Assembly (NCBI GenBank): GCA_039803925.1
Contig: JBDRZL010000013.1
Coordinates: 1 to 58,308, forward strand
Length of the DNA: 58,308 bases
Reading direction: 5' to 3'
Source of the DNA: a candidate division WOR-3 bacterium
Lineage (GTDB): Bacteria; Hydrothermota; Hydrothermia; Hydrothermales; JAJRUZ01
Shown in pieces: positions 1-58,308 of this stretch (positions within the stretch are counted from its first letter, which is position 1; each line of letters starts with the position of its first letter). Below the pieces are notes generated by a model. That model had not been told where the DNA came from and ran no database searches. It was given only the letters and a program-made list of their open reading frames with translations. The position numbers were made by a program, and so were the translations under genes.

Positions 1-621
1 CCTATAAGGAGAAGGCAAAGACTTTTTATCCTGAAGTTATTGAATATATAAAGAAAAGGAGATGGGAAATTCCGCGACTTGGACAAATTCCTTTGAAAAA
101 AGAATTAGATGAATTTTGCAAAAATAATAAGATATCTTAAAGATAGAAATGAAATTATAAATCCAAAAGTCAAAATTTCTTTTTATTCAAAAACTGGTAA
201 AGTGGTGATAAGGGAAAAGAGGAAAAAGAAAAAATTGAGAAGAGGTAATTTCACGCCAAATTCTCATTAACAAGCAGAAATGCAAGAGATTTTCTGGAAA
301 AGCTAAAATTATCCTAAAGATCCTCAGAGTAATGTTTTTGTAGAAAGATTTAATAGACTTTTCTACGAACATTTAATTGAGTGGAATTTAAAGGAGATTA
401 TTCAGCCTGATAAATTCAACTACTATTTGATGAATTACCTTCTATGGTATAATCCACAAAAACCACATTAAGCCCTTAACACTTTTTCACCCCTTGAATA
501 CTTTTTGAAAAATTATATAAGGAACAATTATTATTCTAATATGTATGTAAATCGTACACTCAATAATTCTATTATCTTTTTAAAATTTTTCAGAAAGATA
601 AAACACTTTAAAATTATTTAA
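1..621 (+). pseudogene. decayed integrase-type transposase, 5' end outside window
   Basis: Remains of a DDE/rve-type transposase are visible as four pieces in shifting frames. Positions 3-140 encode a helix-turn-helix piece (YPEVIEYIKKRR ... LDEFCKNN) and stop. Positions 139-270 continue in another frame (basic linker with FYSKTGKVVIREKRKKK) and stop. Positions 270-317 carry TSRNARDFLEKL, from the catalytic core. Positions 310-621 carry the core end, PQSNVFVERFNR ... YLLWYNPQKPH, then an in-frame TAA at 469-471, then SPLEYF. The central part with the first catalytic Asp residues is missing between the third and fourth pieces, so there are internal deletions as well as frameshifts. The fold and the NxxVERFNR and WYNxxxPH motifs are typical of IS481/IS3-like integrases; the exact family is inferred. 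It cannot encode an active enzyme. Confidence 0.82.
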
Positions 622-676
622 TAAAACTTTATAAACCTCGTTTAAATAAAATGTTTTTTTCTTGGTTTGAATGTCT

Positions 677-1117
677 TTAATCTTCAACTTCTATCCCTAA
701 TTTTTGAAGAAATTCTTTTGCATCTTCAAAATCTATTTCTACTCCTTTTTTTGTGTCTCTCAATCCTCTGTAATAACCTGCAATATGAATTTCATTATAT
801 AAACTTTCAAATCTTCTTTTTAACTTCCCATCTTTATGTAATAAATATTTATTTATACAATCTCTGTATCCATCAACACTTTGAGGAAGTTTTTCTTTGT
901 CTATTTTCCCTGTCTTTAATAATACATAATCAAGAGCCTTTAAAATAGAAAGCCATAAAGCTCCATAAGCCTCCTGAACATATTTTATTTCTTCATAATA
1001 TTCTCCCTCATCATCCAAAGGAGATTTATTTAATGTTTCTTTTGCATTTTTATACAACTTTATTGCCTCTTCTTTTATTTTCTCTATTTCTTCTGGATTT
1101 ATTTTTAAATTTTCCAT
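677..1117 (-). CDS. DUF5618-like small helical protein
   Basis: This 146-residue, mostly helical soluble protein has no signal peptide. The pattern YYEEIKYVQEAYGALW, a central ALDYVLLKTGK, and IHIAGYYRGLRDTKKG resembles the DUF5618 family as I remember it, whose helical layout recalls HEPN-like proteins. The function is unknown. It stands alone between a dead transposon and a gene-poor stretch, which would suit an accessory gene. There is no Shine-Dalgarno sequence; TATAAT lies at 1124-1129 (minus strand), 6 nt before the ATG, suggesting a leaderless mRNA. If the HEPN likeness is real it might be half of a toxin-antitoxin pair, but no nucleotidyltransferase partner is next to it. Confidence 0.7.
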   Translation of the reverse strand: MENLKINPEEIEKIKEEAIKLYKNAKETLNKSPLDDEGEYYEEIKYVQEAYGALWLSILKALDYVLLKTGKIDKEKLPQSVDGYRDCINKYLLHKDGKLKRRFESLYNEIHIAGYYRGLRDTKKGVEIDFEDAKEFLQKLGIEVED

Positions 1118-1129
1118 ACTTATATTATA

Positions 1130-1745
1130 ATTCTTTTCAACATTTTTTGCAGATTTTCTTCAAATCCTATAATTGCTTTTATCCCTTTCCCAAAATCTTT
1201 TATTCTGAATATTTCAAAATTTTCTACCGGAACTATTAAAATCTATGATAATTTGAAAAAATTGAGATAAAATGGTGCTTACATGGTAATCACATTTTTG
1301 AGGTTTTTTTATCTAATTTACAGTTGATTAGTATATAAGTGATAAAGGGAACATAAAAAAGTTGAAATTTAAAAACTTTATGTTAATAAGTGTTGTTATT
1401 AAAGGATTGGTTATATAAGTATTTTAGGTTTAGAGGTATCGTTATGTTTGGGCTTTTGGTAAGTTTGTATCTGGTTTATTTCCTCGTCAGTGTGATTTAG
1501 TTGTTATTAATAATGTTTCATTTAGGTTGGAATTATTATTCTGGTATGGTGGCCTATGGGTTATAAAAGATTATTATGAAGTTTTACGATTCCTCTTGAT
1601 AGGTTATATGATTTATTGAATAATGGCAGTGATTTAGTTTGGGAGAATGAAAGTAAGTTTTATTTATTCTGGCGTGATTTACTTTTTCTATCTGATTTAT
1701 TTGTATTTGTTGAAAATTAAACTCATATAAAATTATAATAAAAAA
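1130..1745. other. gene-poor stretch, possibly with a gene relic
   Basis: No convincing gene lies between the DUF5618-like gene and the riboswitch. Around 1590-1722 the plus strand has a short open stretch reading RLYDLLNNGSDLVWENESK then FLSDLFVFVEN before a stop. Its composition looks protein-like, but it has no start and stops abound upstream. It may be the tail of a decayed gene. Its family is not recognised. Confidence 0.35.
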
Positions 1746-1750
1746 TAAAG

Positions 1751-1943
1751 GCTGGGTGCCGGGAAGTGGGTGAAAATCCCACACTGCCCCCGCAACCGTG
1801 AGGGACCGGAAAAGAGGTGTTTTCGGGGCTTTTGCCCGCCACTGGGAAATAAGGGTCTTTGCCTATCTTTTAGGCGAAGGCTTTTTTCCTGGGAAGGTGG
1901 AAAGCTCCTCTATGAAGGTCCCAAGTCGGGAGACCGACCCAGC
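1751..1943 (+). ncRNA. cobalamin (B12) riboswitch
   Basis: The conserved landmarks of the cobalamin aptamer appear in order. Closing stem P1 pairs GCTGGGT (1751-1757) with ACCCAGC (1937-1943). The GGGTGAAAATCCCACACTGCCCCCGC core follows at about 1769, GCCACTGGGAAA at 1838, GGGAAGGTGGAAAG at about 1890, and the B12 box AAGTCGGGAGACCGACC at 1923-1939. Downstream, a 9-bp hairpin AATATTCCC/GGGAATATT (1979-2001) ends 3 nt before the Shine-Dalgarno AAGGAGG (2005-2011) of the receptor gene, which suggests control of translation initiation. A rho-independent terminator is not apparent. The expected logic is that adenosyl- or another cobalamin shuts off the uptake genes that follow. Confidence 0.95.
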
Positions 1944-1978
1944 TTTCAATTGCCCCGGGGTGGTGGGCTTTAAAGGGT

Positions 1979-2011
1979 AATATTCCCGACCGGGGAATAT
2001 TTAAAAGGAGG
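1979..2011 (+). promoter_or_regulatory. riboswitch expression platform: hairpin plus Shine-Dalgarno
   Basis: A perfect 9-bp hairpin (AATATTCCC at 1979-1987, GGGAATATT at 1993-2001, loop GACCG) lies just before AAGGAGG (2005-2011) and the GTG start at 2018. No U-tract follows, so it is not a terminator. Its GACCG loop could pair with an aptamer loop, as in known class-I cobalamin riboswitches, but the pairing partner was not worked out. Confidence 0.6.
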
Positions 2012-2017
2012 TTTTTT

Positions 2018-3763
2018 GTGTTTAAAATTTTAATTCTTTTCCTTTTAAAACAATATCAAATATTTCCTTCTAAAGAAAAAACTTACACTGTGCCACCTAT
2101 AGAAGTTTCTGCCAAATATCCTGAAAGTTTTCTAATAAGTAAAGGAACATCTTACCTTGTTGATTCCTCACTAATTGAAACTTTTAAATTTGACCCATCT
2201 CTCCTTAATCTTTCATTTTCTCCTTCTTTAATATTAAACAGTTACGGTTACCCCGGCTACCTTCAAACAGGTTTTATAAGAGGATTTTCCTCAACAAGAA
2301 CAGGTATCTATCTTGAAGGATTTAAATTAAATTCAAGAACCTCCGGGTCTTTTAACCTTTCTCATTTATCAGGTTTTTCAGTATCTGGTATTGAAGTTCT
2401 TTCTTCTTCAGGTTCTTCTATATACGGTGAAAATGCTTTAAGCGGTGCACTTAATTTTAAACTTTTAAGAAAATCAGGATTTAATTTTAAAGGAGGAGCA
2501 GGGAATTTAAATACAACTCTTTTTTCAGGCTCTGCTGGATTGCCCTATACCAATTTTTACTTTGCTGACTATACCTCCATACCACCAGAGAAAAACAGGG
2601 ATTCCCACTTTTCAAGATTCTTAAATATTTTTGAAAATGAAAATGTAAAATCCCTCTTTTTATATTCAAGAAACAGTATTGGAAACTTTTTTTCTGAAAC
2701 AGGAAGAGAGAATGATGAATTTATCCTGACAGGTTTTAAATACCTATCAAGATATTTTGATTTTGGATATCAGTTTAAAAAGGATGGTGTGGAAATAAAG
2801 GATATCTTTTATAGTTCAAAGGATTACAGCATCTCTAATAGAATTTTCGGAGATTTATTTTTAAATACAGAATATTTGAAATTTAGAACAGGCTTTGAGT
2901 ATGAAAAAGAATATTTAAAGGGAACTACTTTTGAAAATACGAGTCCAAAAGATGAAAGACTCTATCCTTATCTTACTTTGGATCTTATAATTCAGGGACT
3001 TATCCCTTATTTTGAATGTGGAAAAGAACTTAAAGGTTCTTTTAATACAGAAAGTCCCTTTGTTTATAGAGGGGGAATTATATTATTTAAAGAGTTAGGC
3101 TCAATTTACTTTAACTACTCAAAGGGCTTCAGGGCTCCTACCCTTTTAGATTTATATTGGCCATATGATGGATTTTCAAAAGGAAATCCTGATTTAAAAC
3201 CTGAAACTTCAAAGGAAATTGAAGGTGGAATAAAAGTAATTGAAGATAAATCCCTTCTTTTAATTTCCTATTTTAAAAGAGAACTTGAAAATGGAATTAC
3301 ATGGAGCCTTGATGAGAATTTTGTTTATACCCCTCAAAACATTGAAAAAATAAAACTTCAGGGTTTTGAAGGTCTTATTAAAATTGAAAAAGTTCCCTTT
3401 ATTTTTAGCCTGAATTTTATATTCTACAAAGAAAGAAAAAATATAGAAAATGACTCAGAAAAAACACTATTACTTATTCCCACTTACAATTCAGGTTTTC
3501 TTATTGGTTATAAAGAGAGGAATTTTTCTTTATCTTACAGATTGAGATTAATAGGACCTCATTATTCTATAGATCTATCTGATTATCAGGTTAAAAATGT
3601 GCAACATGCAATCTTTCAGGATTTATCCTTCACTTTAAAATTGAGTAAATTTATTAATATGTCTCTTGTATCAACGAATATAGATAATAAACCTTTTGAA
3701 TTTCAAATTGGCTTTCCTCTTGAAAGAAGGAGAATTTATGTTTTTGCTGAATCAAATTTTTAG
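2018..3763 (+). CDS. btuB: TonB-dependent outer membrane receptor, probable cobalamin receptor
   Basis: This 581-residue protein is a TonB-dependent receptor, close to the size of E. coli BtuB. A short signal-like N-terminus is followed by a TonB-box-like segment (YTVPPIEVSA, about residues 22-31). A plug domain comes next (about 40-150, with GFIRGFSSTRTGIYLEGFKL and GSSIYGENALSGALNF), then a 22-strand-type barrel ending in the terminal Phe usual for outer membrane proteins. NYSKGFRAPTLLDLYW and GNPDLKPETSKEIEGG are classic receptor barrel motifs. Translation starts at GTG behind AAGGAGG. The cobalamin riboswitch directly upstream and the binding protein and permease genes downstream indicate B12 or a corrinoid as substrate. 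No tonB/exbBD is in the window. Confidence 0.92.
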   Translation: MFKILILFLLKQYQIFPSKEKTYTVPPIEVSAKYPESFLISKGTSYLVDSSLIETFKFDPSLLNLSFSPSLILNSYGYPGYLQTGFIRGFSSTRTGIYLEGFKLNSRTSGSFNLSHLSGFSVSGIEVLSSSGSSIYGENALSGALNFKLLRKSGFNFKGGAGNLNTTLFSGSAGLPYTNFYFADYTSIPPEKNRDSHFSRFLNIFENENVKSLFLYSRNSIGNFFSETGRENDEFILTGFKYLSRYFDFGYQFKKDGVEIKDIFYSSKDYSISNRIFGDLFLNTEYLKFRTGFEYEKEYLKGTTFENTSPKDERLYPYLTLDLIIQGLIPYFECGKELKGSFNTESPFVYRGGIILFKELGSIYFNYSKGFRAPTLLDLYWPYDGFSKGNPDLKPETSKEIEGGIKVIEDKSLLLISYFKRELENGITWSLDENFVYTPQNIEKIKLQGFEGLIKIEKVPFIFSLNFIFYKERKNIENDSEKTLLLIPTYNSGFLIGYKERNFSLSYRLRLIGPHYSIDLSDYQVKNVQHAIFQDLSFTLKLSKFINMSLVSTNIDNKPFEFQIGFPLERRRIYVFAESNF

Positions 3764-4508
3764 TTTAATTTTATTATTCGGGTTCGAGCCCCGAATCATT
3801 TCCCTTGCTCCAAGTATTACTGATTTTCTTATTAAATTGAATCTTGAAAATTTAATTGTTGGAAAAACATATCTTGACCCTGATTTTATAAAGGCTGAAG
3901 TTGTTTTACCCTCTTCAATGAAAATTTCAAAGGAAAAAATTTTGAGTTTAAAACCAACTCATATTATCTCTGCAGGTTTAATTCCAGAAGAGGAGTTATA
4001 TTACTTTAAAAAAAACGGTATAAAAGTTTTAGATTTTAAATATGAAAGTATTTTTAGTCTTATTGAAACCTACATAGTTCTTGGCAAAGAATTTGAAATA
4101 GAAAAAAAAGCCTTAAATGAATTAAAAAGTTTTCTTGATACCTTATTTTTATTTAAAAATATAAAGAATAATAAAAAAGTTTTATTCATTCTTGATTTAA
4201 CAAACGGAGTATGGTGTCCTGGGGAAAAAACCTTTATAGATGACTTAATTGAATGGACAGGATTTGATAATATATCTGATTTTTTTGAAGGTTATAAAAT
4301 TGTATCAATTGAAAAAATTTTAAAAGAAGAACCTGATATTGTGATATTTAATTTTAAAAAGGGATATGAGGCTTTAAAAAATACACCTTTTAGAAATTTA
4401 AAATCAATAAGAGAAAAAAAATTTTATGAAGTTCCTGACCCAAATTATTTTTCAAGACCTTCTCCGCTTCTAATAAGAGCTCTAAAATTTCTTTCTAAAA
4501 TTGAATAA
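3738..4508 (+). CDS. btuF: periplasmic corrinoid-binding protein (BtuF-like)
   Basis: This is an ABC-transporter substrate-binding protein of the helical-backbone type (class III). A short signal sequence (MFLLNQIFSLILLFGF) precedes the diagnostic PRIISLAPSITDFLIKL. Further motifs are LKPTHIISAG, NGVWCPGEKTFIDDLIEWTG and EPDIVIFNF, usual for BtuF/FhuD relatives. The start at 3738 is preferred over an upstream in-frame ATG at 3696: AGAAGGAGA sits 6-13 nt before it and it gives a sensible signal peptide. The gene still overlaps the receptor gene by 26 bp. It should deliver corrinoid to the BtuC-like permease encoded next. There is no lipobox, so it is probably soluble in the periplasm. Confidence 0.9.
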   Translation: MFLLNQIFSLILLFGFEPRIISLAPSITDFLIKLNLENLIVGKTYLDPDFIKAEVVLPSSMKISKEKILSLKPTHIISAGLIPEEELYYFKKNGIKVLDFKYESIFSLIETYIVLGKEFEIEKKALNELKSFLDTLFLFKNIKNNKKVLFILDLTNGVWCPGEKTFIDDLIEWTGFDNISDFFEGYKIVSIEKILKEEPDIVIFNFKKGYEALKNTPFRNLKSIREKKFYEVPDPNYFSRPSPLLIRALKFLSKIE

Positions 4509-5430
4509 AAAAAATTTAGTTCTATTTTTTGTTTTATTTTTAATTTTTATTATATCAATATTAATAGGTCCTGTTTTTTCTTTAGAAAAACAAATAATTT
4601 TTAATATAAGACTTCCGAGAATTCTTTCAGTCATTCTTTCAGGTGCGATGCTTTCAGTATCAGGTCTTTTAACACAAACACTGTTTAGAAATTCAATTGC
4701 AGAGCCCTATTTGCTTGGAATTTCAGCAGGTGCAGCTCTTGGAAGTTTTATTGGTAAAAATTTCATTCCCTATTTTCCTTATAATACTCAGATTTTTGCC
4801 TTTTTATTTTCCCAGATAATTGTTTTTTTGGTAATTTTAATATCTTTTAGAAACGGTTTTTTACCGAGGGAAACCCTTTTACTTTCAGGTATTGCACTTT
4901 CCTTGCTCTGTTCCAGTATTCTTTCCTTTTTAATATTTATTTCACCTTCAGAAAGGATAAAGATATTCTTCTTTTTTTTTGGTTCCTTTTCTCTTATTGA
5001 ATGGGAAGAATTTTTTATTATTTTTATAGTTTTTGTGATTTCTATTTTTCCAATAATCTTAAATTTAAATAAATTTGACCTTTTTCTTTTATCAGATGAA
5101 GAAGTTTTATCCCTTGGTATAAATTTAAAAAGGGAAAGAGTTTTTTTATCTTTACTTATATCCTTTATGACTGGTGTTATAACATCGGTTTCAGGAATTA
5201 TTGGTTTTATAGGTTTAATTGTTCCTCATATTGGTAGAATGATATCGGGTTCAGGAAAGCATAAAAATGTTATTTTAAATGTTATTATAACAGGCTCAAT
5301 TCTCCTTTTAATATGTGATGATTTGTCAAGGATTCTTTTTAAGGGAGCGGAAATTCCCGTAGGTGTATTTACATCCCTTTTAGGTGTTCCCTTTTTCCTT
5401 TATCTTTTAATTAAAAGGAAAAATTATTGA
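4501..5430 (+). CDS. btuC: FecCD/BtuC-type ABC transporter permease
   Basis: This 309-residue polytopic membrane protein is close to the family's usual 320-340. It shows the FecCD hallmarks LPRILSVILSGAMLSVSGLLTQTLFRNSIAEPYLLGISAGAALGS near the N-terminus and GFIGLIVPHIGRMISG near the C-terminus (the cytoplasmic coupling region that contacts the ATPase). Translation starts at TTG and overlaps the end of btuF by 8 bp, so the genes are translationally coupled. No ATPase (BtuD) gene follows; the next gene is convergent and overlaps by 7 bp. The ATPase must be encoded elsewhere or be shared. Confidence 0.92.
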   Translation: MNKKNLVLFFVLFLIFIISILIGPVFSLEKQIIFNIRLPRILSVILSGAMLSVSGLLTQTLFRNSIAEPYLLGISAGAALGSFIGKNFIPYFPYNTQIFAFLFSQIIVFLVILISFRNGFLPRETLLLSGIALSLLCSSILSFLIFISPSERIKIFFFFFGSFSLIEWEEFFIIFIVFVISIFPIILNLNKFDLFLLSDEEVLSLGINLKRERVFLSLLISFMTGVITSVSGIIGFIGLIVPHIGRMISGSGKHKNVILNVIITGSILLLICDDLSRILFKGAEIPVGVFTSLLGVPFFLYLLIKRKNY

Positions 5431-6422
5431 ATTTTTTTAAAAAAGGATAAAAAGTAAAGTTTATTGAGGGTTATAAGACCTTTTGGCAAATTATCAATTT
5501 TATTTATCCAGTTTGTAACTATTGAAGAAGTTGCCTCATCACCTGGAATTCCTCCTTTAATTTTCATTTCAAGAGTGGGTTTACCTTCTATAAGTATTCT
5601 ATCTCTTGGATTTTTTGCATCAAGACTCATTTCAAGTAAAAGTTCTATATTTATTTTTTCTTCTGTTTCTATTTTTACCTTGTGAATAATACCGCAAACT
5701 TTTCCCTTTTTGACTTCAAAATATTTGGTTTTTATCAATTTTTTTGCAATTTTGGGCTCACATGTTTCCTCTAAATTTTTAATCTTTAATCCCAGAATTT
5801 TTGAAACTATTGAAGCTGATTCTAAAAGTCCTACATGTCCTATTTCCCTTTTTTCCCATTTTTCTTTGAATTCCTCTTTTGAAAGTCCTGAACCGATTTT
5901 TTTCTGGAGTGGATACCTTCTTTTACTTGCATTATTAATTCTTTCCACATGTATTGAGTAAATTTCTTCAAAAATCCCTGAAAAAATCGCAGGGAGAAAA
6001 TCCATAGCAAATCCTGGATTTATACCTGTAGGAAGAACAGTCACCCCTTTTTCCTTAGCTTTTTTGTCAATTTTTTCTGCAAGTTCCGAATTTTTAAGAT
6101 AAGGATCTGTCATTTCCTCTGTTGTTGTAATAATGTTATGTCCCTTATCAATAATTAACATGTACTGGTTAAAAACATCCTTAACAAAAGATCCTGTTAA
6201 ATGTAAAACTATTCCTTTTTCTCTTTCAAGAACTTTTTCAGCATCTTCTTCCACATATATATTAGAAAATTTTTCTATTCCTGTAATTTCATAGAGAGAT
6301 TTACCTACTTTTTTAGGATCAATATCAATCACCCCTTTGATTTCAATCCCCTCCTTTAGGTAAAGGTTTTTAACAACACCTTTCCCAATTTCTCCTATTC
6401 CAAAAATGTATATCGGTTTCAT
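5424..6422 (-). CDS. DapB-like / 2,4-diaminopentanoate dehydrogenase-like oxidoreductase
   Basis: This 332-residue NAD(P)-dependent enzyme has an N-terminal Rossmann fold (YIFGIGEIGKGVVKNLY; GVIDIDPKKVGKSL) like that of dihydrodipicolinate reductase. A middle segment carries TGSFVKDVFNQ, ITTTEEM and VLPTGINPGFAMDFLP, as in the 2,4-diaminopentanoate dehydrogenase (Ord) family. Ord acts in anaerobic ornithine breakdown. None of the other ornithine-degradation genes is nearby, so the substrate is unknown and an amino-acid dehydrogenase of other specificity is equally possible. There is no Shine-Dalgarno sequence; TAAAAT (6431-6436) lies 8 nt before the ATG, with TTGAAA (6455-6460) 18 bp further up. 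Confidence 0.72.
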   Translation of the reverse strand: MKPIYIFGIGEIGKGVVKNLYLKEGIEIKGVIDIDPKKVGKSLYEITGIEKFSNIYVEEDAEKVLEREKGIVLHLTGSFVKDVFNQYMLIIDKGHNIITTTEEMTDPYLKNSELAEKIDKKAKEKGVTVLPTGINPGFAMDFLPAIFSGIFEEIYSIHVERINNASKRRYPLQKKIGSGLSKEEFKEKWEKREIGHVGLLESASIVSKILGLKIKNLEETCEPKIAKKLIKTKYFEVKKGKVCGIIHKVKIETEEKINIELLLEMSLDAKNPRDRILIEGKPTLEMKIKGGIPGDEATSSIVTNWINKIDNLPKGLITLNKLYFLSFFKKIQ

Positions 6423-6430
6423 AGGTTAAA

Positions 6431-6460
6431 ATTTTAAAAAAAATCTTTTTTATTTTTCAA
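6431..6460 (-). promoter_or_regulatory. promoter of the DapB-like gene (leaderless type)
   Basis: On the minus strand TTGAAA (6455-6460) and TAAAAT (6431-6436) are separated by 18 bp. The -10 box ends 8 nt before the ATG at 6422, and no Shine-Dalgarno sequence is present. Confidence 0.6.
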
Positions 6461-6485
6461 AACTTCTTTCTTATAATAAAAAGTT

Positions 6486-7061
6486 ATGTCTGAGAAAATA
6501 ACAAAAAAACTTAATCTGGGTTGTGGTAATTTCAAAAAAGAAGGGTATATAAACCTTGATTACAATAAAGATGTAGAACCTGATGTAATACACGATTTAA
6601 ATGTTTTTCCTTATCCCTTTGAGGATAATGAATTTGATTTAATTGAAGCTTCCCATGTTCTTGAACATTTAGATGATCCCTTTAAAGTTATGAGAGAATT
6701 ACACAGGATAACAAAAAATAATGGTCTTATTATAATAAGAGTTCCACATTTTTCAAGAGGATTTACCCATCCGGAACATAAAAGGGGTTTTGATGTTACC
6801 TTTCCTTTTTATTTTAATCCTTCCTTTTTAGGAGGGTATCAGGGAATTGAACTAAAACTTGAAAAAATGAGACTTCACTGGTTTGGTCAGCCCTATCTTA
6901 AAAAAACTGTGCTCCCAAAGTCTTTATTTTTAATTGCAAAATTTATAGGGAAAATAATTGATTTTTTTGCCAATCTTTCTCCTTTTCTTTGTTCAAGATT
7001 CTGGTGTTTTTTAGTGGGTGGCTTTGATGAAATAGAATTTCATTTCATAGTAAGAAAATAG
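6486..7061 (+). CDS. class I SAM-dependent methyltransferase
   Basis: This 191-residue protein has a methyltransferase-11-like fold: SAM-binding motif I KLNLGCGNFKKEGYINLD (residues 8-25), acidic DVIHDLNVFPYPFEDNEFDLIEASHVLEHL, and post-motif RELHRITKNNGLIIIRVPHFSRG. Small methyltransferases of this shape are common in surface-polysaccharide gene sets, and the next gene is a glycosyltransferase; the acceptor is unknown. There is no Shine-Dalgarno sequence. TATAAT at 6472-6477 ends 8 nt before the ATG, consistent with a leaderless transcript and divergent from the DapB-like gene. Confidence 0.85.
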   Translation: MSEKITKKLNLGCGNFKKEGYINLDYNKDVEPDVIHDLNVFPYPFEDNEFDLIEASHVLEHLDDPFKVMRELHRITKNNGLIIIRVPHFSRGFTHPEHKRGFDVTFPFYFNPSFLGGYQGIELKLEKMRLHWFGQPYLKKTVLPKSLFLIAKFIGKIIDFFANLSPFLCSRFWCFLVGGFDEIEFHFIVRK

Positions 7062-7127
7062 TTTTTCTTTGAATTTCATTTAATTTCTTTCTTATGGTAT
7101 AAAATTAAAAATGGTGGAATTTTTACC

Positions 7128-8189
7128 TTGAAAATTCTGATAACTCCTCTTTTCGGTATAGGTGATACGCTTATGATGACCCCTGCTTTAAAAATTTTAA
7201 AAGAAAATTTAAAAAATTCTGAACTTTTTGTCTTTACAATGTTTGAATCTACAAGGGATGTACTCCTTTATAATCCTTATATTGATCATCTTATTTACTA
7301 TCCACTTTTAGAAAATAAAATTAAAAGTTTCTTTTATCTTTTAAAAAAAATAAGAATAAAAAAATTTGATTGTGTTATTAATTTTTACCCCACAAATAGA
7401 AAAGAATATAACCTTTTTTCTTTTTTAACAGGTTCAAAAATAAGGATAGGGCACTCTTATAGTGTTATGGATTTTGTTGAACTTAATTTTTTAAAAAATA
7501 GAAAAATCAAAGAAGATAAAAAACTTCACAATGTTTTAGAAAATGTGAGACTATTGAAAGAATTTTTTAAAATTGATGTTAAAGATATTCCACCACTTCA
7601 AATTTATTTGAAAAAAGAGGAAATAGAAAAGGAAAGAGAATTTTTAAAGGAAAAAGGATTGAAGAATAAATTTTTGATAGGAATTCATGCTGGTTCAAGC
7701 GTTTTTAAAGGTCACAGGGGAAAAAGATGGCCTTCTCAAAATTTTCTTGATTTGTTAAAGAGAATTAAAGAAAAAATTAAAGATAGTTATTTTTTATTTT
7801 TCGGTTCAAAAGATGATGAAGATGTAAATAAATTTCTTGAAAAAAATTTAAAGGATGGAATTTTGATAGGTAACAAAAAAATAAGGGAAGTTGCTTCTTT
7901 AATTAAAAATTGTAAAATTTTTATATCCAATGATTCAGGACTTATGCATCTTGCAGCAGCTTGCCGTGTCCCTGTTCTTGCTCTTTTCGGTCCTACTTCT
8001 CCCTATAAACTTTATCCCTTTGGTGTAAAACACCGTGTTTGCTTTTTAAATCTTGACTGCTCACCTTGTTTTGTATACTCACCCAAACCTTTAAAATGTG
8101 TTAAAAATATTGATTTTAAATGCATGAAAGATATGCAAGTGGATTATGTTTATGAAAAATTTAAAGAACTCCTTGAGGAAGTTTATTGA
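7128..8189 (+). CDS. glycosyltransferase family 9 (heptosyltransferase-like)
   Basis: This 353-residue GT9-type enzyme starts with KILITPLFGIGDTLMMTPALKIL and carries IGIHAGSSVFKGHRGKRWP and ISNDSGLMHLAAACRVPVLALFGPTSPYKLYP, the nucleotide-sugar-binding signature of heptosyltransferases. The C-terminal CSPCF...KCVKNIDFKCMKDM pattern with several Cys is also usual in GT9 proteins. It probably adds a sugar to lipopolysaccharide core or another envelope glycan at the cytoplasmic face. The start is TTG at 7128, supported by GGTGG 10-14 nt upstream; no ATG gives the conserved N-terminus. Confidence 0.9.
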   Translation: MKILITPLFGIGDTLMMTPALKILKENLKNSELFVFTMFESTRDVLLYNPYIDHLIYYPLLENKIKSFFYLLKKIRIKKFDCVINFYPTNRKEYNLFSFLTGSKIRIGHSYSVMDFVELNFLKNRKIKEDKKLHNVLENVRLLKEFFKIDVKDIPPLQIYLKKEEIEKEREFLKEKGLKNKFLIGIHAGSSVFKGHRGKRWPSQNFLDLLKRIKEKIKDSYFLFFGSKDDEDVNKFLEKNLKDGILIGNKKIREVASLIKNCKIFISNDSGLMHLAAACRVPVLALFGPTSPYKLYPFGVKHRVCFLNLDCSPCFVYSPKPLKCVKNIDFKCMKDMQVDYVYEKFKELLEEVY

Positions 8190-8191
8190 TT

Positions 8192-8686
8192 TTAAAGTTT
8201 TTGAATTAAAAATTTTTCCTTAAAATTTTCTGGTTCAAGTATATTCTGGGAGGGTAATATCTTAAAAATTTCACTGATAAAATATATTAAAATTAAGGTT
8301 TTTTCCTTTATAGTGTTTGCTTTAAAAAAATAAATTTCATTATTTTTTCCACTTTTTTTGTATTCCTCTTTGATTTTATCAAGAATATCCTTTTTTGTAG
8401 TATCTATTAAAATTAATCCTTCATTAATATCACTAAATAGTATTCTAAAATCTTCCAGATTATCACACTCAAGGCATATTTTAACTTTTATATTTATAGG
8501 CTTTAATTTTATCCTTAATTTTTGATCTTGATAAAATATTCTTATAAAATGGGAAAATATTTTTGGATTAGAAAAATCAGGATATGTAAGGTTAATCACG
8601 CAAAGTGTATTTAAAAATTCTGTTGTCTTTTTTAAAAATTCTTCTCCTTGCTTTCTATTTCGTGAGATTATATGAATATCTAACAT
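8192..8686 (-). CDS. hypothetical protein, Rossmann-like half-domain
   Basis: This 164-residue soluble protein was not recognised. It has alternating hydrophobic strands (LDIHIIS; CVINLT; VKICLEC; EGLILIDTT; EIYFFKA) and helices, like an alpha/beta domain. The strand EGLILIDTTKKD with the following helix recalls the second half of a small GTPase, but no Walker A motif is present, so nucleotide binding is not claimed. It is convergent with the GT9 gene (2-bp gap). The upstream region is striking: TATAAT (8692-8697) lies 5 nt before the ATG, there is no Shine-Dalgarno sequence and no -35 box, and a CRP-like palindrome sits at 8721-8734. Confidence 0.65.
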   Translation of the reverse strand: MLDIHIISRNRKQGEEFLKKTTEFLNTLCVINLTYPDFSNPKIFSHFIRIFYQDQKLRIKLKPINIKVKICLECDNLEDFRILFSDINEGLILIDTTKKDILDKIKEEYKKSGKNNEIYFFKANTIKEKTLILIYFISEIFKILPSQNILEPENFKEKFLIQKL

Positions 8687-8720
8687 ATCAAATTATATAC
8701 TATAACTTTTAATTTTAAGT

Positions 8721-8734
8721 GTGATATAAATCAC
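8721..8734. promoter_or_regulatory. CRP/FNR-type palindrome GTGAT-N4-ATCAC
   Basis: A perfect 5-bp inverted repeat GTGAT-ATAA-ATCAC, flanked by T-rich and A-rich arms (AAGT...CTTT), matches the half-site logic of CRP/FNR-family regulators. It lies between the unknown gene (minus) and tmRNA (plus). If the unknown gene's mRNA starts at its ATG (8686), the site is centred at -41.5, the class II activator position. Relative to the tmRNA 5' end it is centred at about -59.5. Confidence 0.45.
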
Positions 8735-8786
8735 TTTTTATTTTTATTGAAAATTTAAGATTTTTAATATAATATATTTAATAAAA

Positions 8787-9129
8787 GGGGGTGAAAACTG
8801 GGTTTGACGGAAGGAATTGCGGGTGACCGGGGCATGCCAGGGTGCGGGAACCCTGTAAAAACCCGCAAGAAAAAACTGCCAACGCATACGCACTTGCTGC
8901 CTAATTAAGGTAGCAGGGTTTACCCGGGTTAGCTCCTTTCCCGGGTAAAACCTTCAGAGATAAGGAGCTTGCCCGGTGAGGTTACCCTTTTTCCTTACCG
9001 GGGACAATAAAAAGGGAAACCCTTTTCTCCTGTGCCTGTCCAGGAGGAAGGGTAAATAAAAGACAGGATAAGCATGTAGTCCCGGTATCCAAATCCTTCC
9101 GGACGGGGGTTCAACTCCCCCCACCTCCA
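8787..9129 (+). ncRNA. ssrA: transfer-messenger RNA (tmRNA)
   Basis: The 343-nt RNA has tRNA-like ends. The 5' GGGGGTG (8787-8793) pairs with 3' CACCTCC (9122-9128), with discriminator A and no encoded CCA. The T-arm region reads GGACGGGGGTTCAACTCCCC. After the landmark GGTTTGACGG and the CCTGTAAAAACCCGCAAG region comes the reading frame GCC AAC GCA TAC GCA CTT GCT GCC TAA (8878-8904). The proteolysis tag is therefore ANAYALAA, ending in the usual ALAA degron. The placement of the resume codon at GCC follows alignment by eye to E. coli tmRNA. tmRNA rescues stalled ribosomes with SmpB. It is followed 6 nt later by tRNA-Leu, so the two are probably cotranscribed. Confidence 0.95.
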
Positions 9130-9135
9130 TTATTT

Positions 9136-9220
9136 GCCGGGGTGGCGGAATTTGGAAGACGCGCCGCCTTCAGGAGGCGGTAGGCTCAAGCCTGTGCGGG
9201 TTCAAGTCCCGCCTCCGGCA
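9136..9220 (+). tRNA. tRNA-Leu (anticodon CAG)
   Basis: A class II tRNA with acceptor stem GCCGGGG/CTCCGGC, anticodon stem CCGCC-TTCAGGA-GGCGG (anticodon CAG), a long variable arm and a T-arm GCGGGTTCAAGTCCCGC. Discriminator A is at 9220 and CCA is not encoded. All stems are strongly GC-rich. It lies 6 nt after tmRNA and 12 nt before the next gene. Confidence 0.96.
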
Positions 9221-9232
9221 CAAATATTTTGA

Positions 9233-10093
9233 TTGATAAATTTTTTAATTTTTCTTTTAATAAAAAGAAAGATTATTTTTTTTCTTAATATTCAAAACCA
9301 GTTTCTAAAAACAGAGGATATAAAAATCTATATAGCAATACCTGAAAATGTTTATTATCAAAAAATTCTTGATATAAAATTTAACCCTCAACCTGATTCA
9401 ATTTTAAAAGAAGAGTGGGGTCAAAATCTTGCCCTTTTTAAAATTAAAAATATGGAACCCTATGAAGAAAAATCCTTTAAAATGGAAATTAATGCTATTT
9501 TTGATTTTAAAAATAAAATAAATTTTTATAACAAAAATATGGAAAATAATTTAGAAATATATCTCAGAGATGACCCTTATCTATGTATGAACTCTGACAT
9601 TTTAAAAAAAATAGCCTTTAATATAAAGAAAAGAACGAAGGATGATTTAGATTATATAAAAGGGGTTCTTGACACAATTTCAAAATCCCTTTTTTATAGT
9701 GTTGATAGATCCTGGCAAAATGCTGAAAAAACTTTCCTTCAGGGACATGGTTCCTGTTCTGAGTACTCCTTTTTATTTTCTTCCTTAATGAGACTTGGTG
9801 GTTTTCCAACAAGATTTGTCGGTGGAACTATGGAAAGAACGGGGGGAATAGATTTAACCTTTCACAGATGGGTTGAAGTTTTTTTAAAAGATAAAGGATG
9901 GATACCTGTTGATGCTCAATATTATGATTCCCCAGAAAGTAATGGTAAATTTTTCCCGGATGATGAGAGGTTATTTCTTGTAACAACAGTAACTCCTTCT
10001 ACAAGTTCTTTGCTTGATGAATGGTATAATTTTAATGTAAAAGTAAAAAAAGGTATAATAAAAGTTGATGCTTTTTTTAAATGGGAAAAATGA
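9233..10093 (+). CDS. transglutaminase-like (cysteine protease fold) protein
   Basis: This 286-residue protein has a C-terminal transglutaminase-like core with an intact triad: Cys175 (GHGSCSEYS), His211 (FHRWVEVF) and Asp227 (PVDAQ). The LMRLGGFPTRFVGG between them is standard for the superfamily, whose bacterial members are often peptidases or amidases. The N-terminus (MINFLIFLLIKRKIIFFL) could be a signal anchor, and residues 25-110 resemble an Ig-like domain, so an envelope location is likely. The start is TTG at 9233, 12 nt after tRNA-Leu, with no Shine-Dalgarno sequence; the exact start is uncertain. It overlaps the following HD-GYP gene by 13 bp. Confidence 0.82.
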   Translation: MINFLIFLLIKRKIIFFLNIQNQFLKTEDIKIYIAIPENVYYQKILDIKFNPQPDSILKEEWGQNLALFKIKNMEPYEEKSFKMEINAIFDFKNKINFYNKNMENNLEIYLRDDPYLCMNSDILKKIAFNIKKRTKDDLDYIKGVLDTISKSLFYSVDRSWQNAEKTFLQGHGSCSEYSFLFSSLMRLGGFPTRFVGGTMERTGGIDLTFHRWVEVFLKDKGWIPVDAQYYDSPESNGKFFPDDERLFLVTTVTPSTSSLLDEWYNFNVKVKKGIIKVDAFFKWEK

Positions 10094-11433
10094 AAAAAAT
10101 AAAAAGAATTTTTGTTTCTAAAAATGGAAATATAATAAGTGATTTTGATGAGGCTCAAAATATTTTGACTGAAATAAGAGAAGGTAAAAATTTTTTAGTT
10201 ATAGATAATGTTAGATATTTTGTTAGAAAGTATGATATTAGAGAAACTCAAGGTCATTTATACCTTTTAAAGACTGATAATAAAAGTATTAAAGATAAAG
10301 ATATATACTATCATTTAACTGATCTTTTAATAAGTAAATATTTTGATGATATAGAGTTTTTAAAAAATAAAATAGAACTTTTAAGCAAAACCGGAGAATT
10401 CTTTGCAGAAATTATTAATATAGAAGAAATAATAAAGAGGATCATAAGAGAAATAAAAAGGGTTTTAAAAGTTGAAATAGTTTCAATTTTTAAAGTAGAC
10501 GAAAAAGATAAAAAAATTTCCTTTTATGAATTCACAAAGGGAAAAAAAGAGCTGAAATCAATAGAAATTGAATGGGGTAAAGGTATTGTGGGTTATGTAG
10601 CTATACATAAAACTCCTTTGATTGTAAATGATGTATCAAAAGATAAAAGATTTTATCCTGAAGTGGATAGGAAAACAGGTTTTAAGACAAAAAATTTAAT
10701 TGCTTATCCTTTAATAGTTCAAAAGAAGATAATAGGTGTAATTGAAGTAATAAACAAAAGAAATGGATTATTTACAAATAGAGACCTTGAGATTATTTCC
10801 CTGATTTCTTCTTCAGCATCCGTTGCATTACAGAATGCTTTTTTATACAGGGAACTTGATGAATTATTTAAAGGAACAATAACATCCCTTGCAAATTCTG
10901 TTGAAGCAAAGGATCCATATACCTCAGGTCATGTTAATAGAGTTACAGAACTTTCTGTTGAGATTGGTAAAAGGATAGGTTTAAAGGGAGAAGATTTGAG
11001 GACTTGTGAACTCGCAGCAATTTTACATGATATTGGTAAAATAGCTATCCCTGATAGTATATTAAAAAAACCAGATAAACTAACAGAAGAGGAATTTGAG
11101 ATAATGAAAACACATGTTTATCACGGCGCAAGGATTTTAAATCCTATTCCTGGTATGAAAAATGTAATTCCTGCTGTTTTGCATCATCATGAAAGATGGG
11201 ATGGAAAAGGTTATCCCATGGGTTTAAAAGGGAAGGAAATTCCTTTAATAGCAAGAATAATAACAATTACAGATTCCTTTGATGCAATGAATTCTGATAG
11301 ACCTTACAGAAAAAGGCTTGCCCCAGAGGTTATAGAGAAAGAGTTGAGAGAAAAATCGGGTTTTCAATTTGACCCTGAGTTAGTTGATGTTTTTCTTGAA
11401 ATTGAAGAGGTAAAAGAGTTATTAAATAAATGA
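10081..11433 (+). CDS. GAF / HD-GYP cyclic-di-GMP phosphodiesterase
   Basis: This 450-residue signalling protein has three parts. Residues 1-105 form an N-terminal domain I do not recognise. About 106-255 is a GAF sensor domain (GIVGYVAIHKTPLIVNDVSKD, IAYPLIVQKKIIGVIEV, SSASVALQNAFLYREL). About 265-450 is the HD-GYP catalytic domain, with HDIGK at 316-320 and HHERWDGKGYP at 369-379, plus DSFDAMNSDRPYR. All metal-ligand and GYP motifs are present, so hydrolysis of c-di-GMP is expected. There are no membrane segments. The 5' end overlaps the transglutaminase gene; a second ATG three codons in is a possible start. The stop codon is 1 nt before tRNA-Leu(TAG). Confidence 0.93.
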   Translation: MGKMKKIKRIFVSKNGNIISDFDEAQNILTEIREGKNFLVIDNVRYFVRKYDIRETQGHLYLLKTDNKSIKDKDIYYHLTDLLISKYFDDIEFLKNKIELLSKTGEFFAEIINIEEIIKRIIREIKRVLKVEIVSIFKVDEKDKKISFYEFTKGKKELKSIEIEWGKGIVGYVAIHKTPLIVNDVSKDKRFYPEVDRKTGFKTKNLIAYPLIVQKKIIGVIEVINKRNGLFTNRDLEIISLISSSASVALQNAFLYRELDELFKGTITSLANSVEAKDPYTSGHVNRVTELSVEIGKRIGLKGEDLRTCELAAILHDIGKIAIPDSILKKPDKLTEEEFEIMKTHVYHGARILNPIPGMKNVIPAVLHHHERWDGKGYPMGLKGKEIPLIARIITITDSFDAMNSDRPYRKRLAPEVIEKELREKSGFQFDPELVDVFLEIEEVKELLNK

Positions 11434-11434
11434 T

Positions 11435-11516
11435 GCGAGGGTGGCGGAACTGGCAGACGCGTCAGATTTAGGATCTGATGGGGAGACCCGTGCGGGTTCG
11501 AGTCCCGCCCCTCGCA
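11435..11516 (+). tRNA. tRNA-Leu (anticodon TAG)
   Basis: A class II tRNA: acceptor GCGAGGG/CCCTCGC, anticodon stem TCAGA-TTTAGGA-TCTGA (anticodon TAG), long variable arm, T-arm GCGGGTTCGAGTCCCGC, discriminator A, no encoded CCA. It starts 1 nt after the HD-GYP stop codon, so it must be cut from a shared transcript or have a promoter inside that gene. Confidence 0.96.
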
Positions 11517-11543
11517 CTCTTTTTTATAAATTTACATAAAATA

Positions 11544-13067
11544 GTGGATCAAAATAATAAAAAACTATTATTTTTAATATTTTTCTTTTATCTTTTAATT
11601 TTTCTTTTTACTGCTGAAGGACATGTTGAATCGATTGATGCACAACTAAGATTTGAAATGACTAAAAGTATGGTGGATAAAAGAAGTTTAGAAGTTGACT
11701 ATTTTCTTGCGAGAAAAGGAAAAGACGGAAGGTATTATAATACATATGGTCCAATTACTTCTTTACTTGCTGTACCTTTCTATCTAATTGCAAAAGCAGT
11801 TTACAATTTAACCAATTTAGAAAAAAAGGGGGTTGAAGAGTTTATGTTTTCTATGATGACCCCTATTTTAGGAGCAATTACTGTTTTAATATTCTTTTTA
11901 TTTTGTTTAAAAGTGATGAGGTTTAACTATAAAAAATCCTTTATAGCATCTATTTTATTTTCTTTTTTTACCCCCTTTTGGTTTTATACAAAGTATTCTG
12001 CCAATGAAGTTCCCTGTGCTCTTTTTTCACTTATTGGCTTTTATTTTTTATTAAAAACTGAAAAAAATTCAAAAGATTTATTTTTATCAGGTTTAGGTTT
12101 TGGTCTTGCATACCTTACAAGATGGGAGTTTGCTATTTTATTTCCTCCTATATTTATATGGGTTATTTACAGATACTTTCCCCAAGTTAAACCGATCCTT
12201 TTATTCTCTTCTGGAATTTTTCCAATTTTTTTATTAGGAATCTTTTATAGTTATACGATTTTTGGAAGTCCTTTTTTTTCTTATGGAGAACCTAAGGGTT
12301 TTGAGGAATATATTCCGCGTTCCTTAAATTTATCATGGTTTTTTTCTTATTTTTTCTCTTTTCCCCCCTTAAAAGGTTTTTATAGAAGATTATTTAGTTT
12401 TGAGCAGGGGATATTTACTTATTCTCCCTTTATATTTTTTTTTATTAATGGATTTTATCAACTCTTAAAAAAAGAGCGCTCTATTTTCTTTTTATTTCTT
12501 TTTGTTATTTTTGTTTGGGTTATTTTTTATACTTTTATTGGTCCAAAAGGTGTAGAAATGGGACCAAGATATCATATACCTATTCTTTTTATTTTTGTAT
12601 CCTGTTCTCTTTATCCATTAAAGAATTACTTTTTAAAACTATTCTTTTATTTTTTTGTTTTTATTTCATTTATTATAAATTTTTTAGGAATCAATGTTTC
12701 ATCTCATCGAACTCATCTTAAACTGGAACTAATTTATAGAAAGAATCCTCCATCAGGTTGGGTTATTCAGGAAGAAAGACTTTTTAATATGATATCAGGA
12801 TGCTTTGAAGTTTGGAGAAATTATATAAAAAAATCTTCAAAGGACTATTTTTTCAGCAGGGAAGATGCCAGTGTAGAAGAGAGACTTGAAAAACAAGCAA
12901 CGATTGCTCTTCCAAATTTCTGGTGGATTTTCCTTCCTTTTTTCGGTGTCCCTAAATTCATAATTTTATTAAGCATCTCAATTTTCTTAATTCTTATTTT
13001 TTATTCTGGCTTAAAAATCAGAAGTTTTTTATTTTATCTTGACAAATTTTATAATATGAAGATATAA
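11544..13067 (+). CDS. polytopic membrane glycosyltransferase (GT39/ArnT-like)
   Basis: A 507-residue integral membrane protein with about ten hydrophobic segments. The first loop, GHVESIDAQLRFEMTKSMVDKRSLEVDYF, with an acidic pair after the first helix and then YGPITSLLAVPFYLIAKAV, resembles lipid-linked sugar transferases of the GT39/PMT-2/ArnT class. It probably glycosylates an envelope lipid or protein from a polyprenyl-phosphate sugar; the acceptor is unknown. An open frame extends back into tRNA-Leu, but the GTG at 11544 is the first plausible start outside the tRNA. No Shine-Dalgarno sequence is seen. It follows the tRNA by 27 nt. Its last codons overlap the next gene's promoter. Confidence 0.78.
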   Translation: MDQNNKKLLFLIFFFYLLIFLFTAEGHVESIDAQLRFEMTKSMVDKRSLEVDYFLARKGKDGRYYNTYGPITSLLAVPFYLIAKAVYNLTNLEKKGVEEFMFSMMTPILGAITVLIFFLFCLKVMRFNYKKSFIASILFSFFTPFWFYTKYSANEVPCALFSLIGFYFLLKTEKNSKDLFLSGLGFGLAYLTRWEFAILFPPIFIWVIYRYFPQVKPILLFSSGIFPIFLLGIFYSYTIFGSPFFSYGEPKGFEEYIPRSLNLSWFFSYFFSFPPLKGFYRRLFSFEQGIFTYSPFIFFFINGFYQLLKKERSIFFLFLFVIFVWVIFYTFIGPKGVEMGPRYHIPILFIFVSCSLYPLKNYFLKLFFYFFVFISFIINFLGINVSSHRTHLKLELIYRKNPPSGWVIQEERLFNMISGCFEVWRNYIKKSSKDYFFSREDASVEERLEKQATIALPNFWWIFLPFFGVPKFIILLSISIFLILIFYSGLKIRSFLFYLDKFYNMKI

Positions 13068-13068
13068 T
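13039..13068 (+). promoter_or_regulatory. promoter of the barrel-TPR gene
   Basis: TTGACA (13039-13044) and TATAAT (13063-13068) with an 18-bp spacer are perfect sigma70 boxes. They lie inside the 3' end of the glycosyltransferase gene. The gene at 13086 also has a Shine-Dalgarno GAGGAGG (13074-13080). Confidence 0.8.
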
Positions 13069-13085
13069 ATAAAGAGGAGGTAACT

Positions 13086-14669
13086 ATGATAGAATTAATA
13101 ATTTTAACTCAAGTATTGAGAAGCACATCAATTTTAGAATTACCTACGGCAAATCTTCCAAGGGATCAAATTTTCTGGCAAATAGGTACATCTACTTCTT
13201 TTTCTCTTGCATCAAAATATGACCTCCATCCCACTGATTTTGATTTAAATGGTTTTGTTTCCTTTAATGGGAAATGGTTTTTAGGACTGAATATATTTAC
13301 CTTAAATGAAATTTCCTTTGACCTTGGTTCAATTTTAATTTCTGAGGGAGAAAAATCTCCTTTGGGTCTTTCCTTTGGCTTAAGGAATATATCATGGAAA
13401 AAGTATATTTCTTCTGTTGGTGGAGAGCCTGAAAAGGGAGGTGGATTTACTGACGATAATTCCTATATTTTGAGAAGTCCCGAATTATTATCCTTTTACG
13501 GTGTTTTATCAAAACATATAAATCCGTCCCTTCTCCTTCACCTTGGATTTGGTAGAGGTGAATTTATAGGTTACGGTCCGAGAAGCAAATTTTTGAATAC
13601 TGATTTTTTCTTAAAAACTCCCCATGAATATTTTACCTTTGGTCTCTTTGGAACCCTTGAATTTCACCTTACCCCCTCTTTATACTTAGCTCTTGAAGCT
13701 GATGGAAGGGATATCAATCTTGGTTTTTTAATTGATGTTGAAAAATTTAAATTTGTTATTGAAGGTCAAAAAATAGAACACTTTATGTTTAGTGGTTACC
13801 CAAAATTTCAACCAAGATTTAATGCAGGATTGGCTATTACAAGCAGGGTTATTATTCCTGAAGTTCGTCCGGTCCTTGTAAAATTTGAAATAGTAAATAA
13901 GGAAACAAAAAATCTTGTTAAAGGTGCTGTTATAAAATTTTTACAGACAGAAATCCCCAGTCTCATAACTGATGAGAAAGGATTTGCTTATTTAAATATT
14001 CTTCCTGGGACTTATATTATATCTATAACTCATCCTGAATTTAAAGTTCTGAAAGCTAAATTAAATATAAGAAAGGATAAGCCTATCTTTGCTAAAATTG
14101 CTCTTGAACCAAAAGTAAGTAAAAAAGACATAGCTGCTCAGAAGATTAAGGAAGGTGATGCTCTCTTAAAAGAAGAGAAATTACTTGAAGCAATGAATGC
14201 TTATAAAGAGGCACTTAATATCTATCCAGAAAGCAAAACAGCTCAGGAAAGACTTTTGAATGTTGAAAGAGCAATAAAGAATAAAATACTCGAACTTAAA
14301 TCAAAGGCTAAATACTTTGAAGGAAAAGGAGACTATAAAAGTGCTTTAAGTTATTATAATGATGTTTTAAAAATTTCACCTGAGGATATAGAGGCAAAAG
14401 ATAAGATTACAGAGCTTGAAAAGAAAATTAAAGAGACAGTACCACCATTATCAGAGAAAAAAGTTGAAACTAAAAAGGAGGAACCCAAAAGACCCTCAAA
14501 AGCACAGATTGAAAACACATTAAATAAGGCCATCCAAGAATTTGGGAAAGGTAATTACAAAGAAGCAAAGAAATTATTACAGGAAGTTCTTAAATGGGAG
14601 CCCGGTAATCAAAAAGCTCAGGAATATTTAAAGAAAACTGAAGCAAGACTTAAGGCTTTAGGAGAGTAA
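13086..14669 (+). CDS. outer-membrane-type barrel with Ig-like and TPR domains
   Basis: This 527-residue envelope protein is a composite. After a short signal-like start, residues about 20-258 look like amphipathic beta strands of a barrel (alternating FSLASKYDL, FVSFNGKWFLGLNIF, LLLHLGFGRGEF, LYLALEADG). About 262-342 is a carboxypeptidase-regulatory/PEGA-like beta domain (LVKGAVIKFL, LITDEKGFAYLNILPGTYIISITHPEF). About 345-527 carries TPR-like helical repeats (EGDALLKEEKLLEAMNAYKEALNIYPES, YFEGKGDYKSALSYYNDVLKISPED, AIQEFGKGNYKEAKKLLQEVLKWEPG). The TPRs would face the periplasm. No exact family is recognised. It has its own promoter and a Shine-Dalgarno sequence; RfbC follows 9 nt after its stop. 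Confidence 0.75.
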   Translation: MIELIILTQVLRSTSILELPTANLPRDQIFWQIGTSTSFSLASKYDLHPTDFDLNGFVSFNGKWFLGLNIFTLNEISFDLGSILISEGEKSPLGLSFGLRNISWKKYISSVGGEPEKGGGFTDDNSYILRSPELLSFYGVLSKHINPSLLLHLGFGRGEFIGYGPRSKFLNTDFFLKTPHEYFTFGLFGTLEFHLTPSLYLALEADGRDINLGFLIDVEKFKFVIEGQKIEHFMFSGYPKFQPRFNAGLAITSRVIIPEVRPVLVKFEIVNKETKNLVKGAVIKFLQTEIPSLITDEKGFAYLNILPGTYIISITHPEFKVLKAKLNIRKDKPIFAKIALEPKVSKKDIAAQKIKEGDALLKEEKLLEAMNAYKEALNIYPESKTAQERLLNVERAIKNKILELKSKAKYFEGKGDYKSALSYYNDVLKISPEDIEAKDKITELEKKIKETVPPLSEKKVETKKEEPKRPSKAQIENTLNKAIQEFGKGNYKEAKKLLQEVLKWEPGNQKAQEYLKKTEARLKALGE

Positions 14670-14678
14670 AATTTCAAA

Positions 14679-15227
14679 ATGCCCTTTGATTTTGAAGAAC
14701 TTGAAATAGATGGTCTTGTTCTTATAAAAACAAAAAGTTTTCCTGATATAAGAGGATACTTTTTTGAAAGTTATAAGGAGTCAGAATTTAAAAATTGGGG
14801 TATTAAAGAAAAATTTAAGCAGGATAACATTTCCTATTCAGTAAAAAACACTTTACGGGGACTTCATTTTCAAAGAAAACCCAAGGAACAAGCAAAACTT
14901 GTAAGATGTATAAAGGGAGAAATCTTTGATGTTGCCTGTGATTTAAGAAAAGATTCTAAAACCTTCGGCAAATGGGCATCTGTTATTCTTTCAGAAGAAA
15001 ACAAGAATATGCTTTATATACCGAAAGGATTTGCACATGGTTTCTGTGTTTTAAGTGATTATGCAATTTTACTTTATAAGGTATCTGAAGAATATTATAA
15101 AGAACTTGATGCGGGGATTAGATGGGATGACCCTGACTTAGATATTACCTGGCCCATAAAAAATCCCATACTTTCAGAAAAGGACAAAAACCTTCCCTTT
15201 TTAAAAGATATAAAATCTATTCTATAA
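14679..15227 (+). CDS. rfbC: dTDP-4-dehydrorhamnose 3,5-epimerase
   Basis: This 182-residue cupin enzyme is of standard length. It shows PDIRGYFFESYKESEF, FKQDNISYSVKNTLRGLHFQ, VRCIKGEIFDVACDLRKDSKTFGKW, IPKGFAHGFCVLSDYA and GIRWDDPDLDITWP, covering the catalytic His and Asp regions of RfbC/RmlC. It makes dTDP-4-keto-L-rhamnose for surface polysaccharide. The other rhamnose genes (rfbA, rfbB, rfbD) are not in the window. There is no Shine-Dalgarno sequence; a TAAAAT overlapping the previous stop codon (14667-14672) ends 6 nt before the ATG. It is convergent with mfd, overlapping by 11 bp. Confidence 0.95.
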   Translation: MPFDFEELEIDGLVLIKTKSFPDIRGYFFESYKESEFKNWGIKEKFKQDNISYSVKNTLRGLHFQRKPKEQAKLVRCIKGEIFDVACDLRKDSKTFGKWASVILSEENKNMLYIPKGFAHGFCVLSDYAILLYKVSEEYYKELDAGIRWDDPDLDITWPIKNPILSEKDKNLPFLKDIKSIL

Positions 15228-17826
15228 ATATCAGATTCTCAAAAACTTTAACCTTACTTTTACCCTTAATTTTTGCTTCTAAAAATTTTTTAGCAAGTAA
15301 AAAGATTTTTTCCATATTTTTATCAGGTTTCCCAAATCTATCTTTGTATTCTTCTATTATTAAATTTATTTCTTCTTCTGATTCAGCAGTAAATAGACTT
15401 CTTGAAATATGAAGTTTATCCTCATCTTCCATATTTGAAGGAAAACATAAGGAAGTATAAGAAATTATCTTTGGAATTATTTTTATAACTTTCTCTCCCT
15501 TTAATTTCTTTATCTCTTCTTCAAGTAGTTTTATATAAAAATTTATACCCAATTTTTTTATAAATCCCTTTTGCTTTTTTCCAAAAAATTCACCAGGTCC
15601 TCTCATTTCAAGGTCTTTTAAAGCCACCTTTTCTCCAGAGCCAGGATAATTGTATCTCTTTAATATTTTTATTCTCTCTCTTGCTCTTTCACTTAATTTA
15701 TGTGGTAATAAAAGATAAACATAGGATTTCCTATCCCTCCTTCCAACTCTTCCTTTTAAAGCATAAAGTTCTGAGAGTCCGAATAAATCAGGTCTTTCAA
15801 TTATTAAGGTATTGACATTTTCAAAATCCATTCCTGTTTCAAGAATACTTGTTGTTATTAAAATTTTTATTTCCCCCAAGATAAAAGAAATTAAAGTATT
15901 TTCTATTTCCTCTTTATCCATTTTACCGTGCAATATTTCACATCTTACATCTGGAAAAAGTGATTTAATTTTCTCTTTTATTTCCTTTAAAGGTAAAATT
16001 CTATTTCTTACATAAATAATTTGTCCGTTCCTTTCAAGCTCTCTTTCAATAGCTTCTCTTACTTTATCGATTGAGTAATTTGTTATTATTATTTCTGTTT
16101 CCTTTCTTCCTTTTGGTGGTGTTCTTATTCTTGAAATTTCAAGGATGTTGTAAATTGATAAAGCAAGAGTTCTGGGAATTGGAGTTGCAGAAATAATTAA
16201 AGTATCAAGTTCCTCCCTTAAAAGTCTTAATTTTTCCTTATGTTCTACTCCAAATCTCTGTTCTTCATCTATGACAAGAAGGCCGAGTTTTTTAAATTTT
16301 ACATCTTCAGAAAGTGCCCTGTGAGTGCTAATTAAAATATCAATTTTACCTTCTCTTAAATCTTCAAGAATTTCTCTTTCTTCATTTTTTGTAACAAGTC
16401 TTGATAACATTCTAACATTTATTGGAAAATCTTTTAATCTTTCAGAAAAATTCCTGTAATGCTGTAAAACAAGAGGCGTTGTTGGTGCTAATAAAAGTCC
16501 CTGGTATCCCTTTAAAGCACACATTGCAAGAGCCCTTAAAGCAATTTCAGTTTTACCAAAACCTGAATCTCCTATTATTAATCTATCCATCCTTTTATCT
16601 GATTCTAAATCCCTTTTCGTTTCTTCCCATGCTCTTTTCTGGTCTTCTGTTTCTATATAAGGAAAACTTAATATAATCTCATTTAAAATTTTTTCTTCCT
16701 CCTCATTTAGTTTAAATGAAATTCCCTTTAATACTTTTCTTCTTGCTGTTAGGGTTAAAATTTTTTTTGCAAATTCATGGATTTCAATTTTTGTTTTTAA
16801 AAAATTTTTTGCCCATAAATTTTTTGAATAATCTGTAAATTTACTTTTTCCAAAATACCTTTCTATTTTATAAATTTCCCAGAAAGGAACAAAAAGTTTT
16901 TGATTATCTTTAAAAATGAGTTCTATATTTTCTATTTCCTTTTCTTCACTTTTAATTCTTTTAAATCCTTTAATTGAACATATACCTTCTTCTTCATAAA
17001 TAACAGTATCACCAGGATTTATTTCAAAAAATTCCTCTTCTCTGAAGGGGAGCGGAAATTTTTGAGAAGTTTTTATAGAAGGATAAAGTTCCCTTTCAGA
17101 TATTATTATTTTTCCTTCATCGAGAATTTCAAAACTTTCTGAAATGTTCCCCTTTAAAAACTCAATATTATTTATTAATTTTTTTAAATAGGAGTATCTG
17201 ATTGTATTGTCTGCGACATATATTATTTTTTTGTTTTTATTTTTTATAAACTCAATAAAATCACTAAATTTTTTAAATTTCGGCAATTGGCTTATTTTTT
17301 TATCTAAAAAATCCCTTTCACTTATATAATAAAAATCTAATGGTCTTAAAAGATTTGAAAAGAAATTTTGAAATTTTTCTGGAATATAAATATAAAGCAC
17401 CTCCTTTTTTTCAACACTCTTCTGAGTTACTGGGTCAAAAAATCTTAAATCTTCGATAAAATCACCGAATAATTCTATTCTTAAAGGGAGTTCTGATTCT
17501 TCAAAAAAAACATCAATAATATAACCCCTTCTTGCAAATTCCCTTTCTGAATAAACTTTATCATATTCTTTATAACCTGCATTAATAAGTAAATTTATGA
17601 ATTGGAAAGTTTTTAACTCTATTCCTTTTTTAATTTCAAGGATTAAATTTTTTTCTTTTTTTTCTTCGCTAATTACAATTGGTTCATTAAATATGTCAAA
17701 GAGAAGAATCTTGTTTTTAACTTTTTTAAAATATTTATATTCCTCTTCAAAGTTTGATAAAATAAATGGGTATTTATTTTCCTTTAAATTTGTTAATGAG
17801 AAAAATTCCACATAGAGAGATATCAT
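15217..17826 (-). CDS. mfd: transcription-repair coupling factor (short form)
   Basis: An 869-residue superfamily 2 DNA translocase that frees stalled RNA polymerase and recruits UvrA. In order: a UvrB-like N-terminal remnant (EREFARRGYIIDVFFEES, RIELFGDFIEDLRFFDP); an RNA-polymerase-interacting CarD-like domain at about 265-325 (INPGDTVIYEEEGICSIKGF); the motor with Walker A GDSGFGKT (419-426), DEEQ, SATPIPRTL, and LEMRGPGEFFGKKQ; and a C-terminal domain. It is about 280 residues shorter than E. coli Mfd at the N-terminus, which also occurs in other lineages such as Thermotoga, so it is probably functional. It is the last gene of the minus-strand operon: its ATG overlaps the stop of the upstream permease gene (TAATG). 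Confidence 0.95.
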   Translation of the reverse strand: MISLYVEFFSLTNLKENKYPFILSNFEEEYKYFKKVKNKILLFDIFNEPIVISEEKKEKNLILEIKKGIELKTFQFINLLINAGYKEYDKVYSEREFARRGYIIDVFFEESELPLRIELFGDFIEDLRFFDPVTQKSVEKKEVLYIYIPEKFQNFFSNLLRPLDFYYISERDFLDKKISQLPKFKKFSDFIEFIKNKNKKIIYVADNTIRYSYLKKLINNIEFLKGNISESFEILDEGKIIISERELYPSIKTSQKFPLPFREEEFFEINPGDTVIYEEEGICSIKGFKRIKSEEKEIENIELIFKDNQKLFVPFWEIYKIERYFGKSKFTDYSKNLWAKNFLKTKIEIHEFAKKILTLTARRKVLKGISFKLNEEEEKILNEIILSFPYIETEDQKRAWEETKRDLESDKRMDRLIIGDSGFGKTEIALRALAMCALKGYQGLLLAPTTPLVLQHYRNFSERLKDFPINVRMLSRLVTKNEEREILEDLREGKIDILISTHRALSEDVKFKKLGLLVIDEEQRFGVEHKEKLRLLREELDTLIISATPIPRTLALSIYNILEISRIRTPPKGRKETEIIITNYSIDKVREAIERELERNGQIIYVRNRILPLKEIKEKIKSLFPDVRCEILHGKMDKEEIENTLISFILGEIKILITTSILETGMDFENVNTLIIERPDLFGLSELYALKGRVGRRDRKSYVYLLLPHKLSERARERIKILKRYNYPGSGEKVALKDLEMRGPGEFFGKKQKGFIKKLGINFYIKLLEEEIKKLKGEKVIKIIPKIISYTSLCFPSNMEDEDKLHISRSLFTAESEEEINLIIEEYKDRFGKPDKNMEKIFLLAKKFLEAKIKGKSKVKVFENLIFIE

Positions 17827-18911
17827 TATTTTCCCAAAAGTAAACTTTTTGATTTAATAAAAGCATAAGTAAATATTAAAATGGAAAGTGTCCCCATAAC
17901 TAAAAAGTTAATTTTTAATTCAAAAAAACCTGAACCCTTTAAAAATATACTCCTTAATATTATCAAAAAATGTGTCAGAGGATTTAAATAGGCAATTATT
18001 CTGAAAATTAAAGACATTGATTCTATTGGATAAAAAAATCCTGAAAGCACAAGCATGGGTAAAACAAAAAAAACTGCTTGCATCATTGCCTGTGCCTGAG
18101 TTTCAGAAATTATTGAAGATAAAAGTCCTATTCCAAGGATAAGTAATAGGAAAAGAAAGGTTCCTGAATATAAAAGAATTAAATTTCCACGAAAAGGTAA
18201 CTTAAAAATTATAAGGGAGAAAATAAAAACAATAGTTACATTAATTAAGCCTAAAAATGTATAAGGTAAAATTTTACCGAGAACAAATTCAATATGAGAA
18301 ATAGGGCTTATAGATAAAAGTTCAATTGTTTCCATTTCCTTTTCCCTTGCAACAGAAATACTAGTTAAAATCATTGAAGTTATAAGAAGCACCATTGCTA
18401 TTACTGCCTCAACCATATAGTTACTTGACTTGCCTTCAGGATTATAAAGAATAATAATTTTGGGTTCCACTTCATTTTTCCTTAATTTTTGATAAAGAAA
18501 ATTTGTAAAATAACCCAGAATAATCTGAGTACTCCATGCTCTTGAACCATCAAAAAGAGCAAAAACTTCAAAATTTCTCTCTTTTCTTATTTCTTTATTA
18601 AAATTCTCTTTTATTATGATACCAAAATCAATTCTGCCATTTTTAAAATCCTTTTCCATATCATAAGGATCCTTATAAATTTTTACAATTTTAAAAAAAG
18701 AAGAAGATGTTAGGGAATATATGAAATCTCTTGATATACTTTTGTTACAGTAATCCAGTACTCCTGTTTTTACATTCCTTACATCAGTGGATATTACATA
18801 ACCAAAAACTATAAGCTGTATTATCGGTGCCGCAAATACAATAAACCTTGTTCTTTTATCTCTCATAACCTGGACAAATTCCTTTTCAATAAAAAATAAA
18901 AGTCTTTTCAT
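17826..18911 (-). CDS. ABC-2 type transporter permease (second subunit)
   Basis: This 361-residue ABC-2 permease has one N-terminal membrane helix (FIVFAAPIIQLIVFGYVIST), a large extracytoplasmic domain (about 45-165) and five C-terminal helices, including SMILTSISVAREKEMETIELLSISPI and VLSGFFYPIESM, the hallmarks of YbhR/YhhJ-type exporters. With its neighbour it forms the membrane part of an HlyD-linked efflux pump. It overlaps the previous permease gene by 4 bp (ATGA) and mfd by 1 bp. Confidence 0.92.
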   Translation of the reverse strand: MKRLLFFIEKEFVQVMRDKRTRFIVFAAPIIQLIVFGYVISTDVRNVKTGVLDYCNKSISRDFIYSLTSSSFFKIVKIYKDPYDMEKDFKNGRIDFGIIIKENFNKEIRKERNFEVFALFDGSRAWSTQIILGYFTNFLYQKLRKNEVEPKIIILYNPEGKSSNYMVEAVIAMVLLITSMILTSISVAREKEMETIELLSISPISHIEFVLGKILPYTFLGLINVTIVFIFSLIIFKLPFRGNLILLYSGTFLFLLLILGIGLLSSIISETQAQAMMQAVFFVLPMLVLSGFFYPIESMSLIFRIIAYLNPLTHFLIILRSIFLKGSGFFELKINFLVMGTLSILIFTYAFIKSKSLLLGK

Positions 18912-19975
18912 GTTAATATTTCTTTTTTTATAGATTTTAAAGCTATAAAAATTAAGATAAAAGATAAAAAAATAAGAAAGAAAAGCTCATCAAGCATATA
19001 AAAGATTTCACTATTTCTTAAAAGATTAGCTCTTAAAAGCTCAAGAAAATATCTTGCAGGAACAAAATATGTCAGAATTCTTAATAAAGATGGAATATTT
19101 TCAATTGGGAAAATAAATCCAGATAATAAAAAGGAAGGTAATATTGTTGTTAACCATGTTACTTGTAGCGCAGTCTGTGTTTTTTTAAATTTAGTTGAAA
19201 CTATTATTCCTATACTAAGACCTGAAAGAATATAAATTATAGTGGATAAATAAAGAAATAAAAAATTACCTCTTAAGGGGATGTTAAATAGTATTTTACC
19301 AAAAATAAGAACAAGGGTAAATTGAGCAAGACCTATTAAAATATAGGGAATAACTTTACCAATTATTATTTCATAGGGTTTTAATGGTAAGGTGAAAAGT
19401 GTATAAAAACTTCCGGTTTCGTATTCTTTACTTATACTTATTGCTACAAGAACAGCTGAGATAACAACAAGAATAATTGCTATAATTCCAGGGACAATAA
19501 AAATTTCACTTTTTAATTCAGGATTGAAGAGAATTTTATATCTCAAATCAAAAATATTTTCTTTTTCTAAAAGCATTCTTATCATATAACCTGAAAGGGT
19601 TGAAAATAATGTTGGATCAGAACCATCTATAATGATGACAATTTCTTTTAAATTGCGGGGTATAAAAAGTTTTCCTTTTATTTCATTTTTCAAAAATTTA
19701 TCTTCTTTAAAATCATATTCATTAAATATTCTTGAAAATACATTAGAATTTTTTAAGGTTTCCTTTAACTCCCTTGTAAAATAATCCTTTTTAAAATCAA
19801 GGAAGCTCAAACTTACATTTTGAATATCAAGTCTGATTGCATAGCCAAAAATTATAAGTAAAAAAACAGGAATTATTATAGAAAGGGTTAAAGTTCTTAT
19901 ATCTCTTATAATATGCAGGATTTCCTTATATGCAATTGATTTAATTTTTCTTAAAGAATTTTTTATATTTTTCAT
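18908..19975 (-). CDS. ABC-2 type transporter permease (first subunit)
   Basis: A 355-residue paralogue of the following permease with the same layout: N-terminal helix (LTLSIIIPVFLLIIFGYAIRL), external domain, then ISKEYETGSFYTLFTLPLKPYEIIIGKV and LLSGFIFPIENIPSLL with the remaining helices. The paired permeases match the YbhS/YbhR arrangement. It starts 2 nt after the ATPase stop codon. Confidence 0.92.
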   Translation of the reverse strand: MKNIKNSLRKIKSIAYKEILHIIRDIRTLTLSIIIPVFLLIIFGYAIRLDIQNVSLSFLDFKKDYFTRELKETLKNSNVFSRIFNEYDFKEDKFLKNEIKGKLFIPRNLKEIVIIIDGSDPTLFSTLSGYMIRMLLEKENIFDLRYKILFNPELKSEIFIVPGIIAIILVVISAVLVAISISKEYETGSFYTLFTLPLKPYEIIIGKVIPYILIGLAQFTLVLIFGKILFNIPLRGNFLFLYLSTIIYILSGLSIGIIVSTKFKKTQTALQVTWLTTILPSFLLSGFIFPIENIPSLLRILTYFVPARYFLELLRANLLRNSEIFYMLDELFFLIFLSFILIFIALKSIKKEILT

Positions 19976-19977
19976 TT

Positions 19978-21588
19978 TTAACTCAACACTTTTGCATAGA
20001 AAACTTCTTCAAGATCCGGTTCACTTTTTTCAAAATTTATAATTTTTATTCCGCTTTCTTCTATTTTTTTTACTATTTCTAAAATTTTCTCTTCTTTTCT
20101 TGAAAAAATTTTAAATCCATTTTTTGTCCTTGTGAAGATAACTTCTTCCTCCTTTTCTATTAAATTTTCAAATTCCAAAACCTTTTCTACTTTTATCTCG
20201 TAAATTTTATACTCCTCAAGAAATTTTTTCTTTAAATTGAAAGGCAAGTCAAGGGCTTTATTTTCTCCTTTATCAATAAGTAAAATTCTATCACAGTATT
20301 CAGCCTCATCCATATAATGAGTAGTTAATATCATCGTAGTCTCTTTCTCCTTTAAATTACTTAAAATTTCCCAGAATTCTTTTCTTGTCTCAAGACCCAT
20401 TCCAGAAGTGGGCTCATCAAGAAAAAGTAAAGGCGGACTGTTTATTATAGCGCAAGCAAGGGATAATCTCTGTTTTACTCCTAAAGGCAATTCACTTGCT
20501 AAATTATTCCTCCAATTACCTATTTTAAGAAGTTCAATTAGTTCTTCTATTCTTTCTTTTTCCTTTTGAACTTCATATAACCCCGAATAAAATTTTAAAT
20601 TCTGATAAAGGGTTAAATCAGGATAAAGAGAAAACTTCTGGGATAGGTAACCTATATTTTTTCTTATTTTTCTTATATTTTCCTCACTCAATTTTTCTCC
20701 GAAAATTTCAATTTCACCTTCTGTTGGATTAATAATCCCGAGGAGCATTTTAAGAGTGGTTGTTTTCCCAGCTCCATTTGGACCTAAAAGGGCAAAAATT
20801 TCCCCTCTTTCTATTTCAAAACTTAAATTTTTAACAGCAATAAAATTTCCAAATTTTTTTGTTAGGTTTTTTACCCTTATAATTTTTTCCTTTTTATTTA
20901 GAATATAAAAGTTTTTCTTTTCAAATTCTTCCTCTTCTAAATCTTCCTGCAGATAACCCTCTTTGAGTAAAAAAAATCTATCTGCTCTTTTTGTTTCAAG
21001 AATATACGGGGTTGTTATTATTATTGATATTCCATTTTCTTTCAATTTATGAAAAAGGTTCCATAATTTTGATCTTGAAACCGGATCAATTCCTCTTGTT
21101 GGTTCATCAAGTAATAAAAGCTTTGGTCTATATATAAGTAAAGTAGCAAGGGAAAGTTTTTTCTGCATACCTCCTGAAAGTTCTTTCACTTTGTTTTTCT
21201 TTTTTTCCTTTAATTCAGTTAATTCAAGAATTTTCTGAATTCTTTCTTCTATTCTTTTTTTATCTTCATATATTTCTCCAAAAAAATACATTGTTTCTTC
21301 TACAGTGAGGTCTGGATAAAGGGAAAAACTTTCTGAGGAGTAACATATTTTATCCTTGAATTTTTCTCTTTCTTTTAATAAATCATTTCCTAAAAAAATT
21401 ATTTCTCCCTCATCAGGTTTCAAAAGTCCTGCAATAATTTTTAATAAAACACTTTTTCCAGATCCATCAGGTCCTGTAATTGCAAGAATTTCTTTCTCTT
21501 TTAATGTAAGATTTATTCCTTTTAAAATTTCATCATCTTTGAATTTTTTTTTGATGTTTTTTAATTCGAGGATTAAAGTATTTTCCAT
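19978..21588 (-). CDS. fused double ABC ATPase of an efflux pump (YbhF-like)
   Basis: A 536-residue protein with two ATPase domains in tandem. Domain 1: Walker A GPDGSGKS, signature LSGGMQKKLS, Walker B LLLLDEPTRG. Domain 2: Walker A GPNGAGKT, signature region LPLGVKQRLS, Walker B LLFLDEPTSG and H-loop TTHYMDEAEYCD. In domain 1 the H-loop position reads ITTPYILET, with Pro or Tyr where His is expected, and in domain 2 the LSGGQ signature is altered. Both features suggest asymmetric sites, as in YbhF relatives. It powers the two ABC-2 permeases encoded next. It starts 1 nt after the HlyD stop. Confidence 0.93.
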   Translation of the reverse strand: MENTLILELKNIKKKFKDDEILKGINLTLKEKEILAITGPDGSGKSVLLKIIAGLLKPDEGEIIFLGNDLLKEREKFKDKICYSSESFSLYPDLTVEETMYFFGEIYEDKKRIEERIQKILELTELKEKKKNKVKELSGGMQKKLSLATLLIYRPKLLLLDEPTRGIDPVSRSKLWNLFHKLKENGISIIITTPYILETKRADRFFLLKEGYLQEDLEEEEFEKKNFYILNKKEKIIRVKNLTKKFGNFIAVKNLSFEIERGEIFALLGPNGAGKTTTLKMLLGIINPTEGEIEIFGEKLSEENIRKIRKNIGYLSQKFSLYPDLTLYQNLKFYSGLYEVQKEKERIEELIELLKIGNWRNNLASELPLGVKQRLSLACAIINSPPLLFLDEPTSGMGLETRKEFWEILSNLKEKETTMILTTHYMDEAEYCDRILLIDKGENKALDLPFNLKKKFLEEYKIYEIKVEKVLEFENLIEKEEEVIFTRTKNGFKIFSRKEEKILEIVKKIEESGIKIINFEKSEPDLEEVFYAKVLS

Positions 21589-21589
21589 T

Positions 21590-22438
21590 TTATTTATAAT
21601 AGACAGAAACAGTCATTCCTGGTTTTAGAAGGTTATCTCTATTAATAACTTTAATCTTAAACTTGAAAACAAGTAAAGCTTTTTCATCAGGTGTTATAAC
21701 ATTTTTAGGAGTAAATTCTGCTTCTTCTGAAATCCACACAACTTTACCAGTAAACTCTATTTTTTTATCTGTATGGGGTATAATCTTTACAGTTTTTGAC
21801 AAGTTTAAATCATATAATTCTTTTTGGGGTAAATAAGCATAAACAAAAAGAGTATCAAGATTTGCAATTCTGAAAAGGGGAAAGCCAGGTTTTGTTAATT
21901 CACCAACTTCAATATTTTTTTCTATTATTATTCCCTTAACAGGTGACTTTATTATATACTCTTCTTCTTGAATAGATAGCCTTTCCAGGTTTTTTTTGAT
22001 TGATTCAATATTCTCTTCTACTGATTTAATTTTATACAAAAGTGAGTTATACTTTGTTTTCATTTTTTCATATTCTCTTTCTGAAAGTGCCCCTATTTCC
22101 ATAAGTTTTTTGGTTTTTTCTAAGTCTTCCTTTAAGTTTTCAATTTCAATTTCAAAAGATTTTTTTTCAAATTGTAAAGCATTCAGTTTATCATTTATTT
22201 CTTCTTTTAAAACTTTTAGTTCTCTCGCATCAATCTCAAGAAGAATTTCACCTTTTTCTACCTTTTCTCCTTCTCTTTTATATATTTTTAAAACTTTTCC
22301 TGCATATTTTGTTGAAAGTTCAATTTCAGTTGCCTCTACTCTTCCTGATGAATAATTTATTTTACCTTTAGGAAATAAAATATATGCTGTTGTTACTATT
22401 ATTATTAAGAAAATTAAAATAATAGGTTTCTTTTTCAT
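21590..22438 (-). CDS. HlyD/YbhG-type membrane fusion protein
   Basis: A 282-residue periplasmic adaptor: N-terminal membrane anchor (PIILIFLIIIVTTAYILF), first lipoyl half (ATEIELSTKYAGKVLKIYKREGEKVEKGEILLEID), a long coiled-coil hairpin (about 75-150), second lipoyl half (EEEYIIKSPVKGIIIEKNIEVGELTKPGFPLFRI), and a beta-barrel domain. It should link the ABC permeases to an outer membrane channel. No TolC-like gene is in the window. Shine-Dalgarno AAGGAGG precedes the ATG. It lies 44 bp downstream of the sppA stop. Confidence 0.92.
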   Translation of the reverse strand: MKKKPIILIFLIIIVTTAYILFPKGKINYSSGRVEATEIELSTKYAGKVLKIYKREGEKVEKGEILLEIDARELKVLKEEINDKLNALQFEKKSFEIEIENLKEDLEKTKKLMEIGALSEREYEKMKTKYNSLLYKIKSVEENIESIKKNLERLSIQEEEYIIKSPVKGIIIEKNIEVGELTKPGFPLFRIANLDTLFVYAYLPQKELYDLNLSKTVKIIPHTDKKIEFTGKVVWISEEAEFTPKNVITPDEKALLVFKFKIKVINRDNLLKPGMTVSVYYK

Positions 22439-22482
22439 TTAGTCCCTCCTTTTGATGTTATATTTATAGTTATAGTTTTTCT

Positions 22483-24759
22483 TTATTTCAATTTAATAGT
22501 CTCATAATAAATATACTCATTGTTTAGTAAATAATTCAAAGGAGATTTAAAGGTTATTTCTGAAAGATAAAAACTTTTTAAGAATTTTTTTTCTGGAAAA
22601 ATTAAAATTTTAACATCACCTTTTATTTTTGCGAGTTCTTTAGCTTTTTCAATTGCCTCAAAAATTCCACCTATCTCATCAACAATTCTAACATTTTTTG
22701 CATCATAGCCTGACCATATCCTTCCTCTTCCAATGGAATCTACATATGATTCGCTAAGATTTCTTGAAATTGAAACTCTCTTTAAAAAGTTTCTATATCC
22801 CCATTCCAGTTCTTTTCTAAATTTTTCAAGTTCTTCCTCCTCCCATGGTCTTAAAATGGAAAAAGCATCAGAATGTTTTAAGGTTTTTACCCTGCTACTT
22901 GTTATTCCAATTTTTTCAAACATATCACCAAAGACAAGTTTACCACCCAGAATACCTATTGAACCTGTGAGTGTTGTATAGTTGGCAAAAATATAGTGAG
23001 CTGGACAGGAGATATAATATCCACCTGAAGCTGCAAGCCCCCCCATTGACACAACTACAGGTTTTTTACTTTTTACCCTTTTAATTGCATTCCATATTAT
23101 TTCTGAAGCAAGGGCTGAACCACCAGGTGAATTTACTCTTATTACAAGTGCTTTGATACTTTTATCTTTTTCTATTTTTGAAAGGATCTCCTGAACCGTT
23201 TTTGAGCCAAGCATTTTACCACCAATAAAAGGAAGAGGATTTTTTCCACTTTCACCTTCAATAATTGAACCTTCAAGAGTTAAAAGGGCTATTTTGGGTC
23301 TTGTATCAACAAATTCTCTCTTTAAATATTTTTCTTCACTTAAAGTTTTTTCAGAAATTTTTTTAATTTTCTTTTTATTGAACCATTTTTTTATAATATC
23401 TTCAAGTTCATTTTCAAAGGCAAATGTATCTATAAGAGAATACTTCAAGGCATCCTCTGAGTTAAAATAAGATTCATTTTCCATAAGTTTTAATAAAGTA
23501 TCTTCTTTAATATTTCTTGATTCACTTATTTCCTTAACTTCTTTTTCAAGTATTCTCCTTATAAAATGATAACTCTGTAAGCTGTCCTCTTTACTTATAT
23601 TTTCCCTTATTAGAGGTTCTGCTGCTGATTTATACTCAGCTATCCTTTCAATCTGTGCCTTAATCCCTATTTTTTCAAAAAATTTTTTTAAGTAAATTTT
23701 TTCAACATATGGACCTGTAAGTATTATTGAACCTTCATTGGGGATAATAATCTTATCACAGGCACTTGCAATGTAATAATTCCTTTCATCAAGATTTTCT
23801 CCATAGGCAACTGTATGTTTTTTTTCTGAAATTTTTTTAATCAATCTTCTTAATTCTTCAGCCTGTGCAGATGAAAAGTAAGGATTTTCAAAATGTATAA
23901 TAATTCCTTCAATTTCCTTATCTTGGTATACCCTTTCAAAAGTTTTTAAAAGGTCATAAAAGGAAGGTTTTAATTTTAATCTTAAAAATCCAATCTCTTC
24001 CCTTTCCTCTGAATATTCATCTTTTAATCTTATATACAGCCATCTATTTTTATAAGAAAAGAATTTGGGATAAAATTCCTTTGAAGTTAAAAATGTATAA
24101 TTCCTTATTTCGTCTTCTTTATCCATTGAATAGGAGAGTAATCCCTGACCAAAGGATAGTTCTAAACCAAAAAAGTATCTTGTGCCCTCTTTATAAAATT
24201 TAGATGATGTTTCTATCTTTGAGTTAAAAATTAAACCAGAAACAGGTTCCATTGAAAAGGAAAAAAAGTAAGAATAAATGCTATCACCTTTTATTTTCAT
24301 ATCAGCTGAAAAAGTTAATCTATCTGTTAAGGGTTTTAAAGCAAATCCCATTAAATATTCATTTTCACTTTTAAAGAAATCACCTTTTGCGCCGAGAGAT
24401 AAAAAAGAAAAAGGTCTTGCCATAAGTCCCAAAGTATAGTATTTTTCAATGTCTCCAAAGGTATAAGAGATTCCAAAGGATAATTTTTCACTGAGAGGTA
24501 TTCCTGTCCCCATTTTATATATCTTATTTTTATCCAGAAGTGCAAAAGAAAAGCCAAAATTCTCCATACTCATTCCAAACAAGTGGTAAAATTTTTCTCT
24601 TTCAAAATAGGAGAATCTTTCTTCCTTTAAGCTATAGAAAAATTCTGTTCCTTTTTCAAAGGAAAGTCCAGCAGGATTATTTAAAATTGATTTACTTCTT
24701 GTAGAAAGGGAAGGAGAAAAGTGATAAAAAAAATATGAGATTATTAATAACTTAATCAT
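22483..24759 (-). CDS. sppA: SppA-type serine protease fused to an outer-membrane-like barrel
   Basis: A 758-residue fusion. Residues 1-235 start with a signal-like segment and then a PorV/FadL-like stretch (SILNNPAGLSFEKG) with about a dozen amphipathic strands (FGMSMENFGFSFALL, KLSFGISYTFGD, YTLGLMARPFSFLSLGAKGDF). Residues 240-758 are a full double-domain SppA: general-base Lys377 (AEYKSAAEP) in the first half and nucleophile Ser548 (RVNSPGGSALASE) in the second, followed by GGLAASGGYYIS and TLTGSIGILGG. SppA normally digests leftover signal peptides at the inner membrane; here a barrel would place the protease at the outer membrane, periplasmic side. The E. coli form is 618 residues with an inner membrane anchor. 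First gene of the minus-strand operon with the exporter. Confidence 0.9.
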   Translation of the reverse strand: MIKLLIISYFFYHFSPSLSTRSKSILNNPAGLSFEKGTEFFYSLKEERFSYFEREKFYHLFGMSMENFGFSFALLDKNKIYKMGTGIPLSEKLSFGISYTFGDIEKYYTLGLMARPFSFLSLGAKGDFFKSENEYLMGFALKPLTDRLTFSADMKIKGDSIYSYFFSFSMEPVSGLIFNSKIETSSKFYKEGTRYFFGLELSFGQGLLSYSMDKEDEIRNYTFLTSKEFYPKFFSYKNRWLYIRLKDEYSEEREEIGFLRLKLKPSFYDLLKTFERVYQDKEIEGIIIHFENPYFSSAQAEELRRLIKKISEKKHTVAYGENLDERNYYIASACDKIIIPNEGSIILTGPYVEKIYLKKFFEKIGIKAQIERIAEYKSAAEPLIRENISKEDSLQSYHFIRRILEKEVKEISESRNIKEDTLLKLMENESYFNSEDALKYSLIDTFAFENELEDIIKKWFNKKKIKKISEKTLSEEKYLKREFVDTRPKIALLTLEGSIIEGESGKNPLPFIGGKMLGSKTVQEILSKIEKDKSIKALVIRVNSPGGSALASEIIWNAIKRVKSKKPVVVSMGGLAASGGYYISCPAHYIFANYTTLTGSIGILGGKLVFGDMFEKIGITSSRVKTLKHSDAFSILRPWEEEELEKFRKELEWGYRNFLKRVSISRNLSESYVDSIGRGRIWSGYDAKNVRIVDEIGGIFEAIEKAKELAKIKGDVKILIFPEKKFLKSFYLSEITFKSPLNYLLNNEYIYYETIKLK

Positions 24760-24784
24760 GATTATTTTTCATTTTATAAAGGAA

Positions 24785-24814
24785 TTGAACCTTTTTAAAA
24801 AATTTCATTAAAAT
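24785..24814 (+). promoter_or_regulatory. dapA promoter (leaderless type)
   Basis: TTGAAC (24785-24790), an 18-bp spacer and TAAAAT (24809-24814), ending 6 nt before the dapA ATG. There is no Shine-Dalgarno sequence, so transcription should start at or next to the start codon. Confidence 0.65.
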
Positions 24815-24820
24815 CATATT

Positions 24821-25720
24821 ATGAATGATAAAATAAAAGGAGAAATATGTGCAATTGTTACACCCTTTAAAAGGGATAAAATTGACCTTGATTCTTTCGG
24901 AAAACTGTTAGATTTACATATGGAAAGAGAAACTGATGGAATAGTTATTCTTGGAACAACAGGTGAATCCCCAACAGTAGATAAAGAAGAAAGAAAGGAA
25001 CTTTTAAATTTTGCTAAGGAAAAAATAAAAAATAAAATGAAATTAATAGCAGGTGTTGGGACAAATGATGGAAAGAAAACACTTCTTTATTCTGAAATGG
25101 CTCTTGATATTGGTATTAATTATCATCTTGTTGTAATTCCCTATTATAACAAACCCACTCAGAGTAACCTTATTGATTACTTTGTTTTTCTTGCAAAAAA
25201 TACAGGTGCGAAGATCATAATTTACAATGTTCCTGGAAGGACAGGTGTAAATATTTTACCTGAAACTATTTTAAAAATTTATGAAAAGGTTCCTGAAAAT
25301 ATTGCAGGAATTAAAGAGGCATCAAAGAATCTTGATCAGATGATGGATCTCGCTAAATTATTTAAGGGTAAAATCTCTCTTCTTTCAGGAGATGATTCCT
25401 GGACTTTTCCACTTTTATCCCTTGGTTATGAGGGAATTATTTCTGTTTATTCAAATATTAATCCAGGTTATTTAAAAAAGATGATCAATCTTTTTGAAAA
25501 GGGTAATATAGAGGAGGCAAGAAAGATGCATTTTGATGCTTTACCTTTGATGAATGCTTTATTTATTGAAACAAATCCCTTACCTGTTAAAACTTTACTT
25601 TCATATCTTGGCTGGATTGAGGAGGAATTTAGATTTCCTCTTGGAAAAATGGGTGAAGAAAATAAAAAGAAGTTAATTGATATTGCAAGTAAATATAATT
25701 TGCCAAAAGCAAATTTTTAG
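24821..25720 (+). CDS. dapA: 4-hydroxy-tetrahydrodipicolinate synthase
   Basis: A 299-residue TIM-barrel aldolase of standard length. It has GTTGESPTVDKEER, the YNVPGRTGVN loop with the catalytic Tyr, and the Schiff-base Lys165 (IAGIKEASKN), followed by LLSGDDSWTFPLLSLG. It condenses pyruvate with aspartate semialdehyde, the first step of lysine/diaminopimelate synthesis. No other dap gene is adjacent, although a DapB-like enzyme lies at 5424-6422. It has no Shine-Dalgarno sequence and a leaderless-type promoter. Paralogues such as N-acetylneuraminate lyase cannot be fully excluded, but all residues fit DapA. Confidence 0.96.
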   Translation: MNDKIKGEICAIVTPFKRDKIDLDSFGKLLDLHMERETDGIVILGTTGESPTVDKEERKELLNFAKEKIKNKMKLIAGVGTNDGKKTLLYSEMALDIGINYHLVVIPYYNKPTQSNLIDYFVFLAKNTGAKIIIYNVPGRTGVNILPETILKIYEKVPENIAGIKEASKNLDQMMDLAKLFKGKISLLSGDDSWTFPLLSLGYEGIISVYSNINPGYLKKMINLFEKGNIEEARKMHFDALPLMNALFIETNPLPVKTLLSYLGWIEEEFRFPLGKMGEENKKKLIDIASKYNLPKANF

Positions 25721-25728
25721 TTTAAAAT
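25700..25728 (+). promoter_or_regulatory. promoter of the secreted propeller gene (leaderless type)
   Basis: TTGCCA (25700-25705), 17-bp spacer and TAAAAT (25723-25728), overlapping the end of dapA. The -10 box ends 6 nt before the ATG at 25735 and no Shine-Dalgarno sequence is present. Confidence 0.6.
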
Positions 25729-25734
25729 AAATTT

Positions 25735-27696
25735 ATGATAAAGATATTTTCAGTTTTTTTATTCTTTCAATTTTTAGGAGGCACTCTTAAGTTTTTATAT
25801 AAGTCAAAGGTTAATGATGATACAGGAAGTGCTTATCAATCAAGACCTTTCGTTTATTATTCCAACATAGATACAACCATATATGTTGTTTTTGAAGATG
25901 ATAGGGATAAGGATGGATTAAAAGAAATTTATTTTTCTAAATCACAGGATTTTGGAAGAACATGGTCAGTAAATAAGCTGATAAGTCCTGATTTAAATAG
26001 AGACGATTATTTCCCCTGGATGAGTGTTTCCCCTTCAGGTAAAATATATGTGGTCTTTCAAAGTGTTAAAGCTGGTGTTGGTAAAGTTTATTTTACAAGA
26101 TCCTCTGATAAGGGAAATACTTTTACTACACCTGATACCCTTCCTGGTGTAAAGGTATATTACAGCACTTTTTCAAATATTAATTTTGGTCCACAACCCA
26201 AAATTTGTATAGACCCAAAAAATGAAAATAGAATCTATGTTGTTTGGGCAGATGACAGAACCGGTTTGATAAGAATAAGAATTGCAAGATCAGATGATGG
26301 TGGCTTAAGTTTTACTGATCTTGGAGAAGTTGATAAAAATCCTACAAATGTGAATAGACACCCCAATATTGCAGTTGATGATTCCGGCTTCGTTCATATA
26401 GTATGGGCAAGAGGTAATTCTGGAAATAACCAGGATCCTCATCCTGATATAAGTTATAATATTTCAAAAGATTTTGGTAATACTTTTCTTCCTCAAGATG
26501 TTTTTGTTGTTGATAATCCGGGATTTGAGGCTTATAGAGGTCAACCCTCAATAACTGTGACAAGTTCTGGTGATGTTTTTGTTGTATGGGAAGACTCAAG
26601 GGGCTTTCCAGATGGAGAACCTCATATTTATTTTGCAAAGAGAATTAGATTGGATTCCTTTTCTCAAAATATAAGAGTTGATATTTCCTCCGGTCCGAGT
26701 AACTTTAGACCTATTTTCTTTATTGGACCTAATGGGAAAGGTGTTTGTGCCTGGCATTCCAATCTAATTGCTCTTGATCACTATTCTGTTTTAATGAGTG
26801 CTTTTTCTGATACAACCCAAAGTTTCAGCAAGGCACAACTTGTTTTTGAGTTTGATACTACATTTACAGGGACAACTAACGCCAATTTCGGTAATGCTTT
26901 TTACCCTCCTTCCCTTTTTGTTGATACTATTAAAGGTTTTACTAATTTCTTTCTTGTATGGCAGGATTTAAAGGAAGATCCTCTCGGAGATATTTACTTT
27001 ATAAGGGGAAAAGTTATTATATCTCTTTCTGATCTTGATATTCATGGTGATACTTTTGATGCAAAAAATGACACCCTTTTTTTTGGTGAAGTTCCTTCAG
27101 ACCTTTATGTGGAAAAGAAAATTTTAATTGCAAATACAGATTCTCTTTTTAATCCTGACCCCATTGATGGTCCTTCAAAGAGAAGTATATTTAATTTAAG
27201 AGCAGATACTCTTATTTTAAATGGTCCTAAAGGTGGATATTCTAAAGTTTTTGTATATAATAAATTTCCAGATACTCTGAGAGTTGGTGAAAAATTTGAG
27301 GTTATTTTAAGAGGTTTTATAAGAGATGAAAGTCCTTATGGAATCTATTATGGGACTATTTATATTAGTGGCATAGATAGAGATTCAGCGGTTGTTGAGG
27401 ACAGTATAAAGGTAATAATTAAAGGTGGAAAAGCAAAGTCTGATCTTTCCGAAGCTTTTGTTTACCCAAATCCTTTTAAGCCTTCAGAGGGTCATTCTCA
27501 TATAAGTTTTACAAATCTTTCCCCCAATTCAGAAATTGTTATTTTTGATGTTAATGGAAATAAAATAAAGGAACTTAAATCAGATGGAGATGGTTCTGCA
27601 AGATGGGATGGAAATGTAGCTTCTGGTATTTATATTTACTCAATAACAGATAAAAACAAAAGAAAAAAAATTGGTAAAATTGCTATAGTGAGGTGA
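25735..27696 (+). CDS. secreted BNR/sialidase-like propeller protein with sorting tail
   Basis: A 653-residue exported protein. A short hydrophobic start (IKIFSVFLFFQFLGG) is followed by a propeller-like region (about 25-430). It repeats motifs such as VYVVFEDDRDKDGLKEIYFSKS, FGRTWSVNKL, VYFTRSSDKGNTF and VVWADDRTG, the S-D-x-G-x-T-W type of BNR/Asp-box repeats. About 430-560 is a beta domain. The last 80 residues (YPNPFKPSEG ... IVIFDVNGNKIKEL ... ASGIYIYSI ... KIAIVR) form a FlgD-like/type IX sorting domain. It is probably displayed or secreted; the ligand is unknown. The PorV-like gene starts 4 bp after its stop. It has a leaderless-type start: TTGCCA (25700-25705), 17 bp, TAAAAT (25723-25728), 6 nt to the ATG. 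Confidence 0.85.
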   Translation: MIKIFSVFLFFQFLGGTLKFLYKSKVNDDTGSAYQSRPFVYYSNIDTTIYVVFEDDRDKDGLKEIYFSKSQDFGRTWSVNKLISPDLNRDDYFPWMSVSPSGKIYVVFQSVKAGVGKVYFTRSSDKGNTFTTPDTLPGVKVYYSTFSNINFGPQPKICIDPKNENRIYVVWADDRTGLIRIRIARSDDGGLSFTDLGEVDKNPTNVNRHPNIAVDDSGFVHIVWARGNSGNNQDPHPDISYNISKDFGNTFLPQDVFVVDNPGFEAYRGQPSITVTSSGDVFVVWEDSRGFPDGEPHIYFAKRIRLDSFSQNIRVDISSGPSNFRPIFFIGPNGKGVCAWHSNLIALDHYSVLMSAFSDTTQSFSKAQLVFEFDTTFTGTTNANFGNAFYPPSLFVDTIKGFTNFFLVWQDLKEDPLGDIYFIRGKVIISLSDLDIHGDTFDAKNDTLFFGEVPSDLYVEKKILIANTDSLFNPDPIDGPSKRSIFNLRADTLILNGPKGGYSKVFVYNKFPDTLRVGEKFEVILRGFIRDESPYGIYYGTIYISGIDRDSAVVEDSIKVIIKGGKAKSDLSEAFVYPNPFKPSEGHSHISFTNLSPNSEIVIFDVNGNKIKELKSDGDGSARWDGNVASGIYIYSITDKNKRKKIGKIAIVR

Positions 27697-27700
27697 AACT

Positions 27701-28567
27701 ATGAAAGGTATAGTTTTTTTCATATTAATTAATTTGTTTGAACCCGGGAGTAATTCCTTTGTTTTTTTAAAAAACATAAGAAATGCAAAGGATATAGCAC
27801 TTGGTGAAACTTGTGCTACTTCTTCTGATGCTTTGAGTTTTCATTCAAATCCTGCAATCCTTTCTGAGGTTTCCAAATTTAATTTTTCTTTTTACAGTTC
27901 TATTTTATGGGCTGGTATAAAGGATAACTCTCTTGTTTTGGCAGGGAGAACTCCTTATTTCAATTTTGGTATTTCTTTAATTTATCTAAGTTATGGAAGC
28001 TTTGAAGGAAGAGATAGTTTTGGTTATAAGACTTTCAATTTTTCTGCATATGATTTTGAGTTTTCTTTAGGAATTTCAAGGAGTTTTACTGAAAGATTAA
28101 GTTTTGGTTTTGTTCTTGGTTATCCTTATGAGAAAATTGATAAAAATTCTTCAGGTTCAATAATTTTTAGCCTTGGAACTAAATATATATTTAAAGATAA
28201 CCCCTATATAAAGATTGGTTTTTCTTTACAAAATCTTGGTCAAGGTGTTAAGTTCATTAATGAGTCCTTTTCTTTACCTATTGTTTCAAGAGTTGGGTTT
28301 TCTTATGGAAAAAAGAGTTTTAATATTGTTTCAGATTTTGTTTTTTCTTCTGATAATACTCCATATTTAACTTTTGGATTCTCTTATTTAATTAAGAATA
28401 TACTTGATTTGAGATTTGGTCTTAAGACGGATTTTGATTACGGTTTATTAGAGGCTTTTAGATATGGTTTTGGAATAAATTATCCAAATTTTGGAATTGA
28501 TTATGCACTTTCACCTTCTGCCTCTATTTTTACCCATCATATTTCTCTAAAGATAAATTTTAAATAG
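27701..28567 (+). CDS. PorV/PorQ-like outer membrane barrel protein
   Basis: A 288-residue outer-membrane-type protein. A signal peptide is followed by the family signature IRNAKDIALGETCATSSDALSFHSNPAIL, which parallels the (A)R-x-(A)-x-G-(E)-(A) ... D-x-x-(A)-x-x-x-NPA pattern of PorV/PorQ. About 14 amphipathic strands follow (FGISLIYLSYGSFEGR, LGTKYIFKDNPYIKIGFSLQNLG, FGFSYLIKNILDLRFGLKTDF). In type IX secretion, PorV carries cargo with a C-terminal sorting domain to the cell surface. The gene directly upstream encodes exactly such a cargo-like protein. A Shine-Dalgarno-like GAGGTGA is at the junction. Confidence 0.85.
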   Translation: MKGIVFFILINLFEPGSNSFVFLKNIRNAKDIALGETCATSSDALSFHSNPAILSEVSKFNFSFYSSILWAGIKDNSLVLAGRTPYFNFGISLIYLSYGSFEGRDSFGYKTFNFSAYDFEFSLGISRSFTERLSFGFVLGYPYEKIDKNSSGSIIFSLGTKYIFKDNPYIKIGFSLQNLGQGVKFINESFSLPIVSRVGFSYGKKSFNIVSDFVFSSDNTPYLTFGFSYLIKNILDLRFGLKTDFDYGLLEAFRYGFGINYPNFGIDYALSPSASIFTHHISLKINFK

Positions 28568-28573
28568 AAAAGT

Positions 28574-29443
28574 TTAAAAGATATAGTTAGGTTTAAAATA
28601 GATTACAAATATAAAAATAATGAGATAAGAAAAGTAAATGGTAAAAAAGGGTGTTTCATCAAATTTTTTTCTAAGTGAGAAAATAATGCATAGTGTTCCT
28701 GCAATCACAGAGAGGAGAAAAAAAATAATCTTAAAGAGAATTAGAGCAACTAAGATATAAGTTGTGAAAAGTGATATACCAGCAAAAATAGGTGCTCTTT
28801 TTTCTCCAACTATCACAGCAAGAGTTTTTATTCCCTGAATTTTATCTCCCTTAAGGTCAAGAACATCCCTGAAGTTCATGGCAAAGGGAAAGGCAAGGAT
28901 AAATATGAGGTAAAGTTTTACTGGAAATTTTTTTAAAAATTCTGAACCTTCTATAACTGAAAATCCTGAAAGTATTGAAAATAGTGCTGCGAGTGACAAT
29001 AGAAAAATTGAAATGGGGTAAAACCTTTTAAGTCTGAAAGGCGGAAAAGTATAAATAATCTGAATTATATGAAGTATAAGGATATTTAAAAAAAAATAAA
29101 TATTTAAAAAAAAGGATAAAAAAATGGAAAGAAACAAAAACAAAATTCCATATTTTAAATAAGTTTTCTTATCAACTATTTCTGCAGTAAGAGGTGTTAT
29201 TTTAAAGTTAATTTTGTCACCTTCAAAGTCTTCTATATCGTTAAATACAAGTGAAGAGTAAAAAGCAATAAGTATTGTTATTACAGAAAGAATTAATTTT
29301 AAAAAGTTAATTTCCAGAAGAGAAATATTTTCCCTTATAACACCAAGTAAAAATCCTCCGGTTGTCAAAAGAGAATAATGAATCTGTAAATTTATTCTCT
29401 GTTTATTAAAATAATAGGGAATTATTTTTAAAAGAAAATTCAT
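28574..29443 (-). CDS. UbiA-family prenyltransferase
   Basis: A 289-residue membrane protein with eight to nine helices and both aspartate-rich motifs of UbiA transferases: NDIEDFEGDK (first, NDxxDxxxD) and DVLDLKGDK (second). These bind a prenyl diphosphate via Mg2+. The aromatic or lipid acceptor (quinone precursor, heme or lipid) cannot be told from the sequence. It overlaps the stop of the radical SAM gene by 4 bp (ATGA), so the two are coupled; the pairing might point to a quinone or cofactor pathway. The strand is opposite to the PorV-like gene. Confidence 0.88.
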   Translation of the reverse strand: MNFLLKIIPYYFNKQRINLQIHYSLLTTGGFLLGVIRENISLLEINFLKLILSVITILIAFYSSLVFNDIEDFEGDKINFKITPLTAEIVDKKTYLKYGILFLFLSIFLSFFLNIYFFLNILILHIIQIIYTFPPFRLKRFYPISIFLLSLAALFSILSGFSVIEGSEFLKKFPVKLYLIFILAFPFAMNFRDVLDLKGDKIQGIKTLAVIVGEKRAPIFAGISLFTTYILVALILFKIIFFLLSVIAGTLCIIFSLRKKFDETPFFTIYFSYLIIFIFVIYFKPNYIF

Positions 29444-30399
29444 ATTTCAAGAAAATATTTTGCACTTTCTATGCTTCTTGGATCAATTCTTTTAAGTCCT
29501 ATTTCTCTTGCATATTCAATAACTTCAAAAAATTCTCTTAGTGTAGGTCTTCTTGAAATTTCCTTGTAATTTTTTGCCTTATATTCAGGTCTGTATTGAG
29601 CCATTATATTTATAAAGGTATTTTCTGAAATTTCCTCTTTAATCCATTTAAGTATCTTCTTACTTTCCTCAACTAAATTGGGCATAACAAGATGTCTTAA
29701 AAGAATACCTCTTTTTGCAAGACCATTTTCATCAACAATTAAATCACCTACCTGTTTATGCATTTCTTTAATAGATTTTTTTGCAACCTCTGGATAATCA
29801 GGTGCAAGGGAATATTTTCTTGAGCTTTCCTTTTCCCAGAATTTAAAATCTGGCATATATATATCAACAATTCCATCCATTATTTCAAGGGATTCCTCTG
29901 AATCATAAGAACTTGTATTGTAAACAATGGGAATTTTTAGTCCCATTTCAATTGCATATAAAATAGCCTCCATTATCTGAGGCACAACATGTTCTGGTGT
30001 AACGAAGTTAATATTGTGACAACCCTTTTCTTGCAGATAAATCATAATTTTTGCAAGTTCCTTTGGTTTTACTTCATAACCTGAAATGTTTTGTGAAATA
30101 TCATAGTTTTGACAGAAGACACATTTTAAATTACAACCGGAAAAAAATATTGTTCCTGAACCGTTCCATCCTCTTAAAACATCCTCCTCACCAAAATGGG
30201 CAAAAAAAGAAGATACAACTGCATACCTTCCAATTTTACATACCCCTTTTTCATTTGAAATTCTTTTTACTTTACAATTTCTCGGACATACCTTACAGGG
30301 TTTATCAAGTAAACTCAGAGCTTTTTCAAATTTTTCTTTAATTTTACCTTCCTCATAAGTTTTTAAATAAACTGGGATAAAAATTTTTGAATCTAACAT
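29440..30399 (-). CDS. radical SAM protein, PflA/PflX-like
   Basis: A 319-residue radical SAM enzyme. The SAM [4Fe-4S] motif CNLKCVFC (Cys89, 93, 96; CxxxCxxC) follows FFSGC. An N-terminal Cys cluster (CKVCPRNCKVKR ... GVCKIG) suggests a second metal site. IVYNTSSYDSEESLEIMDGIVDIYMPDFKFW matches the COG1313 group of pyruvate-formate-lyase-activase homologues. The target is unknown. It is coupled to a UbiA prenyltransferase gene. There is no Shine-Dalgarno sequence; TAAAAT (30405-30410, minus) ends 5 nt before the ATG, divergent from the Fe-S protein gene. Confidence 0.88.
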   Translation of the reverse strand: MLDSKIFIPVYLKTYEEGKIKEKFEKALSLLDKPCKVCPRNCKVKRISNEKGVCKIGRYAVVSSFFAHFGEEDVLRGWNGSGTIFFSGCNLKCVFCQNYDISQNISGYEVKPKELAKIMIYLQEKGCHNINFVTPEHVVPQIMEAILYAIEMGLKIPIVYNTSSYDSEESLEIMDGIVDIYMPDFKFWEKESSRKYSLAPDYPEVAKKSIKEMHKQVGDLIVDENGLAKRGILLRHLVMPNLVEESKKILKWIKEEISENTFINIMAQYRPEYKAKNYKEISRRPTLREFFEVIEYAREIGLKRIDPRSIESAKYFLEI

Positions 30400-30441
30400 A
30401 TTATATTTTATATTTTTCTTCTGGTTTACTTAAAATAAATT

Positions 30442-32430
30442 ATGAAATTTTCAATAATTGAAAGAATATTATTTTTAATTTTTTTTGTGGGCTCAATTTA
30501 CCTTTTTATTAGAACTCTTTTATATAGATACAGGATAGTTCTTAAAGGTTCTAAAAAACCGGAAATAAACTTCAAAAGGGGAATTAAAAGGGTTTTAACT
30601 CTTGTTTTTACCCAGTATGTTCTTGTAAAACAGAGACCTCTTCCAGGTATTTTTCATGCCTTTATTTTCTGGGGCTTCTTTGTTTTTTTACTTTCAACTC
30701 TTGATATGATACTTTCTATTTTCGGTTTACCTTCTATACTTGAACTTAAATTCTTTTCTTTTTACCGTTTCTTACTTGATCTTTTTGCTCTTTTTGTTAT
30801 AATTGGAGTGATTGGATTTTTTGTAAGAAGATTTCTTTTTAAACCAGAAGGAATAACAAATCCAAAACCTTCTAATGAAGTTATTCTTTATGGTAAAGCA
30901 AAAAAGGGTCCACAGTTTGAGTCTTTTCTTATATTGCTTTTAATTTTTACCTTAATGGTAACCTATCTTTTTGAAAGTGCAACAGGAATAAAAATTCAGG
31001 AAAGGGTTTCTGAGGGAAAATGGTTCTCCTTAATTTTTATAAATTTTGTTCCTGAAAGTATCTTATTCTGGAAATTCAATTATTTTTTACATCTTGTGCT
31101 TGTATTTTTATTTTTAAATTTAATCCCGCTTTCAAAACATTTTCATATTATAAATGGAATAATAAATGTTTTTCTTTATGACTTAAATTCCTATGCTTAT
31201 ATTGAAAAAATTGATTTTGAAAAGGAGGATGTTTCTTTTGGTTATTTAAAACCAGAGGATATTTCTTTTAAAGAGAGGTTTGATACTTTTTCCTGTATAG
31301 AGTGTGGTAGATGTCAAGATCTTTGCCCTGCTTATGCTTCCGGTTCTTCCCTTTCTCCAAAATATCTTGTTGTGAATACAAGGGAATTGCTCCTTGAAAA
31401 AGGAGAAAAGATTTTAAAGGGAGAAGATACTGGTATTAAATTAAAGAACACGGTTATTTCAGAAGAAGCTTTATGGGCATGTACAACTTGTGGAGCCTGT
31501 ATGGAAGCCTGTCCCCTTGATATAAAACATATTCCATATATATTGAATCTGAGAAGAGGTGAAGTTCTTACAGAAAGCAAATTTCCTGAAGAACTTTCCT
31601 TTTTCTTCAAGAATATGGAACAGAAGCAGAATCCGTGGGGATTATGGAGTGATGAGAGGATTAAATGGATGGAAGGATTAAATGTTCCTCTTGCAAGAGA
31701 AAAAAATAATTTTGAGTATCTTTACTTTGTTGGGTGTGCTTCTTCCTTTGATAAAAGACTTAATAATATTGCAAGAAGTGTAATAAAAATTTTGAATCAT
31801 CTTGAAGTGGATTATGCTGTTTTAGGGGATGAGGAAATTTGTAATGGTGATCCAGCGAGAAGGACAGGTAATGAGTATTTATTTCAGATGATGGTGGAGG
31901 CAAACATTGAAATATTAAAAAAATATAACTTCAATAAAATACTTGTACACTGCCCCCATTGTTTTAATATTTTTAAAAATGAGTATCCTGATTTTGGATT
32001 TAAAAAAGAAGTTATTCATATATCAGAATTTTTGAATTCTTTTATTAAAAAAGGAAATTTAAAATTAAAAGTTGATAAAAAAGATTATACCTTTCATGAT
32101 CCTTGCTATCTTGGGAGACATAATGGTATTTTTGATGAACCAAGGAAAATAATAAAAACTTTTGGAAGGTTAAAAGAACTTAAAAATTCTCGGGAATTTT
32201 CTTTTTGCTGTGGAGCTGGGGGAGGAAGGATGTGGATGGAAACAAAAAAGGGTAAAAAGGTGAATCAGGTTAGGATGAAGGAGATAAAGGATTTTGGTGT
32301 GAAAAATGTTTTGGTTTCCTGTCCCTTCTGTTTGAGAATGCTTGAGGATGGAAAAAAAGAAATAGATGCAGAAGAGTTTGAAATTATGGATATAACAGAG
32401 ATTATTGCTCTTAATCTTTTTACTAAATAA
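30442..32430 (+). CDS. membrane HdrD-like Fe-S oxidoreductase
   Basis: A 662-residue respiratory-type protein. The N-terminal about 245 residues hold five to six helices like the heme b-binding NarI/HdrE subunit. A soluble part follows with two [4Fe-4S] motifs (Cys285/288/291/295, CIECGRCQDLCP; Cys347/350/353/357, CTTCGACMEACP). The C-terminus has two CCG domains (GCASSFD ... CNGDPARRTGNE and DPCYLGRHNG ... CCGAGGGRMW ... CPFCLRML), which can hold a noncubane cluster. Such HdrD/GlpC-like proteins shuttle electrons between soluble donors (for example ETF) and quinone. No etfAB genes are nearby, so the donor is unknown. Leaderless-type start: TAAAAT (30431-30436), 5 nt to the ATG. Confidence 0.9.
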   Translation: MKFSIIERILFLIFFVGSIYLFIRTLLYRYRIVLKGSKKPEINFKRGIKRVLTLVFTQYVLVKQRPLPGIFHAFIFWGFFVFLLSTLDMILSIFGLPSILELKFFSFYRFLLDLFALFVIIGVIGFFVRRFLFKPEGITNPKPSNEVILYGKAKKGPQFESFLILLLIFTLMVTYLFESATGIKIQERVSEGKWFSLIFINFVPESILFWKFNYFLHLVLVFLFLNLIPLSKHFHIINGIINVFLYDLNSYAYIEKIDFEKEDVSFGYLKPEDISFKERFDTFSCIECGRCQDLCPAYASGSSLSPKYLVVNTRELLLEKGEKILKGEDTGIKLKNTVISEEALWACTTCGACMEACPLDIKHIPYILNLRRGEVLTESKFPEELSFFFKNMEQKQNPWGLWSDERIKWMEGLNVPLAREKNNFEYLYFVGCASSFDKRLNNIARSVIKILNHLEVDYAVLGDEEICNGDPARRTGNEYLFQMMVEANIEILKKYNFNKILVHCPHCFNIFKNEYPDFGFKKEVIHISEFLNSFIKKGNLKLKVDKKDYTFHDPCYLGRHNGIFDEPRKIIKTFGRLKELKNSREFSFCCGAGGGRMWMETKKGKKVNQVRMKEIKDFGVKNVLVSCPFCLRMLEDGKKEIDAEEFEIMDITEIIALNLFTK

Positions 32431-32437
32431 TTTAAAA

Positions 32438-32467
32438 TTGAAAAAATATTTTAAAGAAACTTAAAAT
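32438..32467 (+). promoter_or_regulatory. promoter of the transketolase genes (leaderless type)
   Basis: TTGAAA (32438-32443), 18-bp spacer, TAAAAT (32462-32467), 7 nt to the ATG at 32475. No Shine-Dalgarno sequence is present. Confidence 0.65.
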
Positions 32468-32474
32468 AGAGTTT

Positions 32475-33317
32475 ATGGAAATTACCTTAAAAGAACTCTT
32501 AACTGAAAAGTCTTTAATTGTTCGGAGAAAGATAATCAAAATGCTTTATAAAGCAGGGAGTGGTCATCCTGGAGGTTCCTTATCTATTGTTGATATTCTT
32601 GTTACTCTTTATTTTGGGGGTATATTGAGATACAGGGAAGAGGATCCTTTCTGGCCTTTAAGGGATAGACTTATTCTTTCAAAGGGACATGGGGTTCCTG
32701 CTCTTTACAGTGTATGGTCAGAGATTGGATGGATACCTGAACATATGTTATGGACCTTAAGAAAAATTAATTCGCCACTTCAGGGTCACCCTGATAGAAG
32801 AAAATTTCCTATTCTTGAGATATCTTCTGGTTCCCTTGGTCAGGGTTTATCTGTAGGAATAGGTATGGCACTGGCGGGGAAGATAGATAAAAAAGATTAT
32901 AGGGTCTATGTTATAATGGGTGATGGAGAAATGGAAGAAGGCCAGGTTTGGGAAGGAGCTATGTTTGCAAGTTTCCACAAATTATCCAATTTAACGGTAA
33001 TTTTGGATTATAACAAATTTCAGCTTGATGGACCAATTAAGAAGATACTTGATATTGAACCTTTGAAAGAAAAGTGGGAAAGTTTTGGGTGGGAAGTTTT
33101 TGAAGTTGACGGACATTCAATTGAAGAGTTAAGTTCTGTTTTTTTAGAAATAAAAAATAATAATTTTGAAAAACCACAGTGTGTTATAGCCCATACTATT
33201 AAGGGTAAAGGAGTTTCTTTTATGGAAAATAATAATGAGTTTCATGGAAGGGCACCAACAAAAGAAGAGGCTATAAGGGCTTTAATTGAACTTGGTGAAG
33301 AGAATCCTGAAATTTAA
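32475..33317 (+). CDS. transketolase, N-terminal (ThDP-binding) subunit
   Basis: A 280-residue protein equal to the first third of a full transketolase. It has AGSGHPGGSLSIVDILVTLYFGG, RDRLILSKGHGVPALYSV, GSLGQGLSVGIGMALAGK and the thiamine-diphosphate motif GDGEMEEGQVWEGAMFASFHKLSNLTVILDYN. It works with the C-terminal subunit, whose ATG follows the stop codon directly. It moves two-carbon units between sugars in the pentose phosphate pathway. Split transketolases are common in archaea and many anaerobic bacteria. Confidence 0.95.
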   Translation: MEITLKELLTEKSLIVRRKIIKMLYKAGSGHPGGSLSIVDILVTLYFGGILRYREEDPFWPLRDRLILSKGHGVPALYSVWSEIGWIPEHMLWTLRKINSPLQGHPDRRKFPILEISSGSLGQGLSVGIGMALAGKIDKKDYRVYVIMGDGEMEEGQVWEGAMFASFHKLSNLTVILDYNKFQLDGPIKKILDIEPLKEKWESFGWEVFEVDGHSIEELSSVFLEIKNNNFEKPQCVIAHTIKGKGVSFMENNNEFHGRAPTKEEAIRALIELGEENPEI

Positions 33318-34265
33318 ATGAGAGAATTCAAATTGGGAAAACCTACAAGAGCAGCTTACGGAGAGGCTCTTTTAAAACTCGGTGAGGAAATTGAAGAAAT
33401 AGTGGTTCTTGATGCTGATCTTTCAAAGTCAACTCATACTTATCTTTTTGCTGAAAGGTTTCCTGAAAGATTTTTTAATTTTGGTATAGCAGAGGCGAAT
33501 ATGGTAGGAGCAGCAGCAGGTCTTGCAAGGTGTGGGAAAATTCCTTTCTGCTCTTCTTTTGCATGTTTTATGGTTAATAAAGCTTATGAGCAGATAAAAA
33601 TTTCAGTTGCAGGAAGTAATTTAAGTGTTAAATTTGTGTCATCTCACGGTGGAATTTCAGTTGGTGAAGATGGGTTTACACAGCAGAGTATAGAGGACAT
33701 AGCCCTTATGTGTACATTTCCTGGTTTTACTGTAATTGCTCCCTGTGATGAAGTTTATACTCAGTGGGTTATAAGGGAGGTGGCAAATAGAGAAGGTCCA
33801 GTATATGTAAGAACTCAGAGACCTAAAGCTCCAATAATTTATGAAAATGGAAATAACTTTAAGTGGGGAAAATATATAAAGCTTGAAGATGGAGAGGATG
33901 TTGCTATTTTTACCTATGGTTTGACAGTTGCTGAGTGTTTAAAGGCTCATGATTTATTAAAAGAGAAAGGAATAAAGGCTCTAATTTTTGATGCTCCCTT
34001 TATTAAGCCCCTTGATGAGGAAACACTTTTAAGGGTAGCAAAAGAGGTTGGAAAAATAGTAGTTGTAGAAGAGCATTTAAAGGATGGTGGTCTTGGTTCA
34101 AGAATTGCAAGTTTTTTAAGTGAAAGAAATCCTGTTCCAATAAAAATTATAGCGATAGAAAATACTTATGGAGAATCGGGAAAACCTGAGGAGTTATTTG
34201 ATAAGTTTGGAATTTCTTATAAAAGAATTTTTGAGAAGCTAATAGATTTTGTTAAAAAAACTTGA
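33318..34265 (+). CDS. transketolase, C-terminal (pyrimidine-binding) subunit
   Basis: A 315-residue partner of the upstream subunit. It contains the catalytic Glu region (FNFGIAEANMVGAAAGLARCGKIPFCSSFACFM), SHGGISVGEDGFTQQSIEDIALM and EGPVYVRTQRPKAP, then a C-terminal transketolase domain (VAIFTYGLTVAECLKAHDLL). It starts immediately after the N-terminal subunit's stop (TAAATG), so the two are made in equal amounts. Related DXS/acetoin dehydrogenase E1-beta folds are less likely given the partner. Confidence 0.95.
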   Translation: MREFKLGKPTRAAYGEALLKLGEEIEEIVVLDADLSKSTHTYLFAERFPERFFNFGIAEANMVGAAAGLARCGKIPFCSSFACFMVNKAYEQIKISVAGSNLSVKFVSSHGGISVGEDGFTQQSIEDIALMCTFPGFTVIAPCDEVYTQWVIREVANREGPVYVRTQRPKAPIIYENGNNFKWGKYIKLEDGEDVAIFTYGLTVAECLKAHDLLKEKGIKALIFDAPFIKPLDEETLLRVAKEVGKIVVVEEHLKDGGLGSRIASFLSERNPVPIKIIAIENTYGESGKPEELFDKFGISYKRIFEKLIDFVKKT

Positions 34266-34299
34266 TTTTTTATATTTTTTTACTTTATCTTTTAAATAA

Positions 34300-34372
34300 G
34301 GGGCCGTAGCTCAGCTGGGAGAGCGGCAGGCTGGCAGTCTGCAGGTCGTGGGTTCAAATCCCACCGGCTCCA
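34300..34372 (+). tRNA. tRNA-Ala (anticodon GGC)
   Basis: A class I tRNA: acceptor GGGGCCG/CGGCTCC with one G-U pair, D-arm GCTCAGCTGGGAGAGC, anticodon stem-loop GCAGG-CTGGCAG-TCTGC (anticodon GGC), T-arm GTGGGTTCAAATCCCAC, discriminator A, no encoded CCA. The next gene's ATG is only 10 nt after the 3' end. Confidence 0.96.
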
Positions 34373-34382
34373 TCTTAAAAAA

Positions 34383-35546
34383 ATGAAAAAGATTATGAAT
34401 ATTTTGGCAATTATCTTTACAATATTTTGTGCAACACAGGAAAAGATTAAAAATCAAGATATAAGGGAAGAAGATAAAGTTAAAGCAAGGCATCTTTATA
34501 TAAGAGCAAGTGCCTATCTCAATCAGGAAAGGTATAATGAGGCAATTCCTTTACTTAATGATGCAAAAGCACTTGACCCTTATTTTGTTGAAGCTTATAT
34601 TGCCCTTGGCAATGCTTATTTATCTTTGAAGGATACACTCAAAGCAAAAGAGAATTTTCTTGAAGCTACAAAAATTTCTCCTAATGATAAAAGAGGCTAT
34701 CAGGGTCTTGGTTTTCTTTATGGTGTTTATTTAAAAAATTATGAAAAGGGTATATATTTTTATAAAAAGTCCTATGAAATTGATAAAAGTGATCTAAATG
34801 TTCTTCTTGTAGTTGCCCGTTTGTTTGAAAAAATAAATAAGGATAGTGCTGAATTTTACTATAAAAAAATATTAAGTATTAATCCTGAAAATCCTGAAGC
34901 ACTCAAAAAATATTTAAATTTTTTAGTTGAAGAGAAAAGATTTAATGAGGCTCTTATATACGCAAATAGAGCTATAGAAAAATTATCAAATGATGAGACA
35001 GTTATGGAAAGTGCATTTAAAGTTTACATACAGATGGGAGAAGCAAAAAAAGCAATTGAAATTGCAAATGAATTAATTAAGAAAAATCCTGATGATTATG
35101 TTTATTATCTGATGAGGGGAACTGCTTATGCCTCTCTCAATAATTATAAAAGTGCCTTATCTGATTACAATAAAGCTGAAAGTTTGAATCCAAAAAGTGT
35201 GGGTGTTTATATTAGAAAGGCGTTACTTTATAACGAGTTAAAGGATTATAATAAATCTTTGATAGAAGGTAAAAAAGCTCTTGATTTACAACCAAAATCT
35301 GAGGAAGTTTTATCTGCAGTATATTATGTAATAGCCGAAAGTTACAAAGGTCTTGCTTTAAACTCAGAAGAGAAAAAAGATTGGGACCAGGCTCTTGACC
35401 TCTGGGAAAAAGCAAAAACCTGGTATTCAAGAATTTACTCTCTTGGTGATACTCCTTACAGAGATTATTCTTTAAAAATGGTTGATTATACGAGTAAAAA
35501 ATGGGAAAAAGTAAAAAGGATTAAACTGGGTATTGATGAGGGATGA
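34383..35546 (+). CDS. TPR-repeat protein, exported
   Basis: A 387-residue protein. The hydrophobic start MNILAIIFTIFCATQ looks like a signal peptide with a Cys, but the residues before the Cys (TIF) do not make a good lipobox. About eight tetratricopeptide repeats follow (LYIRASAYLNQERYNEAIPLLNDAKALDPY; AYIALGNAYLSLKDTLKAKENFLEATKISPN; YLMRGTAYASLNNYKSALSDYNKAESLNPK). TPR arrays mediate protein contacts, and an envelope assembly role is plausible since the next genes include a membrane protein and an Omp85 protein. The start lies 10 nt after tRNA-Ala without a Shine-Dalgarno sequence. The stop overlaps the next ATG by 4 bp. Confidence 0.88.
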   Translation: MKKIMNILAIIFTIFCATQEKIKNQDIREEDKVKARHLYIRASAYLNQERYNEAIPLLNDAKALDPYFVEAYIALGNAYLSLKDTLKAKENFLEATKISPNDKRGYQGLGFLYGVYLKNYEKGIYFYKKSYEIDKSDLNVLLVVARLFEKINKDSAEFYYKKILSINPENPEALKKYLNFLVEEKRFNEALIYANRAIEKLSNDETVMESAFKVYIQMGEAKKAIEIANELIKKNPDDYVYYLMRGTAYASLNNYKSALSDYNKAESLNPKSVGVYIRKALLYNELKDYNKSLIEGKKALDLQPKSEEVLSAVYYVIAESYKGLALNSEEKKDWDQALDLWEKAKTWYSRIYSLGDTPYRDYSLKMVDYTSKKWEKVKRIKLGIDEG

Positions 35547-35908
35547 AAAGAGGTGGTCTTTTGAGGTCAATTTTAATTATAGTTCTCCTTTTAGTTATTA
35601 TCATCTATGGAGGCTACGAGCCTTTTCTTTCCTTTATGGGATACTTATCCTTAAAGGAAAAATTAAATGAAATTGCAAAATTTTCAAGAATGCATAAAGA
35701 TATAGAAGAAGTGAGAAACAGAGTTCTTGAAGAACTTTCTCAAAGCAGATTTTATTTTAATCAAGAAGATGTTGGTGTTTATTACGAGGGAGAAAATATT
35801 GTAATAAATGCAAAGTTTTCTGATACTTTAAAGTGGTTGGGAAATTATATAGTAAAACCCATAAATTATAAAGTGGAGGTGAAACGCCTTCCCGTTAGTA
35901 TCGACTAA
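35543..35908 (+). CDS. small single-pass membrane protein (DUF4845-like)
   Basis: A 121-residue protein with one N-terminal membrane helix (SILIIVLLLVIIIYGGYEPF) and a short extracytoplasmic alpha/beta domain (MHKDIEEVRNRVLEEL, VGVYYEGENIVINAKFSDTLKW). The layout resembles DUF4845/pseudopilin-like small proteins but no family is claimed. It is coupled to the TPR gene (ATGA overlap). Near its 3' end lies a strong ribosome-binding sequence GGAGGTGA (35876-35883), apparently serving the HNH gene that follows. Confidence 0.7.
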   Translation: MKRGGLLRSILIIVLLLVIIIYGGYEPFLSFMGYLSLKEKLNEIAKFSRMHKDIEEVRNRVLEELSQSRFYFNQEDVGVYYEGENIVINAKFSDTLKWLGNYIVKPINYKVEVKRLPVSID

Positions 35909-35918
35909 ATCAAAAAAA

Positions 35919-36422
35919 ATATTAAGTGGAAAGGTTCTTGTCTTAAATCAAAACTACGAACCTCTTTCTCTTTGTTCTGTTAAAAGAGCAATTGTGCTTA
36001 TTTTACTAAAAAAAGCAGAATGTGTTGTGAGTAAAAACAATAAAAAGATAAGATCCCAGTATATTGAGATAAATGTTCCTTCTGTAATAAGAATAAAGAG
36101 ATATGTTAACTACAGACCTTACAATGTGCCTATTAATAAAAGAAACATTATGAGAAGGGATAAATATACCTGTCAGTATTGTGGAAAAAAAGGTAATGAT
36201 TTAACAATTGATCATGTTATTCCAAAAGATAGGGGAGGTAGAGATACATGGCAGAACCTTGTTACCTGTTGTAAAGAATGTAATTTAAAAAAGGGAAACA
36301 AAACTCCAAGGGAGGCTGGAATGAAATTGATAAAAAAACCTAAAAAACCCACTTACTTTCATATTCTTTTTTCAGAAGAAGAAATTCCTGATGAAAATTG
36401 GAAACCTTATTTATTTCTTTGA
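35919..36422 (+). CDS. HNH endonuclease family protein, start unresolved
   Basis: The C-terminal half is a clear HNH nuclease: CQYCGKKGNDLTIDHVIPKDRGGRDTWQNLVTCCKECNLKKGN, with two zinc-binding CxxC pairs and the catalytic DH of DHVIPKDRGG. The conserved N-terminus of this group (KVLVLNQNYEPLSLCSVKRAIVLIL) is open upstream of the GTG at 35994, so that GTG is too late. In frame back to the stop at 35880-35882 there is no ATG, GTG or TTG; the ATA at 35919 is only a placeholder. Such proteins occur widely as lone chromosomal genes with unknown role. The 3' end overlaps the Omp85 gene by 25 bp. Confidence 0.8.
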   Translation: MLSGKVLVLNQNYEPLSLCSVKRAIVLILLKKAECVVSKNNKKIRSQYIEINVPSVIRIKRYVNYRPYNVPINKRNIMRRDKYTCQYCGKKGNDLTIDHVIPKDRGGRDTWQNLVTCCKECNLKKGNKTPREAGMKLIKKPKKPTYFHILFSEEEIPDENWKPYLFL

Positions 36423-37750
36423 TTTTTGTTTTACCAATAAAACAAATAGAAATAAAGGGAATTACCCCTTTTCTTGAGAAAAAGTGTATAGAAATTTTAA
36501 AGAAATTTGAAAATTTAGAAGCAAGTAAAGAAAATCTTGATAAACTTACAGAAGAACTTTCTTTATTTTTTTTAAAAGAAGGTTATCCTAATGCAAGGAT
36601 AAGATTTACTGGTTTTGAGGAATATGAAGATGGTTTAAAAATTTTTATAAATGTTTCAGACCTAAATTATTTCATTATTAATGATATCATTTTTGATAAA
36701 AATATAAAGACCAAAAAGAAAATATTTTTACATTTTTTCAACTTAATACAGAAACCTTTTAATATACAAGATTTTGAAAAAGGTAAAGAGAAATTAAAAA
36801 GGTTTGGTTTTATAAATGTGAGAAATTTTGAATTAAGAAAATTTGGAGGATTAAATTATCTTTATCTTGATATACACGAAAAACCTTCAAACAGTTTTGA
36901 AAGTTTTCTCCTTTACGATAATAAAAGGAAAACTTTTGCAGGTAAGATTGAAACGGAAATAAATAATATATTTGGTGATTTAAGAAGTTTCTTCTTAAGA
37001 TGGGAAAGATTTAGTGAAGGAAAAGCTGATTTTGAAGTAAAGTATACAGAACCTTTTATTTTTAATTTTGATATTTCAATTTCACCCCATTATAATTTAT
37101 TTCAGAGAGATTCTTTATATATCAAAGAAAATCTTGGTTTAAAAATAAGTTATTTTTTTGAGAGAGTAAAATTTTCACTAATATATGACTATTTTGAAGA
37201 AATTCCCTTTCTGAAAACTTCAAGATTTATTAGCTCCAGTGGTTCGGAAATTGTTATTGGAGAAAAGAGTTTTTTACCAACAAACATATATTTTTTCTCA
37301 TTAAGAGGTATTCTTTTAAAGGGGAAAGGTATCTCCCATAAAGCAATAACTGATTTAATTTTAATGAAAAATTTTATGAGATATTTTTATTCTTCCTTTG
37401 AAATTTATTCTGGATTTTTAAATTTTTTAAAAGATACTATTATTTCTGAGTATTTCTTTTTAGGTGGTTTTAAATATCCAAGAGGGTATAGAGAGGAGGA
37501 GTTTATTGCAAAATTATTTTTTACCTTTGTTATAGAAAATTATATTAACTTTAAAAATTTTTCTTTTTTTCTCTTTTATGATTACTCAAAAATGAAGTTA
37601 ATTTCAGAGGAATACATAAATAAAATTGGTTATGGATTTGGATTCTCAGGATTTGAATTTAATACTTATTTTAAAATTTCTTTTGCTTTTCCCTACAAGG
37701 AGAGTTTACAATCAACAAAGGTTCATTTTTTTATAAAAAATTACTTTTAA
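36398..37750 (+). CDS. Omp85-superfamily outer membrane protein
   Basis: A 450-residue protein with short signal-like start, one or two POTRA-like domains (about 20-165: IKQIEIKGITPFLEKKCIEILKKF ... FFLKEGYPNARIRF ... KGKEKLKRFGFINVRNFEL), and a barrel (about 170-450) that ends in Phe. FLGGFKYPRGYREEEF contains the conserved (V/P)RGF/Y motif of loop 6 in Omp85 proteins (BamA, TamA, FhaC). It is much smaller than BamA (about 800), so it is not the main assembly protein; a TamA-like or partner-secretion role is possible. The start is TTG at 36398, inside the HNH gene; no good Shine-Dalgarno sequence is seen. Confidence 0.85.
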   Translation: METLFISLIFVLPIKQIEIKGITPFLEKKCIEILKKFENLEASKENLDKLTEELSLFFLKEGYPNARIRFTGFEEYEDGLKIFINVSDLNYFIINDIIFDKNIKTKKKIFLHFFNLIQKPFNIQDFEKGKEKLKRFGFINVRNFELRKFGGLNYLYLDIHEKPSNSFESFLLYDNKRKTFAGKIETEINNIFGDLRSFFLRWERFSEGKADFEVKYTEPFIFNFDISISPHYNLFQRDSLYIKENLGLKISYFFERVKFSLIYDYFEEIPFLKTSRFISSSGSEIVIGEKSFLPTNIYFFSLRGILLKGKGISHKAITDLILMKNFMRYFYSSFEIYSGFLNFLKDTIISEYFFLGGFKYPRGYREEEFIAKLFFTFVIENYINFKNFSFFLFYDYSKMKLISEEYINKIGYGFGFSGFEFNTYFKISFAFPYKESLQSTKVHFFIKNYF

Positions 37751-38109
37751 CCCAGTATCTCTTTTATTTTGGACAAAGTTTTTTTCGCTTCAATCCTTGC
37801 TAATCCAAGATTTTGAATTGTACCTGAAAGAACAAGAAGAAAGTAAACTTCATTATTGACAGGTCTAACAAGAACTGTGTATTTTTTTGTTGTAAATAAT
37901 ATTTCATTCAATTCTCCACCTTCAATACTATCTACAGCTCTTGAGACAACACCTATTATATTGGCGATTTCAGCATCAGCAACAGCTGGGTCAAATTGAG
38001 CTTCCTTGATATGCTGTGAAAGAGCTATCCCATCACTTCCAACACAGGAGGCATAAATTGCTCCTTCAACTCTTAAAACAATTTCTTCAAGTATTTGGCC
38101 TAAGTTCAT
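37747..38109 (-). CDS. Roadblock/LC7-domain protein (MglB-like)
   Basis: A 120-residue single Roadblock/LC7 domain: LGQILEEIVLRVEGAIYASCVGSDGIALSQH, then AEIANIIGVVSRAVDSIEGGELNEILFTTKKYTVLVRPVNNEVYFLLVLSG. Bacterial members such as MglB regulate small Ras-like GTPases that set cell polarity. No GTPase gene is adjacent. It is convergent with the Omp85 gene (4-bp overlap). Its start has no Shine-Dalgarno sequence; TATAAT (38118-38123, minus) lies 8 nt before the ATG. Confidence 0.9.
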   Translation of the reverse strand: MNLGQILEEIVLRVEGAIYASCVGSDGIALSQHIKEAQFDPAVADAEIANIIGVVSRAVDSIEGGELNEILFTTKKYTVLVRPVNNEVYFLLVLSGTIQNLGLARIEAKKTLSKIKEILG

Positions 38110-38186
38110 TTTTAAAAATTATATTTTACAAGGATTAGAACCAATAAAATTATTTTATTTTATTTTATTCAAATTTTACAAATTAC

Positions 38187-38216
38187 TTGACAAAAAATTT
38201 TTTTTTATTTTATAAT
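38187..38216 (+). promoter_or_regulatory. promoter of the 1703-residue secreted protein gene
   Basis: TTGACA (38187-38192), 18-bp spacer, TATAAT (38211-38216): perfect sigma70 boxes. The leader is about 20 nt with a weak ribosome site (AAAGGG) before the ATG at 38244. Confidence 0.8.
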
Positions 38217-38243
38217 TATTTAAATTAATTAAAAGGGTAAATT

Positions 38244-41200
38244 ATGAACAGAATATATAAAATTTTTTGGTATTTTATGTTATTTAGTTCTCTAAATGGT
38301 TTAACTTGGCAAACTCAGGTGGTAGATGCAACAGGAAATGTAGGGAAATATACATCAATTAAAATTGATAATCAAAATAGATACTATATCTCTTATTATG
38401 ATTCTACAAATGGGGATCTAAAATTTGCTTATTATGATGGTTCAATTTGGAAAATTGAAACAGTTGATGGATTATTATCAGATGTAGGAAAATGGAGTTC
38501 AATCTCCCTTGATTTAAATAATAGACCGCATATTTCTTACTATGATGTAAGTAATAGAGATTTAAAGTATGCTTATTATAACGGATTATTCTGGGTTATA
38601 GAAACAGTTGATAATATAGGAAATGTGGGGCAGTTTACTTCTATTTATGTGGATCAAAATGGGATTCCCCATATAAGTTATTTTGATAATACAAATACTG
38701 CTCTTAAGTATGCCTATAAACCTACTTCCTCATGGATTATAGAGACAGTTGATAATTCAGCTAATGTAGGAAGATATACCTCCATTATTGTAGATGAAAA
38801 TGGAAAAGTTCATATAAGTTATAATGACCAGACAAATAATGCTTTGAAATATGCAACAGGTAATTATGGAAACTGGCAGATTCAAACCATTGTAAATAAT
38901 CAGTATGGTAGTTTTACCTCTATTTCTCTTGATAATAATAATTATCCTTTTATTTCTCATAGAAAATATGGAGGTCAAGGGTCAGAAGGTCTTTATTTAC
39001 ATTTTTTTAATGGAAATACTTGGCAGTCAAGGGGGATTGATCTACCAGGCGGGGGTTCTCTTAACGGAAGATGGACATCAATAAAATATGATAAAACAAG
39101 TAGAAATGTTTGGATAAGTTATTATAATGGGGATAATGGGGACCTTAAAGTTGCTTATTCCTTTGATTATCCCAATTATAATACATTTAATGTATTAACA
39201 ATAGATACAACAGGTGATGTGGGTATGTCTTCATCTCTTGCTCTTACCACTTATGGAACACCTGTTATAGGTTATTATGATGCTACAAATCAGGATCTTA
39301 AAATTGCAGAACTCAGAGATGTTGACCCGCCTTCAGCCCCCTTAAATTTAACCGCAAATGGTGATAACCCCTCACCATGGAATAATACAGGAATATTTGA
39401 ATTAAACTGGGTAAATCCTCAAGATGAAAGTGGAATAAAAAGAGCCCTATATAAACTTTATTTAGCACCCACTTCTAATTTTGATACAACAGGGACATTG
39501 AAAGCTAATTCTCCTGATACAGTTCAAATTAATACAGAAGGTATTGTTCCTCTGTATTTATGGCTTCAGGATAATGCAGGTAATTTAAACTATAACAATT
39601 ACTCTGTTGTTTACTTGAGATATGATATTTCTAAACCTATAAATTCAAAAACAAAAATAAACATAAAATTTTCAAATACATCCACCTATACCATCTCATG
39701 GACAAAAGGAAATGATTTGGGAAATCCACCCTCAGGTATTATGGGTTATAATGTTTATTACAGAGATGGAAATGGACCTTGGACTTTATGGCTTTCTAAT
39801 CACCCTGATACACAGGAAATTTTCACCGGATTGGACGGACACACATACTTTTTTGAAGTTACCTCTCTCGATAGTGCCTATAATGAAGAAATTGGATCAT
39901 TTCTCCCTGAGGATACTTTATCTTTTGATTTAACTCCTCCTTCTGCTCCTCAAAATCTTTATGCAAATGGTTCTTCACCTTCACCATGGACAAATAACTC
40001 TCAATTTATTATAACATGGGTTGAACCAAGTGATTTTTCAGGAATAAGAAAAAGGTTTTTTAAACTCGGTTCCCCACCAAATTCCTCTTTTGATACAACA
40101 GGAACATTTCATAAAAGTCCTGATACTGTTACTATTTCTTCAGAGGGTATAATAGATCTTTATCTTTGGTTTGAGGATTCTGCTTCAAATGTTAATCATA
40201 ATAATAGAGGGAATGTTAAATTGAGGTATGATATAACAAAGCCATTGAATTCATCAGTTAAGATTCCTGAAAAATCTACGAATCAAATTAATTATATTAT
40301 AAACTGGTCAAGGGGCTCTGATAATCTATCAGGTATAAAATTTTATGAACTCTATTACAAGGTTAAAGGTGGAACATGGAATCTGTATCAATCAAATATA
40401 ACTGATACCTTTATAAGTTTCAATTTTTCAATTACTGATACTTTTTATTACTTTGAAGTTATTTCTGTTGATAGCGCAGGTAATAAGGAAATTTTAACAG
40501 GGTTTGCAGAGGATTCAATATTTGTTGATTTTAAAGCACCATCACCACCTTTAAATTTACTTGCCAATGGCTCAAATCCTTCGCCCTGGACAAATATTAA
40601 TAGATTTATTATAACATGGACTGAGCCTTATGATATATCAGGCATAAGAAATAGATTCTATAAGTTAAATTCACCTCCTTTTAATCCTTATGACACTACA
40701 AGTAGTTTTCATAGAAGTCCGGATACTTTGAGTGTAGATCAGGAAGGTATAATTCCTTTATACCTCTGGCTAAGTGATTCTCTTGGTAATATTTCTCACA
40801 ACAATTCATCTTCCTGTAATCTAAGATATGATAAAACAAAACCTTTGAATGCAACCTGTAATATTATAGAGTCATCTACGAATCAGTCAGTTTTCCCTGT
40901 TAAATGGACAAAGGGTTCTGATAATTTATCCGGTATAATACATTATGAGCTTTACTATAGGGTAAAGAATTCATCATGGATTTTATATGCTGACAGTATA
41001 GTTGATACTTTTATAAATTTTCAGGCATCACTTTATGATACTTTTTATTATTTTGAAGTTATTTCTGTTGATAGTGCAGGTAATAAGGAAGTTTTAATGG
41101 GTATTCCCGAAGATTCTATTTATGTGGGAAATATAGTGCCTCTTCCGCCTCAAAATATTCTTGCAAATGGTTCAAATCCTTCTCCTTGGACAAAAGATAC

Positions 41201-43355
41201 AGTTTTTATTTTAACCTGGCAAAATCCCTATGATCCAACAGGTATTGTAAAGGCTCTATACAAATTAGGTTCAAGACCGCAGAGTAATTATGATACCACA
41301 GGTTCTTTAAGAGGTAATCCTCCTGACACAGTATATACAAAAGTTCAGGGTGGAGTTAAACTTTATATGTGGCTTGTTAATGGTTTAGGAAATCTTGATT
41401 ATCACAATATTGATTCTGTTCTTTTGAGATATGACCCAATTCCACCCCAGGGAGCCACTGCAAGTACACCTTTATACTCTATAAATGATACACTTATTGT
41501 TACCTGGACTTCTGGTGAGGATTTTGGTGGAGCAGGAATTAAGGGATATGATGTTTATTACAAGGATGGAGAAGGTCAGTGGAATTTACTTATAGGTGAT
41601 ATAAATTCCCTTTCTTATATTTTTATTGGTCAGCATGGTCACAAATACTTTTTTGAAGTAGTTTCAAAGGATTCAGCAGGTAATGTGGAAGTTCAGACTT
41701 TTATTCCAGAGGATTCTGTAATTTTTGACCTTGTTCCCCCTAATATCACTTCAATAATTCCATCTCATGGTTCCTCCAATGTTCCATATAATACTGATAT
41801 AAAAATAAGTTTTTCAGAAAAATTAAATAGAAGAACTGTTGCCGATACAAACTTTGAAATTAGAGGCAAAAGGAGTGGTTTTCATACTTTTAATTTAACT
41901 TATGATTCTACAAATTTTGTTATAACTCTTGATCCTCATACTGGGTTTTCTTCACATGAAACAGTTTTTGTTAGTGTTTCTCAGAATATAACTGATGTTG
42001 CGGGAAACAGATTGGCTGGACAAAGAATTTTCTTTTTTATAACAGAATTGAGACCTGATACAGAGGGTCCTGTTTCAATTGCTTCCATAAATCCAGTTTC
42101 TCCAGAACCTTTTAATTATCTTGATATAAATGTTATAGTTTCGGATACAGGAAGAGGTAATTCAATTATAACTTATGCTGAGTTTTTCATTGATTCAATA
42201 GGTCAGAATGGATCTGGAATTTTCCTTGATCCTTCTGATGGAAATTTTGATGAAAATTTTGAAGAAGTTTATAAGAAAATTGATTTAGTTCCTTTAAATT
42301 TCAAAGCAGGTGAAACCCATTATATTTTTGTTCATGCTAAGGACATAAATAACAATTTTGGTAAATTCGATACAATAAAGTTTGTTATATCACCTGATGA
42401 TGATACATTACCTCCTTCTTTTATTGGATTTACACAGGGATATATTAATCCCAATACCAACTTCTATATAAAGGGAGTAATTCAGGATCCTTCAGGAGTT
42501 TATGATGATAGCACAGGTTCTTTAGGCCAGGGAGTTTATCTCCTTTGGGATAATGATGGTGAAATTGATAATACTTTTAATGAGCTAAAATTAGACAGAA
42601 CCTTTGGTGACACTTTCAGAACTCTTATACAGATACCAGGTCAGGATTCAGGTGAAATAGTTTATAAAGTTTATTCCCATGATAATGATTTTGATACAGG
42701 GCATCCAGCTGACAGAAAAAAAGGTGAAAGTCCGCTTTATAGGGTTATTTTTTATATTCCCATGATGGTAAATCTTACCCATTCACCTGATATTGTTTAC
42801 ATTGGAGACAGTTTAAAGGTAGAAGTTTCTGCAAATATTTCCTTTGGAGAGTCACCAGTTTGTAGTCTTATAACTTCTAAAGGTAGTTTGAAGTTAGAAC
42901 TTCCACTTTTTGAAATTAGTGGTAATTTATACAGGGGTAAAATAATTACTGAAGGAGCTGATATTGGAATAGCACGGATTGTTGCACATTATAAGGATTA
43001 TGGAACTCCAAAGAAAATTGAGGATTCAGTATTAATTCAAGCTAAAGGTGAGTTTTTACCTGAGAATACGGTTTATTTATGGCCGAATCCTGCCAGTTCT
43101 GAGGGTAATTTCCATTTTTACATAAATCAGAATGCAAAGGTTCAAGTTGAAATTTTTGATATAAGAGGTAAGAAAATTATGGAATCATCTGGTATTTTCA
43201 AAGGAGGTGTTAAGCCTCATACGATAAATTCAAATGCTATAAAATTAAATCTTAGAAATCTTGCTCCAGGAGTTTATATTTTCAGATTAAAGGCAGATGC
43301 AATTGATACAAAAGAAAGTAAAACAGTTTTGAAGAAATTTGCAATAGTGAGGTAA
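38244..43355 (+). CDS. giant secreted modular protein: propeller, four tandem FN3-type modules, sorting tail
   Basis: A 1703-residue exported protein. After a signal peptide (about 1-20), residues about 24-360 hold seven repeats of 42-50 residues (VGKYTSIKIDNQNRYYISYYD...GDLKFAYYDG) fitting a seven-bladed propeller. Residues about 363-1162 hold four near-identical about 200-residue modules, each with an APLNLTANG-PSPW start and a second fibronectin-III-like half (YYFEVISVDSAGNKE). A Big_5-like Ig domain (about 1165-1270), further beta domains and a C-terminal sorting domain (about 1603-1703: VYLWPNPASSEGN ... IFDIRGKKI ... LAPGVYIFRL ... KKFAIVR) follow. It is likely an adhesin or surface-layer component. 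The PorV-like gene starts 3 bp after the stop. Confidence 0.88.
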   Translation: MNRIYKIFWYFMLFSSLNGLTWQTQVVDATGNVGKYTSIKIDNQNRYYISYYDSTNGDLKFAYYDGSIWKIETVDGLLSDVGKWSSISLDLNNRPHISYYDVSNRDLKYAYYNGLFWVIETVDNIGNVGQFTSIYVDQNGIPHISYFDNTNTALKYAYKPTSSWIIETVDNSANVGRYTSIIVDENGKVHISYNDQTNNALKYATGNYGNWQIQTIVNNQYGSFTSISLDNNNYPFISHRKYGGQGSEGLYLHFFNGNTWQSRGIDLPGGGSLNGRWTSIKYDKTSRNVWISYYNGDNGDLKVAYSFDYPNYNTFNVLTIDTTGDVGMSSSLALTTYGTPVIGYYDATNQDLKIAELRDVDPPSAPLNLTANGDNPSPWNNTGIFELNWVNPQDESGIKRALYKLYLAPTSNFDTTGTLKANSPDTVQINTEGIVPLYLWLQDNAGNLNYNNYSVVYLRYDISKPINSKTKINIKFSNTSTYTISWTKGNDLGNPPSGIMGYNVYYRDGNGPWTLWLSNHPDTQEIFTGLDGHTYFFEVTSLDSAYNEEIGSFLPEDTLSFDLTPPSAPQNLYANGSSPSPWTNNSQFIITWVEPSDFSGIRKRFFKLGSPPNSSFDTTGTFHKSPDTVTISSEGIIDLYLWFEDSASNVNHNNRGNVKLRYDITKPLNSSVKIPEKSTNQINYIINWSRGSDNLSGIKFYELYYKVKGGTWNLYQSNITDTFISFNFSITDTFYYFEVISVDSAGNKEILTGFAEDSIFVDFKAPSPPLNLLANGSNPSPWTNINRFIITWTEPYDISGIRNRFYKLNSPPFNPYDTTSSFHRSPDTLSVDQEGIIPLYLWLSDSLGNISHNNSSSCNLRYDKTKPLNATCNIIESSTNQSVFPVKWTKGSDNLSGIIHYELYYRVKNSSWILYADSIVDTFINFQASLYDTFYYFEVISVDSAGNKEVLMGIPEDSIYVGNIVPLPPQNILANGSNPSPWTKDTVFILTWQNPYDPTGIVKALYKLGSRPQSNYDTTGSLRGNPPDTVYTKVQGGVKLYMWLVNGLGNLDYHNIDSVLLRYDPIPPQGATASTPLYSINDTLIVTWTSGEDFGGAGIKGYDVYYKDGEGQWNLLIGDINSLSYIFIGQHGHKYFFEVVSKDSAGNVEVQTFIPEDSVIFDLVPPNITSIIPSHGSSNVPYNTDIKISFSEKLNRRTVADTNFEIRGKRSGFHTFNLTYDSTNFVITLDPHTGFSSHETVFVSVSQNITDVAGNRLAGQRIFFFITELRPDTEGPVSIASINPVSPEPFNYLDINVIVSDTGRGNSIITYAEFFIDSIGQNGSGIFLDPSDGNFDENFEEVYKKIDLVPLNFKAGETHYIFVHAKDINNNFGKFDTIKFVISPDDDTLPPSFIGFTQGYINPNTNFYIKGVIQDPSGVYDDSTGSLGQGVYLLWDNDGEIDNTFNELKLDRTFGDTFRTLIQIPGQDSGEIVYKVYSHDNDFDTGHPADRKKGESPLYRVIFYIPMMVNLTHSPDIVYIGDSLKVEVSANISFGESPVCSLITSKGSLKLELPLFEISGNLYRGKIITEGADIGIARIVAHYKDYGTPKKIEDSVLIQAKGEFLPENTVYLWPNPASSEGNFHFYINQNAKVQVEIFDIRGKKIMESSGIFKGGVKPHTINSNAIKLNLRNLAPGVYIFRLKADAIDTKESKTVLKKFAIVR
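38300..39320 (+). repeat. seven in-frame propeller repeats
   Basis: Seven repeats of about 42-50 codons. The core is a VG(R/K)(Y/F)TSI.VD.NG..HISYYD..N.ALKYAY pattern ending in W.IETVD. The first four are the most alike; the fifth to seventh are diverged, as expected for an old propeller with recent copying in its first blades. Confidence 0.8.
39331..41730 (+). repeat. four tandem copies of a 600-bp coding module
   Basis: Copies start near 39331, 39931, 40534 and 41137, each about 600 bp (about 200 residues). They share NGS.PSPWT, DTTG(T/S), the SPDTV and EGI(I/V).LYLWL motifs, LRYD..KP, and FYYFEV.S.DSAGN.E. Copies 2 and 3 are closest to each other (both carry SSTNQ/KSTNQ and SDNLSGI). The length and reading frame show tandem duplication within a gene, not a mobile repeat. 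Confidence 0.85.
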
Positions 43356-43358
43356 ATT

Positions 43359-45236
43359 ATGGGAATTTTTATTAATTTATTAGTATTTTTAGTTGGTGCT
43401 AAATTCTTAACCCTTGGTATAGGTGCAAGGGAAATTTCAATGGGTTCAATAGGTTCTGTTTTTGTGAGAGATGCTAATGCAACATATTTCAATCCTGCTC
43501 TACTTTCTATGCAGGATATGGGTAATTTTATGGCTTCCCATACCAATTATCTCCTTGATATGAGGTTGGAATCTTTCAGTGTATCCCATCCTTTTGGTAA
43601 AATTCATACTGGTTTAAATTTTTATGGTTTTTTTGTTTCAGAACTGGAAGGGAGAACTGGACCTTCAGAAACTTTTTCTCTCTTCGGGGCATCTTTTTTA
43701 AATACAAATTTTTCAATTGCTTCCTTTTTATATAGAAATTTAAGTTTAGGTTTGTCAATAAAAAATGTGTATGAAAAAATAGATACTTTCAGTTCTTCTT
43801 CCTTTGCTTTGGATTTTGGTTTTTTATATAAACCTGAAATATCTTTCTTTGAAATTGGAGGTGTTTTATCTAATTTTGGAAGTAAATTGAAATTGAAATC
43901 TGAAAATTATGAATTACCTTCATCTTTAAGACTTGGAGCTGGTTTTTATTTTAAAGATTTAAAATTTGCCCTTGAAGTTTTTAAAATATTAAAAGAAAAC
44001 ACCGAGTTTCATACAGGGTTTGAATATCTCATTAAAGATATACTTTTTTTGAGAATGGGTTATAAAACAGGCTATAAAGATGCCTATTCTTTAGCTGGTT
44101 TAACTTTTGGTTTTGGACTAAAATATTCTGGTTTTAATTTTGATTATGCTTTTGAACCCTATGGAGATTTTGGTAATATCCATAGATTGAGCTTTGGAAT
44201 GAATTTTAAACCTTTAAAGATAAAATTTCCCGAGAAGAAGAAAGAACCTATTATTGAACCAAAGCCAGAACCAAAAAAAATTGTTTTTAAAGAAGTTAAA
44301 CCTCTTTATCCCTTTAATCTTGATTCACTTTATTTAAAAGCTGTTAAGGAGTATGAAAATAAAAATTTTATAAGTTCCTATAAGTTTTTTATGGAGATAA
44401 TTTATATAGATAAAACATTTAAAAATTCATATAACTATTTTGTTGAAATAAAAAGTAATCTTTTAAAGAACAAGATTGAGCTTGCTATATCAGAATACGA
44501 AAAAAATCTTGCTGCTTCTAATTATCTTGATGCTTATTCTGTTATTAAAAACTCTTACGAAACTCTTGAAAAACCTGAAATTCTTGGTTATAAATTAAGA
44601 GAAATAGAAGAGATAATTTTGAGAAAAACACAAATTAAAGTGGAAAGGGAATTTCTTTTTAATGCCTTGAAATTTTACTCAGATAAAAGATACAGAGATG
44701 CAATAAATGAATTCAGAAAAATTAAAAAGAATGAAGTTCTTTCTGAATGGATTAAAAAGTGTGAGGAAAAAAGGGAAAGAAAAATTAAATCCCTTGAAAG
44801 AGATCTTGAATTTTACATAAAAAATGAAAATTACGAAAAAGCTTATGATGCTATACAGGAACTTGAAATTGAAGGTTATATTTCCTCCCAGTTGATGGTA
44901 ACAAAGACAAGGATAGAGAATAAGCTTAAAGAAAAATCTAAGGTTTTTTATGATCAGGCTGTAAATATGGAAAAAAACAAAAAATTAGTTGAAGCTCTTC
45001 TTCTTATATCGAAATCTGTCAAAACATACCCTCTTGAAGAGTCAAAATTACTTGAAAGTAGAATTATTGAGAATTTTAAAGGAAATTCTAAACTTTATGA
45101 AGAACTAATGATATATTCAATTAAACTTTTTCATCAAGGAAATAATGAGGATGCTTTAATTTTATGGGAAAAGGCTGAAAATATTAACCCCTCTGATGAA
45201 AGGTTATCCTATGTGAAAATCTTTATAAACTTTTAG
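43359..45236 (+). CDS. PorV-like barrel fused to periplasmic helical/TPR repeats
   Basis: A 625-residue protein. Residues 1-280 are PorV-like: signal peptide, then KFLTLGIGAREISMGSIGSVFVRDANATYFNPALLSMQ, the family start signature, and about 14 strands (LYRNLSLGLSIKNVYEKID, LRLGAGFYFKDLKFALEVF, FGFGLKYSGFNFDYAFEPYGDFGNIHRLSFGM). A proline/lysine linker (KKKEPIIEPKPEPKK) leads to residues about 315-625, rich in charged helices and weak TPR-like units (KAVKEYENKNFISSYKFFMEIIYIDKTF; LFHQGNNEDALILWEKAENINPSDERL). It starts 3 bp after the giant secreted protein, so the two are probably made as a unit. The helical tail would sit in the periplasm. Confidence 0.85.
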   Translation: MGIFINLLVFLVGAKFLTLGIGAREISMGSIGSVFVRDANATYFNPALLSMQDMGNFMASHTNYLLDMRLESFSVSHPFGKIHTGLNFYGFFVSELEGRTGPSETFSLFGASFLNTNFSIASFLYRNLSLGLSIKNVYEKIDTFSSSSFALDFGFLYKPEISFFEIGGVLSNFGSKLKLKSENYELPSSLRLGAGFYFKDLKFALEVFKILKENTEFHTGFEYLIKDILFLRMGYKTGYKDAYSLAGLTFGFGLKYSGFNFDYAFEPYGDFGNIHRLSFGMNFKPLKIKFPEKKKEPIIEPKPEPKKIVFKEVKPLYPFNLDSLYLKAVKEYENKNFISSYKFFMEIIYIDKTFKNSYNYFVEIKSNLLKNKIELAISEYEKNLAASNYLDAYSVIKNSYETLEKPEILGYKLREIEEIILRKTQIKVEREFLFNALKFYSDKRYRDAINEFRKIKKNEVLSEWIKKCEEKRERKIKSLERDLEFYIKNENYEKAYDAIQELEIEGYISSQLMVTKTRIENKLKEKSKVFYDQAVNMEKNKKLVEALLLISKSVKTYPLEESKLLESRIIENFKGNSKLYEELMIYSIKLFHQGNNEDALILWEKAENINPSDERLSYVKIFINF

Positions 45237-45297
45237 TTTGTTAGAAATATTTCTATATAGCCACCGATAGGTAAGGAAGTTCCAAAGTTATCAAAAA

Positions 45298-46095
45298 TTA
45301 ATTTAAAATTTTATATCTAAATTCGTATTTTATGTTATTAAAATTTTTTCCATTTATTTCTACATAAGGGTAAATGAAATAATTGAGTGGTTCACCTTTT
45401 TGAGGAGGTTCAAGAACTATATCCCTTCCTTTTGTAAAACTTATTCTATAGGGGTCAAGTCTACCAAAATAATAATCCTTAAGTTCATTATTTTTATCCG
45501 CTTCTGAAATATCAACCGGAAACCATTTCCCCTTGTTATAAAAATAAGCCCAGCAATGATACCCATTTATTGAGCCTTCTTTTTTCTCCCTTGGTATAGA
45601 AAGTCCAATTTCAAAAAAACTGGGAATTTTTAAACTTCTTGCGAGTCCAATAAAAAAGGAATGAAAATCTGTGCAGTTTCCTTTCTTATACTTACAGGCA
45701 TACCAGAAGTCTCCCCTTCCCCAACCTTCACCACTTTTATCATAGGTCATATAGAAAAGTGTATAATTATAAATTATTTTTGCTATTTCAAAATTATCTC
45801 CCTTTTTTCCATTAATTATATTTTTTGCGATCTTAATTGTGCTGTCATTAATAGGTATCAGTCTATCAGGTTTTAAAAAAATAGATAAATCAGAAAATTC
45901 ATTCTTAATTTCCTTTGATTCATATCTCAAAATCAAAAATTTTAATTCAATATTCAGTTCTCTTTTTTTATTACTTCTTAAAAAGAGTACTCTATTTTTA
46001 TACCTTTTTTCCAGATTTATACTGTAAGTAATTCCGATTTTATTTCTTCCTTTAAAATCTTCTGTTCTGAACTTTCTAAAGGTAAAGGTATCCAT
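45298..46095 (-). CDS. transglutaminase-like protein, catalytic part of a frameshifted gene
   Basis: A transglutaminase-like core with intact triad: Cys141 (KKGNCTDFHS), His180 (NGYHCWAYF) and Asp195 (FPVDISEAD), plus LARSLKIPSFFEIGLSIPRE. It is a peptidase- or amidase-type fold, second of its kind in the window. The listed start at 46095 is only the longest open frame. Homologous N-terminal sequence continues in other frames upstream (see 46017-46201), so about the first 23 residues shown here are probably not native. A signal-like sequence in the displaced part suggests export. Confidence 0.75.
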   Translation of the reverse strand: MDTFTFRKFRTEDFKGRNKIGITYSINLEKRYKNRVLFLRSNKKRELNIELKFLILRYESKEIKNEFSDLSIFLKPDRLIPINDSTIKIAKNIINGKKGDNFEIAKIIYNYTLFYMTYDKSGEGWGRGDFWYACKYKKGNCTDFHSFFIGLARSLKIPSFFEIGLSIPREKKEGSINGYHCWAYFYNKGKWFPVDISEADKNNELKDYYFGRLDPYRISFTKGRDIVLEPPQKGEPLNYFIYPYVEINGKNFNNIKYEFRYKILN

Positions 46096-46201
46096 AAATT
46101 CAATTCTGAATTCTCAGGGATATCAAATAATGACACACTGTAATTTATTTCTACTTTAATGAATCTAAATTTAACAAAACCAAAAGAAAAAAAGTGTGCA
46201 T
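46017..46201 (-). pseudogene. displaced 5' part of the transglutaminase-like gene (frameshifts)
   Basis: On the minus strand one frame from ATG 46201 reads MHTFFLLVLLNLDSLK, signal-like, then stops. A second frame, open from before 46150 to a stop at 46017-46019, reads VEINYSVSLFDIPENSELN, then LWIPLESSEQKILKEEIK. This is the usual N-terminal pattern (lWIPLP..... ..QK) of transglutaminase-like proteins, and it joins a third frame at SINLEKRYKNRVLF. Two small indels would restore one gene of about 300 codons (45298-46201). Either the gene is decaying or the assembly has errors. Confidence 0.65.
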
Positions 46202-46229
46202 AATTTATTTAATAAATTTTTTTAAATTT

Positions 46230-46733
46230 TTAAATCTTTTTTAGATTTTCTTCAATATCAGAGTAATCAGGTTCACTTGTAATCTCTGGGACAAGTTGAA
46301 TGTATCTTATTGTATCATCTTTATCAATTATGAAAACACACCTTGCCAGAAGACCATTTTCCTTGATAAGAACACCATAATTTTTCCCGAAGGATTTATC
46401 TTTAAAATCAGAAAGAGTAATTACATTATTTACTCCATTAGCTCCACACCATCTCTTCTGGGCAAAAGGAAGGTCCATACTTATGGTTATGAAAATATAT
46501 TCAGGAGATTCAAATTTTTTCATCATTTCAGAAATTTTTTTAGTTTCAGTTGAACAAACAGGAGTATCAAGAGAAGGAACAGAAGAAATTATTTTAATTT
46601 TACCCTCAAAACTCTTAAGAGATTTTAAAGAAAAATTTTCATCAAGGGCAATGAATAAAGGAGCGGATTTTCCTTTTTCAGGAAGCTCCCCTTCAAGAGT
46701 TAAAGGATTCCCTCTTAAAGTAACTCTATTCAT
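46230..46733 (-). CDS. tpx: thiol peroxidase
   Basis: A 167-residue atypical 2-Cys peroxiredoxin of standard length. It has RGNPLTLEGELPEKGKSAPLF, the peroxidatic Cys60 in PSLDTPVCSTE, and the resolving Cys96 in AQKRWCGANG, with the closing VPEITSEPDY. It reduces H2O2 and alkyl peroxides with thioredoxin. Its ATG overlaps the stop of the upstream secreted protein gene by 4 bp, so it shares the regulated promoter at 47209-47237. Confidence 0.96.
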   Translation of the reverse strand: MNRVTLRGNPLTLEGELPEKGKSAPLFIALDENFSLKSLKSFEGKIKIISSVPSLDTPVCSTETKKISEMMKKFESPEYIFITISMDLPFAQKRWCGANGVNNVITLSDFKDKSFGKNYGVLIKENGLLARCVFIIDKDDTIRYIQLVPEITSEPDYSDIEENLKKI

Positions 46734-47167
46734 TTTAATTCTTTTAGTTTTTCTCCTTCATATTTAAATCTTTCTTTACTAGATATCTTATGAATTTTAA
46801 TATCAACAACCTTAAGGTCCATCATATCTTCTTTTAACCAGAAATCTATATCAAGTATTGTTTCCCCGTCTGCTGATATAAAATCGGAACACATAAAATA
46901 CCTTCCATCACTTAGAACCCTAACTTCTTTATGAAGTCCTTTAAAATTCAGTCTCCATACTTGCTTAAGTTCTGTATCCCATATTAAAAAGTATCCTCCT
47001 TTGATTTTTGAATCTGTGTTTACATAATCGGTTATCGCCCTTTTTAGATCATCAGGTCTTATCTTTTCGAGCCTACCCGGATGCTCCCCTGGATGTTCTT
47101 GGGCTATTAAATTTAAAGAGATTAAACTTATTGAAATAAAAAAAATTAAATTTTTAAAAAATCTCAT
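46730..47167 (-). CDS. hypothetical exported protein with HPG repeat
   Basis: A 145-residue protein with signal peptide (FFKNLIFFISISLISLNLIAQ), then a mature start with the duplicated motif EHPGEHPG, and a compact domain (AITDYVNTDSKIKGGYFLIWDTELKQVW; KEVRVLSDGRYFMCSDFISADGETILDIDFWL). The family was not recognised. It lies first in an operon with thiol peroxidase, behind a promoter with an operator-like palindrome. The His residues near the N-terminus could bind metal or heme, which is speculation. Shine-Dalgarno GGGAG precedes the ATG. Confidence 0.75.
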   Translation of the reverse strand: MRFFKNLIFFISISLISLNLIAQEHPGEHPGRLEKIRPDDLKRAITDYVNTDSKIKGGYFLIWDTELKQVWRLNFKGLHKEVRVLSDGRYFMCSDFISADGETILDIDFWLKEDMMDLKVVDIKIHKISSKERFKYEGEKLKELK

Positions 47168-47182
47168 GATAGCTCCCTTTAT

Positions 47183-47207
47183 TAAATCAGGGTTAGAACC
47201 TGATTTA
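47183..47207. promoter_or_regulatory. operator-like palindrome in the tpx operon leader
   Basis: TAAATCAGG (47183-47191) and CCTGATTTA (47199-47207) form a perfect 9-bp inverted repeat with a 7-bp spacer. It begins directly after the -10 box, covering the expected transcription start, the position of a repressor operator. It could also form an RNA hairpin in the leader. Confidence 0.65.
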
Positions 47208-47208
47208 T

Positions 47209-47237
47209 ATTATAACATCCATTTATAATAATTGCAA
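47209..47237 (-). promoter_or_regulatory. promoter of the exported-protein/tpx operon
   Basis: On the minus strand TTGCAA (47232-47237), 17-bp spacer, TATAAT (47209-47214). Leader of about 35 nt with a Shine-Dalgarno sequence. Confidence 0.75.
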
Positions 47238-47270
47238 ATTTAGATTTTTTAAAAATATTTATTACTATTT

Positions 47271-47300
47271 TTGAAAAGAATTTTAAGAATAGTTTATAAT
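47271..47300 (+). promoter_or_regulatory. promoter of the transsulfuration genes (leaderless type)
   Basis: TTGAAA (47271-47276), 18-bp spacer, TATAAT (47295-47300), 7 nt to the ATG at 47308. No Shine-Dalgarno sequence is present. Confidence 0.7.
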
Positions 47301-47307
47301 TTTAAAA

Positions 47308-48279
47308 ATGAATATTAAAAAAAGTTTGTTAGAGCTTATTGGTAAAACTCCTCTTGTTGAACTCAGTGAAAGATTTAAGGGTGATATAAGGGCGAGAATA
47401 TTTTTAAAACTTGAATTTATGAATCCTGGAGGAAGTGTTAAGGATAGAATTGGGATAAAGATGATTGAGGAGGCGGAGAGAAGGGGTCTTATAAAAGAAG
47501 GTGCAACTATTATAGAGCCCACATCAGGAAATACAGGGGTTGGTCTTGCAATTGTTTGTGCAATAAAGGGTTATAAGATGATATTTACAATGCCTGATAA
47601 GGTAAGTAAAGAAAAGGAAATGCTCTTAAGAGCCTATGGTGCTGAAGTTATAAGGTGTCCGACAGATGTTCCTCCTGAGGATGAAAGAAGTTATTATAAA
47701 GTTGCAGAGAGATTAGCAAAGGAGATAGAAAATTCTTTTTTGCCCAATCAGTATGCAAATCCATTCAATCCCTTGGCCCATTATTTAACAACAGGACCTG
47801 AAATATGGGAGGATACAGATGGTAAAATTACTCATTTTGTCTGTGGAATTGGGACAGGTGGAACTATTACAGGTGTTACAAAATTTTTAAAAGAAAAAAA
47901 TCCCCGAATCAAAGTTATAGGAGTTGATCCAGAAGGCTCTATTTATCATGAATTATTTTATAATACTAAAGGTGAGATTCATCAGTATAAAGTGGAGGGT
48001 ATAGGGGAGGATTTTTTGCCTTCTACCTGTGATTTAAGTTTGATAGATGAGATTATAGTAGTTGATGATAAATCTTCATTTGAAACAGCAAGGAGACTTG
48101 CAAGAATAGAGGGAATATTAGCTGGAGGCTCATCAGGTTCAGCAGTATTTGCAAGCTTGAAGTTAGCAAAAGATCTTGATGAAAATTCAATTATTGTTGT
48201 AATTTTACCTGATACAGGTAGAAATTATCTTTCAAAATTTTATAACGATGAATGGATGAAAAAGGAGAAATTTTTATGA
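47308..48279 (+). CDS. cysteine synthase / cystathionine beta-synthase family enzyme
   Basis: A 323-residue PLP enzyme of fold type II. It has IGKTPLVELSERF, the PLP Lys45 in PGGSVKDRIG, the substrate loop EPTSGNTGVGLA, the phosphate-binding GTGGTITG and C-terminal GGSSGSAV. Size fits catalytic-core-only CBS or CysK/CysM. Directly followed by a cystathionine gamma-lyase/synthase gene, which favours reverse transsulfuration (homocysteine to cysteine via cystathionine), but O-acetylserine sulfhydrylase activity is possible. It starts without a Shine-Dalgarno sequence; its stop overlaps the next ATG (ATGA). Confidence 0.92.
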   Translation: MNIKKSLLELIGKTPLVELSERFKGDIRARIFLKLEFMNPGGSVKDRIGIKMIEEAERRGLIKEGATIIEPTSGNTGVGLAIVCAIKGYKMIFTMPDKVSKEKEMLLRAYGAEVIRCPTDVPPEDERSYYKVAERLAKEIENSFLPNQYANPFNPLAHYLTTGPEIWEDTDGKITHFVCGIGTGGTITGVTKFLKEKNPRIKVIGVDPEGSIYHELFYNTKGEIHQYKVEGIGEDFLPSTCDLSLIDEIIVVDDKSSFETARRLARIEGILAGGSSGSAVFASLKLAKDLDENSIIVVILPDTGRNYLSKFYNDEWMKKEKFL

Positions 48280-49436
48280 GATACAATACAAAACTTATTC
48301 ATATTGGTGAAGAACCAAATTTAAAGGAAGGTGGATATGGTGATGTAGTTATTCCGATTCACCTTTCAACAACTTTTGCAAGAAGGGAAGCAGAAAAACC
48401 AACAGGAGGTTATGAATACTCAAGAACAGGTAACCCTACAAGAGATTCTCTTGAAAAAAAACTTGCTATTCTTGAAAATGCAAAGTTTGCTCTTGCTTTT
48501 TCTTCAGGAATGGCTGCGGAAAGCACCTTACTTTTAACCCTTTTAAAATCAGGTGATCATATAATTGCCTTTGATGATTTATATGGTGGAACAAAGAGGC
48601 TTTTTAAAATTTTAAGTGAAAATTATAATATTGAAGTAGGTTATGTGGATGCAAGGTTTTTGGATAATGTTAAAAGGGCAATAAAGAAAAATACAAGATT
48701 GATATGGCTTGAAAGTCCCACAAATCCCCTTATGAAATTGTGTGATATAAAAGAAATATCAAAAATTGCAAAAGAAAATAATGTTATAACAATCCTTGAT
48801 AACACCTTTTTAAGCCCTGTTTTTCAGAAACCACTTGAACTTGGTGCTGATATTGTTATTCACAGTACTACAAAGTATATAAACGGCCACTCAGATTCTG
48901 TTGGAGGAGCAATTATGCTTAATGATGAAAAAATTTATGAAAAATTAAAATTCAATCAGAATGCAATTGGTGCAATCCTATCACCCTTTGATTCCTATAT
49001 GGTAATAAGGGGTATAAAAACTTTAACTTTAAGGATGTTAAAACATGAAGAAAATGCAAAAAAAATTGCTGAGTTTCTTGAAAATCACCCTAAAGTAGAA
49101 AAGGTTTATTACCCTGGTTTAAAATCCCACCCCCAACACGAACTTGCCTTAAAGCAAATGAAAGGTTTTGGCGGTATGCTTTCCTTTGAGATAAAGGGAA
49201 AATTAGAAGATGCCAAAAAATTTGTTGAAAGTTTAAAAATATTTTCCCTTGCTGAATCTCTTGGAGGTGTTGAATCCCTTATAGAAATTCCTTATATTAT
49301 GACACACGCCTCTCTATCAGAGGAAGAAAAAAAGAAAGTAGGTATAAGAGAAAATCTGATAAGGGTTTCAGTTGGTATAGAGGATGTTGAGGATCTTATA
49401 GAGGATTTAGAAATTGCTTTTTCTAAGATTTCATAA
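48276..49436 (+). CDS. cystathionine gamma-synthase/gamma-lyase family PLP enzyme
   Basis: A 386-residue fold type I PLP enzyme. It has GGYEYSRTGNPTRDSLE, ALAFSSGMAAESTLL, DDLYGGTKRLF, WLESPTNPLMKLCDI, the PLP Lys200 in IHSTTKYINGHSDSVGG, and SLGGVESLIEIPYIMTHAS. Start 48276 is chosen over the in-frame ATG at 48252 because AAGGAGAAA lies just upstream and the protein then begins at the conserved MRYNTKLIHIGE. It overlaps the upstream gene by 4 bp. Together they would interconvert homocysteine and cysteine; the sequence cannot tell synthase from lyase. Confidence 0.93.
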   Translation: MRYNTKLIHIGEEPNLKEGGYGDVVIPIHLSTTFARREAEKPTGGYEYSRTGNPTRDSLEKKLAILENAKFALAFSSGMAAESTLLLTLLKSGDHIIAFDDLYGGTKRLFKILSENYNIEVGYVDARFLDNVKRAIKKNTRLIWLESPTNPLMKLCDIKEISKIAKENNVITILDNTFLSPVFQKPLELGADIVIHSTTKYINGHSDSVGGAIMLNDEKIYEKLKFNQNAIGAILSPFDSYMVIRGIKTLTLRMLKHEENAKKIAEFLENHPKVEKVYYPGLKSHPQHELALKQMKGFGGMLSFEIKGKLEDAKKFVESLKIFSLAESLGGVESLIEIPYIMTHASLSEEEKKKVGIRENLIRVSVGIEDVEDLIEDLEIAFSKIS

Positions 49437-51297
49437 TCCTCATTGAGTTTAAAATTGCAATAATAGAGACGCCCATATCAGCAAAAACTGCTTCCCACAT
49501 TTTGGCAATTCCAATTGAACCTAAGTATATAAAAAGTACCTTTATTAAAATTGCGAAGATGATGTTCATAAAAACTATATTTTTAGTTTTCTTTGAAATT
49601 GAGAAAAGCTTTTTTATTTTTGATAAATTGTCATCCATTATAACAATATCTGAACTTTCAATTGCAGCATCCTGGCCCATAGCTCCCATTGCGATTCCCA
49701 CATCTGAAACTGCTATGGCAGCAGCATCATTTATTCCATCTCCAAGAAAAGCAACTTTATGACTATTTTTTAAATTTTCTATTTCTTTAACTTTTTCTTC
49801 TGGTAAAAGTTCCGCTTTAAAAAAGTCAAGGTTTAATTTTTTATTTATTTCTTCTGCAACAAATTTTTCATCACCTGTTAACATACCTATTTTAATTTTT
49901 AGTTTTTTTAAATTTTCTATCACCGCTTTTGCTTCCTTTCTGATTTCATCTGAAATAGTTATATATCCAGCATAAACATTATCAATAACTACATGGACAG
50001 TAGTTCCGTCTCCCTTACATGTTTCATGATCTATATTATTTTCATGAAGAAATCTGTCACTTCCAACTAAAACTTTTCTTCCTTTAAATTTAGCCTTTAT
50101 TCCAAGTCCAGGTTTTTCACTGAACTCTTCCATTTCAATATTTTTTATCTCTTTTCCATAATATTCTTTTATTGCTTTTGCAATTGGATGATTTGAATTT
50201 GCTTCTGCATAAGCTGAGATCTCAAGAATTTCTTCCTTTCTAAAGCCATTAAAATTTTTTATATCCCTGACCTTAAAAACACCTTCTGTGAGTGTTCCTG
50301 TTTTATCAAAAAGAAAAAATTTGATTTCATTTAAAATATCAAGGTAATTTGAACCCTTAACAAGAATTCCATTTTTTGAACAGGTCCCTATTCCGACAAA
50401 GTAGGAAAGGGGAACACTTATCACAAGAGCACAGGGACAGGATATAACAAGAAGGACAAGGGCTCTGTAAATTGAATCTCTTATTGTTAGATCAGTTGTT
50501 AAGGGTAAAAGAAAAGCTATAAGAAAACTTATAATTAGAACGAAGGGAGTGTAATATTTTGAGAATTTTGTTATGAATTTTTCAGGATTTGCCTTTTTTT
50601 CCTTTGCTTTTTCAACAAGTTCAAGTATCTTATTTATGCTTGATTCTTTAAATTCTTTTAAAACTTTAATTTCAAGGACACTTTCTTTATTTATAACACC
50701 TGCATTGATTTCATCCCCCTTTTTAAAAAATTTAGGGACTGATTCACCTGTTAAAGGGGATGTATCAACATAGGATTCACCTTTAATTATAATTCCATCA
50801 AGTGGAACTTTTTCTCCTGGTTTGACAATTATAATTTCTCCACTTTTTACTTCTTCTGGTTTTACTCTGACCACAGTATCACCTCTTTTAATATTTGCGA
50901 AGTTTGGTTTAAGTTCAAGGATCTTTTTTATTCTTCTTTTTGATCTCTGAATTGAAATACTTTGTAGAAATTCTCCTACTCTATAAAAAAGGGCAACAAC
51001 AACAGCTTCTTCTACTTCATTTATTAAAATTGCGCCAATAGTAGCAACAGACATTAAAGTGTTTTCATCAAAAAAATTCCCCTTTAAGATATTTCTTATT
51101 GCTCTTCTTATTATTGGCTCACCTGAAATTATATAGGCAATTAAAAGTACTATTTTCTTCGAAATTAATATACCTGATAAAAATAAAATTAAGGAAATTG
51201 AAATTACAATTATTTCCTTAAGATTTTTTCTTTTTTCTTCTAAATCTTCCTTTTTTATTTCAATTTCACATTTTTCACAACAGTTTTTTCTTTTCAT
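49423..51297 (-). CDS. P1B-type Zn/Cd (CadA/ZntA-like) transporting ATPase
   Basis: A 624-residue P-type ATPase with no full metal-binding domain; instead the N-terminus has NCCEKCEIE, a possible short metal site. Motifs: SPLTGESVP (actuator), SCPCALVIS (CPC metal site), DKTGTLT (phosphorylated Asp), NSNHPIAKAI (HP), GDGINDAAA. The last helices carry IKVLFIYL and WEAVFADMGVSIIAILNS, with the Lys and Asp typical of Zn/Cd/Pb pumps. It exports divalent soft metals to the periplasm. It starts 1 nt after the repressor gene, so it is under that repressor's control. It is convergent with the PLP gene (14-bp overlap). Confidence 0.93.
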   Translation of the reverse strand: MKRKNCCEKCEIEIKKEDLEEKRKNLKEIIVISISLILFLSGILISKKIVLLIAYIISGEPIIRRAIRNILKGNFFDENTLMSVATIGAILINEVEEAVVVALFYRVGEFLQSISIQRSKRRIKKILELKPNFANIKRGDTVVRVKPEEVKSGEIIIVKPGEKVPLDGIIIKGESYVDTSPLTGESVPKFFKKGDEINAGVINKESVLEIKVLKEFKESSINKILELVEKAKEKKANPEKFITKFSKYYTPFVLIISFLIAFLLPLTTDLTIRDSIYRALVLLVISCPCALVISVPLSYFVGIGTCSKNGILVKGSNYLDILNEIKFFLFDKTGTLTEGVFKVRDIKNFNGFRKEEILEISAYAEANSNHPIAKAIKEYYGKEIKNIEMEEFSEKPGLGIKAKFKGRKVLVGSDRFLHENNIDHETCKGDGTTVHVVIDNVYAGYITISDEIRKEAKAVIENLKKLKIKIGMLTGDEKFVAEEINKKLNLDFFKAELLPEEKVKEIENLKNSHKVAFLGDGINDAAAIAVSDVGIAMGAMGQDAAIESSDIVIMDDNLSKIKKLFSISKKTKNIVFMNIIFAILIKVLFIYLGSIGIAKMWEAVFADMGVSIIAILNSMRIMKS

Positions 51298-51298
51298 T

Positions 51299-51574
51299 TT
51301 ATTTTAAAAATTTAAAAATTGTTTCCGTAAGTTCCTCAATAATTGCCTCTTTATTTATATTTCTTTTAAAAGATTGGGATACATGAAGCTTTATGTGGGA
51401 TTCCATTATAATAAGTGCCACCTTTTCAAGTGCCCTTTTTGCTGCATTTATCTGATTTATAATTTCAGGACACTCCCTTCTTTCTTCTATCATTTTAATT
51501 ATTCCTTGAATTTGACCTTCTATTTTTTTTATTCTTGGAAGCACTTCTTCCTTTGTTTTTTCATCCAGTTTCAT
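51299..51574 (-). CDS. CsoR/RcnR-family metal-sensing repressor
   Basis: A 91-residue all-helical DUF156 repressor (EEVLPRIKKIEGQIQGIIKMIEERREC ... NQINAAKRALEKVALIIMESHIKLHV). Ligand positions are Cys35, His60 and His64. Position 64 is His as in the Ni/Co sensor RcnR, whereas copper-sensing CsoR has Cys there. RcnR's His3 is absent. The sensed metal is thus more likely divalent (Zn, Ni, Co, Cd) than Cu(I), fitting the Zn/Cd pump encoded next. It lies between copA and the Zn/Cd pump with its own promoter and an operator-like repeat. Confidence 0.92.
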   Translation of the reverse strand: MKLDEKTKEEVLPRIKKIEGQIQGIIKMIEERRECPEIINQINAAKRALEKVALIIMESHIKLHVSQSFKRNINKEAIIEELTETIFKFLK

Positions 51575-51585
51575 TTTTTCCTCCT

Positions 51586-51604
51586 TATACCTTATGGGGG
51601 TATA
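51586..51604. promoter_or_regulatory. CsoR/RcnR-type operator
   Basis: Inverted repeat TATACC (51586-51591) / GGTATA (51599-51604) around a G-tract (GGGGG at 51596-51600). On the coding strand it reads TATACCCCCATAAGGTATA, like known operators of CsoR/RcnR repressors. It lies between the -10 box and the repressor's Shine-Dalgarno sequence, so bound repressor would block its own promoter and that of the Zn/Cd pump. Confidence 0.75.
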
Positions 51605-51609
51605 GGGTA

Positions 51610-51638
51610 ATTATAATATAAAATTTTTAGATTTTCAA
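51610..51638 (-). promoter_or_regulatory. promoter of the repressor and Zn/Cd pump genes
   Basis: On the minus strand TTGAAA (51633-51638), 17-bp spacer, TATAAT (51610-51615). The -35 box lies in the last codons of copA, so the pair can be transcribed apart from copA. Confidence 0.75.
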
Positions 51639-53870
51639 AGAAGGTTTATATTTTTTTAGAAGCAGAGAGTTCGTTACAACTGATATAGAGCTTAAGGCCA
51701 TTGCTGCTGCTGACCATTCTGGTCTGAAAGGCACTCTAAATAATAAATAAAATAGTCCTGCTGCAAAGGGAATCAGTATTAAATTATAAATCAAAGCCCA
51801 GAATATATTCTGTTTTATTTTGTTTAAGGTTTTAATAGAAAGTTCCATTGCAATTATAACATCTCTTAAATCATCCCTTAAAAGCACTATATCACCACTT
51901 TCAATTGCTATATCAGTTCCAGAACCTAAAGCAATTCCTACATCCGCCTGTGTTAATGCAGGTGAATCATTTATACCATCTCCAATAAAAGCAACAATTT
52001 CTCCTTTTTTCTGAAGTTCCTTTACTTTCTCCCTTTTTTCATGGGGTAAAACTTCTGCTATTACATTATCAATAGAAAGTTTTCTCGCAACCGCTTCAGC
52101 AGATTTTTTTGTGTCACCTGTAATCATATAAACCTTTTTCTTCTTTTTTTTGAGATAGGAAATTATTTCTTTAGCATTTTCTTTTATTTTATCACTAACT
52201 GCTATTATCCCCTTTATTTTACCATCAATTGCTACTAAAAGCAGAGTTTTTGCCTCTTCTTCCAGTTTTTCTATTTCTTTTTCTATATGTTCATTTATTT
52301 CAATTTTTATCTCCCTTAAAAAATTTTTATTTCCAACATAAACTTCTTTTCCCTTGATTATTGCTCTTATACCTTTCCCAGGAAAGCTTTCAAATTTTTC
52401 AGGTTCTATTAAGTTTATTTTAATTTTTTCAGTGTAATTTAAAATAGATTTTGCAAGTGGATGCTCTGAATTTTTTTCAGCAGATGCAGCATAAAGTATA
52501 AGTTCTTCCTCCTTTATATTATTAAATGTTATAACACTTTCAACTTCTGGTTTTCCTTTTGTTAATGTTCCGGTTTTGTCAAAAATTATTGTATTAATTT
52601 TCTTTAAGGTTTCAAGAGCTTCACCATTTCTTATAAGTATTCCAAGTTCAGCACCTTTTCCTATTCCTGCAGTTATTGCAGTAGGAGTTGCGAGACCAAA
52701 AGCGCAGGGACAGGCTATGACAAGAACAGATATAAGAGATATAAAGGCAAATAGGGAGGGTGGCATTATATTAACATTTCCAAAAAATCTCCAGAAAATG
52801 TAAGAGAAAATTGCTATAATAAGGACAACAGGAATAAAATATATTACAATTCTGTCAGCAAGTTTTTGTACCTGTGGTTTTGTATACTGAGCTTCTTCAA
52901 CAAGTTTTATAACCTGTGAGAGGAATGTTTCTTTAAAATCTTTTGTAACAGTAATTTTTAAATAACCATTCTGATTTATAGTTCCACCTATAACTTCATC
53001 ACCTTTTTTCTTAAATTCAGGAATTGGTTCACCCCTTACCATTGATTCATCAAGGAAACTCTCTCCTTCTATTACAATTCCATCAGTTGGTATTTTTTCA
53101 CCAGGTTTAACTAACAAAATATCTCCTGGTTTAACTTCTTTTATTGGAATTTTTAACTCTTTACCATCTTTTAAAACCGTTGCCTCTTTTGGTCTTAAAT
53201 CTATAAGTTTTTTTATAGCTTCACCTGTTCTATTTTTTGCTAAATTTTCAAGGAGTCTTCCAAGGGTTAAAAAGGCTGCAAGGAGTACGCTCGCTTCATA
53301 AAAATTATAGTTTTCTGGAATAATTTTAAAAGTAGCAAGAAGGCTTGAAAAAAAGCTTGAGCCTATTCCGATAGCATACATAACATCCATATTTAAATCT
53401 TTATTTTTAATTCCATTTAAGGCTTTTTTAAAAATTGGACCCCCTACATATACCATAAGGGGAGCTGCTATTAATAACTGAAGGAAAAGTAAACCTTTAA
53501 AATTTTTGAAGTTTAGCCCCAAATATTCACCATACATTAAGAATAAAAGTAAAATTCCGCCACCAAATCCTATATAAACTCTTTTTTTAAGTTTATCTAT
53601 GTATTTCTTTTTTTCTTTTTCATCTATTTCATAACTTTCATCAGAGGAAATTCCGAGAAATTTATAACCTATATCATTAATTCTTTTTTTTATGTTATCT
53701 ATTTTTAAAAAATTTTCATCATAAGTAATTATTGCGCTTTCAGTTGCTAAATTTACATTAACATTCAAAATTCCCTTTAAGTTTTTTAAAGAGTTCTCTA
53801 CTCTCCTTACACAACTTGCACAGGTCATTCCACCAATTTTTATTTTTATTTGTTTTTTCTTATTTTCCAT
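51627..53870 (-). CDS. copA: Cu(I)-transporting P1B-type ATPase
   Basis: A 747-residue copper pump. It has an N-terminal heavy-metal-associated domain with GMTCASC, the CPC motif in IACPCAFGLATPTA, DKTGTLTKGKPEVE, the NSEHPLAKSI HP motif and GDGINDSPALTQADVG. The last two helices carry YNLILIPFAAG and MALSSISVVTNS, the Cu(I)-specific YN and MxxSS ligands. It expels Cu(I) from the cytoplasm. Start 53870 is preferred over an upstream ATG at 53975 since the protein then begins MENKKKQIKIKIGGMTC and the promoter TTGTAT (53899-53904), 17 bp, TAAAAT (53876-53881) ends 5 nt before it, a leaderless start. Confidence 0.95.
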   Translation of the reverse strand: MENKKKQIKIKIGGMTCASCVRRVENSLKNLKGILNVNVNLATESAIITYDENFLKIDNIKKRINDIGYKFLGISSDESYEIDEKEKKKYIDKLKKRVYIGFGGGILLLFLMYGEYLGLNFKNFKGLLFLQLLIAAPLMVYVGGPIFKKALNGIKNKDLNMDVMYAIGIGSSFFSSLLATFKIIPENYNFYEASVLLAAFLTLGRLLENLAKNRTGEAIKKLIDLRPKEATVLKDGKELKIPIKEVKPGDILLVKPGEKIPTDGIVIEGESFLDESMVRGEPIPEFKKKGDEVIGGTINQNGYLKITVTKDFKETFLSQVIKLVEEAQYTKPQVQKLADRIVIYFIPVVLIIAIFSYIFWRFFGNVNIMPPSLFAFISLISVLVIACPCAFGLATPTAITAGIGKGAELGILIRNGEALETLKKINTIIFDKTGTLTKGKPEVESVITFNNIKEEELILYAASAEKNSEHPLAKSILNYTEKIKINLIEPEKFESFPGKGIRAIIKGKEVYVGNKNFLREIKIEINEHIEKEIEKLEEEAKTLLLVAIDGKIKGIIAVSDKIKENAKEIISYLKKKKKKVYMITGDTKKSAEAVARKLSIDNVIAEVLPHEKREKVKELQKKGEIVAFIGDGINDSPALTQADVGIALGSGTDIAIESGDIVLLRDDLRDVIIAMELSIKTLNKIKQNIFWALIYNLILIPFAAGLFYLLFRVPFRPEWSAAAMALSSISVVTNSLLLKKYKPSLKI

Positions 53871-53875
53871 TTTAT

Positions 53876-53904
53876 ATTTTACCTTGATTATGCTTAAAAT
53901 ACAA
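53876..53904 (-). promoter_or_regulatory. copA promoter (leaderless type)
   Basis: On the minus strand TTGTAT (53899-53904), 17-bp spacer, TAAAAT (53876-53881), 5 nt before the ATG at 53870. It overlaps the divergent promoter of the SpoIID-domain gene. Confidence 0.65.
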
Positions 53905-53912
53905 GATATAAA
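53884..53912 (+). promoter_or_regulatory. promoter of the SpoIID-domain gene
   Basis: TTGATT (53884-53889), 17-bp spacer, TATAAA (53907-53912). The leader of about 20 nt holds a strong Shine-Dalgarno GGGGAGG. It overlaps face-to-face with the copA promoter, so the two may exclude each other. Confidence 0.6.
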
Positions 53913-53937
53913 TATTTTATAAAGGGGAGGTAAAAAT

Positions 53938-55884
53938 ATGCTTTTAAGTTTAATTATTATATCTTTTGCTTCCAAACTTGAGAAAGGTAAAATAGTTTTA
54001 AGAACGGAAAATGCATATACAGGTTATGTGATACCTGCGGAAATAAAGGTTTTTAAAAATGGGAATTTAAAGGTTAAGGTAAAAACTGATGGATTATATA
54101 CTTTCTCCTTACCTTCAGGAGAATATGAGTTTTATTTTTACTCAGAAGGTTATTCACCTATTGAAACTTATTTTTTCATTACTCCTCAAGAAAGTTTAAA
54201 TGTATCGGTTTATCTTTCTCCATTAAAAAAAGAAAATTTATTTTTACCTGAAAGAGAAGGGTTAACAGGAATTCGCGGATATGTATCTGATGAAAAGGGT
54301 TTTCCTTTGAGGGATGTTGAAGTTCTTTTTAAAGGAAAAGATTTAAAAACAATTACAGATGAAAAAGGAATATTTGAATTCTGGATAGAATTACCTGAAA
54401 GAGATTATTCTTCTCTTGACGAAATTCCGAGAGACACGGTAGTTTTGGAACTTAAAGGTTATAAAAAAGTTAAAAGGGAAATCTTTTTGATTCCGGAAAA
54501 TTTAATATTAAAGATAAAGATGAAAAAAGGGAAAGGTGAAGAGATAATACCTGAAATAAGAGGAAAAGGAACAGGTGAAGAATTACCCCCTTCTCCTTAT
54601 AGAGGATTTGAAGGTAAAAAAGAGGAGGGACTTTTCAGAACCCTTTTGGATCCGCCTCCTTCAATAAGAGTTGGAAAATCCTGTAGTTGCTGGAACTGTT
54701 CCGATGTTGTTGTTATGGATTTAGAATTTTATGTTTCAAGTGGGCTTGATGATGAATGGATAGCTTCTTGGGGACAGCATACATTAAGGGCTGGCTCAAT
54801 TCCATATAGAAGTTATGGAACATATTATGTGATATATCCCTACAGTCAAAATTATGATATATGTGATAATGCATGCTGTCAGGTATGGGATGGAAGTGAT
54901 ATTTATGCAAGTTGCACCCTTGCTACTTATATTACAAATGGAATTTTATTAGAAAAAAATTCTGATTATGCTCCTTCAGAATATTCTGCTGAAAACAATA
55001 GCTGTGGATGTGGTGATGGAAAGAGTGGAACAGGAACAACCTGGCCATGTATACAAGACTCTGTTTGTGCAGGAACAACTTGCAATGGCCACGGAAGGGG
55101 AATGTGTCAATGGGGTTCAAGAAGATGGGCTTATTATCAGGGAAAGTTATGGAAATGGATTACAAATCACTATTATGAGCCAGGAAATATGTATTTAGCC
55201 TCGCCGATGAAGATAAATTCAGTGAGTGTTTCACAGAATCAACTTACACCTGGTGATACATTTGTAATTTATTATGACATTTATTCCTATTGTGAGAAAA
55301 AGCATGAAAACATTTTGCTTGGTGCTTCCCTTTATAATCCTAATGTAGGATTTATAGATGATCCTCAAAATGATTCTCTTGTTATAATTCCACCTCAATC
55401 AATTACAAGGGAAAGAATATTTGTAATTCCACAGAATACTCCTTATGGTTTATATGACCTCTGGACTGCTTTGTGGATTGATGTGGATGAAGATGGAAAT
55501 ATAACAGGTAATGATCTTGACCTTTACTTATTTATTTTTCAGGGTGCAATAAGTATCCAGCCTGTTGTAATAGAGGAAAAGTTGCCACCCAATTTTTCTT
55601 TAATTTCTAACTTGCCCCGAAAATTTGGATTTGTTAATGTTTCATCAAGTATAGGAGAGCAAAAAATAAATATTATCTTCAGTGTTCCCTCAAAAAGAAA
55701 AGCTAATCTTCAACTTTTTGATATAAAGGGTTCAAAGATTTTAAGTATTTTTGAGAGAAGTTTTGAAAAAGGAATATACAATTATTCATTCAATACAAAA
55801 TTTTTAAAATCAGGAGTTTACTTTTTAATACTTCAAAGTGATAAAAGAGAAAAGGAGAGTATAAAGATTGAGGTTTTTAGATAA
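53938..55884 (+). CDS. secreted SpoIID/LytB-domain protein with Ig-like domains and sorting tail
   Basis: A 648-residue exported protein. A signal-like start is followed by two carboxypeptidase-regulatory-like beta domains (about 20-100 and 112-200: GIRGYVSDEKGFPLRDVEVLFKG). Residues about 245-425 are a SpoIID domain: WGQHTLRAGSIPYRSYGTYYV (the LKAQAVAARSY equivalent), CDNACCQVWDG, ATYITNGILLE, EYSAENN and GHGRGMCQWGSRRWAYYQG. Unusually many Cys (about 14) suggest disulfides. SpoIID domains are lytic transglycosylases acting on denuded peptidoglycan or amidase enhancers. The last about 80 residues (LQLFDIKGSKI ... LKSGVYFLIL ... IKIEVF) resemble a sorting domain. Its stop overlaps the asparagine synthase ATG. 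Confidence 0.85.
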   Translation: MLLSLIIISFASKLEKGKIVLRTENAYTGYVIPAEIKVFKNGNLKVKVKTDGLYTFSLPSGEYEFYFYSEGYSPIETYFFITPQESLNVSVYLSPLKKENLFLPEREGLTGIRGYVSDEKGFPLRDVEVLFKGKDLKTITDEKGIFEFWIELPERDYSSLDEIPRDTVVLELKGYKKVKREIFLIPENLILKIKMKKGKGEEIIPEIRGKGTGEELPPSPYRGFEGKKEEGLFRTLLDPPPSIRVGKSCSCWNCSDVVVMDLEFYVSSGLDDEWIASWGQHTLRAGSIPYRSYGTYYVIYPYSQNYDICDNACCQVWDGSDIYASCTLATYITNGILLEKNSDYAPSEYSAENNSCGCGDGKSGTGTTWPCIQDSVCAGTTCNGHGRGMCQWGSRRWAYYQGKLWKWITNHYYEPGNMYLASPMKINSVSVSQNQLTPGDTFVIYYDIYSYCEKKHENILLGASLYNPNVGFIDDPQNDSLVIIPPQSITRERIFVIPQNTPYGLYDLWTALWIDVDEDGNITGNDLDLYLFIFQGAISIQPVVIEEKLPPNFSLISNLPRKFGFVNVSSSIGEQKINIIFSVPSKRKANLQLFDIKGSKILSIFERSFEKGIYNYSFNTKFLKSGVYFLILQSDKREKESIKIEVFR

Positions 55885-57701
55885 TGTGTGGGATAACTGG
55901 TATAATATCTTTTAATAAAAAAATAGAGGAGGATGTAATCTATAAGATTACAGAAGCCCTCTACCACAGGGGTCCTGATGATAAAGGAATATACATTTCA
56001 AAGGATAAAAATGTTTTTCTTGGTAATAGGAGACTTTCTATAATTGACCTTTCAATTAATGCCCGTCAACCAATGCATAATGAAGATAGGTCCTTGTGGA
56101 TAACCTTTAACGGTGAAATATACAATTATAAAGAGTTAAGGAATGAACTTTTAAAAAAGGGACATAAATTCATATCAAATTCTGATACAGAAGTAATATT
56201 ACATCTTTATGAGGAGGAAAAAGAGGGTTTATTGCATAAATTAAGAGGAATGTTTGCTTTTGCAATATGGGATGAAAGAGAAAAAAAATTATTTTTGGCA
56301 AGAGATAGAATGGGAATAAAGCCCCTTTATTATTATAAAGATGATAACTTTTTTATTTTTTCTTCTGAAATAAAAGGGATAATAAATTCAAATATTATTG
56401 AAAAAAACATTGATTTTCAAGGTATTGAAAGTTATTTAATTTTTGGCTCAATACCTTATCCCTATACAATTTTTAAAAATATAAAATTTCTTGAACCAGG
56501 TTCTTATATTGTGTTAAAGGATAAAGAATTAAAAAAAGAGAAATACTTTATAATTAAACCTGAAAAATCTATAAAGGATTACAAGAAATTAAAAGAAAAT
56601 CTATATGATATTTTAGATGAGAGTGTAAAACTTCACTTAATTGCTGACATACCCATAGGTCTTTTTCTTTCAGGAGGTTTAGATTCATCAACAGTCCTTT
56701 ATTTTATAAGCAAAAATAATTACGGCAATTTTAAAACTTTTTCCCTATCTTTTAAAGAAAGAGAATTTGATGAAAGTGAAGATGCAAAATTTCTCTCAAA
56801 AATATTTGAAACAGAGCATTACGAATATGAAATAAGTTCTTATGAAGTAAGAAAAGAAATAGAAAAATTTTTAGCCTTTATGGACTCTCCTACAATTGAT
56901 GGTTTAAATACATATTTTATTTCTAAACTGGCAAGGGAAAATGGAATGAAGGTATGTTTATCCGGGCTCGGTGGAGATGAAATTTTTGGAGGATATTCAT
57001 CTTTTTTTTATATTCCAATAGCTTTAAAACTGAAAAAATTCAATTTACCTTTTAATTTTTTATCAAAACTTTTAAAACCTGATAAAAAGGAAAAATTTTC
57101 CTATTTTATATTAAACCCGGACTTAAGAGGTGCTTTTTTAACAACAAGAACAATTTTCCCAGTTTATAAATTAAAAAGAATTCTTAAATATAAAAAATTG
57201 AATTTTGACCCTGTAAAATATGTTTATTTTATTTTAGATGAGGAAAAGATAAATAAATTGAGTTTGAAAAATAAAATCTCAGTTTTTGAATTAAGAATCT
57301 ATATGCATAATCAGCCTTTAAGAGATACTGATATTTTCAGTATGTGTCACAGTTTAGAAGTAAGAGTTCCCTTATTAGATAATGTCCTTATTGATTTTTC
57401 TTTTAAAATTCCTGATATGTATAGATTTAAAAAAAGGATTCTTAAAGAGCTTATGAAAAATTATTTACCGGAAAAAATAATAAAAAAACCTAAAAGACCT
57501 TTTTCCTTTCCTATGGATAAATGGATAAGAGAAAACCTTTTGGATTTTGTAAAGGGTGGAATTTTTGATATAGAAAGTTTTTTTGATAGAAAAGAAATTG
57601 TAAAATTATGGGAAGAATTTGAGAATTTGAGAGTTAACTGGTCACAGGTCTGGTCAATTTGTATTCTAAATCATTATCTGAAAATCAATAATTTGGTATA
57701 A
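55884..57701 (+). CDS. asnB: asparagine synthase (glutamine-hydrolysing)
   Basis: A 605-residue two-domain enzyme. The N-terminal glutaminase starts at the nucleophile Cys2 (MCGITG) with YHRGPDDKG, GNRRLSIIDLS and FNGEIYNYKEL; the C-terminal synthetase has the PP-loop SGGLDSS and CLSGLGGDEIFGGY. It makes asparagine from aspartate, glutamine and ATP, though many paralogues of this length in bacteria amidate envelope or exopolysaccharide components. It overlaps the SpoIID-domain gene by 1 bp (TAATG), so both are probably cotranscribed. It is convergent with the OsmC gene. Confidence 0.94.
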   Translation: MCGITGIISFNKKIEEDVIYKITEALYHRGPDDKGIYISKDKNVFLGNRRLSIIDLSINARQPMHNEDRSLWITFNGEIYNYKELRNELLKKGHKFISNSDTEVILHLYEEEKEGLLHKLRGMFAFAIWDEREKKLFLARDRMGIKPLYYYKDDNFFIFSSEIKGIINSNIIEKNIDFQGIESYLIFGSIPYPYTIFKNIKFLEPGSYIVLKDKELKKEKYFIIKPEKSIKDYKKLKENLYDILDESVKLHLIADIPIGLFLSGGLDSSTVLYFISKNNYGNFKTFSLSFKEREFDESEDAKFLSKIFETEHYEYEISSYEVRKEIEKFLAFMDSPTIDGLNTYFISKLARENGMKVCLSGLGGDEIFGGYSSFFYIPIALKLKKFNLPFNFLSKLLKPDKKEKFSYFILNPDLRGAFLTTRTIFPVYKLKRILKYKKLNFDPVKYVYFILDEEKINKLSLKNKISVFELRIYMHNQPLRDTDIFSMCHSLEVRVPLLDNVLIDFSFKIPDMYRFKKRILKELMKNYLPEKIIKKPKRPFSFPMDKWIRENLLDFVKGGIFDIESFFDRKEIVKLWEEFENLRVNWSQVWSICILNHYLKINNLV

Positions 57702-57709
57702 AAATTTTT

Positions 57710-58225
57710 TTATTTAGAATATACATGAGATTCAAAGGGAACTTTATTCTGAACAACATAAGCTGCTGGGCATTTTTTATCAGTTTCTTTTTTTATTTCT
57801 TCTAAAATTTTAGTATCTGCATCACTTTCTACAACAAGTTCAATCCAGACTTTTTCAACAACAGGTCCTTCTTCTATTTCAAAAACAGATTTCATATTAA
57901 GAGCCGAAGCACCTCTTGCCTTTAATTTTTTTATTTCAATACCTTTAGAAGCAGCAATTGTCATAAAAGTTGTAGCATAACAGGATATCATAGCAAATAC
58001 ACAGTATTGAACAGGATTTGGAGCGTTACCTCTACCTCCTGAGGGTGGTGGCTGGTCAGTTATTAAATTTAGCTTACCTTTTGGGAACTCAATTTCTGCT
58101 TTAAATTGACCTTCCTCATTAAAAATCCATTCACCATGAACTTCAAAGGATTTTTTCTCTGGGAATTCTCCCCTTAAAATCTGTTCCCTTGTTTTATTTA
58201 AAGAATCAAGGTTTATGTTATTCAT
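57710..58225 (-). CDS. OsmC-family protein
   Basis: A 171-residue OsmC/Ohr-fold protein. The NPVQYCVFAMISCYATTFMTIAASKGIEIKKLK segment has the two Cys of the family (each at the start of the long central helix), and CPAAYVV is the usual C-terminal motif; some members reduce organic hydroperoxides. The extended N-terminus (LREQILRGEFPEK-like) is shared with a subgroup of unknown role. Shine-Dalgarno GAGGAT lies before the ATG. An upstream gene's stop is 13 bp away. Confidence 0.9.
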   Translation of the reverse strand: MNNINLDSLNKTREQILRGEFPEKKSFEVHGEWIFNEEGQFKAEIEFPKGKLNLITDQPPPSGGRGNAPNPVQYCVFAMISCYATTFMTIAASKGIEIKKLKARGASALNMKSVFEIEEGPVVEKVWIELVVESDADTKILEEIKKETDKKCPAAYVVQNKVPFESHVYSK

Positions 58226-58238
58226 TTTTATATCCTCT

Positions 58239-58308
58239 TTATTTTAATGGAAATTTTTCCTTAAGCATATTATAAAATTCTTCCCCACAGAACCAGGGAA
58301 AATCAGGA
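58239..58308 (-). CDS. partial gene, C-terminal end only
   Basis: The minus strand is open from the window edge to a stop at 58239-58241, reading PDFPWFCGEEFYNMLKEKFP. Only the last about 22 residues are visible, so the product is not identified. The 13-bp gap to the OsmC gene suggests one operon. Confidence 0.5.
   Translation of the reverse strand, partial: PDFPWFCGEEFYNMLKEKFPLK

Follow-up and report, generated by a model that had tools for sequence, protein, structure and literature searches.

The window analysed here, a stretch of 58,308 nt from a candidate division WOR-3 bacterium, raises the question of where transcripts begin in this organism, as a preliminary description had listed 13 starts with a -10 box almost abutting the ATG and proposed that transcription starts at the ATG itself. 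Judged from sequence comparisons, this bacterium very likely has many leaderless transcription units, a known kind of expression, here in another lineage.

Gene sample and background model

The count covered 858 kb, or 47% of the genome (G000), and 699 genes were assigned by context to divergent genes, co-directional genes with a gap of at least 40 nt, or co-directional genes with a gap below 40 nt. Divergent genes are the informative class because each must have a promoter of its own. Start codons were picked blind to the upstream sequence before TANAAT was counted, and the background was modelled with 200 dinucleotide shuffles of the upstream DNA in a first sample (379 genes with context). 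On E. coli the gene caller recovered 39 of 44 annotated genes, 30 of them with the annotated start; pooled gene calls on named phyla were poor because of mixed codon usage and short stretches, and they support no claim. The bacterium, which is placed next to the FCB phyla in an RpoB tree, is probably heat-loving.

-10 and -35 boxes in the window

At all 13 listed starts a TANAAT hexamer ends 5-8 nt before the ATG, the coordinates having been rechecked, and the six -35 boxes ascribed to them are all present at spacings of 17-18. On the minus strand, TATAAT precedes ATG 1117 (1124..1129, 6 nt) and ATG 8686 (8692..8697, 5 nt), and TAAAAT precedes ATG 6422 (6431..6436, 8 nt), ATG 30399 (30405..30410, 5 nt) and ATG 53870 (53876..53881, 5 nt); the -35 boxes are TTGAAA at 6455..6460 (spacer 18) for 6422 and TTGTAT at 53899..53904 (spacer 17) for 53870. 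On the plus strand, TATAAT lies 8 nt before ATG 6486 (6472..6477) and 7 nt before ATG 47308 of a PALP enzyme gene (47295..47300; -35 box TTGAAA, 47271..47276, spacer 18). TAAAAT is found before ATG 24821 of a DHDPS family gene (24809..24814, 6 nt; TTGAAC, 24785..24790, spacer 18), ATG 25735 (25723..25728, 6 nt; TTGCCA, 25700..25705, spacer 17), ATG 30442 (30431..30436, 5 nt) and ATG 32475 (32462..32467, 7 nt; TTGAAA, 32438..32443, spacer 18). The boxes of 24821 and 47308 are retained in the related genome G003.

About 11 of these 13 sites are best read as leaderless, and to that extent the proposed start at the ATG is supported; the other two, 14679 and 38109, are probably not leaderless. The doubtful TAAAAT 6 nt before ATG 14679 (14667..14672, plus strand) contains the TAA stop of the upstream gene, GGAG is present further upstream, and the spacing between hexamer and ATG differs in the sister genome G001. 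The TATAAT 8 nt before ATG 38109 (38118..38123, minus strand) also has a doubtful promoter role, since a T-arm-like leader element at -33..-23, just upstream, suggests that it may be part of an AU-rich leader.

A peak of -10 boxes next to start codons

In the sampled 858 kb the box was found 5-8 nt upstream of 59/152 divergent genes, 12/130 co-directional genes with a gap of at least 40 nt and 29/417 with a gap below 40 nt; such enrichment at the first genes of transcription units, seen in divergent versus close co-directional genes, is a hallmark of leaderless expression. The distances of 5, 6, 7 and 8 nt occurred in 15, 20, 14 and 10 divergent genes. When the same pipeline was applied to E. 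coli, none of 39 genes had the box.

Such boxes could be chance words, as AT-rich DNA is full of TATAAT-like sequences from which those near an ATG can be picked out; A+T makes up 79% of the 60 nt upstream of leading genes, and sequences that differ from TATAAT by one base are frequent at all distances. Against this, 39 of 90 divergent genes in the first sample carried the box where the shuffles gave 4.07 (maximum 10 in 200), and the peak lies within 5-8 nt, so the preliminary claim of a spacing tighter than chance holds across the sampled part of the genome. The excess was weaker in the co-directional classes (9/70 vs 2.0, maximum 6, for gaps of at least 40 nt; 14/219 vs 4.6, maximum 11, for gaps below 40 nt), and at ATGs not called as starts the box occurred in 213 of 12,008 cases. 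The -35 boxes are moreover in register, the peak recurs in a genome of 58% GC (G021), and it is absent from one of 34% GC (G040, 0/29). As a general account AT-richness was therefore rejected, its probability being very slight, and it can still account for individual sites such as 14679.

The listed starts had been described as lacking Shine-Dalgarno sequences, and of the 100 peak genes 0/100 have one, a count that is partly mechanical because the two search windows overlap. Most other genes had been described as lying inside operons with Shine-Dalgarno sequences or overlaps, which was half borne out: among the 388 close co-directional genes without a box, 249 overlap or abut the upstream gene and 135 have a Shine-Dalgarno-like word. 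The anti-Shine-Dalgarno sequence of the 16S rRNA is intact, and a share of operon-internal genes would use Shine-Dalgarno sequences.

Promoter character of the sites

TTGA was present at a spacing of 17 in 10 and of 18 in 17 of the 100 peak genes (27/100), and at any other spacing from 10 to 29 in 0-3 of 100 each; the -35 signal had played no part in choosing these genes. In comparison with a genome of 95.6% identity, the -10 hexamers showed 0/72 substitutions and the spacer and discriminator 18/209 (P 0.009). All 100 peak genes of G000 start with ATG, compared with 491 of the 599 others (P 1.8e-8). The in-register -35 boxes, the unchanged hexamers and the conservation of the boxes support the view that the sites act like sigma-70 promoters.

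The A/T-rich box might instead be a translation signal, an AU-rich site for the ribosome or S1, in transcripts that begin further upstream. The genome does have a nearly full-length match to ribosomal protein S1, and S1 is described as acting at U-rich sequences upstream of the Shine-Dalgarno sequence in the available text of the source (PMC5397173). However, the box is enriched in genes that need a promoter, TTGAA lies 17-18 nt upstream of it and its hexamers are invariant, which makes this explanation very unlikely.

RNA polymerase normally starts at about the 6th-9th base downstream of the -10 box, and with gaps of 5-8 nt it is the A of the ATG that is the 6th to 9th base. Under the leaderless model, a sigma-70-type promoter (-35 TTGAA, spacer 17-18, -10 TATAAT or TAAAAT) would therefore place the transcription start on the A of the start codon or within 1-2 bases of it, and the ribosome would initiate at the 5'-terminal AUG. 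It is possible, if the less favoured reading, that the messages carry very short leaders of 1-5 nt with starts scattered around the A, as the spread of distances over 5-8 nt and the flexible start selection of the polymerase could indicate; this differs from leaderless transcription only in degree, and nothing in the sequence speaks against it.

Distribution of the box among relatives

For the peak genes, orthologues in another genus had the box at 4-9 nt in 5/7 cases, compared with 1/30 orthologues of other genes. Divergent genes with the box were found in G001 (9/18), G003 (5/12), G004 (5/22), G011 (5/14), G010 (5/8) and G021 (8/16, background 0.1), so that the signal is present in several families of the class; it is absent from others, and G040, in which none of the 29 leading genes had it, belongs to another class of the phylum. 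ATG was the start of only 4/9 peak genes in G010 and of 17/19 in G021. Leaderlessness of individual genes was not seen to extend beyond the family in the orthologues of G004 (0/3), G021/G024 (0/1), G011 (0/2) and G022 (0/1), and among orthologues of close co-directional genes 2/4 had the box, in G021/G024 and G022.

Loss of ribosomal protein S1 was considered as a cause and rejected for this genome, in which the S1 model has a strong match. Such matches (E 6e-75 or better) were found in 36 of 41 genomes and are nearly full length in G000, G001 and G003; in G007, G017, G020, G023 and G026 the match is weak and could stem from fragments or from other proteins with S1 domains. The curated cut-off of this model was passed by none of the 41 genomes, and 12 of 14 control genomes fail it too.

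Comparison with known leaderless systems

As described in the available portions of the sources, Deinococcus-Thermus place a -10 hexamer some 6-7 nt upstream of the ORF alongside a class of genes with ribosome binding sites, and nearly a third of D. radiodurans genes are of the -10-adjacent leaderless type (Zhong 2025, PMC12340547; Zheng 2011, PMC3160421). The bacterium studied here resembles them in its start-near -10 box, the ribosome binding site class in the same genome and the large share of genes involved. It differs in the extent, with 100/699 sampled genes (59/152 divergent) against nearly a third in D. radiodurans, in having TANAAT with a clear -35 TTGAA where those accounts give TANNNT, and in its host, which is of another phylum, AT-rich and probably thermophilic. 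For Actinobacteria, the available portion of Zheng 2011 (PMC3160421) likewise reports a considerable fraction of genes with a -10 signal close to the start codon; there it is TANNNT in high GC DNA, and the lineages are unrelated.

T-arm-like elements and tRNA genes before start codons

Genes led by a tRNA T-arm make up a third class in the family to which this bacterium belongs. Stand-alone T-loop hairpins of the form GGTTCNANYCC were found about 22 nt before 52 of the 699 starts, and a real tRNA was found at the same place before 8 further genes of the 699. The window has three such hairpins, all on the minus strand: GGTTCAATTCC, 21 nt before ATG 24759 (24781..24791), which overlaps the -35 box of the divergent partner 24821; GGTTCTAATCC, 22 nt before ATG 38109 (38132..38142); and GGTTCTAACCC, 22 nt before ATG 47167 (47190..47200), with a Shine-Dalgarno-like sequence in between. 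Rfam gave no gathering match at these three elements, and a search of 46900-47320 up to E 10 yielded just noise. Two genes on the plus strand are tRNA-led: tRNA-Ala (34300..34372) ends 10 nt before ATG 34383, and tRNA-Leu (9136..9221) ends 11 nt upstream of 9233, which was called as a TTG start. Of the 23 tRNA genes, 9 have a start 5-20 nt downstream.

There is about an even chance that the family has a third start mode, in which a T-arm about 22 nt upstream comes from a complete tRNA gene located 8-20 nt upstream of the ORF or from a stand-alone T-loop hairpin of 3 bp. The T-arm might recruit the ribosome or a protein, or may mark a cut by a tRNA-processing enzyme that yields a nearly leaderless message. 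The elements carry the T-loop consensus TTCNANY, which GG/CC closes; variants with one base changed at a fixed position number no more than 6 each, all 60 sense elements have T or C at position 9, and the element is conserved in 17/17 mapped orthologues.

A nearly invariant core word, a 3-bp stem that would be weak for a thermophile and the overlap with the partner's -35 box in one divergent pair would all suit a role as DNA, in an operator or as part of a promoter, better than an RNA hairpin. Such a role is nevertheless unlikely, because covariation at the third stem pair includes all four Watson-Crick types (G003 64/79 vs 27.4 expected; G000 42/53 vs 19.7; 0/10,000 permutations as high in each), the orientation is mostly one (60 sense vs 5 antisense), 16/52 stand-alone cases lie in gaps below 40 nt behind a co-directional gene, and the distance is fixed relative to the start codon, with real tRNA genes at the same spacing. 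The fourth pair is slightly raised in G003 only (43/79 vs 33.3 expected).

In mitochondria, tRNA genes abut ORFs and their excision gives leaderless or nearly leaderless messages (tRNA punctuation), with tRNA-like pieces, the t-elements, where a tRNA is missing. The arrangement described here is similar in placing tRNA genes or tRNA-like pieces right before ORFs; it differs in belonging to a bacterium and in that the stand-alone element is just a T-loop closed by about 3 bp and lacks an acceptor stem, and cleavage here is putative. An acceptor-like stem beside the T-arm was looked for and pairs 5-16 were near chance, so an ordinary RNase Z substrate or mitochondrial-type t-element was rejected. 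RNase Z homologues occur in all four sampled family members (E 5e-34 or better), and the nearest sampled relative outside the family has a match of just 2e-9.

The longer form of the TruB/Pus4 target is GUUCNANNC. In E. coli mRNA the TruB motif is GUUC, according to the available part of the source (PMC13062092); the elements contain the motif in a hairpin, as TruB/Pus4 targets in mRNA do, and pseudouridylation at the second U is putative. They differ in lying at a set distance before 52/699 sampled starts instead of being scattered. Each of four family members has one TruB gene, and extra TruB copies as a reader of the T-arm were rejected (37 of 41 genomes had a single match and 4 had none, with no surplus in the family). 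By eye, no good pairing was seen between the element and the 16S 3' end, and the codon usage of T-arm-led genes showed no visible difference from that of the other classes.

Significance

With leaderless starts as a main mode, as seems very likely, a deep, uncultured lineage would join the bacteria that use them. The presence of families with and without such starts in one class would make gain and loss traceable while S1 is retained, and promoter position could be used for start-codon annotation in such genomes. We found no earlier description of T-arm-like leaders; confirmation would establish them as an mRNA signal that ties tRNA structure to gene starts and that can be tested with reporters.

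Genome sample and gene calling

The assembly of G000, the genome that carries the window, comprises 1.836 Mb in 29 contigs, is 96% complete and has a GC content of 29%; the window is its entire contig C13. The 16S gene reaches 61.7% GC in so AT-rich a genome, which points to a thermophile, and the anti-Shine-Dalgarno (SD) sequence at its 3' end is intact. In an RpoB tree of 20 sequences, six class members and one from the second class of the phylum group together (support 100/99), with Latescibacterota, Gemmatimonadetes, KSB1, Calditrichaeota, Ignavibacteriae and Bacteroidota as neighbours (support 90/88).

Genes were called on stretches of genome with a purpose-written caller in which codon usage is the sole criterion for the start. 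Run on 50 kb of E. coli, the caller recovered 39 of 44 annotated genes and gave the annotated start for 30 of the 39. The first G000 sample was 458 kb, with 379 genes with a known neighbour and 200 dinucleotide shuffles as the control; the larger was 858 kb, in which 737 genes were called and 38 dropped as they had no neighbour or no 60 nt upstream. Within the window, a cobalamin riboswitch (1737-2018) precedes a TonB-dependent receptor gene whose start codon is GTG and which has a strong SD, and a 1703-aa ORF (38244-43355) contains internal repeats of ~65-68% identity at 38338-41245, which show up off the diagonal in a comparison with the sister genome.

A -10 box directly before start codons

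The preliminary description had named 13 starts in the window with TATAAT or TAAAAT ending 5-8 nt before the ATG, six of them with a -35 box. On recheck all 13 hexamers (TANAAT) were present and all six -35 boxes correct. The box at 5-8 nt was then counted by gene context in both samples, with shuffles for the first. In the 458 kb the box precedes 39 of 90 divergent genes (shuffles: mean 4.07, maximum 10), 9 of 70 co-directional genes with a gap of at least 40 nt (2.0) and 14 of 219 with shorter gaps (4.6), and it stands before 213 of 12,008 uncalled ATGs. The corresponding counts in the 858 kb were 59/152, 12/130 and 29/417.

These 100 box genes were picked by the -10 word only, the -35 not being used for selection, and 27 of them have TTGA at a spacing of 17 or 18, against 0-3 at each of the other spacings between 10 and 29. 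The start codon is ATG in all 100, compared with 491 of the 599 other genes (P 1.8e-8). An SD-like word occurs in none of the 100 and in 182 of the 599 others, a difference partly forced by overlapping search windows. Between G000 and its sister genome G001, which share 95.6% identity across the window, 0 of 72 hexamer positions are changed as against 18 of 209 in the adjoining spacer and discriminator (P 0.009), counted at 12 of the 13 sites; site 30399, whose alignment is without change, was left out. Orthologues in G003, which belongs to another genus of the same family, have a box at 4-9 nt for 5 of 7 box genes and 1 of 30 other genes.

A leaderless reading of the box genes, with transcription beginning at or next to the A of the ATG, is well supported by these sequence patterns, and would be the best reading for 11 of the 13 sites; as leaderless promoters the other two, 14679 and 38109, are doubtful. 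At 14679 the hexamer takes in the preceding gene's stop codon, a GGAG occurs further upstream and the spacing is 2 nt shorter in the sister genome. At 38109 the hexamer is downstream of a T-arm-like leader element, and the relative in G004, the nearest sampled genome outside the family, has an SD-like sequence instead.

Relatives were sampled at 11-120 kb per genome, and divergent genes with a box numbered 9/18 in G001, 5/12 in G003, 5/22 in G004, 5/14 in G011, 5/8 in G010, 3/20 in G022, 2/10 in G014 and 8/16 in G021, a genome of 58% GC with a background of 0.1 per four-base window. None were found in G024 (0/4), G008 (0/6), G013 (0/8), G007 (0/4) or G040 (0/10). On these counts the putative leaderless trait is widespread in the class and does not track GC, and it seems to be missing or rare in some families. 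Orthologues of box genes in G004, G021/G024, G011 and G022 have the box in 0 of 7 cases; judged by their upstream regions, single genes switch start mode between families. The ribosomal protein S1 model has a nearly full-length match in G000, G001 and G003 and a weak one in 5 of the 41 genomes; its curated cut-off was passed in 0 of 41.

T-arm-like elements before starts

A recurring word, GGTTCNANNCC, that of the tRNA T-arm, was found on reading upstream regions without a box. The 858 kb hold 65 intergenic copies, 35 coding and 22 in tRNA or tmRNA genes, and the first 458 kb hold 38 intergenic copies compared with 0.285 in shuffles preserving base composition only. Fifty of the 65 have a same-strand start within 60 nt, 47 of those at 16-36 nt; one has an antisense start only and 14 have neither. 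The element (GGTTCNANYCC) lies 14-40 nt before the start in 60 of 699 genes, in 52 as a stand-alone hairpin and in eight within a tRNA gene. Stand-alone elements are mostly 18-26 nt upstream of start codons, and in the window they lie at 24781-24791, 38132-38142 and 47190-47200. An SD follows 19 of 53, those at 21-31 nt from the start; the remainder are at 16-36 nt, mostly 18-23. A further T-arm element, GGTTCGAGCCC at 3781-3791, has complementary flanking bases and lies 45 nt upstream of a TTG called as the start (3837), the gene start being uncertain.

Thirty of the 60 T-arm-led genes were annotated and 27 matched a Pfam family. Many of these are housekeeping genes, including glutamine synthetase, GAPDH, FBPase, ribonucleotide reductase, Rho, DnaA, DNA polymerase III beta and PPDK. 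The T-arm might act in translation, as a signal lying upstream of where the ribosome binds, which fits these housekeeping genes, the distance to the start codon and the copies in short gaps between co-directional genes.

Across whole genomes, GGTTCAANYCC occurs 156, 174, 114 and 204 times in the family's four members, 41 times in the nearest relative outside it (46 tRNA genes) and 11-45 times in 36 others; the reversed pattern occurs 0-4 times within the family and at most 15 times elsewhere. Among the 41 genomes counted, the excess is confined to this family.

Stem covariation and tRNA-led genes

The element word is nearly invariant. The third stem pair covaries in both G003 (64/79 vs 27.4 expected) and G000 (42/53 vs 19.7), each with 0 of 10,000 permutations; a slight rise at the fourth pair is confined to G003, and pairs 5-16 stay close to chance. 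The covariation and the orientation favour an RNA hairpin rather than a DNA site.

Of the 23 tRNA genes sampled in G000, 9 are followed at 5-20 nt by a start on the same strand. A coding ORF starts 8-20 nt after 17 of 32 tRNA genes in G001 and 5 of 32 in G004 (P 0.003; 32 distinct of 47 and 32 of 46 examined, loci L306-L335), although some of the G001 starts may not be true because 8 of the 17 are TTG or GTG. Window tRNA genes directly before an ORF start in this 8-20 nt class are at 9136-9233 and 34300-34383. The T-arm-to-start spacing is thus about the same as in element-led genes. A single base separates an HD-domain gene (10081-11433) from the tRNA-Leu gene at 11435-11517, and the next gene has its longest ORF call beginning within this tRNA gene.

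An ORF starts at 19-38 nt from 60 of 79 stand-alone elements in G003. For 17 of 63 such genes (3 tRNA-led) a relative was identified in the sampled part of G000, using tblastn at E 1e-15 with identity of 45% or more and an alignment that begins at most 12 residues from the start; all 17 relatives keep an element or tRNA, at 17-28 nt, while the flanks have diverged. Two pairs have a tRNA gene in G000 opposite an element in G003. A swap is likely rather than proven, because in the first pair the element resembles a tRNA remnant and the second pair is only 46% identical.

Alternatively, the T-arm might be a mark for cutting, and cutting at the tRNA site of RNase Z would yield leaders of roughly 10 nt. 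Each of the four family members has an RNase Z homologue (E at most 5e-34, in every case under the curated cut-off; in G000 at C9:55345-56028), whereas the best match in G004 is only 2e-9. The family also has RNase P RNA. However, no acceptor stem lies beside the T-arm, and the link between element and RNase Z is weakened because G009, G014 and G040 (the last from the second class), all outside the family, also have a homologue (7e-24 or better) without an excess of elements. The T-arm might also be a site of pseudouridylation by TruB, whose target motif matches and which is present.

Relation to known start types

Leaderless genes are already known in bacteria, as set out in Zheng 2011 (PMC3160421), Zhong 2025 (PMC12340547) and a 2017 comparison of non-SD genes (PMC5397173). 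No report of leaderless starts in uncultured lineages attributable to this lineage was found in the open literature among the matches listed, a weak negative as phylum assignment is lacking. The leaderless starts here would be a further case of a known kind of gene expression. For T-arm-like mRNA leaders, no earlier description was found in the open literature among the matches listed. It is the T-arm-led class that makes the starts of this genome unusual, and it is the more novel part of the findings.
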